Source of the DNA: Amphirosellinia nigrospora
Taxonomy: Eukaryota; Ascomycota; Sordariomycetes; Xylariales; Xylariaceae
DNA length: 64,000 nucleotides
Assembly: GCA_004123355.1 (NCBI GenBank)
Contig: SCHM01000001.1
Coordinates: forward strand, 13,464,193-13,528,192
Direction: 5' to 3'
Within the stretch, counting starts at the first letter, position 1. The number at the start of each line of letters is the position of its first letter. The notes below the pieces were generated by a model that saw nothing but the letters and a program-made list of their open reading frames with translations, had not been told where the DNA came from and did not search any database. The translations under genes were made by a program, and so were the position numbers. Below are positions 1 to 64,000 of this stretch, one piece after another.

Positions 1-470
1 CGAGTTAATGATCACCCTCTTATGTAGAACATTCGGAGACATAGGGGCATGAGCTACTAGACAATAACACCTCCAAGACCCTACAGAGAAGTGGCGGGTA
101 GAAAAAAGGACTTGCGATATTACATACCTAAAGGTGATAAGTTCCCTTTAGCCAACCCAGCAAAGCGATCGACCAGGTACTCCATCTTATCACAAACATA
201 TGTGCACTGGTTCTGGACCATCGACACCCTCCTCTCTCGCATCCTTCGTTCTCCTCTCCCGTTGTCTTCTACGGGATTTTCCGCCAGCTCGGTGAAATAG
301 TGCAGAAGACCTGTAAAGTTCGTCGTCTCCATCACGAAGGCCTGGACTTCCTCGGGCGCCCTGCGGACGACCTTGAGATAGCGCCGCAGGTTGGTCGTGA
401 GCTTCACGAGCTCGCCGGTCACCTGGGAGACGGCGGCCACGGCGCCGAGTATCGCGAGGGGCTCTGCCAT
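1..470 (-). CDS. Fungal STAND/PigL-like N-terminal domain protein (partial)
   Basis: The start is the ATG at 470 (MAEPLAILGAVAAVSQ). Exon 1 runs 470 to 128 and ends at a GTATGT donor. A CTGTAG acceptor near 86 gives an open continuation that leaves the window, so only the N-terminal ~140 residues are present. The hydrophobic first helix followed by the 'RRAPEEVQAFVMETTNFTGLLHYF' region resembles the helical N-terminal domain (PigL_N/Helo-like class) found in many fungal proteins, often ahead of NACHT, ankyrin or WD40 regions. What follows here is not visible, so no effector or NTPase function can be assigned. The family call is from pattern memory and exon 2 is inferred from the open frame only. 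Confidence 0.5.
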
Positions 471-482
471 TTCGTCTCGCAC

Positions 483-1611
483 CTTATTAACGAGGCCGTA
501 TCCTCACTTCAAGCTATATGAGTGCAATTGGGAAGCTTTGAGAGCCGAGTATGAAAGTTTGCGAGGGATTCAAGGGGAGCGAGGTGCGATTCACGTAGAT
601 TTCCTATGCTGAGCAGTATATAAGTGCCCGTGCTCGATATCACACAGCCTGCTTCTCAATCACGCCTTGGGGGCCGCCTCGGGGAAGTGAGGGTGTGTCG
701 GTGATCCCGGCCATTCGCTACGGTGTCAATTGCCTGCTGCTGCCGTTACTCCCCCGCCCGTTGGGGTGTAGCAGCCACCAGGTACCAAGCCGGGATCTGT
801 CGCTTTGATATGTGCTGCTCTGTTGGTTGGGGGGTTGGAGGAGGCATTGCTTCGTTTCCCCCTCTCGAACAAGCCGAATGATGTGCCTGCTCAACCATTT
901 CCGGTCGTTCGCGCACTGCGGCTTGAGGCTTAGGGTATTCGGTTTCAAGAATCTCACCGATATCTTAGATGCAGCATGGAAAGAATTGATTCTTTCTGCA
1001 TGTTTACAGCATGCAAGTAAACCCCATGAAAATGCATTTTTGGAGGCGCAAACTATGGGTGCTGTCTGGCTCGTGCAATCGAGATCATCAATCGAGAAGA
1101 TCTCGAAATGGTCTTAGATGAAGAACACGGGATCGGGATGTTACCCTGCATGTCTCATCGATACCATAGATGTGGCTATCCTATGATCGCTCATGCTTGT
1201 CTCACCTTGATTCTCGTGTGATTTATTGATTTTATCGCCTCATATCTCCGCTACCTGTGCACAACTTACAACAAATAGTTACTATTATCATTTAATAGGG
1301 CTGAAGTGAAATCATTGACTATTAGGAAAACACGCAGTTGATGAAATATCGTCATGTCCTCAACCCGCCGCAACCCGTCGGGCCTTACCCGGGAGTAGAA
1401 AAGAGGGGTTGCCGCGGCATAACAACCAACAATCATCTCACCAGCATATAAATGCTAAAAACTTCTCAAGAGCCGACAACTTGACCTTAAGCTGAGGAAA
1501 TTAAAAACACTGAAATAACCATTTTACTCCATCCGAAGATTAGAAAACAAGCAAAAGTAGAATAGCCAACTCACATTTACTCAAAGCCCTCAAGTTTCGG
1601 TGAAAGTAAAT
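483..1611. other. Intergenic spacer
   Basis: Upstream region shared by the leftward gene ending at 470 and the rightward GST-like gene starting at 1612. A TATATAA string lies near 617. Only short open frames without recognisable composition occur here. No RNA gene or repeat was recognised. Confidence 0.4.
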
Positions 1612-2746
1612 ATGGCATCACCTTCAGACTTACCGATCGTGCTCTACCACTACACCCTCTCCCCTTTCGCCCAACGAGTGGTCTGGTATCTCAATCTCCG
1701 CAAGATCCCATTTTCACAATGCGTAAGTTCTCACCCACCCTTCACATCAGTACACATACATACATACCCATCTCTAACACACACCCCAAGATGCAACCAC
1801 GCATAATGCCCCGCCCAGACATTAACCTGCTGGGCGTCAACTACCGGCGTATCCCAGTGCTATCCATCGGCCGTGACGTCTACCTCGACACCCGCCTCAT
1901 CTTCCAGAAGCTGGAGGCCCTGTACCCCGCCAGCGCGGCACACCCGGGCATCAGCCGGTAGCGGGGCGGGCCGCGCGGAGCACACGGCGATCGAGCAGCT
2001 CATCGGCCCGGACGATCGACGGCCAGCTGTTCAAGAGCCTCGTGCAGTGCATGCCGGCAAGCCTATTCTCGGACCCGGCGCTGCTGCGCGACCGCGCCGC
2101 GCTCAACGGCGTCGACGTCGACAAACCTGGGGCCGTGGCTCCCCTCGGGCCCGAGGCCATGCGGCGCGCGCGCCCCGAGGCCCTCGCCGTCGCGCACCGC
2201 TGGATCCGCTGGCTCGAGGAAGGGCTGCTCGCCGACGGGCGGACCTGGCTCCTCGACTCTAATGCTGACGGCGCAGGCGGCCCCTCGTTCGCCGACCTCG
2301 AGGCCGTCTGGGTGCTGCACTGGTCTCGGGGGTGCCGGGGGCCCTGCCCGCCGAGGTCCTGGGCGCCGAGGCCGCGCCGAGGGTGTCTGCGTGGATCAAG
2401 CGGTTCGGCGCCGCGGTCAAGGAGGCTGCGAAGGCGGCGCCCGCGACGCCGAAGTTGAAGGGTGAGGAGGCGGCGAAGCTGATCGTCGGTGCCGCGTTTG
2501 CGCAAGCCGAGGGCGAGGTCGTGCGGGGATCCTGTTGTCGATGGCCTTGGTCTGGCGAAGGGCGGCGCTGTGAAGGTGTGGCCTACGGATTACGGGTCCT
2601 CGCATAAGGATGCTGGGAAGCTGGCCGTGGATGACAAGGAGTTTGTGATCGAGGCGAAGGGGGAGTTTGGTAGTGTCAGGATACATGCGCCGAGACAGGG
2701 ATTCACTATTTCTAAGGTTGATGAAAACGTAACTTCTAAGATATAG
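1612..2746 (+). CDS. Glutathione S-transferase-like protein, frame-disrupted
   Basis: Exon 1 (1612-1722) encodes MASPSDLPIVLYHYTLSPFA and ends at GTAAGT; exon 2 resumes at 1791 in phase. The N-terminus is a thioredoxin-fold GST_N domain with the 'YRRIPVLSIGRDVYLDT' strand-turn typical of fungal GSTs, followed by a helical C-terminal half and a short basic domain with 'HKDAGKLAVDDKE' and 'GSVRIHAPRQGF'. This layout of about 330 residues matches a Pezizomycotina GST-like family of unknown substrate. The conserved reading moves between frames near 1955, 2008, 2327 and 2515, each in a GC-rich or homopolymer stretch. Each change is one or two bases and the homology is unbroken on both sides. Either this is a recent pseudogene or the sequence has indel errors; the second is favoured because neighbouring genes show the same pattern. 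Confidence 0.72.
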
Positions 2747-5700
2747 GACCTCATCCTTCGAGATATATATATATTTATATTCTTAACTCAACTTCTATTT
2801 CCTATATAAATCTACTTCATCTAGTTCATTAACCTCCTGACTTGACTCATGCTTTATACAGCCTTTATATTAAATGAGATGTCGTGCCATATGAAGCTAG
2901 AACACACCGTGATTTGGCTATTTTCTAGGAGAAGTCGGATATTGGTCTTCTATGTTGAACTTGGATGCGTTTCCTTGTGGAGTGAGTGGTTACTCGTGAG
3001 AGTGGTATTATAACTATAGCTTGGCGAATGAGTGGTTACGCTTTGTCACAGTAACAAGTGCGTAATTCAATTGACCTTCAATCGACACGACACGTTGTGC
3101 ATTTAAATACGACCATAAAAGGTTTTGCCTATGCAAAGTTTGACATAGATATAGATGACTGTTCATTGAGATGTCACCCTCTCATTGCTTATACCTGCAT
3201 CCTTTACTGTTCAAGGAGATGAGATGCGATGCGATGCGGTGCGGCGGTGCGCATGGCCAATCGGAGGTGTGATTGGCCAGCGGCGTTTAACTCCGAGAGC
3301 TGGGCTCGATTTGCCGTTCGCGAAGCTTGCCCTTTTGTTCTTTTTGCCGATCCACTTTTGCCGACCGTGTCGAGCGATGACGACAACGGCTGAAGTCGTT
3401 GAGTGACACAGCAGGGGTTCCCGGATGCAACCTTACAATGCACAAATCAGTCTATTGCCCATTTCCCGCGCCAATTGTCTCGCCTCGGTGTCAATTTATA
3501 GACCGTCTCAATTCGTTTCTCGTCGATGAATAGAAACGAGGACGAGGGATGAGGCTCAACAGTTCAATGGTTGGTTGGTTGTAACATTTGTGCTGGGAGA
3601 GGGAGGATCTGAGGACCGACCCCAGACTCCCTTCTCCGCTCTGCTGTTACTTAGTGCATGTCGGCCGGCTAAGCGACACGACCTTAGCTTTGAGGGTACA
3701 GTTACAGAGCATTTAGCGGGGAAGGGCGTGCTGCAGGGCGTTGCGTCATCGGGGGGCATGGACGTGTCGGTAGCACACCGCGAATACGGTAGTCTACTTA
3801 TCTACTGTCTGTAGTGTACTGAAAGTAGGTATCTAGGGAGTGTCTAGGCCAAACGTTGCAGAGTCTCGATCGCTATGATCAATTAGTAATCTGTCGAATC
3901 CCTATCGAAGCCACACCATTTCATAGGAAAAGGCGATCTAGGCTTTCGTGTCGGTTTGAATGTGCAACCTGAAGCCGGAGAGTTGCGATCGTGACAGCTG
4001 AGACCCATTATTATAAGTATGCTGTTTATTGTATGCTGCAGTGTGTGTAGTGTAATATTGCTCTCCTGGGCCTTTGAGGTTGTTCATCACATCCGACGCC
4101 TATGACTGACTGGACTGGCCTTTGGTAGGTTGGTTAAGGGGTATGTGAATGTGAAGGAAAATAAGGAAAATTACTAGGGCGGAATGTCGACTGCACAGTT
4201 TATTCATCCCCGATCGATACTGGGCGAGTACTTGGCCAGCCCGCTTTATCAGGAAATGACGTAACGTTGTCGCGAGATAATCCTTGCTAGGATGATGCTG
4301 TATGAACTGGTGCCCGCCCCGACCATTGTACTATGTAGGTCTCGCATCCTTCTTTATCTTCCCTTTCCTCTTTGTGCTATGTGACAAGAAATGGTCGGAA
4401 AGCAGTGCTGATATGATTGATATGTCAGGAATCTACTTATACCTATCGTGGGGTAAGGTGCTGAAACTTGGCATGCACAAGTCAGTATAGCTGCAAGCGA
4501 CAATTGTAGGTGGACGAGGCGTCAGCATGGTGTACGCATATAGAAAGATTGCAACGGGTTTGTAAGTGGTGTACGCGAGTTAAACTGGTCTAGTGTCGTG
4601 TCTATAACGCCGAAAACTGCGCTTAGTGGTGTGCTAAACCCGCTTTGAGGATGCAAAGGATTTATTGTGGGAGCAACCGCAAATTATTAATGAGGCCATA
4701 AACGACATCCCCCTGGCTGGCGTCTGGACAGATCTGGATACACGTTCTTCGCTATTTCTTCTGGTGTGTCGGTTTCTCATTTGTCAGACACGCGGTCTCG
4801 AAGGGCTCACGACGAGGCGTGTCTCCACCACCTACACGGTTAGTACTGTAGTGTATAGTAGTGCAGGTAGTCTCCCTTCTTCTGATCAGTTCCCCCCCCC
4901 CTAGCCAGGCTGATTCATCCTTCTTGCGGCTCACGGTCCCATATTCTCCGGTCTGATTCGAAGGAGCTCCAATCCGTTGAATTTGCCACTTATGGGAGAA
5001 ACGCGGGATTTCACCCTGAAAGAGGTCAGGACCCGTTACTGCCCGTCGCCCTTTGCCTGCCAAAACTAACCCGGATTGGTCACCTTCGATAACCAATGGG
5101 ACGAGAGAATGGTCACTTTCGCCCTGCCGTTTTGGTGCTAGCGTTGTCCTTGGCTCGAATCGCGATCACTTGTCTCTGCGTCGACCTACCCGTCTCAATC
5201 AATTGCTATGTGTGCTTGTTTGCTATTATTGGTCAGATAGTTGGTTTCATCGCGATCTACCAGATTATAGTGCATCTTAAGTAGATGGTTTGGAGGCATG
5301 TGGTCGGCCTATATAGTATATTTAATAGATGATCTTGGGCGGGACTGAAGAGTCGGTATACTCATAATTCCAAGCAGGAATTATAGCACGATAGTTTGAT
5401 AGTTGTGAAGATCCAAAACCGGGGTAGAGGGACACCAAATTGCTTCTTACCATACTGTACAAACATAGGTAAAGAAAAGACTATTCTGCTATCATCTTGC
5501 TATATAATTTATAAGTCTAAGTATGCTCTTCCGTAGGTATAGACTCGTGCTTAGCGCATTGGTACTACTGTAGTACGCCGGTATATGGTGGGGGAATGGG
5601 TGTATAAGTTTTAGGTAGTTTGGCATCTTCTTCTAAGCTTCTAGACCACGAAGCGGCTCATGTCGTCAGTGGCGTTACCCGACAACGCCTTTTTCTCCTT

Positions 5701-6803
5701 TTCTCTTTTCCTTTGTTTGCTTGCTTGTGTACTGACAAAGTTTGCGTATTTCTAGCAATGCCGTCCTCACTCTTGGGAGCAGCACGACGAGTGCTGATAA
5801 ATAATTAGCATCAACCTTGTAAATAATTTGAATCTGCTGTACCACTCTACAAGCGATGTTGAAATGGGCAAACATCTACAGTACCATTTGGGTTCACTTA
5901 GTACTTTAAATCATTATTATCCGTAACTCTATCTAAGTACCTGTAAACAAAGGCGACGTTGAAACCCCGGATACATGTAGCGCTGGAGAAAGGGAGTATA
6001 GGTAGGCAAGCTATTATCAGGAGAGAATCATTCGACAGTCGAAGCAATGTGTCCCGGCGAATAATAAGCGACGCGGAACGCAACACTGTACAGGTACTTG
6101 GGGATCGTCGGCCACGACTCGCCCTCGCAGCCATTGGCCCAACGCTCCCTGAGGGCCCCTGCCGGGTCCCACTCTTTATAAGCTGGCAATCGCTAGGAAG
6201 CTTTTAGTGCAGAGCCGAAGTCAAAAAATTCGGGGGGCTATTCCGTCTGCTGTGCCTGCCCATTCCTAAAAAACCACCCTTATGTCACTTCTTCCCTCAT
6301 GACCTCATCGCCCAAACTCTCTCAGCACCTCACATTCCAACACCACCACCACACCACACCACCACACCGTCCAGCACCGCAGCGCCGCACCCGCGTTGCC
6401 TAACTGAACTGCCCACACCGCACCGATATCGATACGCATGCACTTACACTCTCACACCCATCTCGACACGAGATCAGGTAGGAAGTAGGAAGTAGGAAGT
6501 GTCGACTAACAAACAAACAACTGGGCCTGTCCTCGCTCGCTCGCCAGTCCGCCGGTTTGCCACACGAGGCTTGTAACCCGTTCGAGATCCATTCGGTACG
6601 CAACGTAATTGTTGTGCTCGCTGACTGATTGTTGTTGCTGTGTCCTACTTACTGCCCTGCCCTGCCCGTGGGTCAGACGGTAGAGGTGGTTTGCCTTTTC
6701 TTCTGCAGACTGCCTCCCTAAGTCGTGCGTCAGAGCGTCGTTACATCATATTCCCCTTTCCAACACCTCCAGCCATAAAACGAACTTCGTCATTGTCGTC
6801 ACC
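2747..6803. other. Long spacer, including the atf1 upstream region
   Basis: About 4 kb without a recognisable gene. Open frames are short and lack conserved composition. A thrice-repeated 'gagtggttac'-like motif occurs around 2975-3040. From about 6290 to 6640 the + strand is rich in CACCAC and pyrimidines and carries a small direct repeat (aggaagt, three times near 6480-6500). This is probably the promoter and long 5' leader of atf1. Confidence 0.35.
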
Positions 6804-8635
6804 ATGGCACCAGCCGAACCCAAGCCGTCAGATACCACATCATCGCCAGGTGAGCTTACCGTCCCGTGTTTTTGTTTGTCTCGTGTTGTCGTCTTGACCG
6901 TGGTCATTGTGCATGTACTTGATGTCGATGCTGTTGTGATCGTGTCCTCGAGTCTGTCGTGTTGCCGGTTGTTGAGTTTGGCATTTTTAACTTTTATCAT
7001 TATTACTACCTACCCTGCATTCAGTAGCTACCGGCTCGGTTCGCTTGCTTCGCCGATTGATTTATTGTTTTGCGACCACTGACATGCGTCGTTGCATCAT
7101 CCAGAAACCAACGGCGACAAGAAGATACCCGAGACCAAGTCCGAACCCAACGGGAACATCGAGCCCGGCAGACCTCTGGCACCGCCGCCCAAACCTGGTG
7201 AGGGTGGTGATTATTTCTCTAGCCAGTTGAGCCTAGAGCCGAACCCTTTCGAGCAGTCGTTTGCCCCAGGCGGTGGTACCGTAGAGACCCCCGGCGGAAC
7301 CAAGTTGCCCAGCCTGGCTGCCTTAACATCACCGTCGTCACTGCTTCCGGGCAACGGGACCACGCCATTCAACTGGGGAGGCGGGTCTCTTAGAACGGGC
7401 CCGCTGAGTCCGGCGATGCTTTCCGGCCCAGCGACCGATTATTTCGGTGACACTTCTCACACATTGCGGAGCGGATTTACACCTAATGAGAGCTCCCTCC
7501 GCACGGGATTGACGCCAGGTGGCAGTGGTTCTATGTTCCCAGCGCCCAGTCCGAACTCGCAAGCCATTTTTGCGCAGTTGGCTAACGGCGGCGGCGCTAC
7601 CCCTAGCACGTTGGACTTCCACAGGACTGCGTTGAGCGCAGCTGCAGCTAAGGTAGGCCGTGATAAGCCTCCCAATCCACCTGCTGTTACATCTCAACCA
7701 CAAGAGACGAACGGCACGTCTGTTAAGACGGAAGCAAAACCTGCACCGGGCGCCTTCGACCCTCACGATAACGACGCGGCAAATGGTCTCTTTATGCTAG
7801 CCCAAGGTGCTCAGGGAAGAAGCGGTCCGCCTCAGACACAATACCCGGTGGGCGGGAATCAACCAGTACATGCACATCCTCCGCCAGCACCTATGAATCA
7901 GACAAATACTTCGCCTCAGATGAATGGCAACGGCGTGCATCAGCAGTCAAGTGCTCGTGGGGTTAGCGAAGCCATCAGCAACGTTTCCGAAGAGAGCGAA
8001 CAAGCTAAGCCCAATACAAGGGCAAAGGGGAAACGTGGAGCTGCCGCAACTAACGGACGCCGGAAGGCTGAAGAAGCACCCGCTAAGGCACCTGCCAGCA
8101 AAAAGGCGAAAACAGCTCCATCTACTCATAGTCAGGAGGATGAGATGACCTCGGATGAGGACGATGACGACTCTAAACTCGGTCACGATGGCCAAGGCAA
8201 GACGAAAATGACAGACGAGGAAAAGCGTAAGAACTTTCTTGAACGAAACAGGTATGTGTGCATTCCGGACCCGCGCCCCTTTCTGTGCCTCCGAGGTTCC
8301 AAACTGACATTTTTCGCAGGGTGGCGGCCTTGAAGTGTCGGCAACGCAAGAAGCAGTGGCTGGCTAATTTACAAAACAAGGTAGAGATGTTTAGCTCAGA
8401 AAACGACGCTCTCACATCTCAGATCTCGGCACTGAGGGAGGAGGTGGTCAACTTGAAGACGCTTCTCCTAGCACACAAGGATTGCCCAGTTACACAACAA
8501 CAGGGGTTGCATGGAGCCTATATGCAATCAACGATGGAGTCTTATAATCCGCAAATCAACCCGTACGGCATGGCTGCTCCTATCCCCAACCAACCAGTCA
8601 TGGCGGGACAAGGAGTGCAGCGACGCTTCTCATAG
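6804..8635 (+). CDS. atf1: bZIP transcription factor of the ATF/CREB class, AtfA/Atf1
   Basis: Stress-response transcription factor expected to act in the nucleus downstream of the Hog1/Sty1 MAP kinase and to bind CRE-like sites (family knowledge). Three exons splice without any frame problem: 6804-6849, 7105-8251 and 8320-8635, giving 502 residues. The ATG sits in CACCATGG, an excellent context. Visible parts are the N-terminal 'LEPNPFEQSF' motif and the Ser/Pro/Gly-rich osmotic-stress region (about 35-175, including 'FAQLANGGGATPSTLDFHRT'). A linker with KAKT-type basic patches follows. The bZIP starts at 'FLERNRVAALKCRQRKKQWL' (about 392-411), with leucine heptads after it. The second intron splits the basic region exactly after the Asn-Arg pair. 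A 255-nt first intron follows a 15-codon exon. Confidence 0.95.
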
Positions 8636-10129
8636 GATGACGGTGTCGCGGCTAGCCACAATCCTGAGAGTGCTGAAACATAGCCCTGTTTTTTCACGGA
8701 CTCATGGCATGTCGGAGAGTTTAATAGGGGAAACGATAACAAAATTTTGGGTGTGGACCCAGATGATGGATAGTAGTCTCTACGGATGCTGGCACGCGGC
8801 CCAAGTTGTCGAGGCAGTAACCGAGACGTTGCATCGTCTTACGGCGTAGGGGCATGACAACGTGCCCGGGGGCAGGCCCGGCGGCGGCCTATCATTGTTT
8901 GCACTCGTGTCTGTATCAACATCATGTTTTAGCTCATGAGAACCATGAGGCGTTTCGGCTTTGGCTGCACATGGCGCCTTTGGCCATTAATACGAGCAGC
9001 ATCGGTACCAGAGGCCGCGGGATGGGTGCAGGTGGTTTGCGTCTGATTGTACGTGCACGACGGGCGGATATACACATAAAAGCGGCGTTGAGGGATGGAA
9101 ATTATTGCGCTTTGTTGCTTTTTTTATTCACAACGCCCACCTAGGCGTTCGGGCGCGGTAGGAGGAAGGAATCTCTTGCCATGAGCCAACGTATTGTTCA
9201 TTGGCAAACCAGTCGTATGACTGGACCATATATATATAAGTAGCACATACACGGCAGCTGCTCGGTAGTGTTCGAAGTTACACTCAATGTTGAACATGAT
9301 TCTCATCAATTTCTATATTCGTATGGGATAAAGCATGATGAAGTGGAACTTTGCTATAATTTCATGTGATGCCGTAGTAGGTACTGACAAGTACTATGTA
9401 GATTAGGTACTTGGTGGTTGTGATTTTCGGTTACCTCTATGCATCGTGTAAGTGGCGCCGGGATGCAATGTTGTTAGCGTATCCGGGCGTTTTTAGCGTT
9501 GATCTATATCTGATGTAATAACCGTTGCAGGTATCTTCTAATGTAAATTAGAATATCGCAACCGTCCAGGCTGCTCAAAACAAAGTTTCTTCCAACAATA
9601 TGGGAATGAACTGAAACAGTTGATTAATCAAACTAAAAATTTTAATATCATAACTGGTCTTTTTATTTTTTCAAGTAGGTAATGGGAAAATCGTGGTTAG
9701 CAGGTCTGTTAAGCGGCGGGTGTTTAGGTGTCAAGGTTAGGTAAGATGAAGTGGCAGCCCCACCTAGGCCAGAGCGGCCGACTGGTCCGTGCACCGTCAC
9801 GCATGTAAACATTGGGAAGGGAAGGCGGCGTTTTCGCGCCTCAACCACCAAGCAAGCCCGCCCTTGCATCACGAACACTTAATCGGTAACATCACCATCA
9901 CGGCAACCCCGCAGCACAGCGCGACCCGACGATTCCCCTCCCACCAAATTAATAAGATAATATCCAACTCAATTGAGCATCGATACCCCAGGCACGCCAC
10001 ATCCCACGCCCTCCAACGCCGCGCCCCGGCCGACCGAACCCACGGCCATCCCGAGTCGCGCGAGCTGCCCCCGACCTCTGAAACATCACCACCGCCGACG
10101 CCTTCGATGCCGCCTCATATTCAGCATCC
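8636..10129. other. Intergenic spacer
   Basis: This holds the 3' side of atf1 and the upstream region of dsn1. Nothing coding was recognised. The stretch 9330-9700 is relatively AT-rich. From 9890 to 10129 the + strand is C-rich, as is common for ascomycete promoters and leaders. Confidence 0.35.
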
Positions 10130-11763
10130 ATGACTACTCTTGTGCAGACACGCCAACCGCTGCAGATACTCAGCATGAGCAATCAGCAGCCCAAACGCAA
10201 GAGGAGCGAGCGTATTGCCTGTAGGTCTCGACTGTCGAGCCGCCCCAGCCTTCGCGTTGGCGGCCGATGCAATCGGACCCAAGTACAGCCGCTAACTCGA
10301 GCTTGATGTGTAGCATACGACGAGCAAGATGGAGACTTTGTCTTTAGCCGGGGATCCAAAAGGGTGAAGACGGCGCAACCCGAACCTATAGTTGAAGATG
10401 AGCTCGTCGCCACACCCCTGCGCCAAAACCTGCGCCTCGCCGTGGGCGCCCCCTAAAAAGAAAGTGGACCGCGAAGAACCGCCAAGCCAGCCAGCAACCC
10501 GCATCAAAGCCAGTGCCCGTCAGGACGTCGAAACGAAAGCTAAGCCAGATACTCGTACAGTCGCCCGACGTCCCTCCGCCGCAGAGAAGCACAAGGCACA
10601 GGACGCGCTCTTCGATAGACAAAGTGGATCCCGTGCCAACGAAAGCTACGAATGGCGCATCACGGCCTCGTCCAGTGGAGGAAGAACGCGAGCCAGAGAC
10701 GGCATCAACGCCGATGGATGTTGAGAAGTCGGGGATGATAGAGGAAGTTTCAGAGGCCAGGAAGATTGCTCTGCCATTTAGCGACACTCCGATAATAAAT
10801 CGTAATAAGGAGATGCGGAAAATGACAGGGAATAGGAGGAGTAGTGTGGGCATGCGTGGGCGCAGAGCAAGTTCCCTGATCAATAGTGGCCACAGCGCGA
10901 TACCGCACCGCGAGGTAGCCGCATCCGAGTTCTACAAGCATATCGAATCCGATGGACTGACCGAGCCTCGTCGGATGAAACAACTTTTAACGTGGTGTGG
11001 GGAGAGGGCGTTGGCGGAAAAACCACCACTCGGCTCACTGAATTCTAATGCGATCCTGGGGGTACGAACGAGCCCCGAATATCTTACGAATGGTTCAAGA
11101 ATCCAAGCCGCTAACTTGTTATTTGTAGCCCGAGCAATTCAAGATCAACTACTGAAAGATTTCTCGTCACGATCCGAGTTTTCAGATTGGTTTGCCCGCG
11201 AAGAGGTTCCCGAGGCGCCCAGACCGCCTGCGATAGTGAAACCAAATCCACGAAACATTGAACACGATGAGCACATAATTGCGTTGGAGGAGAGGATAAA
11301 CAGTACGAAAATTGCATTTATCAGGGGAGCCATGATGCTAACTGTTTTTATCAGGTTAAAACTTGAAAAGAAAAAGTGGCAATCCCTTAAAAAAACCGCC
11401 CGAAATGCCGTCACTATTCGATTCTTCCGAGCCTGGCCCAGCCAGAGCCTTCCGGACACGTCGTTACTTGACCCGGAGGAAGCGCAGATCCTCGCGTCGC
11501 TATCCACCCCCTCAGCTCCAACCATCAAGTCATTGATACCCATAACGCAAAGTCGATTACAAGACTTGCAGATATCTATCGAATTCAACGTTGATCGTTT
11601 AGCGGACAGCGTGCACAAAGTTGAACAGCGCATGGTGACGGCTGGTCGACAAGCGGATAGGATACTGGGCCTTACCGCCGTCAGGTTAAAAGAACGCGAG
11701 GAGCGGGAAAAGACTCGCGCCGGTACCAAAGATATGCCTATTATGGAAGTTCTTCGGGCCTGA
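10130..11763 (+). CDS. dsn1: Kinetochore protein Dsn1/Mis13 (Mis12-MIND complex)
   Basis: Subunit of the four-protein MIND/Mis12 complex that links CENP-C/Mif2 chromatin to Ndc80 at the kinetochore (family knowledge). Exon 1 is 10130-10220 (MTTLVQTRQPLQ...), with an alternative in-frame ATG at 10175. Exon 2 is 10314-11763. The signature Mis13 segment 'GMRGRRASSLINSGHSA' is followed by 'EFYKHIESDGLTEPRRMKQL' and 'LKDFSSRSEFSDWFAREE', then a coiled-coil C-terminus. An 'APRRGRP' AT-hook-like motif with basic KRK clusters lies in the N-terminal tail. The frame changes once, at the ACACCCC run near 10410. Summed exons are one base short of a multiple of three, so one missing base restores 513 codons. 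Dsn1 is normally essential, which argues for sequence error rather than a dead gene. Confidence 0.9.
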
Positions 11764-11981
11764 GCAAACTATTACCCGACAGCGGCGGATAGGGGCAAGC
11801 CGGAACGACGAAAAAGAAGTTAAATAGAAAAAACTCAAAAAGAAAGATACCAAACTGTATATGTCTGCAGCATTCATTCGGTCTTTATCATGGCGCAAAG
11901 GTGGGGGGACAACAACACAAGCATTGGAAGGGCGTGGAACCAATTCCGTGAAGATACCACATTTTTCGTTGTCAATTGCGA

Positions 11982-12070
11982 TTTTTTTTTTTTTTTTTTC
12001 AAATTGAACGTCTTGTCAATTAGAAGGAAGAAGGAAGAAGGAAGAAGGAAGAAGGAAGAAGGGAAGGAAG
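11982..12070 (+). repeat. T18 run followed by (GGAAGAA)n purine repeat
   Basis: An uninterrupted run of 18 T at 11982-11999 is followed, from about 12021 to 12070, by a purine-only stretch of GAAG/GGAAGAA units. Confidence 0.85.
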
Positions 12071-12320
12071 GTGGTATGGTCGACGAGGGGGCGAGACGAA
12101 GATGGAAACTTGTCAACCTGCCGAAATGAAACGTTTTAACATTCCCCGGGGCCATGTTCTTTTCTGATATTGGCGTCGGGACGGGGAGATATGAGATCAC
12201 GACTTTTGAGGACGACTGGCTGGCTGGGCTACCTACCTAGCTTAGGCGAGAGATTCCCCCTGGTTTTTTTTGATAGATGCCTATGATGATGAGCTGGCTG
12301 GCAGATCGGCGTACATGGTA

Positions 12321-12365
12321 CAGCAAGCAAACAAGCAAGCAAGCAAGCAAGCAGGCAAGGCAGGC
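12321..12365 (+). repeat. (AAGC)n microsatellite
   Basis: Tandem AAGC/CAAG tetranucleotide copies with minor interruptions, ending in GGCAAGGCAGGC. Confidence 0.85.
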
Positions 12366-12590
12366 ACTACGACATTACGGCGTTGCTCTGAAAGCACTGC
12401 GCAACCCCCCGCCTTTGGGCTTTGAGAAATTCTGATTGATTACCTACATGTTTTGTTGGATCGTCTTAGTTGGTGTTGGTTTTTATGCTTTTGTGACTTG
12501 AGTGACTTGAGTGCTTGTGTGTGTGTGTGTGTCGCTGTGTGATGCTGTTGTAAGGTGGGGTGAAAATGGAATGGAAGTGCGCAATGTCAT

Positions 12591-12650
12591 ATGAGATGAG
12601 ATAAGATGAAATAAAATGAAATGAAATGAGATGAGATGGGGTGAGATGGG
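12591..12650 (+). repeat. Degenerate ATGAG/ATGAA pentanucleotide repeat
   Basis: About twelve imperfect five-base units of the form atgag, atgaa, ataag or ataaa. Confidence 0.8.
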
Positions 12651-12848
12651 GTCAGGGTAACGGTTCCTGGGCCTTAGGTACAGGTGAATATTTTGAACCG
12701 AGATATGTATTGATCCTGATATCGGGTTGATGCTATGGAAATTGGTTTCTTGAGTTTAAGATTAAGTAATTGGGTTTACGCTATTTGATATACCTCATGG
12801 TAGTGTTAGGCGGATTCCTCCATGATAGATACGGACATACGTACGTGT

Positions 12849-12937
12849 CTATATCTATCTATCTATCTATCTATCTATATCTAGGTGTCATATAGGTAGC
12901 TTTTCTCTGGGGTTGCTTACTTACTTACTTACTTACG
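12849..12937 (+). repeat. (CTAT)n and (TTAC)n tetranucleotide tracts
   Basis: A CTAT tract covers about 12849-12882 and a TTAC tract about 12916-12937, separated by unique sequence. Confidence 0.85.
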
Positions 12938-13465
12938 ATCTCACCTATTCATCTATAGGAGATGCTTGAGCAGCTTCGGAGCTTGTATATATGGGCGGGT
13001 TCAGTTCTGTATAATCCTAGAATAGGTACTTATGTGGGACATCATTTATTCACTTATATGGAGGGACCGTGGGATTAGGAGGTAGTAGGTAGGCAGGTAT
13101 TCGTTTCGTTAAGTATATAGACGTCTAGTCTCAGGGGGCATGTGTGAGCTTGAGAATCAGACTGCTGTTTATGGTACTCAGACCTGACTTGGTATCCCAA
13201 AAGAAAGAGAGGCGGTTCATAGACCTACTTTTTTTGTTTTTTATCACTTGTTTCATTATTCATATACATACACCCACAAACAGGCGTGTTCATGTCAGTC
13301 ACTTAGGTAAGTAAGCCGACAACAACACCTCGTTTACATATCAGATACAACCGTCCAAGGCCCTATCGCACAATCCAACTCAACCCAGTCTCCTCGCCGC
13401 TTCCCCTTTTTTATTTCCCCCTTTCCCTTTTGATCTTCCTCTGCTTTACTCTCCTCTACTCTGCT

Positions 13466-14504
13466 CTACCCTCGTAACCACAAATATCTCAAGACCGCAG
13501 AGCAGGCATGAAAGCCATCCCCCCCGCGCCCCGCGCGCGCGCGCACGTGCTCCCGCACGAGCCTGAGTATGTCGCTGTCCCGCCAGCGCCGGCACGGGGC
13601 GGTACGCGGGCTTGAACGTCCCCACCGTCTGCGCCCACTCGCCCGCGTACCTCGGCGTCGGGGGACCGGTCCCGTGCTGGGGTCGGGGGTCGCGTCGGCC
13701 TTTGTGTCGCTGTGTTCGCCGTCTAGGGGCGTTCCGCCTGTGCTTGTGGAGGAGGTGGAGGTGGTGGAGGTGGTGGAGGCTGTGGCTGTGGCTGTGGCTG
13801 TTTCGGTTGCGCTGCCGTAGGTCGCGGAGCTTGTGTCTGTGGGTGTGGGATTCGAGGATGCGGGTGTAGTTTGAGGAGAGGAAGAGGAAGAGGAAGAGGG
13901 GAGGGAGAGGAAGGGGAAGTGGAAGAGGGGGAGGAGAGGAAGGGGAAGTGGAAGGGGAAGTGGAAGGCTCCTCCTGCGTCGCCCAGTAGTAGATGTCCCA
14001 GTCATTCTCGTCCAGGAATAAATCGTACTCGGCCATCTGCTCCCGCGACATGGAGGGCAGGTACGCGTCCGCGAAGGTGGAGAGGAGGAGGTCGGTTTCC
14101 AGGATGCCGCGCTTGCGGGATTGGTCTGCTTTTGTCGTTAGCTCTGTTGCGAGTAGATGCGTGTGAGGGTTTATATGTTGCAGCGATGGGGAAAGAAAGA
14201 AAGAAAGAGGGGTGGGCTTGAGAGATGGTGAAAAAGATGAGATAGATGAGATAGATGAGACGTACACACGAGTCGTGCGCGCATCGTCTTCTCGTCCTCG
14301 CCTACGCGCCGCAGCGGCTCGATGGTGAATTCCGCGCCCTCGAATTCCCCGACGCCCATCTCGCGGGGCCGGTCCTTCTGCGGCTCCATCGGTGGCGCAT
14401 TGCCCACCGTCGCCAGGCCGCGGGCGACGAGAGCCCGGGGGCACGGACGGTGGGACGAGTGAGGATGCGGCGGGCGGGGGAGAGCGCGCGTGTAGGGATG
14501 CCAT
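13466..14504 (-). CDS. sdh5: Succinate dehydrogenase assembly factor 2 (Sdh5/Emi5), frame-disrupted
   Basis: Mitochondrial matrix factor needed to attach FAD to the flavoprotein subunit Sdh1 (family knowledge). The ATG at 14504 lies in ACCACCATGG. Exon 1 runs to 14266 (donor GTACGT) and exon 2 resumes at 14125, rejoining as '..[16 protein letters not shown]'. The diagnostic core is present: '[18 protein letters not shown]', '[18 protein letters not shown]', '[20 protein letters not shown]', then '[12 protein letters not shown]' and '[16 protein letters not shown]'. The frame changes about five times: twice in the GC-rich presequence and three times in or after a Ser/Thr/Pro-rich insert. That insert of about 80 residues between the WATQ helix and the FKPAYRPVP tail is longer than I recall for this family. 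The identity is secure; the exact protein is not. Confidence 0.85.
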
Positions 14505-15367
14505 GGTGGTTTGTCGGGCTAAGTGTAGTGGTGGATGTGATGTAAAATGTTGTGTAGGTAGATACTAAGTACCTAATGGACACAGACACGCTTTGTCGGT
14601 GTGTTGTGAAATTGTTCGAGGTTACTAGGTGTGCTATGTTCAGTGATGAGATCGAAACGGGAATTAAGTAATCCAGGAAAAAAAAAGATATCGAATTCTG
14701 GGATATCTATCGAATTGTTGACGTAAGAAATCGAGAAAATGAATGGAGTAGGTACCGAACCCGGAAAGGAAAAAAGGGCCCCAGACTTTGCCGAGGTGTT
14801 CCGCGCCGCCGAAGCTGCCCGGTCGACCCGGCCGGCTTTTATTTGACTAGATCTGGATGGAGTCTTGCCCATATCAACCCCCGTTTTGCTCCGAGCAATT
14901 GGCCACTCACCACGATACGGCATAGTATGATATTAATGGTTTTGTATCTTTAATTGTTGTCGAGGACCTCAAAGTTTAATAATAAGGTCACCACCATACC
15001 ACTAAAGCGCACCACCATACGATAATGCATGGAAGGGGAAGAGATATATCCAAGTGATTCGATTCAGATTCATTCATACCCATTTTCATCCCCTAAACAC
15101 CCTTTCCCCGTTGTATCGCCTTAGACGGTTATACAGACTATGATTACAAGCATGATTTTTCCTAATTCAGCCATGTATTGATATAGTAGTTTCTGCCTCC
15201 TGCCGGTCCCGATCCTGGGCCCAGGCCATAAATCATTCGGTCCCTAGCTTGCCGTTGCCGAGTATGTGATAGATGTTTCCGTAATACCCCTGATCCGGGT
15301 CCCTGAAGGTCCTGTAGTCGGTAGGAGGTCTATATTCCTTTCCCTCGTCATATCAAGGGCGATTGGG
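14505..15367. other. Intergenic spacer
   Basis: Upstream of sdh5 and downstream of erv25. No convincing gene is present. An open frame of about 116 codons on the minus strand (14573-14923) lacks conserved features and was not accepted. Confidence 0.4.
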
Positions 15368-16202
15368 TTAAATCAGATGCTTCGACCGGAAGTAGGCGCG
15401 CAGGTACATGATCTGCCAGCCCCAGAGGGCGATGAGCAGGGTGGTGGTGCCGATGCCGAACCACTTGACACGGGTGTTGGTGCTCTCGTTGGTGTCGCGC
15501 AGCTTCTGCTCGCGGGCGCGCAGGTAGTCCATCTCGTTGACAACCTCCTGGATCATCTCCTCGATGCGGCGCAGGTCGGTCTCGACGGGGCGCAGCTTCT
15601 CGGTGGCCTGGATGGCGGACCAATCCTTGGCGTCGGCACCGATGTCGATGTCCAGCTCGACGTGGCGCGGTGGGGTTGTTGAGTCGTCCTGGTTTGAAGT
15701 CGCTCAGAGCTGTGTCACGCCTTGCGTCGGCCAGGCACCGAAAAGAAGCGCGGCTGGGGCGGGCCATGGGACTTACCTCCGGTCATGATGTTCTCAAAGC
15801 ACACGTCGAAGGCGGCGTCGGCGTGCGAGGTGAAGACGGTCCGCTGCTCGCCGGCGACATCTCTCGGGCGGCCGTACTCGTTTCCGACCGTGTCTCGGAT
15901 CTATCAAGCGAGCGACCCGTATCAGCATTATATCGACAAAACAATAGGTCCCGCCTATCCACCCATCCGTCTCTCGCATATCCACATACATGTAGATTGA
16001 CCATCTGACCATCCCCCTTCGAGCCGCTCACGATGGACGTGACCACGACTAAGGTATCCTTGGCGACGAAATTCCGTATGCACCTCTCCTTCTTCCCATC
16101 GCGCTGTGGTACCGAGGCGAGTTCGAACTTGAGGGCGTTGACGGATGCGATGAACAGCACGACGCTGCAGATGTACTGCAGCAGTCCTCGTGGCAAAGCC
16201 AT
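15368..16202 (-). CDS. erv25: p24-family COPII/COPI cargo receptor, Erv25 type
   Basis: Type I membrane protein of ER-Golgi vesicles that forms p24 heterocomplexes and helps select GPI-anchored and other cargo (family knowledge). Exon 1 is 16202-15990: [20 protein letters not shown] signal peptide, then '[20 protein letters not shown]'. Exon 2 is 15900-15777 (GOLD domain, '[18 protein letters not shown]'). Exon 3 is about 15702-15368: '[19 protein letters not shown]', a coiled coil, '[20 protein letters not shown]' as membrane span, and the short cytosolic tail ending YFRSKHLI. The phases sum correctly (224 codons) only if exon 3 begins at a CTGAG acceptor. The more usual CAG a few bases downstream would break the frame, so either a rare acceptor or an indel is present. 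Confidence 0.92.
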
Positions 16203-16882
16203 TGTGGGTGCTGGGGCGCGGGAAGACCAGGTGTTGTTGGACTGTCGACAGAGCTGAGTTGAGGATGAGAGGGAGGGTTGAATAGAATAGTGAATAGGCA
16301 CTAGAAGTGTACCTGAGTCAACCGCATTAGCAGTGATGCCAGTGAGCGACGTATTCAATGTTAGCTATCGATTGGTGGTTTTGCGGTAGTAGCTAGCATA
16401 TATACGTTTCAAGTGTCTGGCCAATCATGTGCGCTGAGTATGTGGGGCTCATCTTCCCTGGCAAGCTACAGCTGTCAATCACTTGCCAGACCTCGCCATC
16501 GCCGTCTCCGGGACGCGCCTTTGGAGAATCTTGAGGCTCTGAAGCTCTACCTAGGTATCCTCTATCATTTTACATTTCAGACATCTACCAACCAAACAGC
16601 TACCAACCAAACAACTTTTGCGCCGATGCGATAATCACTTGAAAGCCTTTGCGCCGCTGCCAGAAGCAACTTAGGAGCTCTGAGAGGCTAATTAATCTAC
16701 CGAAGACAAACTTCGGTCGCGTACTTGTACTTGAATTTATTCAGCCTTCGGCCCAGCAAGCACCCATTGCTTTTCTCACTACAACATCTTCGCATCTTCA
16801 CATCTTCACATCTCAATATCGTTGCGCAATTGACCTCTCTGTTTTATAATTATTGATTCACCAGACAGTCTGATAAGCCGAA
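16203..16882. promoter_or_regulatory. Divergent promoter region between erv25 and yhc1
   Basis: About 680 bp separates the two head-to-head start codons. It contains ACCAATCA-like and CCAAT-like strings (for example near 16420), an 'accaaccaaacagct' direct duplication near 16580-16612 and a 'cttcacat' repeat near 16795-16812. Shared regulation is inferred only from the arrangement. Confidence 0.4.
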
Positions 16883-17759
16883 ATGCCGAAATGTAAGCAT
16901 GGCTTCTTTTCTCCAGATAAATGTCGTCTTCTTCCATCTCTCCTCTCTGACTCCCGCTTCTGCCACTGCTTCTACCTCTGCTTCTGTTTCTCGAGCATCC
17001 TAACCTGGACTGACGCCCGGCGAATACACAACTAACGTGGCATCGTGATAACAGTCTTCTGCGACTACTGCGACGTGTACCTGACGCACGACTCAATGAG
17101 CGTGCGCAAGGCTCACAACAGCGGTCGAAACCACCTACGTAATGTCGTCGACTACTACCAACAGATAGGTCACGAGAAGGCCCAATCCGTCATCGACAGC
17201 ATCACCTCCTCATACGCCGCCGAGGGCCAGGCCCACGCTAATCCCATGCTGCCCAGAACCAGCCCGGCGCCCACGGTGCTGGCGGTGCCCCGGGCGCATT
17301 CCCACCGCCCTTCAGCTTCCCAGGTGGCATGCCTCCGCCGCCTTTCCCTGGAATGCCCGGCGCTCCGCCTATGCTACCTCCCGGTGCTGCTTTTCCCGGC
17401 GGCATGCCTCGTAAGTGCCCGTTTCCCAGTCTCCTTACGCATATCCTGACGACTCTTTCATTCTAGCACCACCAGGACAAGCAGGAGCCGGTCGCGGTGG
17501 TCTTCCACCATTTCCAGGCCCCGGTGGTCTGCCCATGCCACCGCCTGGCGGAATGCCGTTCCCTCCACCAGGTGGTATGCCATTCCCTGGCTTCCCTGGG
17601 ATGCCACCGCCCGGCGCACCAGGATTCCCTGGTGGCCCCTCGCCGTCTGGAGCGCCTGGTTTCCTTCCTCCAGTTGGCGGTCCCTCACCTTCTGGTGCTC
17701 CTGGTTTCCCACCTCCGGCTGGTGGCCCGCCAGGTCATCAAGGTCATCCCGGACGTTAG
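16883..17759 (+). CDS. yhc1: U1 small nuclear ribonucleoprotein C (U1-C)
   Basis: Component of U1 snRNP that stabilises pairing of U1 snRNA with the 5' splice site. Exon 1 (16883-16892) encodes only MPK plus one base; exon 2 is 17055-17410 and exon 3 is 17467-17759. The matrin-type zinc finger is textbook: Cys6, Cys9, His24 and His30 in '[20 protein letters not shown]', followed by the '[16 protein letters not shown]' helix. The rest is the usual Pro/Gly/Met-rich tail ('[20 protein letters not shown]'). One frame change occurs at 'CTGCCCAGAACC' near 17250. One more C gives Leu-Pro-Gln-Asn-Gln and then the expected proline-rich tail, and the exons total 659 bases, one short of 660 (219 residues). 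Confidence 0.93.
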
Positions 17760-18841
17760 AATAAATCGGGAAGCAATTCAGGGCCCGGGCAATCTATGAA
17801 CCGTAAAGCAAGCAACTAGAACCTGCGCTCTCACCCTTGCCTCAACTATCGGGTCTCAAAGCCTACACAGAAATGAGCTTATAGATGAGCTGATCGCAGA
17901 TGCCAAGAATCATGTTGGATCTAGTGATTGACGGCTGACATGTCAATTTCATTCGAGTCAGCACCGAAGCTGAGGTTCAGCCCACTGATACAAAACAAGC
18001 ACGCTTAACCTTTTTAGTATCTCACAAGATACGCAATGAAAGCACAACACTGAGCACATTATTATTTGATCCCGAATCTGGTCACTCCTTCACCGGATGC
18101 GTGGGTAACGACGAGGAGAGCATTAACCCTTCGATAGGTGAATATCCAGAGGCCACCACTGGTATGTGAAAAGTTCTAGGGGTGAGATAACTCACGTTCG
18201 GAGTAGAGAGGGCATTAGGAGCAATACTGCCTTGTTCAAAATGAACAGGGTCTACCGGTCTTTTTCGTTGTAGACTTGTTTGGTCGGAAAGCACGGCGTT
18301 CAGGCTGGCTAGATATGGCATGGGTTGGTTGGCGTCTGCATCTCTGTTCAAATGTGCGCGTACTGGTCGGATTGATCATACGATAGATGACATCGTTGTG
18401 ACTACTTTATTCCTCGGTGTAAGACCAACAACCCAAAACTAGGCGGAATGCTTATAGTTGAATCATGAAGCATGGTTTTTTTTTTTTTAATTAATCAAAC
18501 TGTATCAATGGTTTATTAAAGTCACATTTCCAGAGATTTCATGGTGTGTGATGGAGGCGGGAAAGTGTGGTAATATCTACATTTTGATGTCGTGGTTCGG
18601 GTCATGTCTTTCTTGATGCGTGTCCTCAGTATTTGACTCTTCGTAATTATTAGTGCGGCGCTGTGCTGGTGGTATATGAGTGGATAGATGGGTAATTGAT
18701 GAATTCTAAGACTTGATATGAACACTTTACAACTCAAGAGTGGAGTGGAAAACACCCATGTAAACGGAAAGTAGACATGAAGTCTGGTGGCATTCAAGGA
18801 TAGATCGTGAGGGGAAAGCTTCATCATGTTTATGGCACCTG

Positions 18842-18854
18842 ACATACACACACT

Positions 18855-18885
<31 letters not shown>

Positions 18886-18895
18886 GTATGTATGA
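18842..18895 (+). repeat. (CA)n-(TA)n dinucleotide tract
   Basis: A CA-rich tract passes directly into TA repeats and TATG units. Confidence 0.85.
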
Positions 18896-19176
18896 TTTTT
18901 AAAAAAGAAGATAGAATCCATATTTCCAGCCTTCTCTCTATTCTACTGATTTACACATTCTCGGGCGTCATAAACCAAACAAATCTCCGTTTAACCAGAG
19001 CCGACTGGCCGACTGACTGACTATGTAGTTAGCCAGATGAGAAACCAAACCAAGGCCAGGAGAAAACGAGACAAGTAAGTCCAACGGGAAAAAAAAATGG
19101 AACGCGAGAACTCAGCTCGCGGAACGAATCTCATTCTAGTAGACAAATAAATAAATACTTCAGAACGCTGAGTACA

Positions 19177-19203
19177 TAGGTAGGTAGGTAGGTATGTATG
19201 TAT
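19177..19203 (+). repeat. (TAGG)n-(TATG)n tetranucleotide tract
   Basis: Tandem taggtagg units followed by tatgtatg units. Confidence 0.8.
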
Positions 19204-19215
19204 TTTTTCTCGTTC

Positions 19216-19255
19216 CGTATCCCATCGTATCCCATCGTATCCCATCGTATCCCAT
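19216..19255 (+). repeat. Perfect 10-bp tandem repeat, four copies
   Basis: The unit cgtatcccat occurs four times head to tail without mismatch, followed by shorter cgtatcgtgtcg relatives. Confidence 0.9.
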
Positions 19256-20008
19256 CAAATTGTATCGTATCGTGTCGAATGGCTTGATCTATCTCCCCAG
19301 CCTAATGGATCCAGTCCATTCATCGACCAGCCTCAACATCCTATGCTCATACAGTTTACATAATCCGAGCCAAGCTCTTCATGATGATCGTGACAAAGGG
19401 GAGGTTAAGATAGGCAAGTAAGTAAGCGGATTACCTAAGCAAAAAAGAAACGCCGCTGGGGCGAGGGGAAAAAAATTCAAGAGATATCAAAGAGCATGAC
19501 GAAAACCCGTCGATATCCATGTGCGCATGTATGTGTGTATGTGTGTGTGTATGTATGTAGAATTTCCATTTACGACGCTCGAGATAGAAAAAAACACAAA
19601 TTCAAATCCTCAAATAAAAAAAAAGGCAGGGCAAGAGAGTCAGTCCTCTTTCCCTCCTAAAACCCCGAGCCATGCGTGCATATTCTGTTCTTTTTTTCTC
19701 CCTTGTTTCATTCCCTCTCCTTCTCCCCCCATTCCCTCCCATTTGCCTAGGGATAAAATGCAAGAAATCAATCAAATCCAACTCCTACGCCTTCGAATTG
19801 TGAATATCCATCCTCATAAGAATCGTGCAAACTACTACCAGGGTAATGTGCGAGTGACGTATGTGGGGATATGGTGTGTACTTGGTCTAGCTGAATCTCG
19901 TGGCTCATGTGCGTCGTTAAAGGGTAGAGGTAGAAAAGGTGGGGTTTTGATGGTCCATGGCAGAGATGTGGCACATGAACAGAATCATGATAGGCTGGTT
20001 TTTGGGGC

Positions 20009-23000
20009 CTAGATTGCCGGGTTATACACTCGTGAATGTCGATTGCCGGGCGCGTGGGTCTGTGAGCCGCTCTGGTACGACGGGCCATTGTAGCTCTTCC
20101 GTTTGATAACATCTCCAACGCCGTCTCTGACCTCGCGAGGCCCACTAATCTTTTGTCGTAGGGCATCCGTTCGCTTTTGACGCCGATGTTCGCTCAGACG
20201 ACGTTGTAGGTTTTGTGGTTTGTATTGTTCCAGTTTCTCTTGCCAGCCTGGGAAAAGACGTCGTCCGCGGTCGTCGACTCGTTTCTCAACGCCCAAACAC
20301 GACGATTGAAACGTTCGGGGGCTGTGGATGGCCGATCATCGCTACTGTCTTGCAAATACAAACCGTTCCAGCGAACGTTACTGGAGCTGCCGCGATGTGG
20401 CATCACGCGAAGGTTACCGCTAGGTGTCCGCTTGATGGTGCGGCGTTCCGGACTGCGACGGTCGGTGGCAATGTAATGGTCGTCATTCTCGATAGGTAGA
20501 ATCGCAAATGTGCGTCTCATTCGCTCACTTAGGCTTCTTCGTCTCACGGGTGGCGGACGATCATCGAACGAGGCATAGCGACTTTCCTGCTGAGATTCTT
20601 CCGGCACATCATAAACCAAGTCGTCGGCATCATCGTCTTGATCGAAAACAGGACGCCAAAATGGATGCAGTTTGGATTCATCGGTTAGTGGGTCGTCAGC
20701 CGTGGGATATCGGTGCGGTGCCCTTTTCGAACCCGACTCTTCTGCTCTGCGACTTGTTTTGGACAAAGAGAGTGTTCGCGCAAGTAAGCCAGGTCTGCGA
20801 GGGACATCATTGGTAGAGCCTTGGCGAAGGCTAAATGCCCGACGAACCAGTGATGGTCGTTTTTGACTCTCCTCAAAGAAATTTCCTAGCATCTTCTCCT
20901 TCTCTGCTGCAGGTGTCAAACCGGATGGCGTAGCTGGTATAAACTTGATCGCCGGAGGTTCTGGAGGAGCACGTGGATTTCTGAGAGGGGAATCGACGTC
21001 GTCAATGGAGAATTGTGGTTGTGGGGGCGTTACAGGACCACCATCAGGACCGCTAGTCGTGATTTCTGGATTGCCTGAGGCCCCGCGAATGACTGGCGAC
21101 GGTTCTGTCCAAGGATCATCCAGCTGCTTGTCGTTTGAAGTATTCGCGGATTTCGACACATGGTGAACCATCAAGACAGATTTATTTGGTGGGGATAAAT
21201 GCTCACCGCCATTGCTTCCGCAATATCGGCTACCGAATGTGTCCCGTTTGTCTCAACGGACGCCTGGGAGAAGGGTGTGTTGTATGCCGTGAGCCGTTTA
21301 CCGAAGAATGGGTCACCGTTGTGGTCAACAAGTAGCTTTTGATTAGGTATCTCATTCTTGTGTGACTCAACAGGGGAGCCCGGCATTGTTGTCTCTGATC
21401 CAAACGGTCGCTGGTAGTCTCGCTGGGAGGCGCCTGTCCCGACATGGCTTGCGGGAGCGGAATCCTGTCCTGCTCAATCAAGGCATTATGCGCCTCCAAG
21501 CTCTCGGCGGTCAGAGAACCAGCTCTAGACCCAGCACGAGACGTGTTTCGGCTAGTGGGAGCAGATAACGAAGTTGTCCTTCGCGGCACGATAGGGGGGT
21601 AATCCATGGTGAGCTGATCGGTCGGAAATGACCCGTAGGTTACCGACATGGATCTGCCCCTCCGTGATGGCCTGTCCAGAGACGCGGATAGCTCTTTGGC
21701 CGCAGAGAATTTTGACCGTGGTACGGAGCCCACGCTGTTGCTTCTCTTGGCATGTTGGCTGTGTGTTGATCGCAGCGATGGCGGCCCCGAATGTTTTAAC
21801 TTGAGAGATTCCCTTCGATCGGGATTACGATGACGGGAATGCCACCATTTTTCCATACCTCACGTCGCGCCCTTTTGCTTGCAATAGAATTCGTCGTACC
21901 TGTAGATACCATGCTCGGTCCGCGAGGCGACAAGCTTGCTAGGGGCTCTAGGCCGCCTCGCGTTTTCAACTCGGCGAACGGAAGTAGAAGTAGAACTCGG
22001 AGGGGAGAATTCCGAACTAGAATCCCTTAGTGCTGTCTGCTTTCTGACATGTCGCAGAGTCTTCTGCCTTTGTGGGGGCATGCCGACCAAGATGGCCTCA
22101 ACGACCGTGGAGACAGTAGACTTGGAAGACATGCCAGAAGAACGTTTGACGTCGGTGCTTGTCGAAGACTCTGAAGTTGATGCTGTCCAACGTCGGTTGC
22201 CTTTGCTTGCAAATTCCAGAGGGAATTGTTGCGGCGAGGGCACGGCATGTATGCGCTCGTGCAGGGACACGGATCGTAAAGCCTTTGTTGCGTTAGTTGG
22301 CGTGACAGTTACGTCCTCGACCACTTCTACCCGCGCATTTTTTCTTGGGTGGGCTCGGCGCTTCCGTATTGTTACATTCCTCATAAGATTGTCGTCCCAT
22401 TCTAGTTCAACTTCGCTATTTGACACCCATTCTCCATCAAATGTGAAAAACTCTTGCTTCGTCCTAGGCGTCAGATCATCATCTAAATTCAACTCCAACC
22501 CTAAGCCCACATCCTGCGATTTACTCGACTTTGACTCGGCTTGTCGCCCTGCAGCTTTTTGTGATGCCCTAGCAGAAGAAACAATTGGCCGAGGCGTGGT
22601 TTTCTCCTCGTCTGATAAGCCTGGGCTCTCCCTCGCTGTTTTGAACGACTCAGCACGTGAGTCTGTTGTTGCTTTGGAAGGTATTCGATCCGAAAGAACG
22701 GGACGAAAAGCCTTGGGTCGACGCCCAACCTGGGGGGTGTCACATCGGGTGTAGGTGGACTCTTCTGAAGGGTTGGTGTCCCTGGAGCGGGCGTCACGGA
22801 ACCCCCTACGGCTACACTTAGTGCAGTGTTTTCGTCGGGCGGTGGGCTTGGGGCTATGACCGAATGACTGCCAGAAGAGGATCTCGAATGGGCCGGTGGC
22901 GTGGGCGGCGGATCCGGGCCAAGAATTCGAGTATCTGACGGGTCTTGTATCACTTGAGACGAAGTTACAGGTCTTTTCTTCAGACCGCGGTTGGTGATGA

Positions 23001-23216
23001 GTCGTCTAAGAGACCATGGGGCGCAGGTGGGCTTCCGCTTGCTGTAGCAGACGCGAGTTTGTCGGCTCTAGGACGAGGAAGTGCTTTATGTTTCTTGAAG
23101 GACCGCTGGTTCGGCTTAGCCAGTGTCCGGTGTTCGTAAGGGGGGTCAAAATAAAGAGGCGTCGCCGTCGTCGGTATCGTCGCAGGCGCTGCAACGATCT
23201 CGGAAGGCGAGAGCAT
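20009..23216 (-). CDS. Large serine/arginine/proline-rich protein of unknown function, frame-disrupted
   Basis: I recognise the C-terminal part as a conserved uncharacterised filamentous-fungal protein: 'PPAIKFIPATPSGLTPAAEK', then 'LVRRAFSLRQGS', 'ARTLSLSKTSRR', 'KLHPFWRP', 'RRSLSERMRRTFAILPIEN' and 'RRTIKRTPSGNLRVM'. It ends with a basic helix ('GWQEKLEQYKPQNLQRRLSE') and stop at 20009. Upstream segments are low-complexity, with 'KQEFFTFDGEWVSNSEVELE' and Ser/Thr tracts. The proposed start is the ATG at 23216 (MLSPSEIVAAPA). No catalytic domain or membrane span is visible; repeated RRxS/RxxS motifs suggest phosphorylation (inference). Frame changes lie near 22990, 22740, 21390, 21180 and 20250, and one in-frame TGA lies at 21860-21862. 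Introns cannot be excluded for some of these. Two adjacent genes are possible but less likely. Confidence 0.6.
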
Positions 23217-26200
23217 CTCCCAAATCTGTAGAGCGTCTTATGTGCGGCGGCAACAGGTCTACACCGAGTCATAGGAGTCCATACTCGAGTCTGTGGGGAG
23301 TATCTTCGCAGCAATGTAGGGAATGATATCCAGGTACGAAAGATACGAGGCTACCTTACGGGATGAGCGAAATAGAGGCTGTGGTTCCGTTGCCCTTGGC
23401 GCTTAGAGCCGAGGCCGCTCTATCGAACAACTGTGAATGGTCGGACGGCAAAATGAAGGAGAGCAGACAGGCAATCGCGGACCGGAGCAGATCCGAAGCC
23501 AGACTGACTAACACAAGGACGTCGTAGCTAAGTTGCCCAGAAACTCGCGACACATGGCGCAATGCGTATAGTCGTCGGCGGCGCCGTGCGTTGGACAAGT
23601 CGTGTCGTCGGTCTCGCAGAGGGCGTGTGAGCATGTACGAACATCCAACAACATATACATACGGTGGCGCAGCGCTGTTCCGACGATAGCACTACGATAG
23701 GTAAGGTCCGGTCGCAAACCGGTTCGGCCAAGCAGACGAGCACGAAGTGTTGAAAGAAAGTGATAGGAGGAATACGGGGCCCTCGGTCTAGGCAGCTAAA
23801 GTGAGGTAGGTAGGTGTACCTAAAAAAATATGTGGCAGGGCTAGGTTCGTCGAGATGACAGGATTGTGGCTTCTTTTTTTTTCCCAAGCTTCCTCCGTAT
23901 CAGCTTCGACGATGATGGATATGATGAGTTGATAGGTGAGTGGGCGAGCGGCCTGCCTGGTTGACCTGGCCGAGATATGGGGCTGCTTGCTGCTGGCTGC
24001 TCTGAAAGCTGGTCAAGTCTCGCTCGCTAGCCTGTGTCTGGCTAGGTACCTAAGTGCAGCGTACCTAGCTCACAGCAGCGCTCACAGGCTACTATAGCAC
24101 ACTACAGTACAGTGTGGGAAGGTACTAGGTAGGTAGGTTGGTGGGCTGGTGGGCTGGCGGGCTGGGCTGGGGGCGGGTGAGCAGCACAGGCAGACAACGT
24201 CAGAGCCATAACGAGAAGTGGGTGATGATTGCTTCATTGACCTTCCCGCCCCCTGTTAAAGTGGTCTCCGCGCCATTAAAGATTCCTCTTTAGGAATGGG
24301 GGCATATTAGGTACCTACCTCTGCTTGTATGTCAGTGGCTAGGAGGTATCCTATTCCTGTCCTATTGTGTTTGCCCGCCCAGCACTCACCACCATGGGCC
24401 GGTTCAGTGGCTTTTTTCTCGGCGTGCATTGGCCGATAGCTACTTTATGTTTTGATTGCTAGTATGAACACACAAGTATTTTGTTTTCTTTTCTCTCGTG
24501 TTGAAAATCATCTGTGGTCTTAGCCAATCGTAGGTGCCAAATACATATAATGTTTTCGAGCTTCGTGTCTCGGGGTTTCAATATGTCGACAGCAAACACC
24601 AGTGTTCGGTCGTCCGCGCATTGCCGACAACCACAGCCATTTAACCTACCTAGTACGCAGGATGTCTATCAGTCGGTCGTCGAGTAGCTCCAACTTGAAT
24701 ACACACGTTCAAATGGCTTGTTTATCAGTAAACTTGGTACGCAAGAATATCCAAGCAAACGCACCATGTCGGTGTGTTTTCACGCTTGCTACTCTTCATA
24801 GCATGTTATATATGGAAGTCACGAGCGGTCACTCAATCAGGGTCATACCATGGGGATCCCAGGACCAGACAACCTTCCTCAGATGGCATTGTTGTTGTTT
24901 TACTTTGTGTGTATTCACACGGTTGTAGGTGACCAATGCAGCATGGAGCATGGCCCTGTTGCGCACCCCTCTATCTCGCATATCATCCGTAGGTTGGGAT
25001 GGCTTGGCCCCGTCTCTTCACCCGACTGCGATTATGCGGAGGCCCAGGGTTGCTGCGGATGAGCTAAAACATGTCCAAGTGTAAAAGCCGGGGATGGCTC
25101 GGTTCCTCAGCAACACGCGAGATAATACACGGCAGACACGGACGCTCTCTCTCTCTCTCTTTACATCTGCGAAGGAGGCCGAGAAATGAAGTACCAAGCC
25201 GGGGAGGAGCGCCAAGGTGGTATCGCCAGAAAGAGGACTCAGCAGATGCATCAAGTCGTGCTGCCGGAGGACCGGTGCAGCCTCCGCAGTCAGCAGGACA
25301 AATCAGGTGCGTCCACCGGTACAAGGCTTCTCTCCATGCTGCAGCACGACGGGCGAATCAGAGCGGGCCATCCCCGACACCACCTGCAACATGCGGCTTG
25401 ATGGTGTCCAAGTCCTGTTTTGCTATGCTGCATTGAGCATGTGTGCATACATATACATATACATATATGTGTCCGTGTGCTTGAGCTCGAGGTGCTATCC
25501 GGTGGCTGGTCGCCATGCCCGTTCTCTGGCACACGGCTCGCAGTCGGCTCTCTCTGTCACATATTCCATATACTGTATCCCAAAGCCTCGAGAGTCAGGG
25601 GTTTGACGATGGCTGTTTTGTTTCAAAGAAGATGTTAAACGAGTCTCGTCTCCCGAGTGCCGGGAACCTAGTGTCCAGGCGTGGCGCTGAAACCAAGATC
25701 AGAACAAGAAAAGGCAGGACGCCTGAAGACTAAAGTGGTGAGAGGGTATTACTATATACAGTAAGACGTAGTTACGTATTGTCCAATCAGAGCAGACGGA
25801 TCCTTTGTGCCGATTGATAAGTATCGTTAGCGGATGGCCCCCACATTGGCTCCTACTATACAGTACCTACACCAACATCAGTCATCCCACTTCCGCCACC
25901 AGTCCGGCTTGCTACTTCTCTTGGGAGTCCAGTCACATCTCCAGGCCAGATGCCTGCTACCTACCTCTACATGTAGATGCTACCGAATTGTATCGACTGC
26001 CATTGTTGTTTTCTTCTACCTAAGTTTTGTTATCGGTTTGCAGAATCTACGAAAACCCCAGCCATGCGTGTCTCCTGTGCGTGTGCCCGCTACAATCAAT
26101 TGCTTAGTCTTCATGAATAATCAACCTTTCTCCAAAAACCAAAAGCTATCAGCGAGTTCAGCTGCTGCCCAAAGGCGTTGTAGACGCGATTGCCGTACTT

Positions 26201-27043
26201 CATGCAACGTACGTAAGTAGATTTATGTCTACTTACTACCTACTCTATGCTTACTTTCAGGAGGCATGGATGACCACTCGGTGTCCTATTTCTCAATAAC
26301 TACACTGTGAACCACACCGCAAGCTTCACCTACCACGGAAAGTCACATGATACTCCCTTCTCTCTACTATCAGTCTCAACCGTAGAATGCTTACGTGAAG
26401 GGATGACGACGTGTCCGTCAATTGTCCAAAGCCACGTGAAGATGGTGGGATTGTGAATGTTGGTCCCAAAGCTATAGCTACCAGTGCCGATGCTTGTCGA
26501 CCCCGCATGAGCACCGTTGCCTGTAGTCGGCTCGATCTAACGTTGCTCATTCGCTTTGAGGCCATTCACCAATCATGTCGCCTTGTATAATCCAATCAAT
26601 AGGCTTCTCCGAGGTCATCTAGCTATCTAAGGATCAACATCACTCTCAAAGCTTTATCTCAAGCCCCACCAACTCAATTGACGATGTCATTGTTATGAGT
26701 CGAAACAACTCTTCTATCGCTTATATATCGACGTTCATGACTTGTCAGCAATGCAGGCAGTGCTCATCTTCCACTTCATTGCATCTTGGCCGACATGTCG
26801 TGCCCTGAGTGGACGATAAAACTTGAGCTGTCAGCGGTAGCAAGTCATGTCCACTGTTCTAGTTCATAACCGACGTATCACTATGACGGACGTTGTGCCG
26901 AGGAAGTACAGAATGAGGGGGCCCAGGCCTCTTGATCACATTTCATAAAGTCTTGGGAGGGTAAGAGTCCCGTCTTCCCATATCTTGGCCATTGCTTTTT
27001 TTTCGTGGACGTATGTTTATTTTAGACGTGAAAAGTGAACAGA
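23217..27043. other. Long gene-poor spacer
   Basis: About 3.8 kb with no recognised gene. It holds tagg-type repeats (23800-24180), many GGTACCTA-like strings, a short CT tract near 25145-25162 and a CATATA tract near 25446-25470. Open frames are short and mutually overlapping. The last few hundred bases are presumably the promoter of the agmatinase-like gene. Confidence 0.4.
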
Positions 27044-28596
27044 ATGTGGACAGCACTTGTTATACTCAGCATCACAGTTGGTGTGGCTGGTCACGACCTT
27101 CAGAGTCCTCAAAGTCCATTATCTGGGCCTTATCAATCCTTGTGGTATAACACACTACCGGGACGGCGGGAAACAAGCAGACTCAGTATTTAGTGGAATC
27201 TCTACGTTTGGACGTCTTCCTTATTACCCGTGCCTAAGCTCAAATGACGTATCGTATGATCTTGCTTTTATCGGTCCGTTGCCTTGCCTTCTATTATATG
27301 GATTACGGTCTATTAACTACCTAATGTTAGGTGCCCCTTTTGACACCGGAACATCTTATCGACCGGGTGCTCGTTTCGGGCCTTCTGGTATACGACAAGG
27401 CTCTCGGCGATTGAATCTCTAGTATGCTCTCTCATTACAAACTACCTGAGTAAATTCTGAGGGTATTACAGTGGTGGTTATAATGTGCCATTGAAAACGA
27501 ATCCTTTTGACTCGTGGGCAACTGTTCTAGACTGCGGAGACATACCAGTTACGTCGTGAGGCTTTGAATAATACCTCTCAAAAACCATGATCGGATAATA
27601 GACTGATACTGAACGCAAGATACGATAACACGTGGGCTCTGAAGCAAATTGAGGAAGGTCATTATAGCATCCTATCACGAGCTCCGAGGACAGACGCAAA
27701 GCACCTCGGACCTGCAAAGAAGGGCAAAACGCTACCACGGGTCATCACCCTAGGAGGCGATCACACCATCACTCTCCCACTACGATCGATCAACCGCGCC
27801 TACGGCCCGGTGTCCGTCATTCACTTCGACAGCCATCTCGACACGTGTAAGTGCCTAGCTTCCATCTGACGTAGCCCAAATAACCAACCCCTTACCAGGG
27901 CGACCCAAAGTCTTCGGCGGCTCCCATCCGAAGTAGCCAGCATAAACCACGGACGTATTTCTACCACGCGTCTCGCGAGGGCTGCTCGCGAACGACACGA
28001 ACGTGCACGCGGGGATCCGGACGACGTTGAGCGGACCGAGCGACTACGAGAACGACGGATACTGCGGCTTCGAGATCATCGAGGCCCGCGAGATCGACAC
28101 GATCGGCACGGAGGGCATCATCAAGAGAATCGTGAGCCGGGTCGGCACGGAGAAGCCGGTTTACCTGTCCCTGGACATCGATACCCTAGACCCTGCGTTT
28201 GCGCCGCTACGGGGACCCCCGAGACGGGTGGGTGGCACGCGCGAGCTGAGGACTATCCTCAGGGGTCTGGAGGACGTCAACTTGATCGCGGCGGATATTG
28301 TGGAGGTCGCCGTACGTTCTGTCTTGGAATTTTCTCACGTTCTACAGTTTTGAAACGATGAGTTGTTTGTTGGTCTTTGAAGACATGCTGACGTGGCCCC
28401 ACCCAGCCTGCGTACGACACGAAGCGGAGCACACGACTATGGCGGCGGCGGATGCGCTGTATGAGATTATGAGCATCAGTGAGTCATACCCGGAGCATCT
28501 GAAACTCTCGCGTCATGCGCAGAATCACGATCATTGACTCGGAATGTTCTAGTGTTGAAGAAAGGACCGCTGAGCAGGATGGTGGCTCGAAGGTGA
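27044..28596 (+). CDS. Secreted agmatinase-like ureohydrolase, frame-disrupted
   Basis: Binuclear-manganese hydrolase of the arginase/agmatinase family, expected to release urea from agmatine or a related guanidino substrate. The start [16 protein letters not shown] is a signal peptide, so the enzyme probably enters the secretory pathway. Seven exons are inferred: 27044-27273, 27331-27421, 27472-27555, 27620-27846, 27899-28311, 28407-28478 and 28553-28596. Metal ligands are visible in '[11 protein letters not shown]', '[10 protein letters not shown]' and '[16 protein letters not shown]'; '[20 protein letters not shown]' is the family N-terminal motif. Frame breaks occur near 27170, 27937, 27957, 27978, 28211, 28230 and 28418, nearly all fitting loss of one base in a G or GC run. 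The donor at 27274 (GTCCGT) is unusual. Substrate is not certain: agmatinase, guanidinobutyrase and related enzymes share these motifs. Confidence 0.82.
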
Positions 28597-30073
28597 CGAT
28601 GGTGAACTCTGAGCTCTGCCTACATACTCGATTGTCACGTATTTGTGGATACGATCTAGCATAGGAAGTGAACCAGTGCACTCTCCAGAGGGGCTCAAGT
28701 AAAGTGTATTCAGATGATCTAAAGTAGAAGTTCTATATACTTGGGATAAGTGTGTCAAGATCCTATATATAGTAAACGATCACTCGGACTATAGTTAGGG
28801 AGCCCCATTCCCTGGGCTCACCATAGACCCACTTATCCGTGACATCGATACTCAAACAGTTGTCGCTCAAGGGGAGTTGTAGCTCGAGTTATCTTCGGCG
28901 TGGGCGAAGAGCAGGAGCCAGTTGCAGCGAAATTGCAGCATAATAGTTATAAGAACGAAGCTTTTCAGACATAACTTTCATGGTTTCTGTTGGAACGTAC
29001 CTGTTACCGGAATTTACTTTACTTGGATATTCAAATGGAACGGGGTCTTACTCTTTATACTATCGCTTTTTAGTGATTATAATGATACGAATGCATATGT
29101 ATCTCTCATGAACCTTATCTGCACGTTGGACTATGAGATGAAGGGAGCTCGACATGTATATAGAAAGTCCGGCTGATGGAGATATTGCTCCTACATTACA
29201 ACTCTCTTATTCAATTTATACCCAAATATGAATAACGAAAAGCACATTTTTCTTTATGTGTGTGGAAATCCTACGAATTCTTCGTTTGAGTAGGCACTTA
29301 AGATGAAATAGAGGCAAGACACAATTATTCGATACACACCTAACTCAACAATTTTCAATTCTCCGGCTTTAAATCTGCCCCGCCACATGTTCAAAAGCAA
29401 GTTATTCTCTAATGAATGTAGCCTCTAATGAATGCAGCTGTTTTTAAATACTGCACTTTTGTTCCTATACTAGCCTCTCACTAATTATATGAGATTGTGT
29501 TACGTTTGATTCGAACTGCAGACTACAAATATTATAAAGCTTAATCTACAACACACACATGGTAATATATTATAACTTGTATTGGGAGGGGCGCAAACCT
29601 TTTCGGCTAGTTTTCGCCGCAAAAGCGGTACCAAAGGGTAGTTAATATATATAATAACCCCCTAGGGTACAAATCCGGTGATTCTAGGCTTCGAAAAACT
29701 ACCTAGGTAGCTCGAAACTGCGCACAGTATAGCAAAGCTAAATAAACAGAATAAAACAACGCAAAACAAAGCGGTAAGCTGAAAACAAAAAAGTTTCAAA
29801 CAACGCAAATAAATGATAGGGTAGGAGCGCGGGTGCGAGTTCTGCACGTATATACGAGCCGTTTGTGTTTATTATTGTGATGTTGTTGTGAAGGGGAAGT
29901 CGGTGTAGTGGGTCCCTGCCCCTTGTAGAACTACCCATTGAGTTGCATTTTAGCTTTATGCTCACCCAATCGAAAAAATATGGCATATAACATTTGCCAT
30001 GTAGACCAAGCTCATCAAGATAGATAGCCAAGCACGTGAAGTGCACAGTTTTGCTACAAGGACATGGCTGGCG
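28597..30073. other. AT-rich spacer
   Basis: No gene is recognised. About 28920-29780 is clearly more AT-rich than its surroundings, with a small direct repeat 'ctaatgaatg(t/c)ag' near 29410-29440 and a CCGC-AAAA-GCGG mini-hairpin near 29620. It could be decayed non-coding DNA; no transposon coding motif is visible. Confidence 0.4.
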
Positions 30074-30864
30074 CTAGTTTGAAGAAAGGAAACTTACCGC
30101 TCGAACATTGCATCGAGCAGGATCGAGGAGGAGGGAAGTTGCGGTATAGAAACCTCGTGATGATAGCGCTGCTATTGATCGCGAAGTATGCGCTTCGTAC
30201 ATTACCCTCCATGTCACGGGTAGCTGCTGGGGCTGCTTCCCTGCCACGGGTAGCTGCTTGGGTTGCTTGAGTTGCTTGAGTTGCTTGGGTTGCTTGGGTT
30301 GCTGGGGACTACGTCGGGGACTACGTCGAGGATTACGGTCGGCCGCCTCGTTTAGCGAGGCTATTATCCGGCGATAGCTATCCAGTCGCTTGTTCTGGTT
30401 CAACAGCAGGTAAACCAGCAGAGAAAGGAGCACGCCGGCGCTGGCGACGCCGAATTTGATCGCGAGGCTTTCGAACCGGCTGCGCTGCGGTACCCTCTGC
30501 ATCCTGACCTGCCCGCCGGGCAGTACCACGCTCGTGAACGTGACCGGCGTGCCGTCCGCGTTGAAAAGGCCTTCGTTCCCCCAGTCGACCACGACCGCGG
30601 GGTCGGCCTGTTGTTGCTGGTGTCTGTGGGTGGACCTGCTGTGACTAGACCTGTGAGTAGATCGGGGGGGTGGGCTTTCTACGGGGAAGGGCTGGCCGAA
30701 GGGCTGGCCGAAGGAGAAGGGGAAGGGGAAGACTTCTTTCGCTTCTTTACGCCCGACGGCTTTTGACCCGGATATAAAGGCGGGAGAGAGGAGGCGTAGG
30801 AGGATGCTCCCGATGAGCGACGATGCGCCGTATGGTGTGCATTTTTTGGACGAGAGCTTCCCAT
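30074..30864 (-). CDS. Hypothetical single-pass membrane protein with basic low-complexity tails
   Basis: Not a family I recognise. From the ATG at 30864 (MGSSRPKNAHHTAHRRSSGA) the protein has a basic Ser/Pro-rich N-terminal tail, then a region 'DWGNEGLFNADGTPVTF' and 'VLPGGQVRMQRVPQRSR'. One strong membrane span follows ('FGVASAGVLLSLLVYLLLN'), then a short helix ('KRLDSYRRIIASLNEAADR') and a PKQ/LKQ repeat tail encoded by a 10-bp-like repeat (30220-30310). There is no signal peptide; a tail-anchored or type II topology is possible. The frame changes once near 30690 in an SPSPSASPSA run, and the locus is one base short of a multiple of three (263 residues if restored). The stop at 30074 assumes no intron in the 3' part. 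Confidence 0.5.
30220..30310 (-). repeat. Degenerate GTTGCTTGGG/GTTGCTTGAG tandem repeat inside coding sequence
   Basis: Ten-base-like units on the + strand; on the minus strand they encode the Pro-Lys-Gln/Leu-Lys-Gln tail of the membrane protein. Confidence 0.7.
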
Positions 30865-31680
30865 TTTGTATGCTTGATCGAGGCTACGAAGTGTTTAAAT
30901 AGATTATTAGTTCGTACTTGGATTTAGTTGCTTGGATCAGCGTGTGATTAACCAAGTTCGATGGGGGGAACAAAAGGTACCCTCTCGAGCGAGAGAGGAG
31001 CTCCTATTTATGCTCTTCGGGATCCAGAGAACATAGGCGCTGTCTTAAAACACTCGATTAGTTTCTACTGAACATATCCTTTTTAGAATGCGCTCGCGAT
31101 GGCATTGTGAATACAAGCTGATTGGACGCACAGCTGAGGTAATTGAAACGAAGCTCTAGTAGACGAATAATAGCAAGGATAAGACAAAGAGAACAAACCC
31201 CCTTTCACGCCAACGAACAAAGACACGTGTTTCGTGAAAGAGGACAAAGATGAAGTTTCGGGATGATCATGCTATTGTTGCGTAGTATTGTGTTGAGATT
31301 TTTGAGTATGATTATTCGACTTTAAGAAATATTAACGAGTTGGGTGTCGTATGCTAGAACCTGTACGAGATGTAAATAAGGTATGGCACTAGTTATGAAA
31401 TGACTCATCATGTAATAAGAGAAGAGGTAACTCTGTGAGCGGTTCTAGAGGCCGCCTTAACGTTTAATGTCGAACATTCTGAAACCTTTTCTACGTGGAC
31501 AAGGCCGACGAACGACACATGTCATCTGAAGTCCCTACAGTAGCTCCATGTTACTATTTAGGCTTATATGAAAAATCTGGAGGAAATGGCGATATATAAC
31601 ACGGTGGCTGATTACACTTCTAATTTCTCTAGTAGATACTGAAGAATAAAAAAAAAGTAGCCGTACATCTTTCATATACC
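30865..31680. other. Intergenic spacer
   Basis: Upstream of the membrane-protein gene and downstream of the AA1-like gene ending at 31681. No coding or RNA feature was recognised. Confidence 0.4.
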
Positions 31681-32900
31681 CTATGACGTATCCCACGTAA
31701 TGTTTGTGAATGGAAAAGGTATATTGCTAGGAGCCGGAAATAGGCACCGAGTAGTCCCGTCGCTGTCGTCGGCGCACTCCGGTCTGCTGACCTCAGCATG
31801 CCCAAAACCAGTGAAAAGAATCCTATCAACGAGTTAATCAATGTCAAGCGATACCTTGTAATCGGGGAAACTGACGGATCTTTAGGGCTCAGCTCATCAC
31901 AAGTCCAGGAGATGCCAACGGAAACGATGTCAGTGTTGGCATTGTAGTTCACCTTCATACTTTTGATCATCGTAGGGTAGCTGATGGGAAAGCTGCAATC
32001 GAACCAGTAATCCGGATCGAACTCTGTTGCGTTGGGATTCAATCTCGCATCGAACCCGCTGCAGCTGAGCTCGTGGTCGGTGACGAAGCTGAGGATCGTG
32101 ACATCAAAGCCCCCTTTCGGTTCCCCGTCTCGCCAAAAATACCACCAGTTGGATCGGAATACATATGCGGCCGATATCTGCAAGTATTGCTTGTCCGGGT
32201 CCATCGAGATGACGGTACATTTCGATGCCCCCGGGTTTGGGAGCTCGAGAGCATAGGGTTCCATTGCGTAGCGTGACTCGACCTCCCCATCAATCTGGAA
32301 ATCCGAACCGGTACACACGCTGCCGTTGATTACAGGCGAACCCACCGGGGCCCAGAAGTTTCCTGCGTCGGGCTCGACTTCGGGCCTCGCCCGACATCTA
32401 AGGCTCGGTAACTCCACGGAGGCTACAGCGTGGAATTTGTATCTTGAATTGCCACGTATAACCGTCAGCACATGAAGCCGCTTCCCACACCTCGCTCTGT
32501 TGGTGTGCTGTACTCACGGAGATGCCGCTCCTTCGTCATCGCAATACCATGTTTGGTTCACGAGAATCCTCTCTTCGGCTGATATCAATCGCACCAAAGT
32601 TTCAACTTCGTAGTTGTGCGTCCGATTTTCGTGCTCGTTTAGACTGCTGGTATTACAACGGTACCAAGCTGCTCCCGGTCTAAAGGGGCGGGGAACTTCC
32701 CGATGGTGGTTCGATTATCGTCACATTTGACGTCTCGTGACCTTGACTCTGCCATGCGCATGAGAAGGTCTGTTGGGTTGCTTGGCTTGTAATATTCACT
32801 GTGAAGTTCGAGGTCAGTAGTCTTTCTATCGTGAGTCAGCTCTTTGGAAGTCTCGAGAGTATTTGGGCTCTCTAGTTGTGATGCGTTTAAACGTGGCCCT
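31681..32900 (-). CDS. AA1-like secreted protein B, two domains, 5' end uncertain
   Basis: Two copies of a Cys-containing beta-rich fold that I associate with fungal AA1-like secreted proteins. Copy 1: 'TTDLELHSEYYKPSNPTDLL', 'ILVNQTWYCDDEGAASP' spliced to 'YKFHAVASVELPSLRC'. Copy 2: 'YLQISAAYVFRSNWWYFW', 'SFVTDHELSCSGFDARLN', 'NANTDIVSVGISWTCDE', ending 'FTGFGHAEVSRPEC' and stop at 31681. Introns are at 32443-32517 and 31823-31875 (GTCAGT donor; an alternative donor at 31854 would make a 32-nt intron). The frame changes once near 32700 at a GGGAAG run. No signal peptide is seen at a clear start, so the 5' boundary is a guess. The locus may instead be the 3' part of the neighbouring gene at 33061-33675. 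Function is unknown; secreted small proteins of this type are often effector candidates (inference). Confidence 0.6.
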
Positions 32901-33060
32901 AAGTCTTGGGGTTTACTTGCACTTGGCCATTCCAACACCCATAATCCCCGTCCCGCTCGAGACCCATGACTGCCATGTATAATTATAGCCACCGGTCCGC
33001 CATTCGAAACCCGATATCGTCCATGAAGGCGCTTCTGAGTGTGAGATACATCCCGGAGTA

Positions 33061-33675
33061 TCATGCCCCGGGACCTGGCGGGATGTATGGTGAGATCTCT
33101 ATAGGCTCGAGAAGGTTTGTCGGTATTCGGATCTGGTCCTGTGATATACATTCGCTCGATGTGCAATCCAGAACCAGTCTCTTACTCCCAGTCCCGACAA
33201 AATCGACACTTGAATAGCTGGTTACTCGATACTCCTCACATACAGTATTGAATGTACACACTTACGGTATCCTAGCAGCGTTATCATCGCAGGCCCACGA
33301 CTGATCAATAGAAAGGGCTTGAGTAGAAGCGTCAAACGTGAATTGAGCTGAATACCCGTCCTCATTGCTGCATTTGCCATTAACTTTCAGAGTTTGTTCC
33401 TCAGTCTGACCGAAACAATCCAGCTCCTCAGGAATTGCGTTGCTGGTAAGAATGAAATTGACCGTAGAAATATCATCTTCTTCATATCTGAAGGACTCTA
33501 TGGTCCACGTCGGTGCCGTAAGGGAGTTATTGAGGCAGCCGGTAGTGAGCGGCGGAGGCGGACCATCATCTGCAGTTATTTCCGCCGCGACGACGTTGGA
33601 AGCGGAGATCAAGCGCGATGCTATGATGAGTATCCGGGCGTAAAATACCACGCGTGACCACAAGAGCTTAGACAT
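33061..33675 (-). CDS. AA1-like secreted protein A
   Basis: Exon 1 is 33675-33266 and exon 2 is 33208-33061, joined in phase (ARI-P-VDFVGTGSKRLVLDC) for 185 residues with no frame damage. The N-terminus has a hydrophobic stretch (ARILIIASRLISASNVVA) consistent with a signal peptide or signal anchor. The mature region holds the same fold pattern as gene B: 'PTWTIESFRYEEDDISTVNF', 'SNAIPEELDCFGQTEEQT', 'AQFTFDASTQALSIDQSWAC', 'SKRLVLDC'. Four or more cysteines are likely paired. It lies about 200 bp upstream of gene B on the same strand, so the two are either tandem paralogues or one multidomain gene. Role unknown. Confidence 0.72.
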
Positions 33676-35732
33676 TGCAGCTTTCTGGAATTCGAACGGA
33701 CATGACCCACAAGCTCATGAACATGGAAATGCAGCAAGACCTTCGTCTTCTATATATCGCTTTTAAGCCGATCCATTGTGTATTCACTACCGCCGAAACG
33801 GTCTTGTTCTTCCGATTCACTTGCCTGGTAACGGCTCCATCGCAATATGCGACGTCGTATCTGGCATTAGCCCCATCCTGGTAGAGACCTACGTTGGAGA
33901 GGTAATGAGCCGTGGTCATTTAGCCGCCACCAGATATCGTAAGTTGGGTCGAATTTTGGTTGGCTGCTAAACGTCCGTGGATTCTAACGCAGACCTAGAA
34001 AGACAGATCTTCCTTCAGCACTGATCATTACGTCGATAATACTGAAACAACTTCGTAAGCTAAATTTGCTGGTATATAGAGACCCTAGGCCGCAAGCTGC
34101 CAACGGAATAAACTGCGCAAAGTCCACATGGAATTTATAGACGTAAGATTAAAGGCTGGGGTTGGAATAACTAGCCTGTACCAATTTAGCGGCGATGTTC
34201 TCTGAGTCTCGAAGCCCGTAACCAACGCAATGGACTTAATATATTTGTGCTTATTTCAGCATATGTGCGTTGGCCTAGATAAATGAAAAGTTTCCATAGA
34301 GATGGAAAGTCGACTGGCGGAAAGATAATAGTCTGAGCATGGAAATTATAAGTTTAACATTAAAATATGCGACCTTAAGATTACAATATCCCGGCAAGTA
34401 CTTCTAAATCTTTAATCAGATGACATAGATAGGCAATGAAAGGGTGAAAGAATAAAATGAAAATTCTCGAGCCGGGCGGCAATAAAAATGAGAGATTTTA
34501 CTTGAAGTTTCGTAAGGAGTGATTGAAAGTAGTCATCCAGTAACAGGTTTCCGCCCTCCTATTTTGCGTGGAATAAGATGTCAAAGAGAACGAGTCTCAA
34601 TTCTACATAATTCCAGTAGAATCAATCACCTTCACTCGCTTGGTCTGAGGCACGGTCCATTGCCAAACCGAGCAGCGCGCATACGCAAGGAGTCATGTAC
34701 TACGTCATCAGCATCACGACCTTTCTACCGCGGGAGTTTCAAATTAATTCCTCCCTGATAGGTATTCGGGATGGAAAAGTTTAGTTCCGAGCACTCACGT
34801 GTCCGAAACATATCAGGCGGCGTTCTTGCACCACGATATGCTGTTGCTTACTGTGAGACGACCCATCTCATGATGCGAGCTCAACGTAATGAACTTCGCG
34901 CAGCTGGACATACTTAGCTCTACAGTTTGAACCTCGCGCCTCTAATTGAAACATCGTTGCCGCGCGTTACGCCTTGTCGTAATAGAAAATGGAGCCTCTT
35001 CATCCTCTGTTGTCGTACGCACTAGAATCACATGTGGCGATACTGTACTCGTCTTAGAATGTGGGTGTGCATGTAAGTGCCGCTGTCGATCACGTAGACA
35101 GGGTCATGGTGCAGTATTTTGACATATGAGTGTGAGTAACTGTACTACGACTTCCCTGAGAAAGCCTGGCCAGTGGCGGTGGTGACTTATGATGAGAGCC
35201 GATAATACGGCTCGAATATTGCATTAAGTAGCCTCGGTAGAGAGAATGATTGATTCCGAGATTCACGAAGACGTCACAAAGTATACATACATACTTCTGG
35301 TTATGTTGCTCGGTGGCGTTTCGGTATGGATAGGGGTAACTTCATTTCTGGTTGACACTCTAAGGCGGGAGAGTGATTAACGTTAAATTCGACAGGTCGA
35401 CTTTCGTCACCTTCACTACGCGTCCTCTCGCGTAGGGTTGCAACCTCCGGCATTCGAACGTCTGACAGGGAACCGGCCCCGGGACGCAGAAGTACGTATG
35501 TCGTCGAAAGCTAATGCACCTCTATTATGCATCGATGGGTATAGTATGTGTCGGTTGGCTGTCAACATATAAAGTTACTCTCATTCTACCGAAGCTTCTT
35601 AGGTCAAACCCATCTACCGGATTCTCAAATTATCCAAAACTCCCCCAAGTTCTCTAATTTGCGTTTCCGTTAATCTTATATTCTTATCTTTTTTAAAAAA
35701 TTTAGCATTGTGACAAAGAATACCCATCAACC
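33676..35732. other. Intergenic spacer
   Basis: About 2 kb without a supported gene. Upstream region of both the leftward AA1-like gene and the rightward GPI-protein gene. The part around 34190-34500 is AT-rich. No tRNA-like structure was convincing. Confidence 0.4.
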
Positions 35733-36408
35733 ATGAAGCCCACATACGCCATCCCCTTCACCGCGGCGCTAACCGTCGTGTTAAGCCAAAACTTCAACGG
35801 CGGCACTTTCACCGTCTCTGGGAGCACCGTCACAGCGGGAGGCTCGAACGCCGGCACGTTCACCATCGGATCGAGCACCGTCACAGTTGGCGGCGGCACT
35901 ACTAGTTCAGCCGACGACGCAACGGTTACGGCTTCCGGTAAGTCCTCAGACAACGACGGAGGCGACGATGCAGACGATGACACCTCATCCACAGAATCCG
36001 AGGACTCGGGCGACTCGGGAGGCAACTCCAGCAACACCGCCAGTCCCAATAGCAGCAGCAGCGGCGGCTACAGTGCCCTGAACGGCTTCACATCGACGTA
36101 TTCCGGCGCCCCTATCACGCTTGCCTTCGGCTCGTCTACGGTCACACTGGGCTCCTCATCTCGCCCCTCGGTAGGCTTTGCCGGGTGGTCTTACAACGCC
36201 ACGGTCACTGCGTCAACTAGCACCACCACCGTCGGCGGCGCCGATACCACCAGTGATGATAATGGTGGCAGCGCTACTGCTACGCCGTCTGGCCCGAGCA
36301 CTTCGCTGGTATCATAACGGACACGCCTGGTTCTTCTTCGGCTGGTGCTATCAAGTCTGTGAGCACAGTGTTGATGTTCCTGGGCGCTGCTATCACATGT
36401 CTGCTGTG
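35733..36408 (+). CDS. Ser/Thr/Gly-rich GPI-anchored cell-wall protein
   Basis: Signal peptide MKPTYAIPFTAALTVVLSQ is followed by two copies of a 'GGTFTVSGSTVTAGG' / 'AGTFTIGSSTVTVGGG' repeat, an acidic Asp/Ser stretch, a further 'ITLAFGSSTVTLGSSS' and Ser/Thr-rich sequence. The frame closes at 36317. In the next frame the sequence continues as 'TPGSSSAGAIKSV' plus the hydrophobic tail 'STVLMFLGAAITCLL' with stop at 36408. That is a classic omega-site and GPI-attachment tail, so one or two bases near 36312 are probably wrong. Expected at the plasma membrane or cell wall and heavily O-glycosylated. No enzyme domain is visible. Confidence 0.72.
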
Positions 36409-37708
36409 AGGGCTTCGGTTTGGTGGGTAGCGCACTGTGGTTATTATGGCTCTACATATACGCACGACACACACATTCTGGCTGGCTTATGGAAGGGAGT
36501 TTATTCGCCCCTCTATGCGACACGGATCCTGGTTCAGCTCAAAGCATCGGCATGCAGGCGTTAAGGTGTTTTTTTCGGACGACGCGCGGGATGGGAATAT
36601 TGGACTGGGTGGGTGGGACGGAATAGGGTCGCGATCTGCCCGAGATCATGTAAATTTTCTTTTTCCTTCTCTCTTTCTCTCGCTCTCATTCTGAGGTTGA
36701 TATCCCACCTTCAACTGAGAGAAGGATGAGGGCAAATATTCATTCCCATCGCACATATGTCTGTTACCCTTTTTTTTTGTTTTTAACGATAGAGAAGCAA
36801 GCTACTGTAATATTTTACTGGCCATAGGTAATGAAAGGATACATACATACGAATCTCTCCAAGTCGTGTCACGGCGGCTATACGCTCACCTTGCGATGAA
36901 ACCGGGACCGAGTCAGTCCACACGGTGTGCGATTCAGATGCAATCTGCAACTTTGGGATGCAGTTAGAAAATATATCGTAGCACGGTGAATACTCCAACA
37001 GCCATCTTGAGCCCATACCTTGCCGGCTCGGGGTCCCGATGGCGGACTCCGGGCGTCGTAGCGTCATGGAGTCCGACAGCCCCGAGACATCTGTGTCGCT
37101 GTGTAGATCCATTCAGTCTCTTCGTTACCGTATGTAACAACATCTCGAGTCGTTCTTACTCGTCAACTTCGTTAAGCACTGTGTTCAGATATAACACCGG
37201 CATACCTCCTGCTCACCTGGCGTGTGAGAGGCGCGCTTGATTCCTCCGAGACATACAATAAATGCCCGTATACGAGATCACGCGGAAAGAGCTGCGTACA
37301 CGTCTGACGTAATCGTCTATATACGATCATGAAAGCAATCTATTTCAACCTGCACGATCGACAAACCCGACGCTGAAGGGCGTAGTAGCTAATGAGCTAG
37401 CCAGTCAATTCCATGTATGCTCTATGTAGGTAAATAACTACTTAGCCTCCGCCGTGTATGTGTGGCCGCGTGTCTGTCCCATCTAAGGTATAATAGTCAT
37501 AGTCATAATAGTCGTGACCTCATGATAACATCTCCTCGGTGCTTCGTAGCGTAACGTAGCGTAGCCAACAGACAAAACGAGAAAAATCGTGCAACTTCTG
37601 CGCGTGGGCGAGATGGGGGTACACATAATACACACCCACCCTCTAGTAAAAGACCGACACCAACGATGCAAAAGCAATAAAATCTGGCCGTGAAACCCAA
37701 AACCTAAA
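36409..37708. other. Intergenic spacer
   Basis: Convergent 3' regions of two GPI-protein genes. No coding feature accepted. A short CT-rich tract lies near 36660-36690 and a T run near 36770. Confidence 0.4.
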
Positions 37709-39102
37709 TCACAAGGTCCATCCCAGAGCCACCGCACACGCAAGAAGCATACCTCCCCATCCCACCCCCTTCACACCCCTAGCCGCCTCGTTCCCAGGCA
37801 ACTCCTTCTGCACCGTGGCGGTGGCCGTGGCGGCCGAGAGCGTGCAGCTCGCTGTCCCGCACATGTACCCGCTGGGACAGCACCCAGCCACGGCGCCCGC
37901 GCCCGCGCCGCAGAGAAACCAGCCGTTCGCGCACGTCGCCGTCGTGGTGGGCGCCGCGGCCTGGGCGTCGGTGAGTGGGACGACGATGGTCGCCCCGTGG
38001 GTGATGATGGTGGTGCTGGCGATGGGTGGGCACGATGTCGTGCTGCAGTCCCGCCCTGTGCGGCAGCATCCGGACCCCGCCGTCGCCAGACACCCGTAGA
38101 ACCCCGTTGGGCAGTACGCTGTTGGGGCGCTGGTCGTCGCCTCGGAGCTTGTGGGTCGCACTGGTGGGAGCCCTGTGCCGCTGGGCGAAGAGGTGGTGGT
38201 TGGAGTTGGAGTTGGAGTTGAAGTTGAAGTCGATGACGTTGTCTCAGGTGTGGATGTGGTGGGTGGTGTTGAAGAGGTAGTTGGTGTGCTGGTACTCGTA
38301 GGCGTGGGTGTTTGGGTCGTCGTGGAATATGCCACCGAAGTCGTGGACATGACGCCTATTGAGCGGCACTGGTTAGTCACTCTGTGAATATAGCAAATAA
38401 ATAGAACAGAAGACTACAGATAGATAGAAGGATACTCACAACCAACATCCGCACAAACGAACCCCGGAATGCAGCACCCACCACCATCCTCAGCAGGGCA
38501 AGCCGTGTTCCCGTCGGCACACGAGGCGACACTACCGCCACATGTCTGGCCTTGGGGACAGCAGCCCACGTTTCCGGCGTCGGGCGCGTTCTCGACGACG
38601 AAGCACGTCGTCCCGTTCGTGCAGCAGTAGTCCGGCTCGTCGATCTCCGAGCAGTCGTGCGTGCCGGCCGGACACGTGAACTGGCGGCCGCGGAGCCGCG
38701 CCAGAACATCCGCCGTCCGCCGGTAAAGAGACCGCGCATCCGACTGCCTCCTCGTCCCTTCATGGTGCCGTGGAAACGGCGGTCGGAAGGTTAGAGCTGC
38801 CGAGCTGTTGGCTGCGAGCAAGGCCTCCTCTTCGGGCGTTAGCACGGGTCCTTCGACGCCCCGGGCTAGTATCTGGAGTGGTGTCTGTGGATTCCCGCTG
38901 TAGAAGTCGGCCGGCGCGAAGGCGTAGTACTCGGGCATGAACTTCTCTCCCTCGTCTGGCGGCATCTTGAGCACGGCGGTCGGGAGCATGTGCTGGGCTC
39001 CATCTTGCGGGGTCCGGGGGTCCGCTTGCTGGGCATGTAGCTGGGCTGCGAGGAGGAGCAGAAGCGAGGGCGGGAGAGAGAGGAATGCGCTGGGACGCGC
39101 AT
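37709..39102 (-). CDS. Cysteine-rich GPI-anchored surface protein
   Basis: The ATG at 39102 starts a signal peptide (MRVPAHSSLS.. then, one frame over, 'SLLLLLAAQLHAQQADP'). Exon 1 ends at 38440 and exon 2 resumes at 38355 via a CAATAG acceptor, giving 'CADVGC-VMSTTSVAYSTTT'. Three Cys-rich modules are visible: 'CPAGTHDCSEIDEPDYCC', 'GCCPQGQTCGG' with 'GGGCCIPGFVCADVGC', then after a Thr/Ser/Pro stalk 'YCPTGFYGCLATAGSGCC' and 'CANGWFLCG..GCCPSGYMCG'. The C-terminus 'GWGGMLLACAVALGWTL' is a GPI-type tail. One frame break sits in the CTCTCTCCCGCC run of the signal peptide; exons sum to one base short of 1311 (436 residues). Expected as an outer-wall protein; binding partner unknown. Confidence 0.78.
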
Positions 39103-39973
39103 TGTGCGTGATCGTTTCGGGCGCAATTGCTAGCGTCTGTGATTCATGCCGTTTCTAAAGATGTGTGTAGAGTTGAGGATTCGAGTGCGAATGCTCGTTG
39201 GTACCCGTTAGGTATTATACCGATTGGAGAGGCAAAACTGCGGAAAGTCGGTATGTTGCGAATGGCTGGTTGTCGCGCGATGGATCCTCTAGACTAGGAT
39301 CGTTGTTCCGATGGTCTTAGCGGCACTGAGAAAGGTATCGACTGAGTCTGATACCCTGGGTTAGAAGTGTTGACGTAAATCTTGTATGTCTGCTCGGGGT
39401 GGTAGAAGAGTGATCTACACTGAGATATCGATCAAGTGAGATATAGGGAAAGAAGACGGTGAGCTAACTGGCTGACCTTGTTGTGGCAGGTAAATATTTT
39501 GGCTGGGTCGCCACATCTGGCCAACCACGTCAGGACCAGAATTGGCGTGGCTGGGTTCGATGATTCGACTGCCCCATCGGTGAGTTGTCCTTGTCAAGGA
39601 AGCTTGAGGCTATATTCGCTATTCTCTCATTATATGACACTATGTTATTGCCTATTATAAGAAGGGATGAGAGAAGTCATTTCGTTTGACCTCGATTGAC
39701 GTGACAACTGAGACATGCAGCCTCTAAAGCTTAAAAGAGTAATTTTCTCGAAGCTTTGGACCCTGCCAAGCCTCCCCGAGATCCCCTGAGATCGTCAGAG
39801 AGGTCCCACCCAACTGCACGAAGATTCTGGATCATGGGTTGGGTATCGGATATATTGACACGCTTACTGTACATTTTCTCTATTTCCGTCGTAAATATGG
39901 TGATGCTGCGATGCTACATGCTCTGTCATGTCATGAGTTGTACAAATCATTACATTTTTGATACATTCCTCGG
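39103..39973. other. Intergenic spacer
   Basis: Upstream of the Cys-rich GPI gene and downstream of mrm1. No gene recognised. Confidence 0.4.
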
Positions 39974-42002
39974 CTACCAAAGCAGGGAGTCGTCCTCCTC
40001 CGAGCCTATCGGTACCGGGTCTGCCTCTATTTCAATCATGCCTGACGTTTGCTTCCTGAGAAAAGAAGAGCAGAGGATGCCAGTAGCTACACTGACGTTC
40101 AGACTGTCGACTACATTCAGGAATCCACCTGTCGGGCTGGGGATTGATACTTCGTGATCCGCCTGTCGTCGGACTGGTTTCGTTAACCCCTCTCCCTCGC
40201 TACCGACCACTAATATCGTTGGTTGCAATGATAAGGGGTCATATGTCTCGACGCGGTCTACAGTTAAATGTGAATTGTTTTTGGACCGCTTTGTTGACGG
40301 CACTGCGGCATATACTTGCCATCCGTTCTCCTTTGAACGTGCGAGGAAGTCGACTGTTGAGTTGACAGAGAACAACGTCATCACTTCAGATGCGCCCGCT
40401 GATGCCTTCAGCGCTACTGCCGTCAACGTAGCTGAGCTACCTTTGGTGATGGCGACTCCATTAACCCCGAGGAATGCGGCGGTTCGAAGGATCGCTCCTA
40501 GATTACCTGGATCCAGGATACCGTCTAAGAAGAGGATAAACGGGTTTCGCTCCTTGGGTAGCTGGTAGCTCACAAAATTAGATGTCCCATTGATTTTAGC
40601 CTCCTCGCTAGATTGATGAGATAGTTCGAGATGGAAACCAGGTTTCTGAGGGTCCTCAGACAAGGATCCCAGTGCTTTGAGCGGTAGCTGGGGCAATGGC
40701 GACGCCTCGAGGACGTATCCGTTGTGCGGTCTACCGCCGCTCATCTTGTCCATTATGTGAATGGTACCATTTGGTAGCTTGGTCACCTCGACTCCCTTCT
40801 TGCGTGCCAGGTTTGTGAGTATATCGTCTTGCGACACATTTTGCCTCTCGTCACCGTTGTAGATGTACAGTTTGTAGAGCTGTCTTCGGGAATTTTTCAG
40901 TGCCGCCTCGACGACGGATCGCCCATACAGGAACTGCGAGGCCGCGGTGGTGTGGTGGACACGAATAGGACCGTCGTCTCTCCGGCTAGCATGTTCTCCT
41001 CGAGCATCCCCGCCTTCGCTATCTCGGGTTCTACTTGAGTTTCTGGGCATGTTTCTAGAGGATTCGAAGTGATTTTGAAACGACGACGCATCGGTAAATG
41101 CTTCGCGTTGGGGCCCGGAAGAAGAGATATCGGGACGCCTTGTGCGCTCCTTGTCAAAGCTCCTCACCTCCACGGGCGACCTCGTCCATGATTCGCGCTC
41201 TTCGGGACGTTTGGTAAATGCTTCGCTCCGGAACCCCGAAGAAGATTTGTCAGGCCGTCTCGACTTGTTGGGCATGGCTCCAGAAGAATCGGCGTTGTCT
41301 TCGAACGACCATGTATTGGTAAAATCATCGCGCCGGGCCCGGAAGAGGATATGTCAGGCCGCCTCGTGCGCTCTTTGTCAAACCTCCTCTTCACGAATGA
41401 CCCCGTGCGTGATTCCCGCTCCTCGGGACGTCTGGCACGTACCGAAGAGGTGGGTTCTCTGCGGCGACCTGTCGTGGGCTCTGCCGATCGGCCGTTGCTT
41501 GCCTCAAAATCCTTCATAAAGTCGTGTGTGTTGATGCGGTCGGTGGGTGCTCGGCGGCTGAAGGGCGCCGTTTGACTGCGGCCTCTCGCTTCTAGTTCGG
41601 CCATCTTTTCCCTCAGTGCTCCATGCTTCGCCTGGTATACAAAGCTTCGTTTACCGAAGCTATGTTCGGGGTCATTGAAGCGCGCCCGCCTCGAGGGGGC
41701 TTCGGGGCCCGTGTCGGTGATATCTTTCTTGCCCTTCCTGATTTTGAAGTCGGGCGGCGTCCAATCTGGGTCCCGGCTGTTGCGTCGTGGGTCTTCGAAG
41801 AGCGGCGGGGTTTCGCGGTTTCTAGCGATGAGTGGCTAAAGCCTTGGGGCTTGTATTTCTGTGATTGTCGTAGGCCATGGTGGATGGCCGAAAGCGACGA
41901 TGCGGGCTGAGAGGGAATGAGGGCAGCTCGGGGTGTGTTCAACCGTCTCAACAATACATTATTATGTCTACAGAGTAAACTTGACGAAATTGGGAATCTC
42001 AT
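39974..42002 (-). CDS. mrm1: Mitochondrial 21S rRNA 2'-O-ribose methyltransferase (Mrm1/Pet56), SpoU family
   Basis: SAM-dependent methyltransferase that modifies a conserved guanosine of the large mitochondrial rRNA (family knowledge). It starts at 42002 (MRFPISSSLLC) with an Arg/Ser-rich presequence. The SpoU substrate-binding domain begins at 'ASQFLYGRSVVEAAL'. The trefoil-knot motifs are complete: 'LDPGNLGAILRTAAFLG', 'ILVVGSEGEGL' and 'SIPSPTGGFLNVVDSLNVSV'. Between presequence and catalytic domain lies an Arg/Asp/Ser-rich linker with repeated 'RRPDISSSGP' and 'RPEERES' units. No intron is needed. The frame changes near 41825 and 41340; the locus is two bases short of 2031 (676 residues). 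mRNA starts are divergent from the remodeller gene at 42780. Confidence 0.9.
41075..41445 (-). repeat. In-frame degenerate tandem repeat in the mrm1 linker
   Basis: Two strongly similar and one weaker unit carrying the RPEERES, FDKERTRRPDISSSGP and SSG motifs. The similarity is also obvious in DNA, for example 'ttgtcaaa..ctcctc' and 'ccggaaga' blocks at about 41115-41165 and 41345-41395. Confidence 0.75.
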
Positions 42003-42779
42003 CGCATTGTTGGCGAAGAGCTTGTGTACTTATCCCCAGTACATGAGAAATCATGGGAGGACGGTTCGCAATGTGGTAATGGTAGTGGTGTAGTGGTGAT
42101 AATAAAAATTTCCAATTAATGATATATCGATAGCAGGAACTGTTGACATTTTTCCTTTTTTTGGCGGGGCAGATAACCTATTGTAAGTACCAGGTAACAT
42201 GTCAATCTGCCGGGATAAGAGGTACGTGAGCAGTAGGTACTGACTTGTGAATATTTAGGTGCTAGCAAGAGCGAGTGAAGTACCTAACCCCATAGAAATT
42301 GGCTACAAATGCCTCTACAATACTTGCAATATACCTAGTTCGGTAAGTATCGGTACTTGGAGCCCCCCCATACAGCATGTACCCTACTTATGGATATAGC
42401 CAAGACCACTTTAACATTTGGGACCTACAACGCGTGAACGAAACACAGCTGCGCGTAATGTTTCTGCCCAGCCATTTCGACAAACTACAAACTACGATGC
42501 GCCGGCTGCCTCTGCTTCACTTTCCACCATTGCACTCGCCTAATAATGCCTTTATACAAATAATAAACATCCGGCGCATTTGGTGTGTTGAACTCTGAAC
42601 TTCCTGTGCTGCCACTGCGAGATGGTCGCGAGGCGGGCTGTCGCATGTGAGAGTTGCTAACCTGGAGTCGCATAGATACCTACCTACCTCACGACATACA
42701 CTTCGACCTCTTGCGTGCCCTCCCTTTTTTCAATATCAACTTGTAATAAATATAATGCACCGATTGCACTGGTGACAAT
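42003..42779. promoter_or_regulatory. Divergent promoter region between mrm1 and the remodeller gene
   Basis: About 780 bp between head-to-head starts. It is AT-rich near 42090-42140 and has several GGTACTT/AAGTACC strings. No specific site is assigned. Confidence 0.4.
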
Positions 42780-45700
42780 ATGGATGCAATGGAGGTTATA
42801 CGAGATGAACCTGGCCGCCTTCCAGAGAACGAGGATGATGTACTTGCCTTGGATATAATGGAGGATGTGCGAGGCGAGCCCGGCAGTTTTCTTAGAAGTG
42901 AGGAGGTCGAGGATGATTTTGACGCCGACAACGCTGCAGAAATAGAGCAGCCTAGACAGCCTTCGCAGAGCTTTGTTACCGAGGCCGAGGGCAGTACGGA
43001 CGATGTAGCAACAAAGGAAACCCCTGGCACTCCTGCTTCAAAGGCCGTCGTAAAGGACTTGTCGATTGAATCCGGCCTCGTGCAGGGCGCCCTCGAGAAT
43101 GGACATGACGCCAAAAGACGACGAACTGGAGGATAACATGACAATTCCCAGCCCGCCGCCACGACTGCGCACCATCGAAGTCGTCCTGAACGCCCCCCCT
43201 GATCCTGACTTATACGAGTATATCCCTCGGAGTCGGAAGGTCCTGCGGGTTGTAGACGAGTTTGAGCGCGGCGGTGAGACTTACTACCAAGTCGAGTTCG
43301 GAGATGGTCGCATAAAACATGTAAGTAAAAACCCGATGAGACATCGAATTTTCGTAGTGATCGCCTCAAATATCTGGACTTGCATAACTATACGCCGCGC
43401 CTGCCAATATTAGTTACAACAACGCGATGCCTCGAGAAGCAGGAGTCTCGTCTGTTTGCCCAACTACCTACTGCCTTCCAAATCCTGCACCCTTTATCTC
43501 CATCTCCACCTTCGTCACCTTCACCATCACCTTCATCTTCACCATCATCATCACCACCGTTACCTTCACTCACACACCCACACCTTCTTTAACAGGGTGT
43601 TTTCTATCTCATCTTTCTCCAAACCTCATCACTTTCACAGTAAATACAACACAAAAACCTTCTACGCTTATAAGTTCGCATTCGTATTTCACAAGCACTC
43701 TTCTGCACCTGGCTCCCTCTGTCCAGGCCCCTTTAGACAACGACAACTTACAGACTGCGTCCCAGTAGGCGGCCGCTGAGGCAAGATGGTATGTTATACA
43801 CTGCAGCTATGCACGAAGATTGCCATACAGCAGCTGAGCTTGCCTGTGTTGATCTTAAAGCCGCGTCTTGTCCCCGCCGCTGTGCTACTCACGTTAGTCT
43901 TGCTAGTCTGTTTAGTTTGAGCTGCCGTTTTCCTTACCTATGGCCAAGGACTGCTAGGCCTTCCTGTACCATAAACAACTTCATCCGTCCCATTCACATA
44001 CATCTTTCATGTCATCAACTAATCGTCTGTTCTTTACGTAGGCCACTTACAACCACGCCATTCAATACAAGGGCGGCCGAGCAGTCATTCAGGCCTACGA
44101 GTCCACGTTTGGGCTAGACACCGCCGTCATGGCAAGGAGTTCAAGCAAAAGACCTCGCTCAGAGGACGAGTATCACGAATCTGATTCTGGTTCTGAATAT
44201 GCCATAGGCCCAAAGCGCCGCAAGCATCACAAACCCAGAGCTCGTCCCATTCGCAGGAGCGAACGCCAAGCGTCCCGCCAAGCATCAGCTGATATAAGTC
44301 GTGAGTATGAATTTGACGATCCAAGGTCTCAACAGTTTGACCTGGATGATGGCGAATCAGAAGAAATGGAAGAGGTCGTAAAGAAAACCCGAACATCCGT
44401 TGTTCCATTGCGCACGAGCCGCCAGACAAGATCCCGGAACTCGACTAGTCAGAACTACACAATGATCACGAATTCCGAGGATGAATTGGCGCAGGACAAC
44501 AATGAAAGTGATTTCGATGATTTCGTGGTTCGCTCAGATATCGCGCCCGCGCCGCGGAAGTCGAAACGGAAGAAATTCAAAGTAAAAGCTAGTAGGATTA
44601 TAAGACGAGATGACAGTGACTCGGCATCGAATTTGAACCAACTCGTCGCTCGGGTAGGTCCACTAAGCACTCGAGAAGCATGAAAGATCCGGAGATGGAT
44701 GAGTATGATGCGGTCGAGGAAAGACAGACCAATGCACCAAAACATGCGGCCATCAAAGAGGTGTTTCAGCAACTAGGCCCGAATTCCCCTTTTCAGAACT
44801 TTCACACAGACATATGCGAGTCTTGTGCTGAGTCTGGAGGGGCTAGGAACCCTCTCGTACACTGCCAAGGTTGCTCTTTTTCTTACCACAAGACATGTAT
44901 TGGCATTAGGGCGTCGCGAGAACACAGAGTTACCAAGATTGGGCATGATGACTTCGTTCTACAGTGCAAGTTCTGTATTCAAAGTTACAAGAAGAAAGAT
45001 GCACGGGCACCGGACCACTCATTGTGCCAAGTGTGCAAGATGCCGGGGCTCTCTTGTAACGAATTTTCCATCAAGAAGACTACCAAACAAGAGGAGAAAG
45101 CACGAATCGATAACGGAGGGTGGACCCCATTACAGAGGTAGACCGGAGCTTGGTCAATAATGTTGATCATGTTCTCTTTCGATGCACTAACTGCAAACGT
45201 GGCTACCATTTTAACCATCTCCCGGCCATTACGACCGAGATGGTGGATGATGAGGATCTTGCAACCAACCGACTTGAGGAATACGCATTAGCCGGCTGGA
45301 GTTGCAAGGATTGTATCAACACCAACTATAAGCTGCAATTTAGTTGCCTGGCGGCCGCTGGACCAAAACGCGCATCTTTTAGGGCAGACCAGCCAAGATT
45401 ACAACGAAGGTGATATGGAATACCTTGTCAAATGGTAGGACGCTCGCACTTTCATGACACATGGATGCCAGGAGCTTGGATTTTCGGAATTGCCCAAGGC
45501 GCCACGCGGCAGTCGTTCCACAAACGCGATTCGTCGACTTATCCCAAGATGGATAAAGCTACTGCTATTGATGAAGAGTGGTTATTGCCCGATGTTCTCC
45601 TCAATGTGAAATATCGCAGTCGAGTAAGCACTTCAACCAAAGCTGAAGACTTGGAACGAATCGACGACATCACTTCTGTCTTTGTTAAGTTTCAGGGCTT

Positions 45701-48682
45701 GAGTTATGAAGAGGTTGTCTGGGATGAGCCCCCGCCACGGGACTCTGGCGCATCATGGAGGCCTTCGTCGCGGCCTACGACGAATATCTCAATGGCAAGT
45801 ACTTTACTGCAGTGCCTGATTATAAGATGCGTGAACGCATCGCGCTCTACAGGTCTCTCGACTTTGGAAAAGACTGCGAACTAAAGAGCCAGCCCATTCA
45901 ACTAAAACAAGGAAAGCTTATGGAATACCAAATGGAAGGTGTTAACTTTCTTTTATACAATTTTCACCAGCAGCAGAATGTGATCCTCGCGGATGAGATG
46001 GGACTAGGCAAAACGGTCCAGATTGTCGCATTCATCTCTGCCCTTACCCATTCTCAGCCGGGCTGCTGGCCGTTCTTAGTTGTGGTACCAAACTCTACAT
46101 GCCCAATTGGCGGCGAGAGCTAAAACACTGGGCACCTGATTTAAGGGTTGTGACCTACCACGGTGGAAGAGTCGCACAAGATCTTGCTTACAGACATGAG
46201 CTCTATCCTAATGGCCCTAACGGTGGCATGAAGGCTCACGTAGTCATCATGTCTTACGAAGCGGCTGCCAATGTTAAGAGTGTCTTTACCGGGTAAAGTG
46301 GGTTGGTTTGATAGTTGACGAGGGACAAAGATTGAAGAACGAAGAAACCATGCTCTACAAATCGCTCCAGGATATGAAGATTCCATGTCGAGTGCTCCTT
46401 ACAGGTAAGGGGGAAATGGCTTGCTTCTCACGTCCATGGCGGTTGGCTAACAAACTATCAAGGTACACCTTTGCAAAATAATAAGCGAGAGCTTTTTACC
46501 CTCCTACAGTTTATTGACGACAAGAGAAATGCTGAGGAGCTAGATGCGAAATACGCCGAGCTGACAAAAGATAACCTCCCGGAATTGCATAGCCTTATCC
46601 GGCCATATTTCTTGCGGCGAACCAAAGCTCAGGTTCTGAAATTCCTTCCTCCGATGGCACAAATCATTTTGCCAGTAACCATGACCGTCGTTCAGGAGAA
46701 GCTGTCCAAGTCCATCATGGCGAGGAACCCTGAGCTCATTAAAGCTATCATCTCGAAATCGAGGCTCAAGGCTGGAGAGCGGAAAAGTATGAGCAACATT
46801 CTCTCTGATCTCCGGCAGCTACTATGCCATCCATTTTGCTTCAACAGCGAGATTGAAGATAAAACAGTGGATATGACCCAGATGTATCGGAACCTCATTG
46901 AAGCTTCGCCAAAACTGTTGCTATTTGAACTGATGCTCCCGAAATTAAAAGAGAGAGGCCATCGCGTTCTAATCTTCAGCCAGTACCTTCATTCTCTTAC
47001 AATTCTAGAGGACTTCCTGACTGGCCTAGAGATGCCTCACGCGCGGATCGACGGGACCCTATCTGCCCTAGAGAAACAAAAACGTATCGATGCATTCAAT
47101 GCCCTGACTCTCCTCTGTTTGCTATGCTGCTTTCCACTCGTGCCGGAGGTGTTGGAATCAACCTCGCTACCGCAGACACGGTAATCATATACGACCCGGA
47201 TTTCAATCCACACCAAGATATTCAAGCGTTGTCGCGTGCGCATCGTATTGGACAAAAACGCAAGGTATTATGCTTCCAACTTATGACAAAGAATACGGTC
47301 GAAGAAAAGATCATGCAAATGGGCCGAAAGAAGATGGCACTTGATCATGCTCTCATCGAGAGTATGGACGCAAAAGAGGAGGCCAGTGAAGACCTAGAAT
47401 CTATTCTCAACCACGGAGCCGCCGCCCTGTTCAGTGACGAATCCAAAGACAAGATTATTTATGATCACGCATCTGTCGATAAGCTCCTGGACCGGAGCCA
47501 GATCGAAAACACCGACACCGGGAATGATGATTCGGCCGAAACACAGTTTTCCTTTGCACGGATCTGGCGAACGACAAGGGTGAGCTCGCCAGTGATACGG
47601 GAATTGCAGCTGAAGACGTAACGCCGGAGCCAAGCACGAGTATTTGGGAGAACATTCTTAAGGAGCGCGAAGCAGAGCACGAGCGTGAGCGTGCTGCAAA
47701 TCAACGGGTCTATGGTCGTGGTGCCAGACGACGGGGCACACAAGGCATTGACTATAAGACCAACCGCGTAGGTTTCATTGAAGGTGTTGATGACTTCTTA
47801 TTAACAATAGGGCAGCCCAGAGGAGAAAGCGTCGGTTCCGAAGTCGACGTGGAGGGCGATGAACTATACATCGACCAGAACGAGATGGACGATGATAGCG
47901 AGGACTATAGAGAGGCAGGCGAGTTATCCACGAGTCTGGAAAAGAAAAAGCACCAAAGGTAGAATCCTAACCACAAGGACTCGGAGGAGCCCGAAGAAAG
48001 AGACTAAAATGAATGGTCCGTCTAGGAACTCAAAGAACGCCGAACGATACATCGCAACCTCCACCCCAACAAATCCAACCACCCAGCAACCCCACGGGGT
48101 CCAAACCAAAAGCACGACCCAAAAGAACGGGCCCGAGTCAGCCGTTCCGACGCCAATGCTGCCGTCGACCATAGGGTCACAACCACCTGCACCTCGGCCT
48201 CAGGCAATTCCATCTCCTCGACCTCCTCACTCACAAGCACAGCTCCAGACAACACTTCCCCCACGCATTTTAAACAGTAACTCACAAACCCCTACCCCTA
48301 TTCCTAATCAATCGCACTTGCTAACTATAAATTCCCACTCAACTAACCCCATTACCCCTTCCAATATGGGTCGGCCAGCCGCTTATTCCAACGGACTACG
48401 TCGCCGAGCCATCGTCAGATGCCGACCCTTCAGCCGCCCGCAGTGCGACTCCCTAATGGCGATGTCACTCCTACCGGCCGTATTGGAGGCGGAGCTCCTT
48501 GTGCTCTTTGCCGCCGTGAGCACCTCACAACCAGTCCATGTGTCGATCTGAACTCGGAGCTTTCGCTACGCTTAGCACTTGATAGACTCAGGGCTGGTGG
48601 CGATGGCCAAGCGATACGCGCTGCTCGCAGCTACCTCACTCAAAGGCTCCAAATTGTGACACAACGAGGGATTAAAAAATGA
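42780..48682 (+). CDS. Chromodomain-PHD-SNF2 chromatin remodeller, Mit1/Mi-2-like, frame-disrupted
   Basis: ATP-dependent nucleosome remodeller related to fission-yeast Mit1 of the SHREC silencing complex and to Mi-2/CHD proteins (family knowledge). It starts MDAMEVIRDEPG; 'RKVLRVVDEFERGGETYYQV' is an N-terminal chromo-like segment. PHD region: 'CESCAESGGARNPLVHCQGC' with 'CKFC' and 'CQVCKMPGLSC'. Chromodomains: 'MEYLVKW' with 'GRSHFHDTWMP' and 'TSVFVKFQGLSYEEVVWDEP'. SNF2 motifs: 'ILADEMGLGKTVQ', 'LIVDEGQRLKNEE', 'IFSQYLHSLTILEDFL', 'AGGVGINLATADTVI' and 'RAHRIGQKRKV'. A C-terminal 'CALCRREHLTTSPC' zinc knuckle closes the protein. Sure exon borders are 43320, 44042, 46404 and 46463. The 0.7 kb at 43321-44041 probably holds an unresolved exon. 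About a dozen one-base frame changes occur, mostly apparent deletions (for example near 44650, 45115, 45435, 46098, 46294 and 47120). Confidence 0.85.
43321..44041 (+). other. Intron region with CT-rich low-complexity tract
   Basis: A GTAAGT donor at 43321 and an ACGTAG acceptor at 44041 bound this region. At 721 nt it is much longer than the other introns here. A possible exon near 43358-43500 ('DRLKYLDLHN' in one frame) does not join in phase. The stretch 43495-43590 is a CCTTCA/CATCAC low-complexity tract. Confidence 0.4.
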
Positions 48683-49827
48683 ATGAAGATAAATAAAATC
48701 AAGACATAGCAGATTAAACCAGCCGAAGTCTGAGATAGACAGGTAGTTTACAGTATGTTCTATCTTAACTTGAAGCAGGTGAATTGTGCTCATTGCATTG
48801 CGATACAGTTCACAGGACTAGTTCAGAGCTATACTACATACTGAGATGAGAAATGGCAATCACTTTGCAGATTTTATAGCAACCAGACATAAAAAATGAA
48901 AATAGTAGGAGATCTCTGTATGCGTATGCTGTGTATTTCTGTGTATCTGTGTGTGTGCAACTGGCGGATTATAGGCCGTTTGTCACGTGGGAAACACAGG
49001 ACAAAAAGCTGCGGGTAGCCGTTCTGACGCATCTAACCTTATTTGAGGATTATTTACAAACGGTCGTGATAGCCACTACCCAGTCACGACCCAAAAACAA
49101 GCAATGATTTGCTTGCCTTGCCTTGCCTGCCTACCTGTCTTGTCTCGCTTGCTTGATCGAAACCCACTAGATCTAGTTATTTCTGTCCCTGACTGAGTAC
49201 ATCTATTGATGCCCTGCCCTCTTTTCTCCGGTGTGTAGCTGTATCGGCAGATTAACGCTTTCCTTCCTGTCTTTTATGTTGTCTGTCTCTTCACCCCTGT
49301 GCCATCGCACTCGACCTAGTCGGGAAGCACACGACGGATTACTCTTTTCAAGGTGTCGTCGGGTCTTTAATCCTCCTTATTTTCCAGCCACTCCACCTTC
49401 ACCGATAATAGGCCGCTATCACCAATGATTTAGGTTCACGTGTCCCATCATCCGTTTGTTGGCTTAGGTTCACCTCTAATAATTCCATTTAATTGATTGG
49501 CGAGGGGAGTGGGAAACAGGACCTTGCAGACCTGGCTCTCAGAGACCTACCTCGCCTCGCCTCGCCTACCGCTCATTCAATATGGATATGCCTCTACGTA
49601 CCGCCGCGTCTGCCTCGCCCACCACGTCTGGTCCAGCTATCAACTCTCCCTCCAACCTGTCTTACTCATCCAAGCCATCTCACACATCCACACGGAGCAC
49701 TTCCCCAGATTCAGCGTCGGCTAGCGCTCTCTCTTGTCATTTCTTTCCGCTCGTTGACGTGAGCGTGGCGCCCACCAGTATAGAGTACACTCCCAACACC
49801 CTTCTCGACCCAGATAGCAACACCAAC
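48683..49827. other. Intergenic spacer and probable 5' leader of the CCCH gene
   Basis: Pyrimidine-rich sequence, including clctcgcct-like repeats near 49552-49570, probably forms a long leader. An in-frame ATG at 49582 extends the downstream frame by 82 codons, but the composition looks like leader DNA. A possible CTTGCCTTGC repeat lies near 49105-49125. Confidence 0.4.
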
Positions 49828-51747
49828 ATGGACAAGAACTCTTTTCAGTCCATCAATGACCGCCGTAATAAGCTCGCGAACGAACGACTGACGGGAAATC
49901 AGTTCCCACAAACCCAACAACAGCTGGCATCGCCACCGACTCAGGGTGCTCGGCCCAACGTACCAGGACCGCCTAGCCATCATCGTAACCTCGCTTCAGC
50001 CAACTGGAGGGCGCACACGGCCGAGGATGCTATCTTTTCCCAGCCTCGTGTTAACATGTACAACCACTTCGATGCCCACCACTTACAGCATCCATCTATC
50101 AGCCCCACGTCCTTCCCCAACGCTCGCCTGGAACAGTACCAACAGCAGTCTAATACTAGTGTGACCTCATATCCGAACCTCGGTCCGATATCCGATACTC
50201 AGCTGGATGGAAGCTTCGCCTACTGCTATGACCGTGGCAATGGCCAATACACCCGGCTTATCCCAGCTGACTTGTTGCCGCCGCTTCAGAATATCCCCGC
50301 CGTACAACATGGTTGTGCTGGCATGGTCGTGGTACCTCACCCACGTGGTTTGCCTCCAAACGGACACTCAAGCAACACCGAGCCTGTTGCCCTGCGAGTA
50401 CGTATGAGTTTTCCTCACAAATTAGTATCACGTCCGAACCGTTTTCCGTGTTATCTTTTTTGCTACTAAACTATCTTCCCAAACAGAGTGCCCCTTCGAC
50501 ACCTACTTCGTCAGCGGACACAATCCAGGTAAGCTACATGGTCGATCATGCATCACATCGTAGCTCCCGGGCACCTATTCAGAGTAGATTTCATGTAGGA
50601 GTTTGTATCGTATTTTCCCATCGCTCAAGTGCCTCAGCCTTGGCTCTGAAACAAGGGAGGGTACAAACAGAGCTCCGTCAAGTCCAGTCGTGTCCCTTGG
50701 CAACTTCTCATAGATGTGCACCCGCCCGGCCCGTCAAAAACATCCTCACATTGGCTAACCCTGACCTTGTTTAGTCACGAATCGATAATATCGTCGCCGC
50801 TACTCCCCAGCACCGGCCCACCTTCCCGGACCCGCCGGTGGCGGACCCTCTCCGTCACATAACGTGCCCCCAAGCCACCGACGAGTGAAGATTTACTGCG
50901 ACAAATGGGTGCATGAGGGCGTCTGTGCGTTCACTCAGCAGGGCTGCAAGTATAAGCATGAAATGCCATCGGACAAAGTCACGCAACACCTACTCGGTCT
51001 CTTCCACGGCTATCCACAGTGGTGGAAGAAACACCAAGCAGACCTAGCGAGACAACGAGAGACGCCGTCGCCTGAGGCTCCCAAGAATAGCGGTCAGAGC
51101 AACGAGTCACGATCGAACGCTGAACGATACATTGGTCGCACCAATCCCTCGGCGCCCGTAGCCGGAGGCACTCGCGGCGGAGGTCTGGGCTTGGCCGCTA
51201 ATCCAAGCGACCAACTTGCATGGCGACATAGCGGCGAGTACTCCGGCGATCCTCAGGCGCTAGGATCTGCCTCCTCTATAGGACGTACGGCCACATCTCG
51301 AGGTATGTCTGGTGCTCCGAGGAACAGTATGGGTATGTGTGCAAACATCTCTAACGGATGACTCGGCATCAACACCTATGGTACCTGAGAAGCTATGCTG
51401 ACTCGTCTCTCTCAAGCTACCCGCACCCCGATAACAACCTATCGCCTTGTCCCGTCTCGTACGGATCCCCCTTCGGCCCCATCGCTCCCCCGGCACGTAA
51501 CAACGCTGCTGGAACCGAAGGCCTGCGCGGCTCATCAGGGGCACAGCCGAGTATGGAATCGCGTGTTTTATCTCAGGGTACACGACGAGACTCTCCGGTC
51601 GGGCCCGGCGTTCATACCTCTTCCATGATACCCACGAGCAACCCGTACGCATCGCTGGACGCCCTCGACGACGGCGGCGATCAGGACACGAGCGATAACC
51701 CCACATATGCCGAAGCCCCGCGTCCGGGTGGTGCTCGTTTGTCGTAG
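49828..51747 (+). CDS. CCCH-type zinc-finger protein
   Basis: The start is placed at ATG 49828 (CAACATGGAC, MDKNSFQSINDRRNKLANER); an upstream in-frame ATG at 49582 is possible. Exon 1 ends at 50397 (GTACGT donor), exon 2 is the 42-nt 50487-50528 ('SAPSTPTSSADTIQ') and exon 3 begins at 50775 ('SRIDNIVAATPQHRPTFPDP'). One frame change near 50855 leads to the finger 'IYCDKWVHEGVCAFTQQGCK' with 'YKHEMP', spacing C-x8-C-x6-C-x3-H. 'HLLGLFHGYPQWWKKHQ' follows, then disordered sequence. A GTATGT donor near 51332 and a last exon from about 51418 ('YPHPDNNLSPCPVSYGSPFG') reach the stop at 51747. Probably an RNA-binding protein (inference from the finger type); I do not recognise a named orthologue. 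Confidence 0.7.
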
Positions 51748-53590
51748 CGATGACGGTACCCACACACAACGGACTCCTAAATCGAGGACTGGAGAACACT
51801 CCAGACTAGGACTTGATAGCAGTGAGAGCTAGACTGCACGTGCTAGGTTGATCTCCCATGAGCACCGACCTCGTATCAAATTGCTTGGAATATCTACCTC
51901 GCCTTCATATCCTTTCTGTCTGGACACCCCTAGATCCTCCACATCCTTCCTGCGGCACACATCCAACGCTCATTTTCGAGCCAGAGGCCGAATTTCTTCT
52001 CTCGAATCCAGGCTTACACACACACATACAAACAACACCAGCATACAGCATACATACATACATAAATACATACGTACAAGATCATCTCCAACTACTCAGG
52101 TCAAAGTGTACACTATATGGGCTACAGTCCAGGCCATCCAGCCCGTCTCAACTCTCGAAAGGGGGGTGTTGGGTATCGGACACCACTTACGACAGCATTC
52201 CTCTCATCACACAACTACACGCGCACGCTGTTTTCGGTGGGAGGAGCGGAAATACAATACTAAATAAATGCATGACATTGAATGAATGAACGGCGCGAGC
52301 AAGCGTTATAGATGGAAAGGAGGGGGATAAAAAAAAGGAGACATTTGATTGATTGGTGGATTGATGGTCGTAGGGACCTCGATCTAGCTTGGCGGGGGAC
52401 TGCCTTTTTCTTGCATCGTAAGTAGGTAGGTAGGTAGGTAGGTTGGGATATGAGGACTTAGGAATGGAATGAAGGAAGGAACTATCTGCCTATGTGATGG
52501 TATCTACGTAAAGGCGTAGGTAGGGAGGTATGAGGAATGATGAATGAGAGATTTAGCTTGGTTTTTCTTGACCATATGTGTGTCTATGGGAATGTGTGTG
52601 AATGTTTGAATATGCTTTTCTTGAGTGGTGATGTACTAGATTTAGACCTACATAGGTCCGGTCCGGCCCGTGTAATTACCCAAACCTTAGTCTCCGACAA
52701 GGATCATTTTACGACGTGGATGCATCCGATAAAGACTTCCTTTCCGGACCGGCAGAGGAGGCCTGAAAAAAGTTGTTCTTTTTGGTGTTTCTTCAACGAC
52801 GAACGACGCCATAATACACGCTAGGCTAGCGCGCCATGACATCGGCCCACTTGCCTGGATTACCTATTCGGGGCTAAGGCGATGCTGTGGTTGGTGGAAG
52901 CTGGGCGGGTGATCTACTGCGCGTATAGCGCCACATTTTTAGGTTGGAGGGGGTTTTGGCGAGGTTTGATTTGGTCGTGTTGGACCCTGCATAGGTAGGC
53001 ACTTGGGTCTGACTGCGGCGACTATAGGTAGGTGGGTAGGTAGTGGGGATAATGGTGTTATGTTACGCTGCTGAGTGAGACTTTATTGCTTGATGAATCG
53101 GAGTTAATCATTGGTAATGCTAACCTGCTTGAAAAGGTCGTTAGAATGAATAATAGCACAAAAGACGAAGAACCCTCGTTACGTTTACTGCTGGCACCAT
53201 AGACTAAAAGATCCGTGTTTGTCAAGATTCCCATAAGGTCAATAATATGGCGTATTAAAGTGTAATCTTACTTTGTAAGCAAAAAGAACTCTGGTCATAT
53301 AACGCTCGAATAATAATTCGAGTGAGCCCGTAATATTACTAAAGTGGGTACTTACACGAGAAAATGCTCTCATTATAGGCAGCCATAGCCAACTGTTCTT
53401 GGACTCCAACATCCTAAAAACGAAACCGTACTGAGTGGCCAAATTTCGGATAGATTCAGAGGAGAGAAATCTAGCTAGTGTGGCAGTAGTTGTGCGTGTC
53501 CTTGGCGGATGTATGGGGGGTTTGCACTCGCCCAGCCACCACAGCCACTTCCACAAGCCACACTTGCCCCTGATCCCAGGGCCTTCAACA
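51748..53590. other. Intergenic spacer with tetranucleotide repeats
   Basis: Contains ATAC repeats near 52045-52075, a TAGG tract near 52422-52444 and shorter relatives. No supported gene; a minus-strand frame at 53239-53613 shows no recognisable domain, though it might include a 3' exon of the mucin-like gene. Confidence 0.4.
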
Positions 53591-55672
53591 TTATTTCGCT
53601 CCGGTAAACGCATACTCTAGGCAGCCGACTTGCCATTTGCCACCAACACCTTGATTATTACAGTTCGTATAAACCTTCCTCAGCACTTCAACAGAGGTCA
53701 ACTCATAGTGCTCACCCGGAAGCTCGTCGTCAGCTGCCCCTTGCAGCGGAAGCCGGTAACTCTGCCTGTCCACCGTAGTAACACATCCGGATACCCAGCT
53801 AACCGAGTAGTCGTACGAAATTCCGTGTCCGTCTCTGTCAAAGGCTTGGAGCGGGGTTATTACGACTGTTGGTGTAGGCGTAGGCTCCGTTGTAGTAGTA
53901 CTTGTAGGGGTCTTTATAGGGGTAGTCTGCTCAGTTGGGCTCTCCGTAGGCGTGGTTGTAGTAGTACTTGTGGGGGTCTCCATGCTGGTAGTCTCAGTTG
54001 GACCCACCGTGGGCGTGATCTCCGTGGTTGAGGTCTTTGTCGAAGAAGGCGATAATGTTAAGCTCTCAGTAGTAGATAGTGATGGAGTTAAACTCTCTAT
54101 AGTAGAGGTGATGAGGTTAAGCTCTCTTTAGCAGAGGACGAAATGGTTAAGCTCTTAGTAGTAGAGATTGAGGAGGGTAAACTCCCTATATTAAAGTACT
54201 TTTCCTAGAATCCATCCACCTTACGAAAGACGTAGGATTTGATTTCGTAAAACAGCTCGTCTTCGACGAGTTCAGTATGAGCGTTCTGTGGCGGGTGATA
54301 AGGTTACGTTCTGAGTAGTAAAGAGTGAAAAGTTCAAGCTCTGAGTAGCAGAGGGCGAAATAGTTAGACTCTCAGTGATAGAGATTGATGAGGTTAAACT
54401 CTCTACATTGGAAGGTGATGAGATTGTACTTCCTGTAGTAGGGGGGTTATGAGTAGTATAGAGTGCCGAGGTTAAGGTCTCTATAGTAGATCAACGTTAA
54501 GCTCTCGGTAGCAGAGGGCGAAATGGTTAAACGGGAAGGTTGGGTGGTTAAACGGGAGGGTTGGGTGGTTAAACGGGAGGGTTGGGTGGTTAAACGGGAG
54601 GGTTGGGTGGTTAAACGGGAAGGTTGGGTGGTTGACAAAGACGATCCTGAAGATATCGACGAGGGCAAGGGACACACGATGGCGCTACCTGTGGGCTCTT
54701 GGCGACCTCTAACAGCGCCGGGGGGTCAATAGCTACTTGATTTTGAAATGGGAGCCATTGTGACTGGTGGCTGTCTTGTAACTCGTGCCCTTCAAACCAA
54801 ACGCGCCAGGAGGCCTTTTCTTGGCAGCTTTTGGCCGGCTGATATTCTCCCAAGCTCGAGGGCCGTAAAGGACCTTCTCATAGGGTACATTCAACCCGTT
54901 AGGGGTCTTGAATATAGCCTTAATCTCGTTTTCGATTTGAGGCTATAACTAATAGTCGACGAGCTAATAGTTAAACTAGAACCTATAGACGAAGCGGAAC
55001 CCGTGGATAGGCGGGGACTTGTAGTGGAGAAGGTCATAGGCGAGCCAGAGCTTATAGTTGAGTGGAAGACTATAGTCGAACTAAAGCTTGTTGTACCTAG
55101 GGTATAACCAGTAGTTAACGAACTAATAGTGAAACTAGAACTTCTAGTCGAAGTGGAACCCGTAGATAGGCTAGAACTTATAGTTGAAAAGGTCGTGAGT
55201 GAGCCGGAGCTTATGGTTGCACCAGAGCCTAGAGTCGAAGAGCTTATAGCTGAGCCAGAGGCTATAGTTGAATTGGAGATTATAGTTGAACTAGAACTTA
55301 TAGCTAAAGCAGGATCCGTGGATGGGCGGTCATAGTTGAAGAGCCTATTATGGCTGAGTTAGATGTTGACCTGGAAAACGAAGAAGGGGATATGATTTCG
55401 TGTGTAGAGTTAATAGTCGAAATCGAAATGGCTTGCGTAGTAGACACGGTAATATCTGTTATGGACATACTACCTGAACTAGGCGATGTGCTGGTTACCG
55501 GAACACTAAAGTTTGAAGTAAAAACAGAATGGGACAGTGTAGCGGACAGAGTGCTGCTAATCTGCGGAGGTAAGAACATGGTGGAATTCGAGAAGCTAGG
55601 AATGGACCAACGGCGAGCTTTCCCCTGGGCATGTTGAGGGCTCGCTAGAATAGAGCCTGTCCCGAAGAACAA
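53591..55672 (-). CDS. Mucin-like Ser/Thr-rich secreted protein with C-terminal Cys domain, boundaries uncertain
   Basis: Across about 2 kb the minus strand encodes Ser/Thr-rich sequence in changing frames: 'SFTISSLTTGYTLGTTSFSS', 'TTQPSRL' seven-residue repeats (five), 'TESLTISPSS'-like units and 'TETTSMETPTSTTTTTPTES'. It ends in a compact domain 'FDRDGHGISYDYSVSWVSGC' ... 'YTNCNNQGVGGKWQVGCLEY' and stop at 53591. The NCNNxGVGG..GC pattern recalls the C-terminal region of some fungal secreted proteins, but I cannot name the family. The start is not resolved; the open frame at 55304-55672 is the most 5' Ser/Thr-rich piece. Several frame changes are present. The region around 54640-54950 has poorer composition and may contain an intron or damage. 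Role: surface or matrix glycoprotein (inference). Confidence 0.5.
53990..54520 (-). repeat. Degenerate repeat encoding TES(L/I)T-type units
   Basis: Recurring + strand blocks 'gttaa(g/a)ctctc' followed by 'agta(g)tagag' at irregular spacing of about 40-55 bp. They encode Ser/Thr-rich units on the minus strand. Confidence 0.6.
54524..54628 (-). repeat. 21-bp minisatellite, five copies
   Basis: The + strand unit tggttaaacgggagggttggg occurs five times head to tail, with one A/G variation in the first and last copies. Because 21 is divisible by three, the minus-strand frame encodes (TTQPSRL)5 within the mucin-like gene. Confidence 0.92.
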
Positions 55673-56494
55673 GAGAACCTAGGTAGGGCTATTACGCCCT
55701 GAATATGACCTAAATGCATAGCAGGCTCTTTGATTGCATAACAAGTTCGAGATTGCTTTTTGATACGAAAAGAAAGTACGATCACCGCTTCGATTGATTT
55801 GGTGAGGCTTTAGAATTGACCGGCCTCTTTCACAGGCAGATATCTAGTCCTTATATAGCATTTATGTCGTCACTTCTAATTGCAACAAACCAAGCAAAAG
55901 ATAAAAAAGACGTTGCGTTGGTAGTGGCTCGCGGCTGTACTTGCCGTCTTGTTGTTGGGGCATTCCTCTAGAGGATATGAATGGTCATCTACTTCAGCAC
56001 GTAACATACTCATCACGTAATTAGGGTTATATGCAGTTAAGTGCGTAACATGGAATTAGGAACAGTGCCTTGAGTGACTATGAATGTTAGCGATTGGTAT
56101 ACTACCAACGGTCTCGTTGTCATTTGTGCATCAAAGGTACCCAGTAGGTAATAAGGAGGAAATATCTGGCATGGGTGGCCCATTGTAATAAATAGAGTTT
56201 GCCACGCCCGAAAACTCTCCGAGAGGTAGGCACCGAACCCGTAAGTCGGCCGAAGTACCTAAGCCATCAAGGGAGAGCGTGTGGCAAAAGAAGGTTTGTT
56301 GTATCTTGTATAGGTCACGCAAGTCACGAGGAAGCGGGTCAGTACGTCATTGCTTCACAGTTTCACGGTTTCATAGTGAAATTGGATATTGCAGAAGTCC
56401 CTTTCTTATTCCTCTTTCAGCACCACCAAAAGAAAGCATCTCTGACCAGCACCCAGAGAAAGACTCTCGTAGCAACAAATCGAAGGAACGAATA
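55673..56494. other. Intergenic spacer
   Basis: Divergent upstream region between the mucin-like gene (-) and the ankyrin gene (+). No further feature recognised. Confidence 0.4.
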
Positions 56495-57585
56495 ATGGAC
56501 GTCGAAGAGGAATTCAGGGAAGCAAAGCGAGACGCACAACGCGAACTCGCTCTCGCGTTCAAGCAGGCCCAGAGCCAACAGCTCACCGCCGACGAAGTCA
56601 ATGAGCTCGAACAGATTTACGCCAAGAGGGCAGCGAAGTTAGACGCCAGGCGCAGAGAGATCGAGAGCCAGTTTGAGCAACTGCCCTCTCTACCATTACC
56701 TTTGCCATGGTATCATAGCTATGCTCCCTCGTCGGATGATTCGAATGACGATTTCCCTGGTTGGTGTCTCGACGGTAACATTGATGCTGTGACACGCCAC
56801 ATCGAGGCGCAGCAAGGCGACATTGACGACTCCTCGTTACAGCAGGGGCTTGCTTGGGCAGCTTTACGGGGAAAAGGAGAGGTGGTACGCTGCCTATTAA
56901 AGAAGGGGGCCGAATTACACGGTTATGCGGTCGAATGCGCGTGTCGGAGACAAGACTTAGCGCTCTTTAAGATCTTTGTCGAGTGTGGCTGGCACCCAAA
57001 CCAGCAAGTTCCTTATCCGAAGGGGGGGTTTGGAGTTGCTTTGCCGTATGTTGGAACCGAATGTTATCCGTATCGACTGCTGACCAATTGTATTTTCTTA
57101 ACAGATACTGCACCAATAACTTTGAGATTGCCGAATACTTGCTCACTCACGGGGCCGATCCGAACTTAGGCCCTTTAGACTGGAGAAAGCGTTCCGACCT
57201 CGGCTATACACCACCTCTGGACCATAGGTCGGGGTTCGCGTTGACACAAGCCGCCGCTTATGGCAACATTGAGGTGATCGACCTACTACTGCGACACGGG
57301 GCAAAACTAGAGTGGGCGACACCACTACACGCGGCACTGCGCGTCCCTGAAGCGTGGGAACGGAATCGCCCAGCTTTCGAGCATCTTCTCCATCTAGGTG
57401 CGGACCCGAATAAAAACATCCAGTTTGATTATGGCTACAGTTGGGAAATGGGCACGCCGCTCACTTGGGCCATCCTCGTCTCGAATTGGCCTGCTGTTGA
57501 CCGCTTGCTGGAGTGGGGTGCCGGTCCCATGTCTGGCAGAGTGCTGGACCTTGCTGTTGAGCATGGATGGCGACAGACGAAGTAG
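56495..57585 (+). CDS. Ankyrin-repeat protein with N-terminal coiled coil
   Basis: Two exons (56495-57045 and 57105-57585, donor GTATGT, acceptor AACAG) splice in phase to 343 residues with no frame damage. Residues 1-65 are a charged helix ('EEEFREAKRDAQRELALAFK') likely to form a coiled coil. Ankyrin-like units follow: 'GNIDAVTRHIEAQQGDIDD', 'AALRGKGEVVRCLLKKGAEL', 'FEIAEYLLTHGADPNLGPL', 'AAAYGNIEVIDLLLRHGAKL', 'PLHAALRVPEAWERN', 'FEHLLHLGADPNKNI' and 'PAVDRLLEWGAGPMSG'. No catalytic or membrane region. Such stand-alone ankyrin proteins are very numerous in filamentous fungi; the function is unknown. Its intact frame contrasts with neighbouring genes. Confidence 0.85.
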
Positions 57586-57977
57586 CTTGTAAAACCACCA
57601 CCTGAGGTTGATAGCAGTTATTAGCGGGGGCAACGTGATGTGAGTTCAAAGATTAATACTCCAATGGTTATTATTGATTATTGCACGTGTGAAGTAAAGA
57701 AGGGGATTTCTTGATGACTACATCTCATGAATTGCTGTGGGTGACACATAATGAAGGCATATTCATGTAGCTGGCAAGCTAAATTGATACGTAACTGGGC
57801 AACTACTACGGCTAGCTAAGATGATGTTATAAAAAAGGATTTTTTAGGACGGCGCAAGCATTCCATAAACTTAGACCTAATAAGCGTAAACCCCTTATTT
57901 ACGTTCAATATGGTGTATTAAGGAGTCAAGACAATCAGGGGTAAACGGCAAGGGTACTGTCATAATTGCGCGTACTA
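57586..57977. other. Intergenic spacer
   Basis: Short convergent spacer between the ankyrin gene (+) and the SNF2-RING gene (-). AT-rich with a small poly-A near 57832. Nothing else seen. Confidence 0.45.
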
Positions 57978-60900
57978 TTATTCCAAATACTCTAACAACC
58001 TCTTCAAGTAGGTTAGCATTAGAAATGGTTAACCCATAGGTATAATCCAGACTTACATTCCACCTGATTTCACGGACCTTCTCCTCTGTTTGCTCAGCGG
58101 CCGCGAAGGAGTCTTTTATCAACCTCAACTTTTCTGCTTGTATCCATTGGACGTACTATAAGTAGTTAGTATTGTCCTCGTGAAATATGCCGGTGAAGGT
58201 TTAATAGCCTAGTCAACTTACTACCTCGATCGAGTCAGACGCGACGTATCTAATGACCGTCACATCCCGCTCCTGCCCAAACCGATGTACTCTGTCAACT
58301 GCTTGGGCCTCAGCTGAGGGGTTCCAGTGTGGTTCGATTATATGAACTGTCGTCGCGGCGGTGAGTTCGATGCTATAGGTCAAGTTAGAAGTGATGTTAA
58401 GCTGTGGTTGGTAGTAAAGGCGTGCGTACCCTTCTCCTGCAGCCCCAATACTCGCTAACATGATGAGGTAGCTTGCATCGTCGTTGAACTTCTCAAGTGC
58501 TTCTCTTCTTTGCTGCAAAGTTTGTCCGTCGATTCGTTGGGACTTCAAGCCGCTTATCTTGAGTGCTTTGGCTATTTGGTCAAGCATTTTTGTCCAGTAG
58601 CTGAATATCACACTACGTAAAAGGGAGGAATTAGCGCTAATCTGAGTTATTGTATCGTAGGTAAAGTCGAACGCACTGTTTTTCGGCACTTCTCATGTCG
58701 ATGTTTCGAAGCAGAGCCTTGACTTTGTCTGAAGGCACATAGCGTTCTATAGAGGGGGCGCTCCCGAAGGGCTGAGATGGATATAGTGGACTGGACATCA
58801 ACTTGGAGGGTGATTTGGAGGGTGATTTGGAGCCGGTCGTAAGCGAGAGAGACTGAAGCGCCGGTGGCAACGGCGACGAGCTCGATACACTTCCACACTT
58901 TGGGCAACCATCATTATTTATTTGAGACTTGGCAGCGCATTCAGTACAGAGGACGTGACCGCAGGTCATATTTCCCAAGTCGCTCGCTTCTAGGCTGTCA
59001 ACCTCGTTGCCGCAGCCGACACACTTGTCAACCCCTGATTCTAGCACATCCCAATTGATAGCATCAGGGTCCCTATCTCTCCACGCCTTGGTGGCTGACT
59101 CGGGAAGAAGTGCTTCGCCATGATCGCATATGAGGCGGAGAAGGCTAATCAGGACGACAATGTTTGATCTGTTGCCGCCGCTACCACCAGTGCGTGCTCT
59201 TCCTTTCCCCTTCACAGCCGTCGACTTTTCTAAATTTGCCATCAAATATGATCTCCGCTTAAAGAATTCATAGAGTTGCTTATCATTACCAGTGAGATTA
59301 ACCATCTCCATTCGCTCAGTCTTTCGAGTTAGTCCGAGGGCGGCGGCATGGCTTGCTTTTGTCCGCCGTAGTGTAGTCGCAGCGATGAGGGTTCTTAGCG
59401 TATCCAGACTTCCCTCCTTCTTCTCGTTAACGCGGTTTCCAATCACTTTTGCAAACATGCCTGCTTCATGAAAAGGGGGGACGCCGACAAATAGGAGCAA
59501 GGCACCAAAATCGTCCAGACTATTTTGAATGGGCGTGCCAGTCAAACACCATCGCTTTTGCGCAGAAATTTGAAAAACTGCCTTGAAAGTCTTGGACGAG
59601 TGATTACGAATCTTGTGTGCTTCGTCTAAGACGACTCTAGCCCATTCTTTCTCAAGCAATGGGCCTTTTTTATCACGATCAAACCGCAAGGTGTCATAAG
59701 TCGTGAGTACAATATCATATGAGGCGCTTTTTCGAAGCTCTTGTTGGCGGTTCTGGCCGTGGTATACGATAAAACTGATCCGCCCTTCCCGGATATGTCT
59801 TTGTATCTGGTTCTCCCAAACATGGATAGTCGACTTCGGCGTAACGACTAGGGTATCTCGTGGCATTTTCCGCTGAGACGAAGCTGACAGCTTGTCAAAG
59901 TTATCGAGTGAATGGCATATCAAAGATAGCGTGGATAGTGTCTTACCCAACCCCATCTCATCGGCAAGTATACCACCACCCACTGGCGGGGGCTTCTCCA
60001 TTTCAAACCTGCCCGTGACGACATGTTTATACCGTCCATTGTGCTCCGAAGATGGCCGCCAAAGTGGAGGGAAGTTAGCATTATGATAGATGCCAGCTTC
60101 CTTCTCAACCATCATTACGAGAGCTTCAAGTTGGTGTCTCTTTAATTTTGTTTGCAACCTCGGACTCTGCTCGATCGACAATGTGAATGACGCCTCATAT
60201 GCTGAGTCGAAGATTTTCAGAATCTGACTCCTTTCAAGCTCGCCGAGGGATGACCGTGAAAATGCGCCTCTGTTTGTTGGTAGGCAACAACATATGGGAG
60301 TCAGTGCCTTTATATCCGGCATACTTTCTCCTGGGGGCAAGAGATACTGGGGGTTGTGATACTTGACGTTCCTGTCTATCTCGTGTGCTCCAGGGTGCTG
60401 GAGAAATAGCCCGGCTTGCCCCAGAGCGTTACCGACAGCCATCTCTTCACCCATAAACCCATAAACATGGAGTCTAACGGACCGACACGCCCGCGACTGT
60501 AATTCGTCAATCGCTCGTGGCTTCTGATTCTTTATTGACCTGTGCTTTTTGCCACATACAGTCGCGTTTAACGTGATTTTGAACCGATCTAATAGTTTGC
60601 AGAGCGATTCTGCAACCAAGACGGCGACACATGTGTCCTGATCTTGCAGAGAGAAGTGACAATCATACGACTGATGCTGACTATTGCTGGAGTGCATTCT
60701 GTTGGTAATATTGCTTCGAGGTTGGCCTCCGCTTCTACAAGTAGCTGCGATCGTGTTAATCTGGCTATCAAGAGCAGCATCGTAGGGTTGCCTTACCATA
60801 CCAAAGCAGGTATCATACTTTTCCGTAGACTTGGGCCGTTCAGGTCCCGGACTGAAAGTCCACCGTTTATCAGGCGGATGCAGAACCATGCTATTAGGTT

Positions 60901-61338
60901 GCTTTGGGGAACCTGGCACGGGAATCGTGGAACTTGGACCAGCCGCAGCCCTCAAGACCGATAACCGAAGCCCGCTAACGTTGACATCGTCGCCTGGTCT
61001 ATAGAGCCGTATGTGATCATTAGATAATTGGTCAACTAACATTGTAGATTCGTCTGGTGACTCTCGTTTTCGCTTTCCTCTGGATACCAACGGTTCATCA
61101 ATTTCCATCTCATCCACGTTGGTTAGCTCGATATTAGTGCGTTTGTATATCCCCTCTTTTGAGTCGTTCATCCCCTGTGGGTCATCAAGGAATCGCTTTA
61201 TTAAGGGCCGGGGTACCTCAATACTCCAGGTTTCTTCGACCGAGCTCCTTTGCCATCGTCGGTGAGATTAATAACCACTGCGCCCTTGGGTATCGGTGAC
61301 TTCTCATTCTCATCGTCCAATGTCCGTTTCGTCGTCAT
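57978..61338 (-). CDS. SNF2-family ATPase with RING finger, Rad5/Rad16-like
   Basis: DNA translocase with a built-in ubiquitin-ligase RING, as in Rad5, Rad16 and HLTF-type proteins of DNA-damage tolerance and repair (family knowledge). The preferred start is ATG 61338 (MTTKRTLDDENEKSPIPKGA); an internal ATG at 61171 begins MNDSKEGI. Motifs: 'GGGILADEMGLGKTLSTLSL', 'RVVLDEAHKIRNHSSKTF', 'RWCLTGTPIQNSLDD', the RING 'CVGCGNE...CGHVLCTECAAK...CPKCG', then helicase C 'SASIGAAGEG' -like and 'HWNPSAEAQAVDRVHRFGQE'. Exons: 61338-58677, 58612-58430, 58372-58222, 58155-58057 and 58001-57978. All phases agree except one break near 61225; the exons total 3119 bases, one short of 3120 (1039 residues). The exact orthologue is uncertain because fungi have several paralogues. 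Confidence 0.88.
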
Positions 61339-62039
61339 CGTGGTGTATTATTGACTTTCTGCATAAACAACTTGGTAACTCTTTGAATACTTCGAGCTGT
61401 GTTCTGAGGTAAGTATGTGAAAGCAAGGTAGTTAGTCAGTTGTTGTGTTCTTTAAACCCCGCATGCCACTTACACTACTTTGAAAGGGTGAGTGTTATTA
61501 GGTCTCAGGATCCTGTCAATCAAGGATTAGAAAAAGTACTAGAAGTAGTCGACTCCAGTGACCGGGATTTGGAGAGCTACCTTTTGTCAGCAGTGGCGGT
61601 GCGTGTGTCGTAAATAAGCGCCGGGATCAACCCCCTCCAACGACAAGATGTAATCATGCCATGGCACAAGTTCTTTTCACCCAAATTAAAAAGATACGAA
61701 AAATCAGAGATATTATGAATGCATATATCAATTATCGTCCCTCCAATCTTTTCTCCGTCTTTCTTATTCAAATCCCTCTACTTAAGCAGGTTCTAAAGAT
61801 ATCTCGGCTAGAGCAACTGACGAGGTATTACCCATAGAGAGAAACCTGAAACTAGGTTGTATGCAACACAGCACCAACAGTATTTGATCTACCAATAGCA
61901 GTGCTGTTCGTCGTTGGTACATTGTGACCATCCTGCGGCCTGCACCAACATACATAAAGCAACCTTGTGTGCATCATGTCATAACGACCGGGTTTCCAAT
62001 TTCAATCACCTCGGCGCCGTTGTCTTTGCCTTCTAACGT
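61339..62039. promoter_or_regulatory. Divergent promoter region between the SNF2-RING and NACHT genes
   Basis: About 700 bp between head-to-head starts. No specific regulatory site is assigned. Confidence 0.4.
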
Positions 62040-64000
62040 ATGCAAATTATGTCGTATGATCCCGCCGAGGAAGCCTTTGACGCTGCGAAGAAGTCATTTC
62101 ATGACGAGCTAAAAGACCAGAAGCTGTACGATGATATCCTTGCAAATGCTGCGACAGTGGACGATGTGTACCAGATGGCCGCGAAGTTACAAGAAGAAGC
62201 AGCTTCGCAGTCGAGCATGCGAAACCTCAGGAGATTACAGCCGTTTCTTGACATCCTCTCCGGATACGGGCAAGTCATTGAAGTCTTCGTGCAGGTGAAG
62301 CCAGAGATCTTAGCGCTGATATGGGGCCCGATCCGATTGATCTTGAAGTGGTCGAGCGAGCTGACGAAGGCCCTGGATGCCATGGCTGATGCGATGGTTA
62401 AAATTGCTCAGACCCTACCTCAATTTTCTGAGCTGGTCAACGTGTTTCCTGATAGTGTGCGTATCAACGCTGCGTTGGCTTTGTTTTACGGAGATATCCT
62501 CCAGTTTTACCGTATCATTCTAAAGGTCTTTCGCAATTCGCGTCAGTACACCTCCCCCATTTTCTAGTGGCTTGCTCAGTTGACCCGATTTATAGGGTGG
62601 AAAACATTCTGGGATACGCTGTGGAGTCGTGGTAAAGAAAATATCGATACCATCATTAAGCAAATCGCTGGACATGTACTTCTCATGCGAAATGAAGTTA
62701 GCGTTGCCGAAATTATTGCCGCAGACAAGGCGAGGGTCAGATCCCTTATCCATTTCGAAGAAACACAGCAATTTCAAGAGCTTCAAAAGTTCCAAGGGCT
62801 GAGAACACGTCTCGATCCACCTCAGTATGGCGAGCGCCTCGACTGGCTCCGGAACAGAGTCCACCAGAACAGCTCGAAGTGGCTGCTGCAGGACATGTTG
62901 TTTCAGGAATGGCTCGATATATCCACAAGGGAGACAACCTGGCTGTGGATACAGGGCATCCCCGGTAGCGGGAAACGTATATCGCTGCGGCGGCCGTTGA
63001 TGAGGCTGCCAGAAAACACCGAGCACTATTTGTATTCATCAGTCATAACAACTTCAACAGCACGACGGCCCTGTCGATCACACAATCCCTTGTTTTCCAA
63101 GCCGCAGCCGACGACCATACTCTGCAGACTATGGTAGTCGATTTCAGCGAGCGGGAATTCACAAGCGATGGTGGAAAGGCGCTGGAACTACTGAAGGCTT
63201 TGCTAACTGCCTTAGATGAGACTTTTATTATTATTGATGGTCTAGATGAGATGGAGGAGTCTGAGCGATACATCTTTCTCCGGCGTCTCGATACCCTAGC
63301 GGCCGCATCCACCAAGCTAAAGATTCTGATATGTAGCCGGCCGGAGGATGACATTGTAAAAGCGCTTAGCAAGAAGAGTAAGAGTCTCCGGGTGGACCAG
63401 AGAAATATGGCAAGCATCCAGGGGTTTGTCGACGATAGGGCACAAGAATGGATGGCCCAGCAGGACTTCAGCCAGCACTCCGTGTCCGAAATCAGCTATT
63501 TGCTATCGCCCCTCGCAGCTCGAGCGAATGGTAAGGCCCAGCACCTTTATTTTCCTCACCCCAGGCAGCACTAATTCACAAGATAAAGGCATGTTTCTCT
63601 ATGCGCGTATTGTGCTCGACAATCTAGTAGAGCTAAGTAGTATCGAGGAGATCCGACAAGCGCTCAAGGCGCTTCCCACAGACTTGAATGATGCGTGAGT
63701 ATTTATTTCATCACAAATATTCCTCGCCTTCTACCGTATAACACCAAACTCAAACTATAACATTAGTTATCAGCGGGTTTTCAATCGGATCAACAATTCG
63801 CACCGCCATATAAAAGAGAAGGCTAGAAGAATCCTCGGCTGGATAGGGTGTGCTCCGGCGCCTATGACAACACTCGAGATGGAACAGGCACTATTGCTAG
63901 AGCGGTCTGTCGAGGGCATTCCTTCGATCATTGGCACTACCAACTTCCTCAAATTGTGCGGTCCTATCATCGAAATCGTGAACGAGAAGCCGCAGTTCGT
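62040..64000 (+). CDS. DUF7708-NACHT STAND protein (fungal NLR-like), 3' end outside the window
   Basis: Signal-transducing NTPase of the fungal NLR class, often linked to heterokaryon incompatibility or innate immunity (family knowledge). Start MQIMSYDPAEEAFDAAKKSF at 62040, or the second Met at 62049. Exons: 62040-62541, 62596-63530, 63589-63694 and 63767 onward, with consistent phases. The N-terminal helical region 'LIWGPIRLILKWSSELTKAL' fits the DUF7708-type domain. Walker A is 'WLWIQGIPGSGK' and Walker B 'FIIIDGLDEMEE'; 'LKILICSRPEDDI' is the sensor strand and 'GWIGCAPAPMTTLEMEQAL' the winged-helix region. One base appears missing directly after the Walker A lysine: an extra A would restore the required Thr and then 'YIAAAAVDEAA'. 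The C-terminal repeat domain lies beyond the edge. Confidence 0.85.

Follow-up and report, generated by a model that had tools for sequence, protein, structure and literature searches.

Frame breaks in conserved genes of an Amphirosellinia nigrospora contig and their probable origin as consensus deletions

Long-read-only assemblies of fungi are the closest described counterparts of the pattern reported here. In nanopore assemblies of ascomycetes, the available portions of two reports describe the same class of error: small indels break the frames of conserved genes in Drechmeria coniospora (PMC7500977) and in other species (PMC9453082), they concentrate in homopolymers, and the split open reading frames (ORFs) jointly rebuild the protein. 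The available text of PMC9453082 also states that indels in three inspected genes of other ascomycetes dropped with coverage. In a related setting, the accessible part of the Kastor study (PMC12007338) describes frameshifts in draft long-read sequences that make genes seem to be pseudogenes; its cases resemble ours in this respect, and differ in that they concern small genomes and were compared with a curated set.

We analysed a stretch of 64,000 nucleotides of Amphirosellinia nigrospora DNA (the window), in which conserved genes are broken in the manner of the fungal assemblies above. Set against what the available parts of PMC7500977 and PMC9453082 describe, deletion types dominate here, long homopolymers survive, and the damage is uneven. 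We consider it highly probable that the breaks are residual consensus deletions in the assembly and that the organism itself carries intact genes. The gene content suggests a filamentous ascomycete: introns are short and of the GT-AG type, and a MIT1-like remodeller and a DUF7708-NACHT gene are present beside an AltA1-like match. The genes considered are as follows, with positions counted from the first base of the window.

1612..2746, plus strand: GC-rich GST-like gene; four changes (1929-1960, 2008-2011, 2269-2331, 2483-2533), placed by reading
6804..8635, plus strand: ATF1-type bZIP gene; two introns, no frame change; Aft1 HRA, HRR and OSA domains and bZIP_1
10130..11790, plus strand: DSN1/MIS13 gene (dsn1); four changes near 10417, 10450, 10507 and 11760, placed by reading; MIS13 E=3e-52
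13520..14503, minus strand: SDH5 gene; four changes in GC-rich stretches, placed by reading; Sdh5 E=2e-19
15368..16202, minus strand: emp24/p24 gene; two introns, unbroken; EMP24_GP25L E=2e-28
17050..17760, plus strand: YHC1/U1C gene (yhc1); one change at 17253-17255, placed by reading; zf-U1 E=1e-17
27246..28435, plus strand: arginase/agmatinase-family gene; five introns, by reading; six changes in the 3' part; Arginase profile in two frames
38244..39102, minus strand: Cys-rich gene with a Ser/Thr-rich tail; one -1 change between start codon and signal-like peptide, from display inspection only
39974..41991, minus strand: MRM1 rRNA methyltransferase gene (mrm1); two changes, at 41809-41825 (by reading) and 41336-41353; SpoU_methylase E=4e-29
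44120..48660, plus strand: MIT1/CHD-like chromatin remodeller; eleven frame changes; zf-PHD-like, SNF2 and Helicase_C matches split over frames; aligned to yeast Chd1
58200..61338, minus strand: SNF2-RING (RAD5-like) gene; one weak N-terminal -1 candidate at 61202-61260; SNF2 E=3e-66
62040..63698, plus strand: DUF7708-NACHT (NLR-like) gene; one change at 62974-62976, in the P-loop; in-frame TAG at 62565

Three-frame displays were read with typed peptides as anchors, and this yielded 34 frame changes unassigned to introns in 11 genes; the -1 change of the Cys-rich gene is left out of this count. Most of the 34 were placed by reading the displays, and introns were assigned manually. Pfam profiles were scanned over selected regions and strands, translated in three frames with each stop written as X. 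Three genes were aligned to relatives of solved structure by a protein-to-DNA script that permits introns and, at a penalty, frameshifts. As a non-coding check, tRNA and Rfam genes were sought in the window and none were found.

At least one change is present in 9 of the 11 genes (8 without the weak SNF2-RING case). Twenty-five changes are of the -1 type, with one base missing (two-sided sign test p = 0.009), and the other nine are of the +1 type, with one extra or two missing bases; these nine count against a consensus deletion error. One-base frame breaks across conserved genes, as a sequence-only reading of the window had proposed, are thus confirmed. All six positions that it singled out lie in, or at most 10 bases from, a frame-change interval: about 10410 (10416-10418), 17250 (17253-17255), 44650 (44620-44679), 45115 (45114-45137), 61225 (61202-61260), and 62977 (62974-62976). 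It had also held that several spliced genes fall short of a multiple of three, a claim we judged by frame sums rather than spliced lengths. On this measure yhc1 is one base short through its single -1 change, mrm1 is two bases short through two -1 changes, and the Cys-rich gene is one base short through a -1 change near the start codon, by display inspection only. The dsn1 changes have the signs -1, -1, +1, and -1, and their sum agrees with a one-base shortfall only on condition that the stop preceding the last change is the end of the gene. For the SNF2-RING gene the one -1 candidate agrees, but a start downstream in the open frame is possible.

Six breaks have independent support: those in the PHD-like domain and at three ATPase sites of the MIT1/CHD-like gene, in the NACHT domain, and in an internal repeat of mrm1. 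In the remodeller, near 45.1 kb, the zf-PHD-like profile matches over positions 1-109 in one frame and 95-170 in another, and at 47.1 kb the Helicase_C profile matches over 9-70 and 67-110 in different frames; in both cases the DNA of the two matches overlaps. Aligned to yeast Chd1, the ATPase region needs three one-base deletions, one intron (46405-46462), and no stop, with a score of 864 and 208 of 488 aligned residues identical. Relatives of two pieces of this gene were sought in viral and prokaryote contigs, and relatives of its DNA in plasmids, and none were found. At 46299-46330 (plus strand) the ATPase reads DEGQ where yeast Chd1 has DEAH, a difference that perhaps characterises this family of remodellers.

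In the NLR-like gene, the NACHT profile NPHP3_N matches near 62.98 kb over positions 2-51 in one frame and 36-164 in another, again on overlapping DNA. The TAG at 62565 is the only in-frame stop between anchors alongside the 34 changes; it is possibly a real stop and possibly an erroneous one. In mrm1, the interval of the second change also contains a one-base gap between two copies of the internal repeat; elsewhere the copies differ by one three-base gap and many substitutions. One mrm1 frame searched against solved structures gave no match at 0.001. The first exon of the GST-like gene matches GST_N_3 at E=4e-4, just under the curated cut-off. For the arginase gene, protein-to-DNA alignment places an intron at 28312-28406. 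At a relaxed penalty it calls two breaks (three against one relative), and at the default penalty it calls none, a loss that counts against a consensus deletion error.

Damage is not spread evenly. Break density differs between genes (dispersion p = 0.005 over 11 genes, whose lengths are partly hand-rounded), and this unevenness also speaks against a consensus deletion error. The extremes are the SNF2-RING gene, with 1 of the 34 changes in 3.05 kb, and the MIT1-like gene, with 11 in 4.3 kb; density and GC content have a rank correlation of 0.45 (p = 0.17). The SNF2-RING gene has an unbroken ORF of 876 codons (61267-58640) and, aligned to RAD5 as a control, shows no frameshift over 297 residues even at the relaxed penalty. 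Such differences might stem from read depth or polishing that varied along the sequence.

The sequence-only reading placed the breaks mostly in homopolymers or GC runs, and a preference for both is borne out. In the 25 of 34 break intervals of at most 40 bases, whose ends, as in the others, are set by hand-chosen anchors, the longest run averages 3.12 bases, compared with 2.52 for intervals drawn at random from the same genes (p = 0.0002); 17 of the 25 contain a run of at least three bases, with 11.1 expected (p = 0.007); and GC content over 30 bases is 0.657 against 0.557. Over all 34 intervals the longest run averages 3.41 against 2.87 (p = 0.0004). Across the window there is no sign of depletion of long homopolymers: runs of 8-18 bases persist, among them T18 at 11982 and T13 at 18476 (both plus strand), and A/T runs of at least 9 bases number 8, with 0.4 expected under a dinucleotide model. 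This persistence counts against a consensus deletion error, and it leads us to reject homopolymer compression as the sole mechanism.

A reference-free decoder, which uses codon usage, stops, and splice signals only, gave a second view of the window; because its training set was 3,951 codons from the same window, it is not a fully independent test. It called 13 frameshifts in 23,253 decoded coding nucleotides (0.56 per kb). Synthetic intact genes gave no frameshift calls and one stop call in 285,414 coding nucleotides, and the reversed window gave no frameshifts. With simulated deletions at 1.0 per kb the decoder made 137 calls in 284,754 decoded coding nucleotides (0.48 per kb), and at 1.9 per kb 159 calls in 240,495 nucleotides (0.66 per kb); these two rates bracket the call density of the window. 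Eleven of the 13 calls agree with a hand-placed interval to within five bases, and the others are at 23000 and 43098. The former falls among long ORFs in neighbouring frames (19771-23899, minus strand) that have no Pfam match and are possibly one large gene with similar breaks.

The converse comparison is less favourable: the decoder recovers 11 of the 34 hand-placed breaks, reads SDH5 as an unbroken two-intron gene counter to its four hand-placed changes, and has no model for the arginase and YHC1 genes, all of which weighs against a consensus deletion error. Its recovery is 5 of 11 in the MIT1-like gene, 2 of 4 in the GST-like gene, 1 of 4 in dsn1, and 1 of 2 in mrm1 (the second change); it also calls the N-terminal break of the SNF2-RING gene and the break of the NLR-like gene. 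Its model of the latter has two introns and no stop, and probably spans the TAG by a short intron. At 1.9 deletions per kb it made 159 calls for 562 introduced deletions, and the recovery of 11 in 34 is in keeping with this. In the ATF1 and emp24/p24 genes it finds coding sequences of 1509 and 630 nucleotides with no breaks. The count in the window depends on the penalty, with 31, 13, 9, and 3 calls at -6, -8, -10, and -12, and this fall, too, is a point against a consensus deletion error. In sign, the 13 calls comprise 10 FS2 and 3 FS4, so that single-base indels dominate here as among the hand-placed changes. Simulated deletions gave FS2 and FS4 in a ratio of 148:17, a half-and-half mix 101:97, and insertions 22:153; the ratio in the window fits deletions better than either of the others.

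These results are best read as a single process, in which the genes would be whole and one-base, sometimes two-base, deletions would have been left in the consensus. Their rate would lie somewhere from 1 to 2 per kb of coding DNA, and short homopolymers and GC-rich stretches would be their favoured sites. The source would be an under-polished long-read assembly. We infer that the genome contains the missing bases, and likewise which type of sequencing was used. The systematic deletion bias proposed from the sequence alone draws support from how many changes there are, from their sign and sequence context, and from the scarcity of nonsense codons; it is qualified by the uneven density and by the long homopolymers that were kept, which show that homopolymers were not simply truncated throughout. 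A further point against it comes from the available part of PMC7500977, where polishing gave more insertions than deletions.

The first alternative is joint decay: in a relaxed genome, or in a haplotype or nucleus that is silenced, the genes would be degenerating in concert as true pseudogenes. The share of genes with frame changes, the TAG in the NLR-like gene, and the uneven density would suit such decay. Nonetheless, at most one in-frame stop beside so many breaks argues against it: 10 substitutions per indel would give 13.5 nonsense codons (P(<=1) = 2e-5), and 5 per indel would give 6.7 (P = 0.009). The shortfall is not significant at 3 per indel (4.0 expected, P = 0.09) and the test is uninformative at 1. 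The frames are otherwise open, and the motifs appear preserved, as do most splice sites. As the earlier reading argued, several of the genes are normally essential and joint decay is implausible; the unrelated functions affected and the near absence of stops support this, and we regard decay as very improbable. Decay of the MIT1-like gene alone was rejected, since 23 of the 34 breaks are in other genes and its ATPase aligns without a stop.

A still less probable alternative is that the deletions are real, in a nucleus or haplotype where conserved genes gain one-base deletions and point mutations lag far behind; a deletion-biased mutator acting on a redundant nuclear copy is one example. If true, this would be remarkable, and the present evidence does not favour it.

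Ordinary missed introns have very little chance of accounting for the changes. Some introns are real (those in the MIT1-like and arginase genes placed by alignment, and two each in atf1 and p24), but overlapping domain matches in two frames leave no room for an intron. A GT-AG intron explains neither these overlaps nor any of the three ATPase sites of the MIT1-like gene, where an introns-only fit to Chd1 scores 698 over 444 residues, a loss of 166 score units and 44 aligned residues. Programmed frameshift sites or correction by RNA editing would suit the prevailing single direction (25 of 34), but eleven sites in one gene and the involvement of unrelated genes make them scarcely credible, and we know of no fungal system of such density.

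Elsewhere in the window, the AltA1-like match (33214-33483, minus strand) lies in a single frame at a Pfam E=3e-5, just under the curated cut-off, and is adjoined by a Cys-containing ORF (31632-32513). Diverged tandem repeats with periods of 66, 30, 29, 21, 159, 33, and 18 surround minus-strand ORFs at 53889-55303.

Very probably, then, the breaks are an artefact of the sequence and ordinary as biology. Annotation based on this assembly is likely to leave many conserved genes split, truncated, or labelled as pseudogenes, and any gene loss claimed on its strength, such as that of the MIT1-like remodeller, would probably be wrong.
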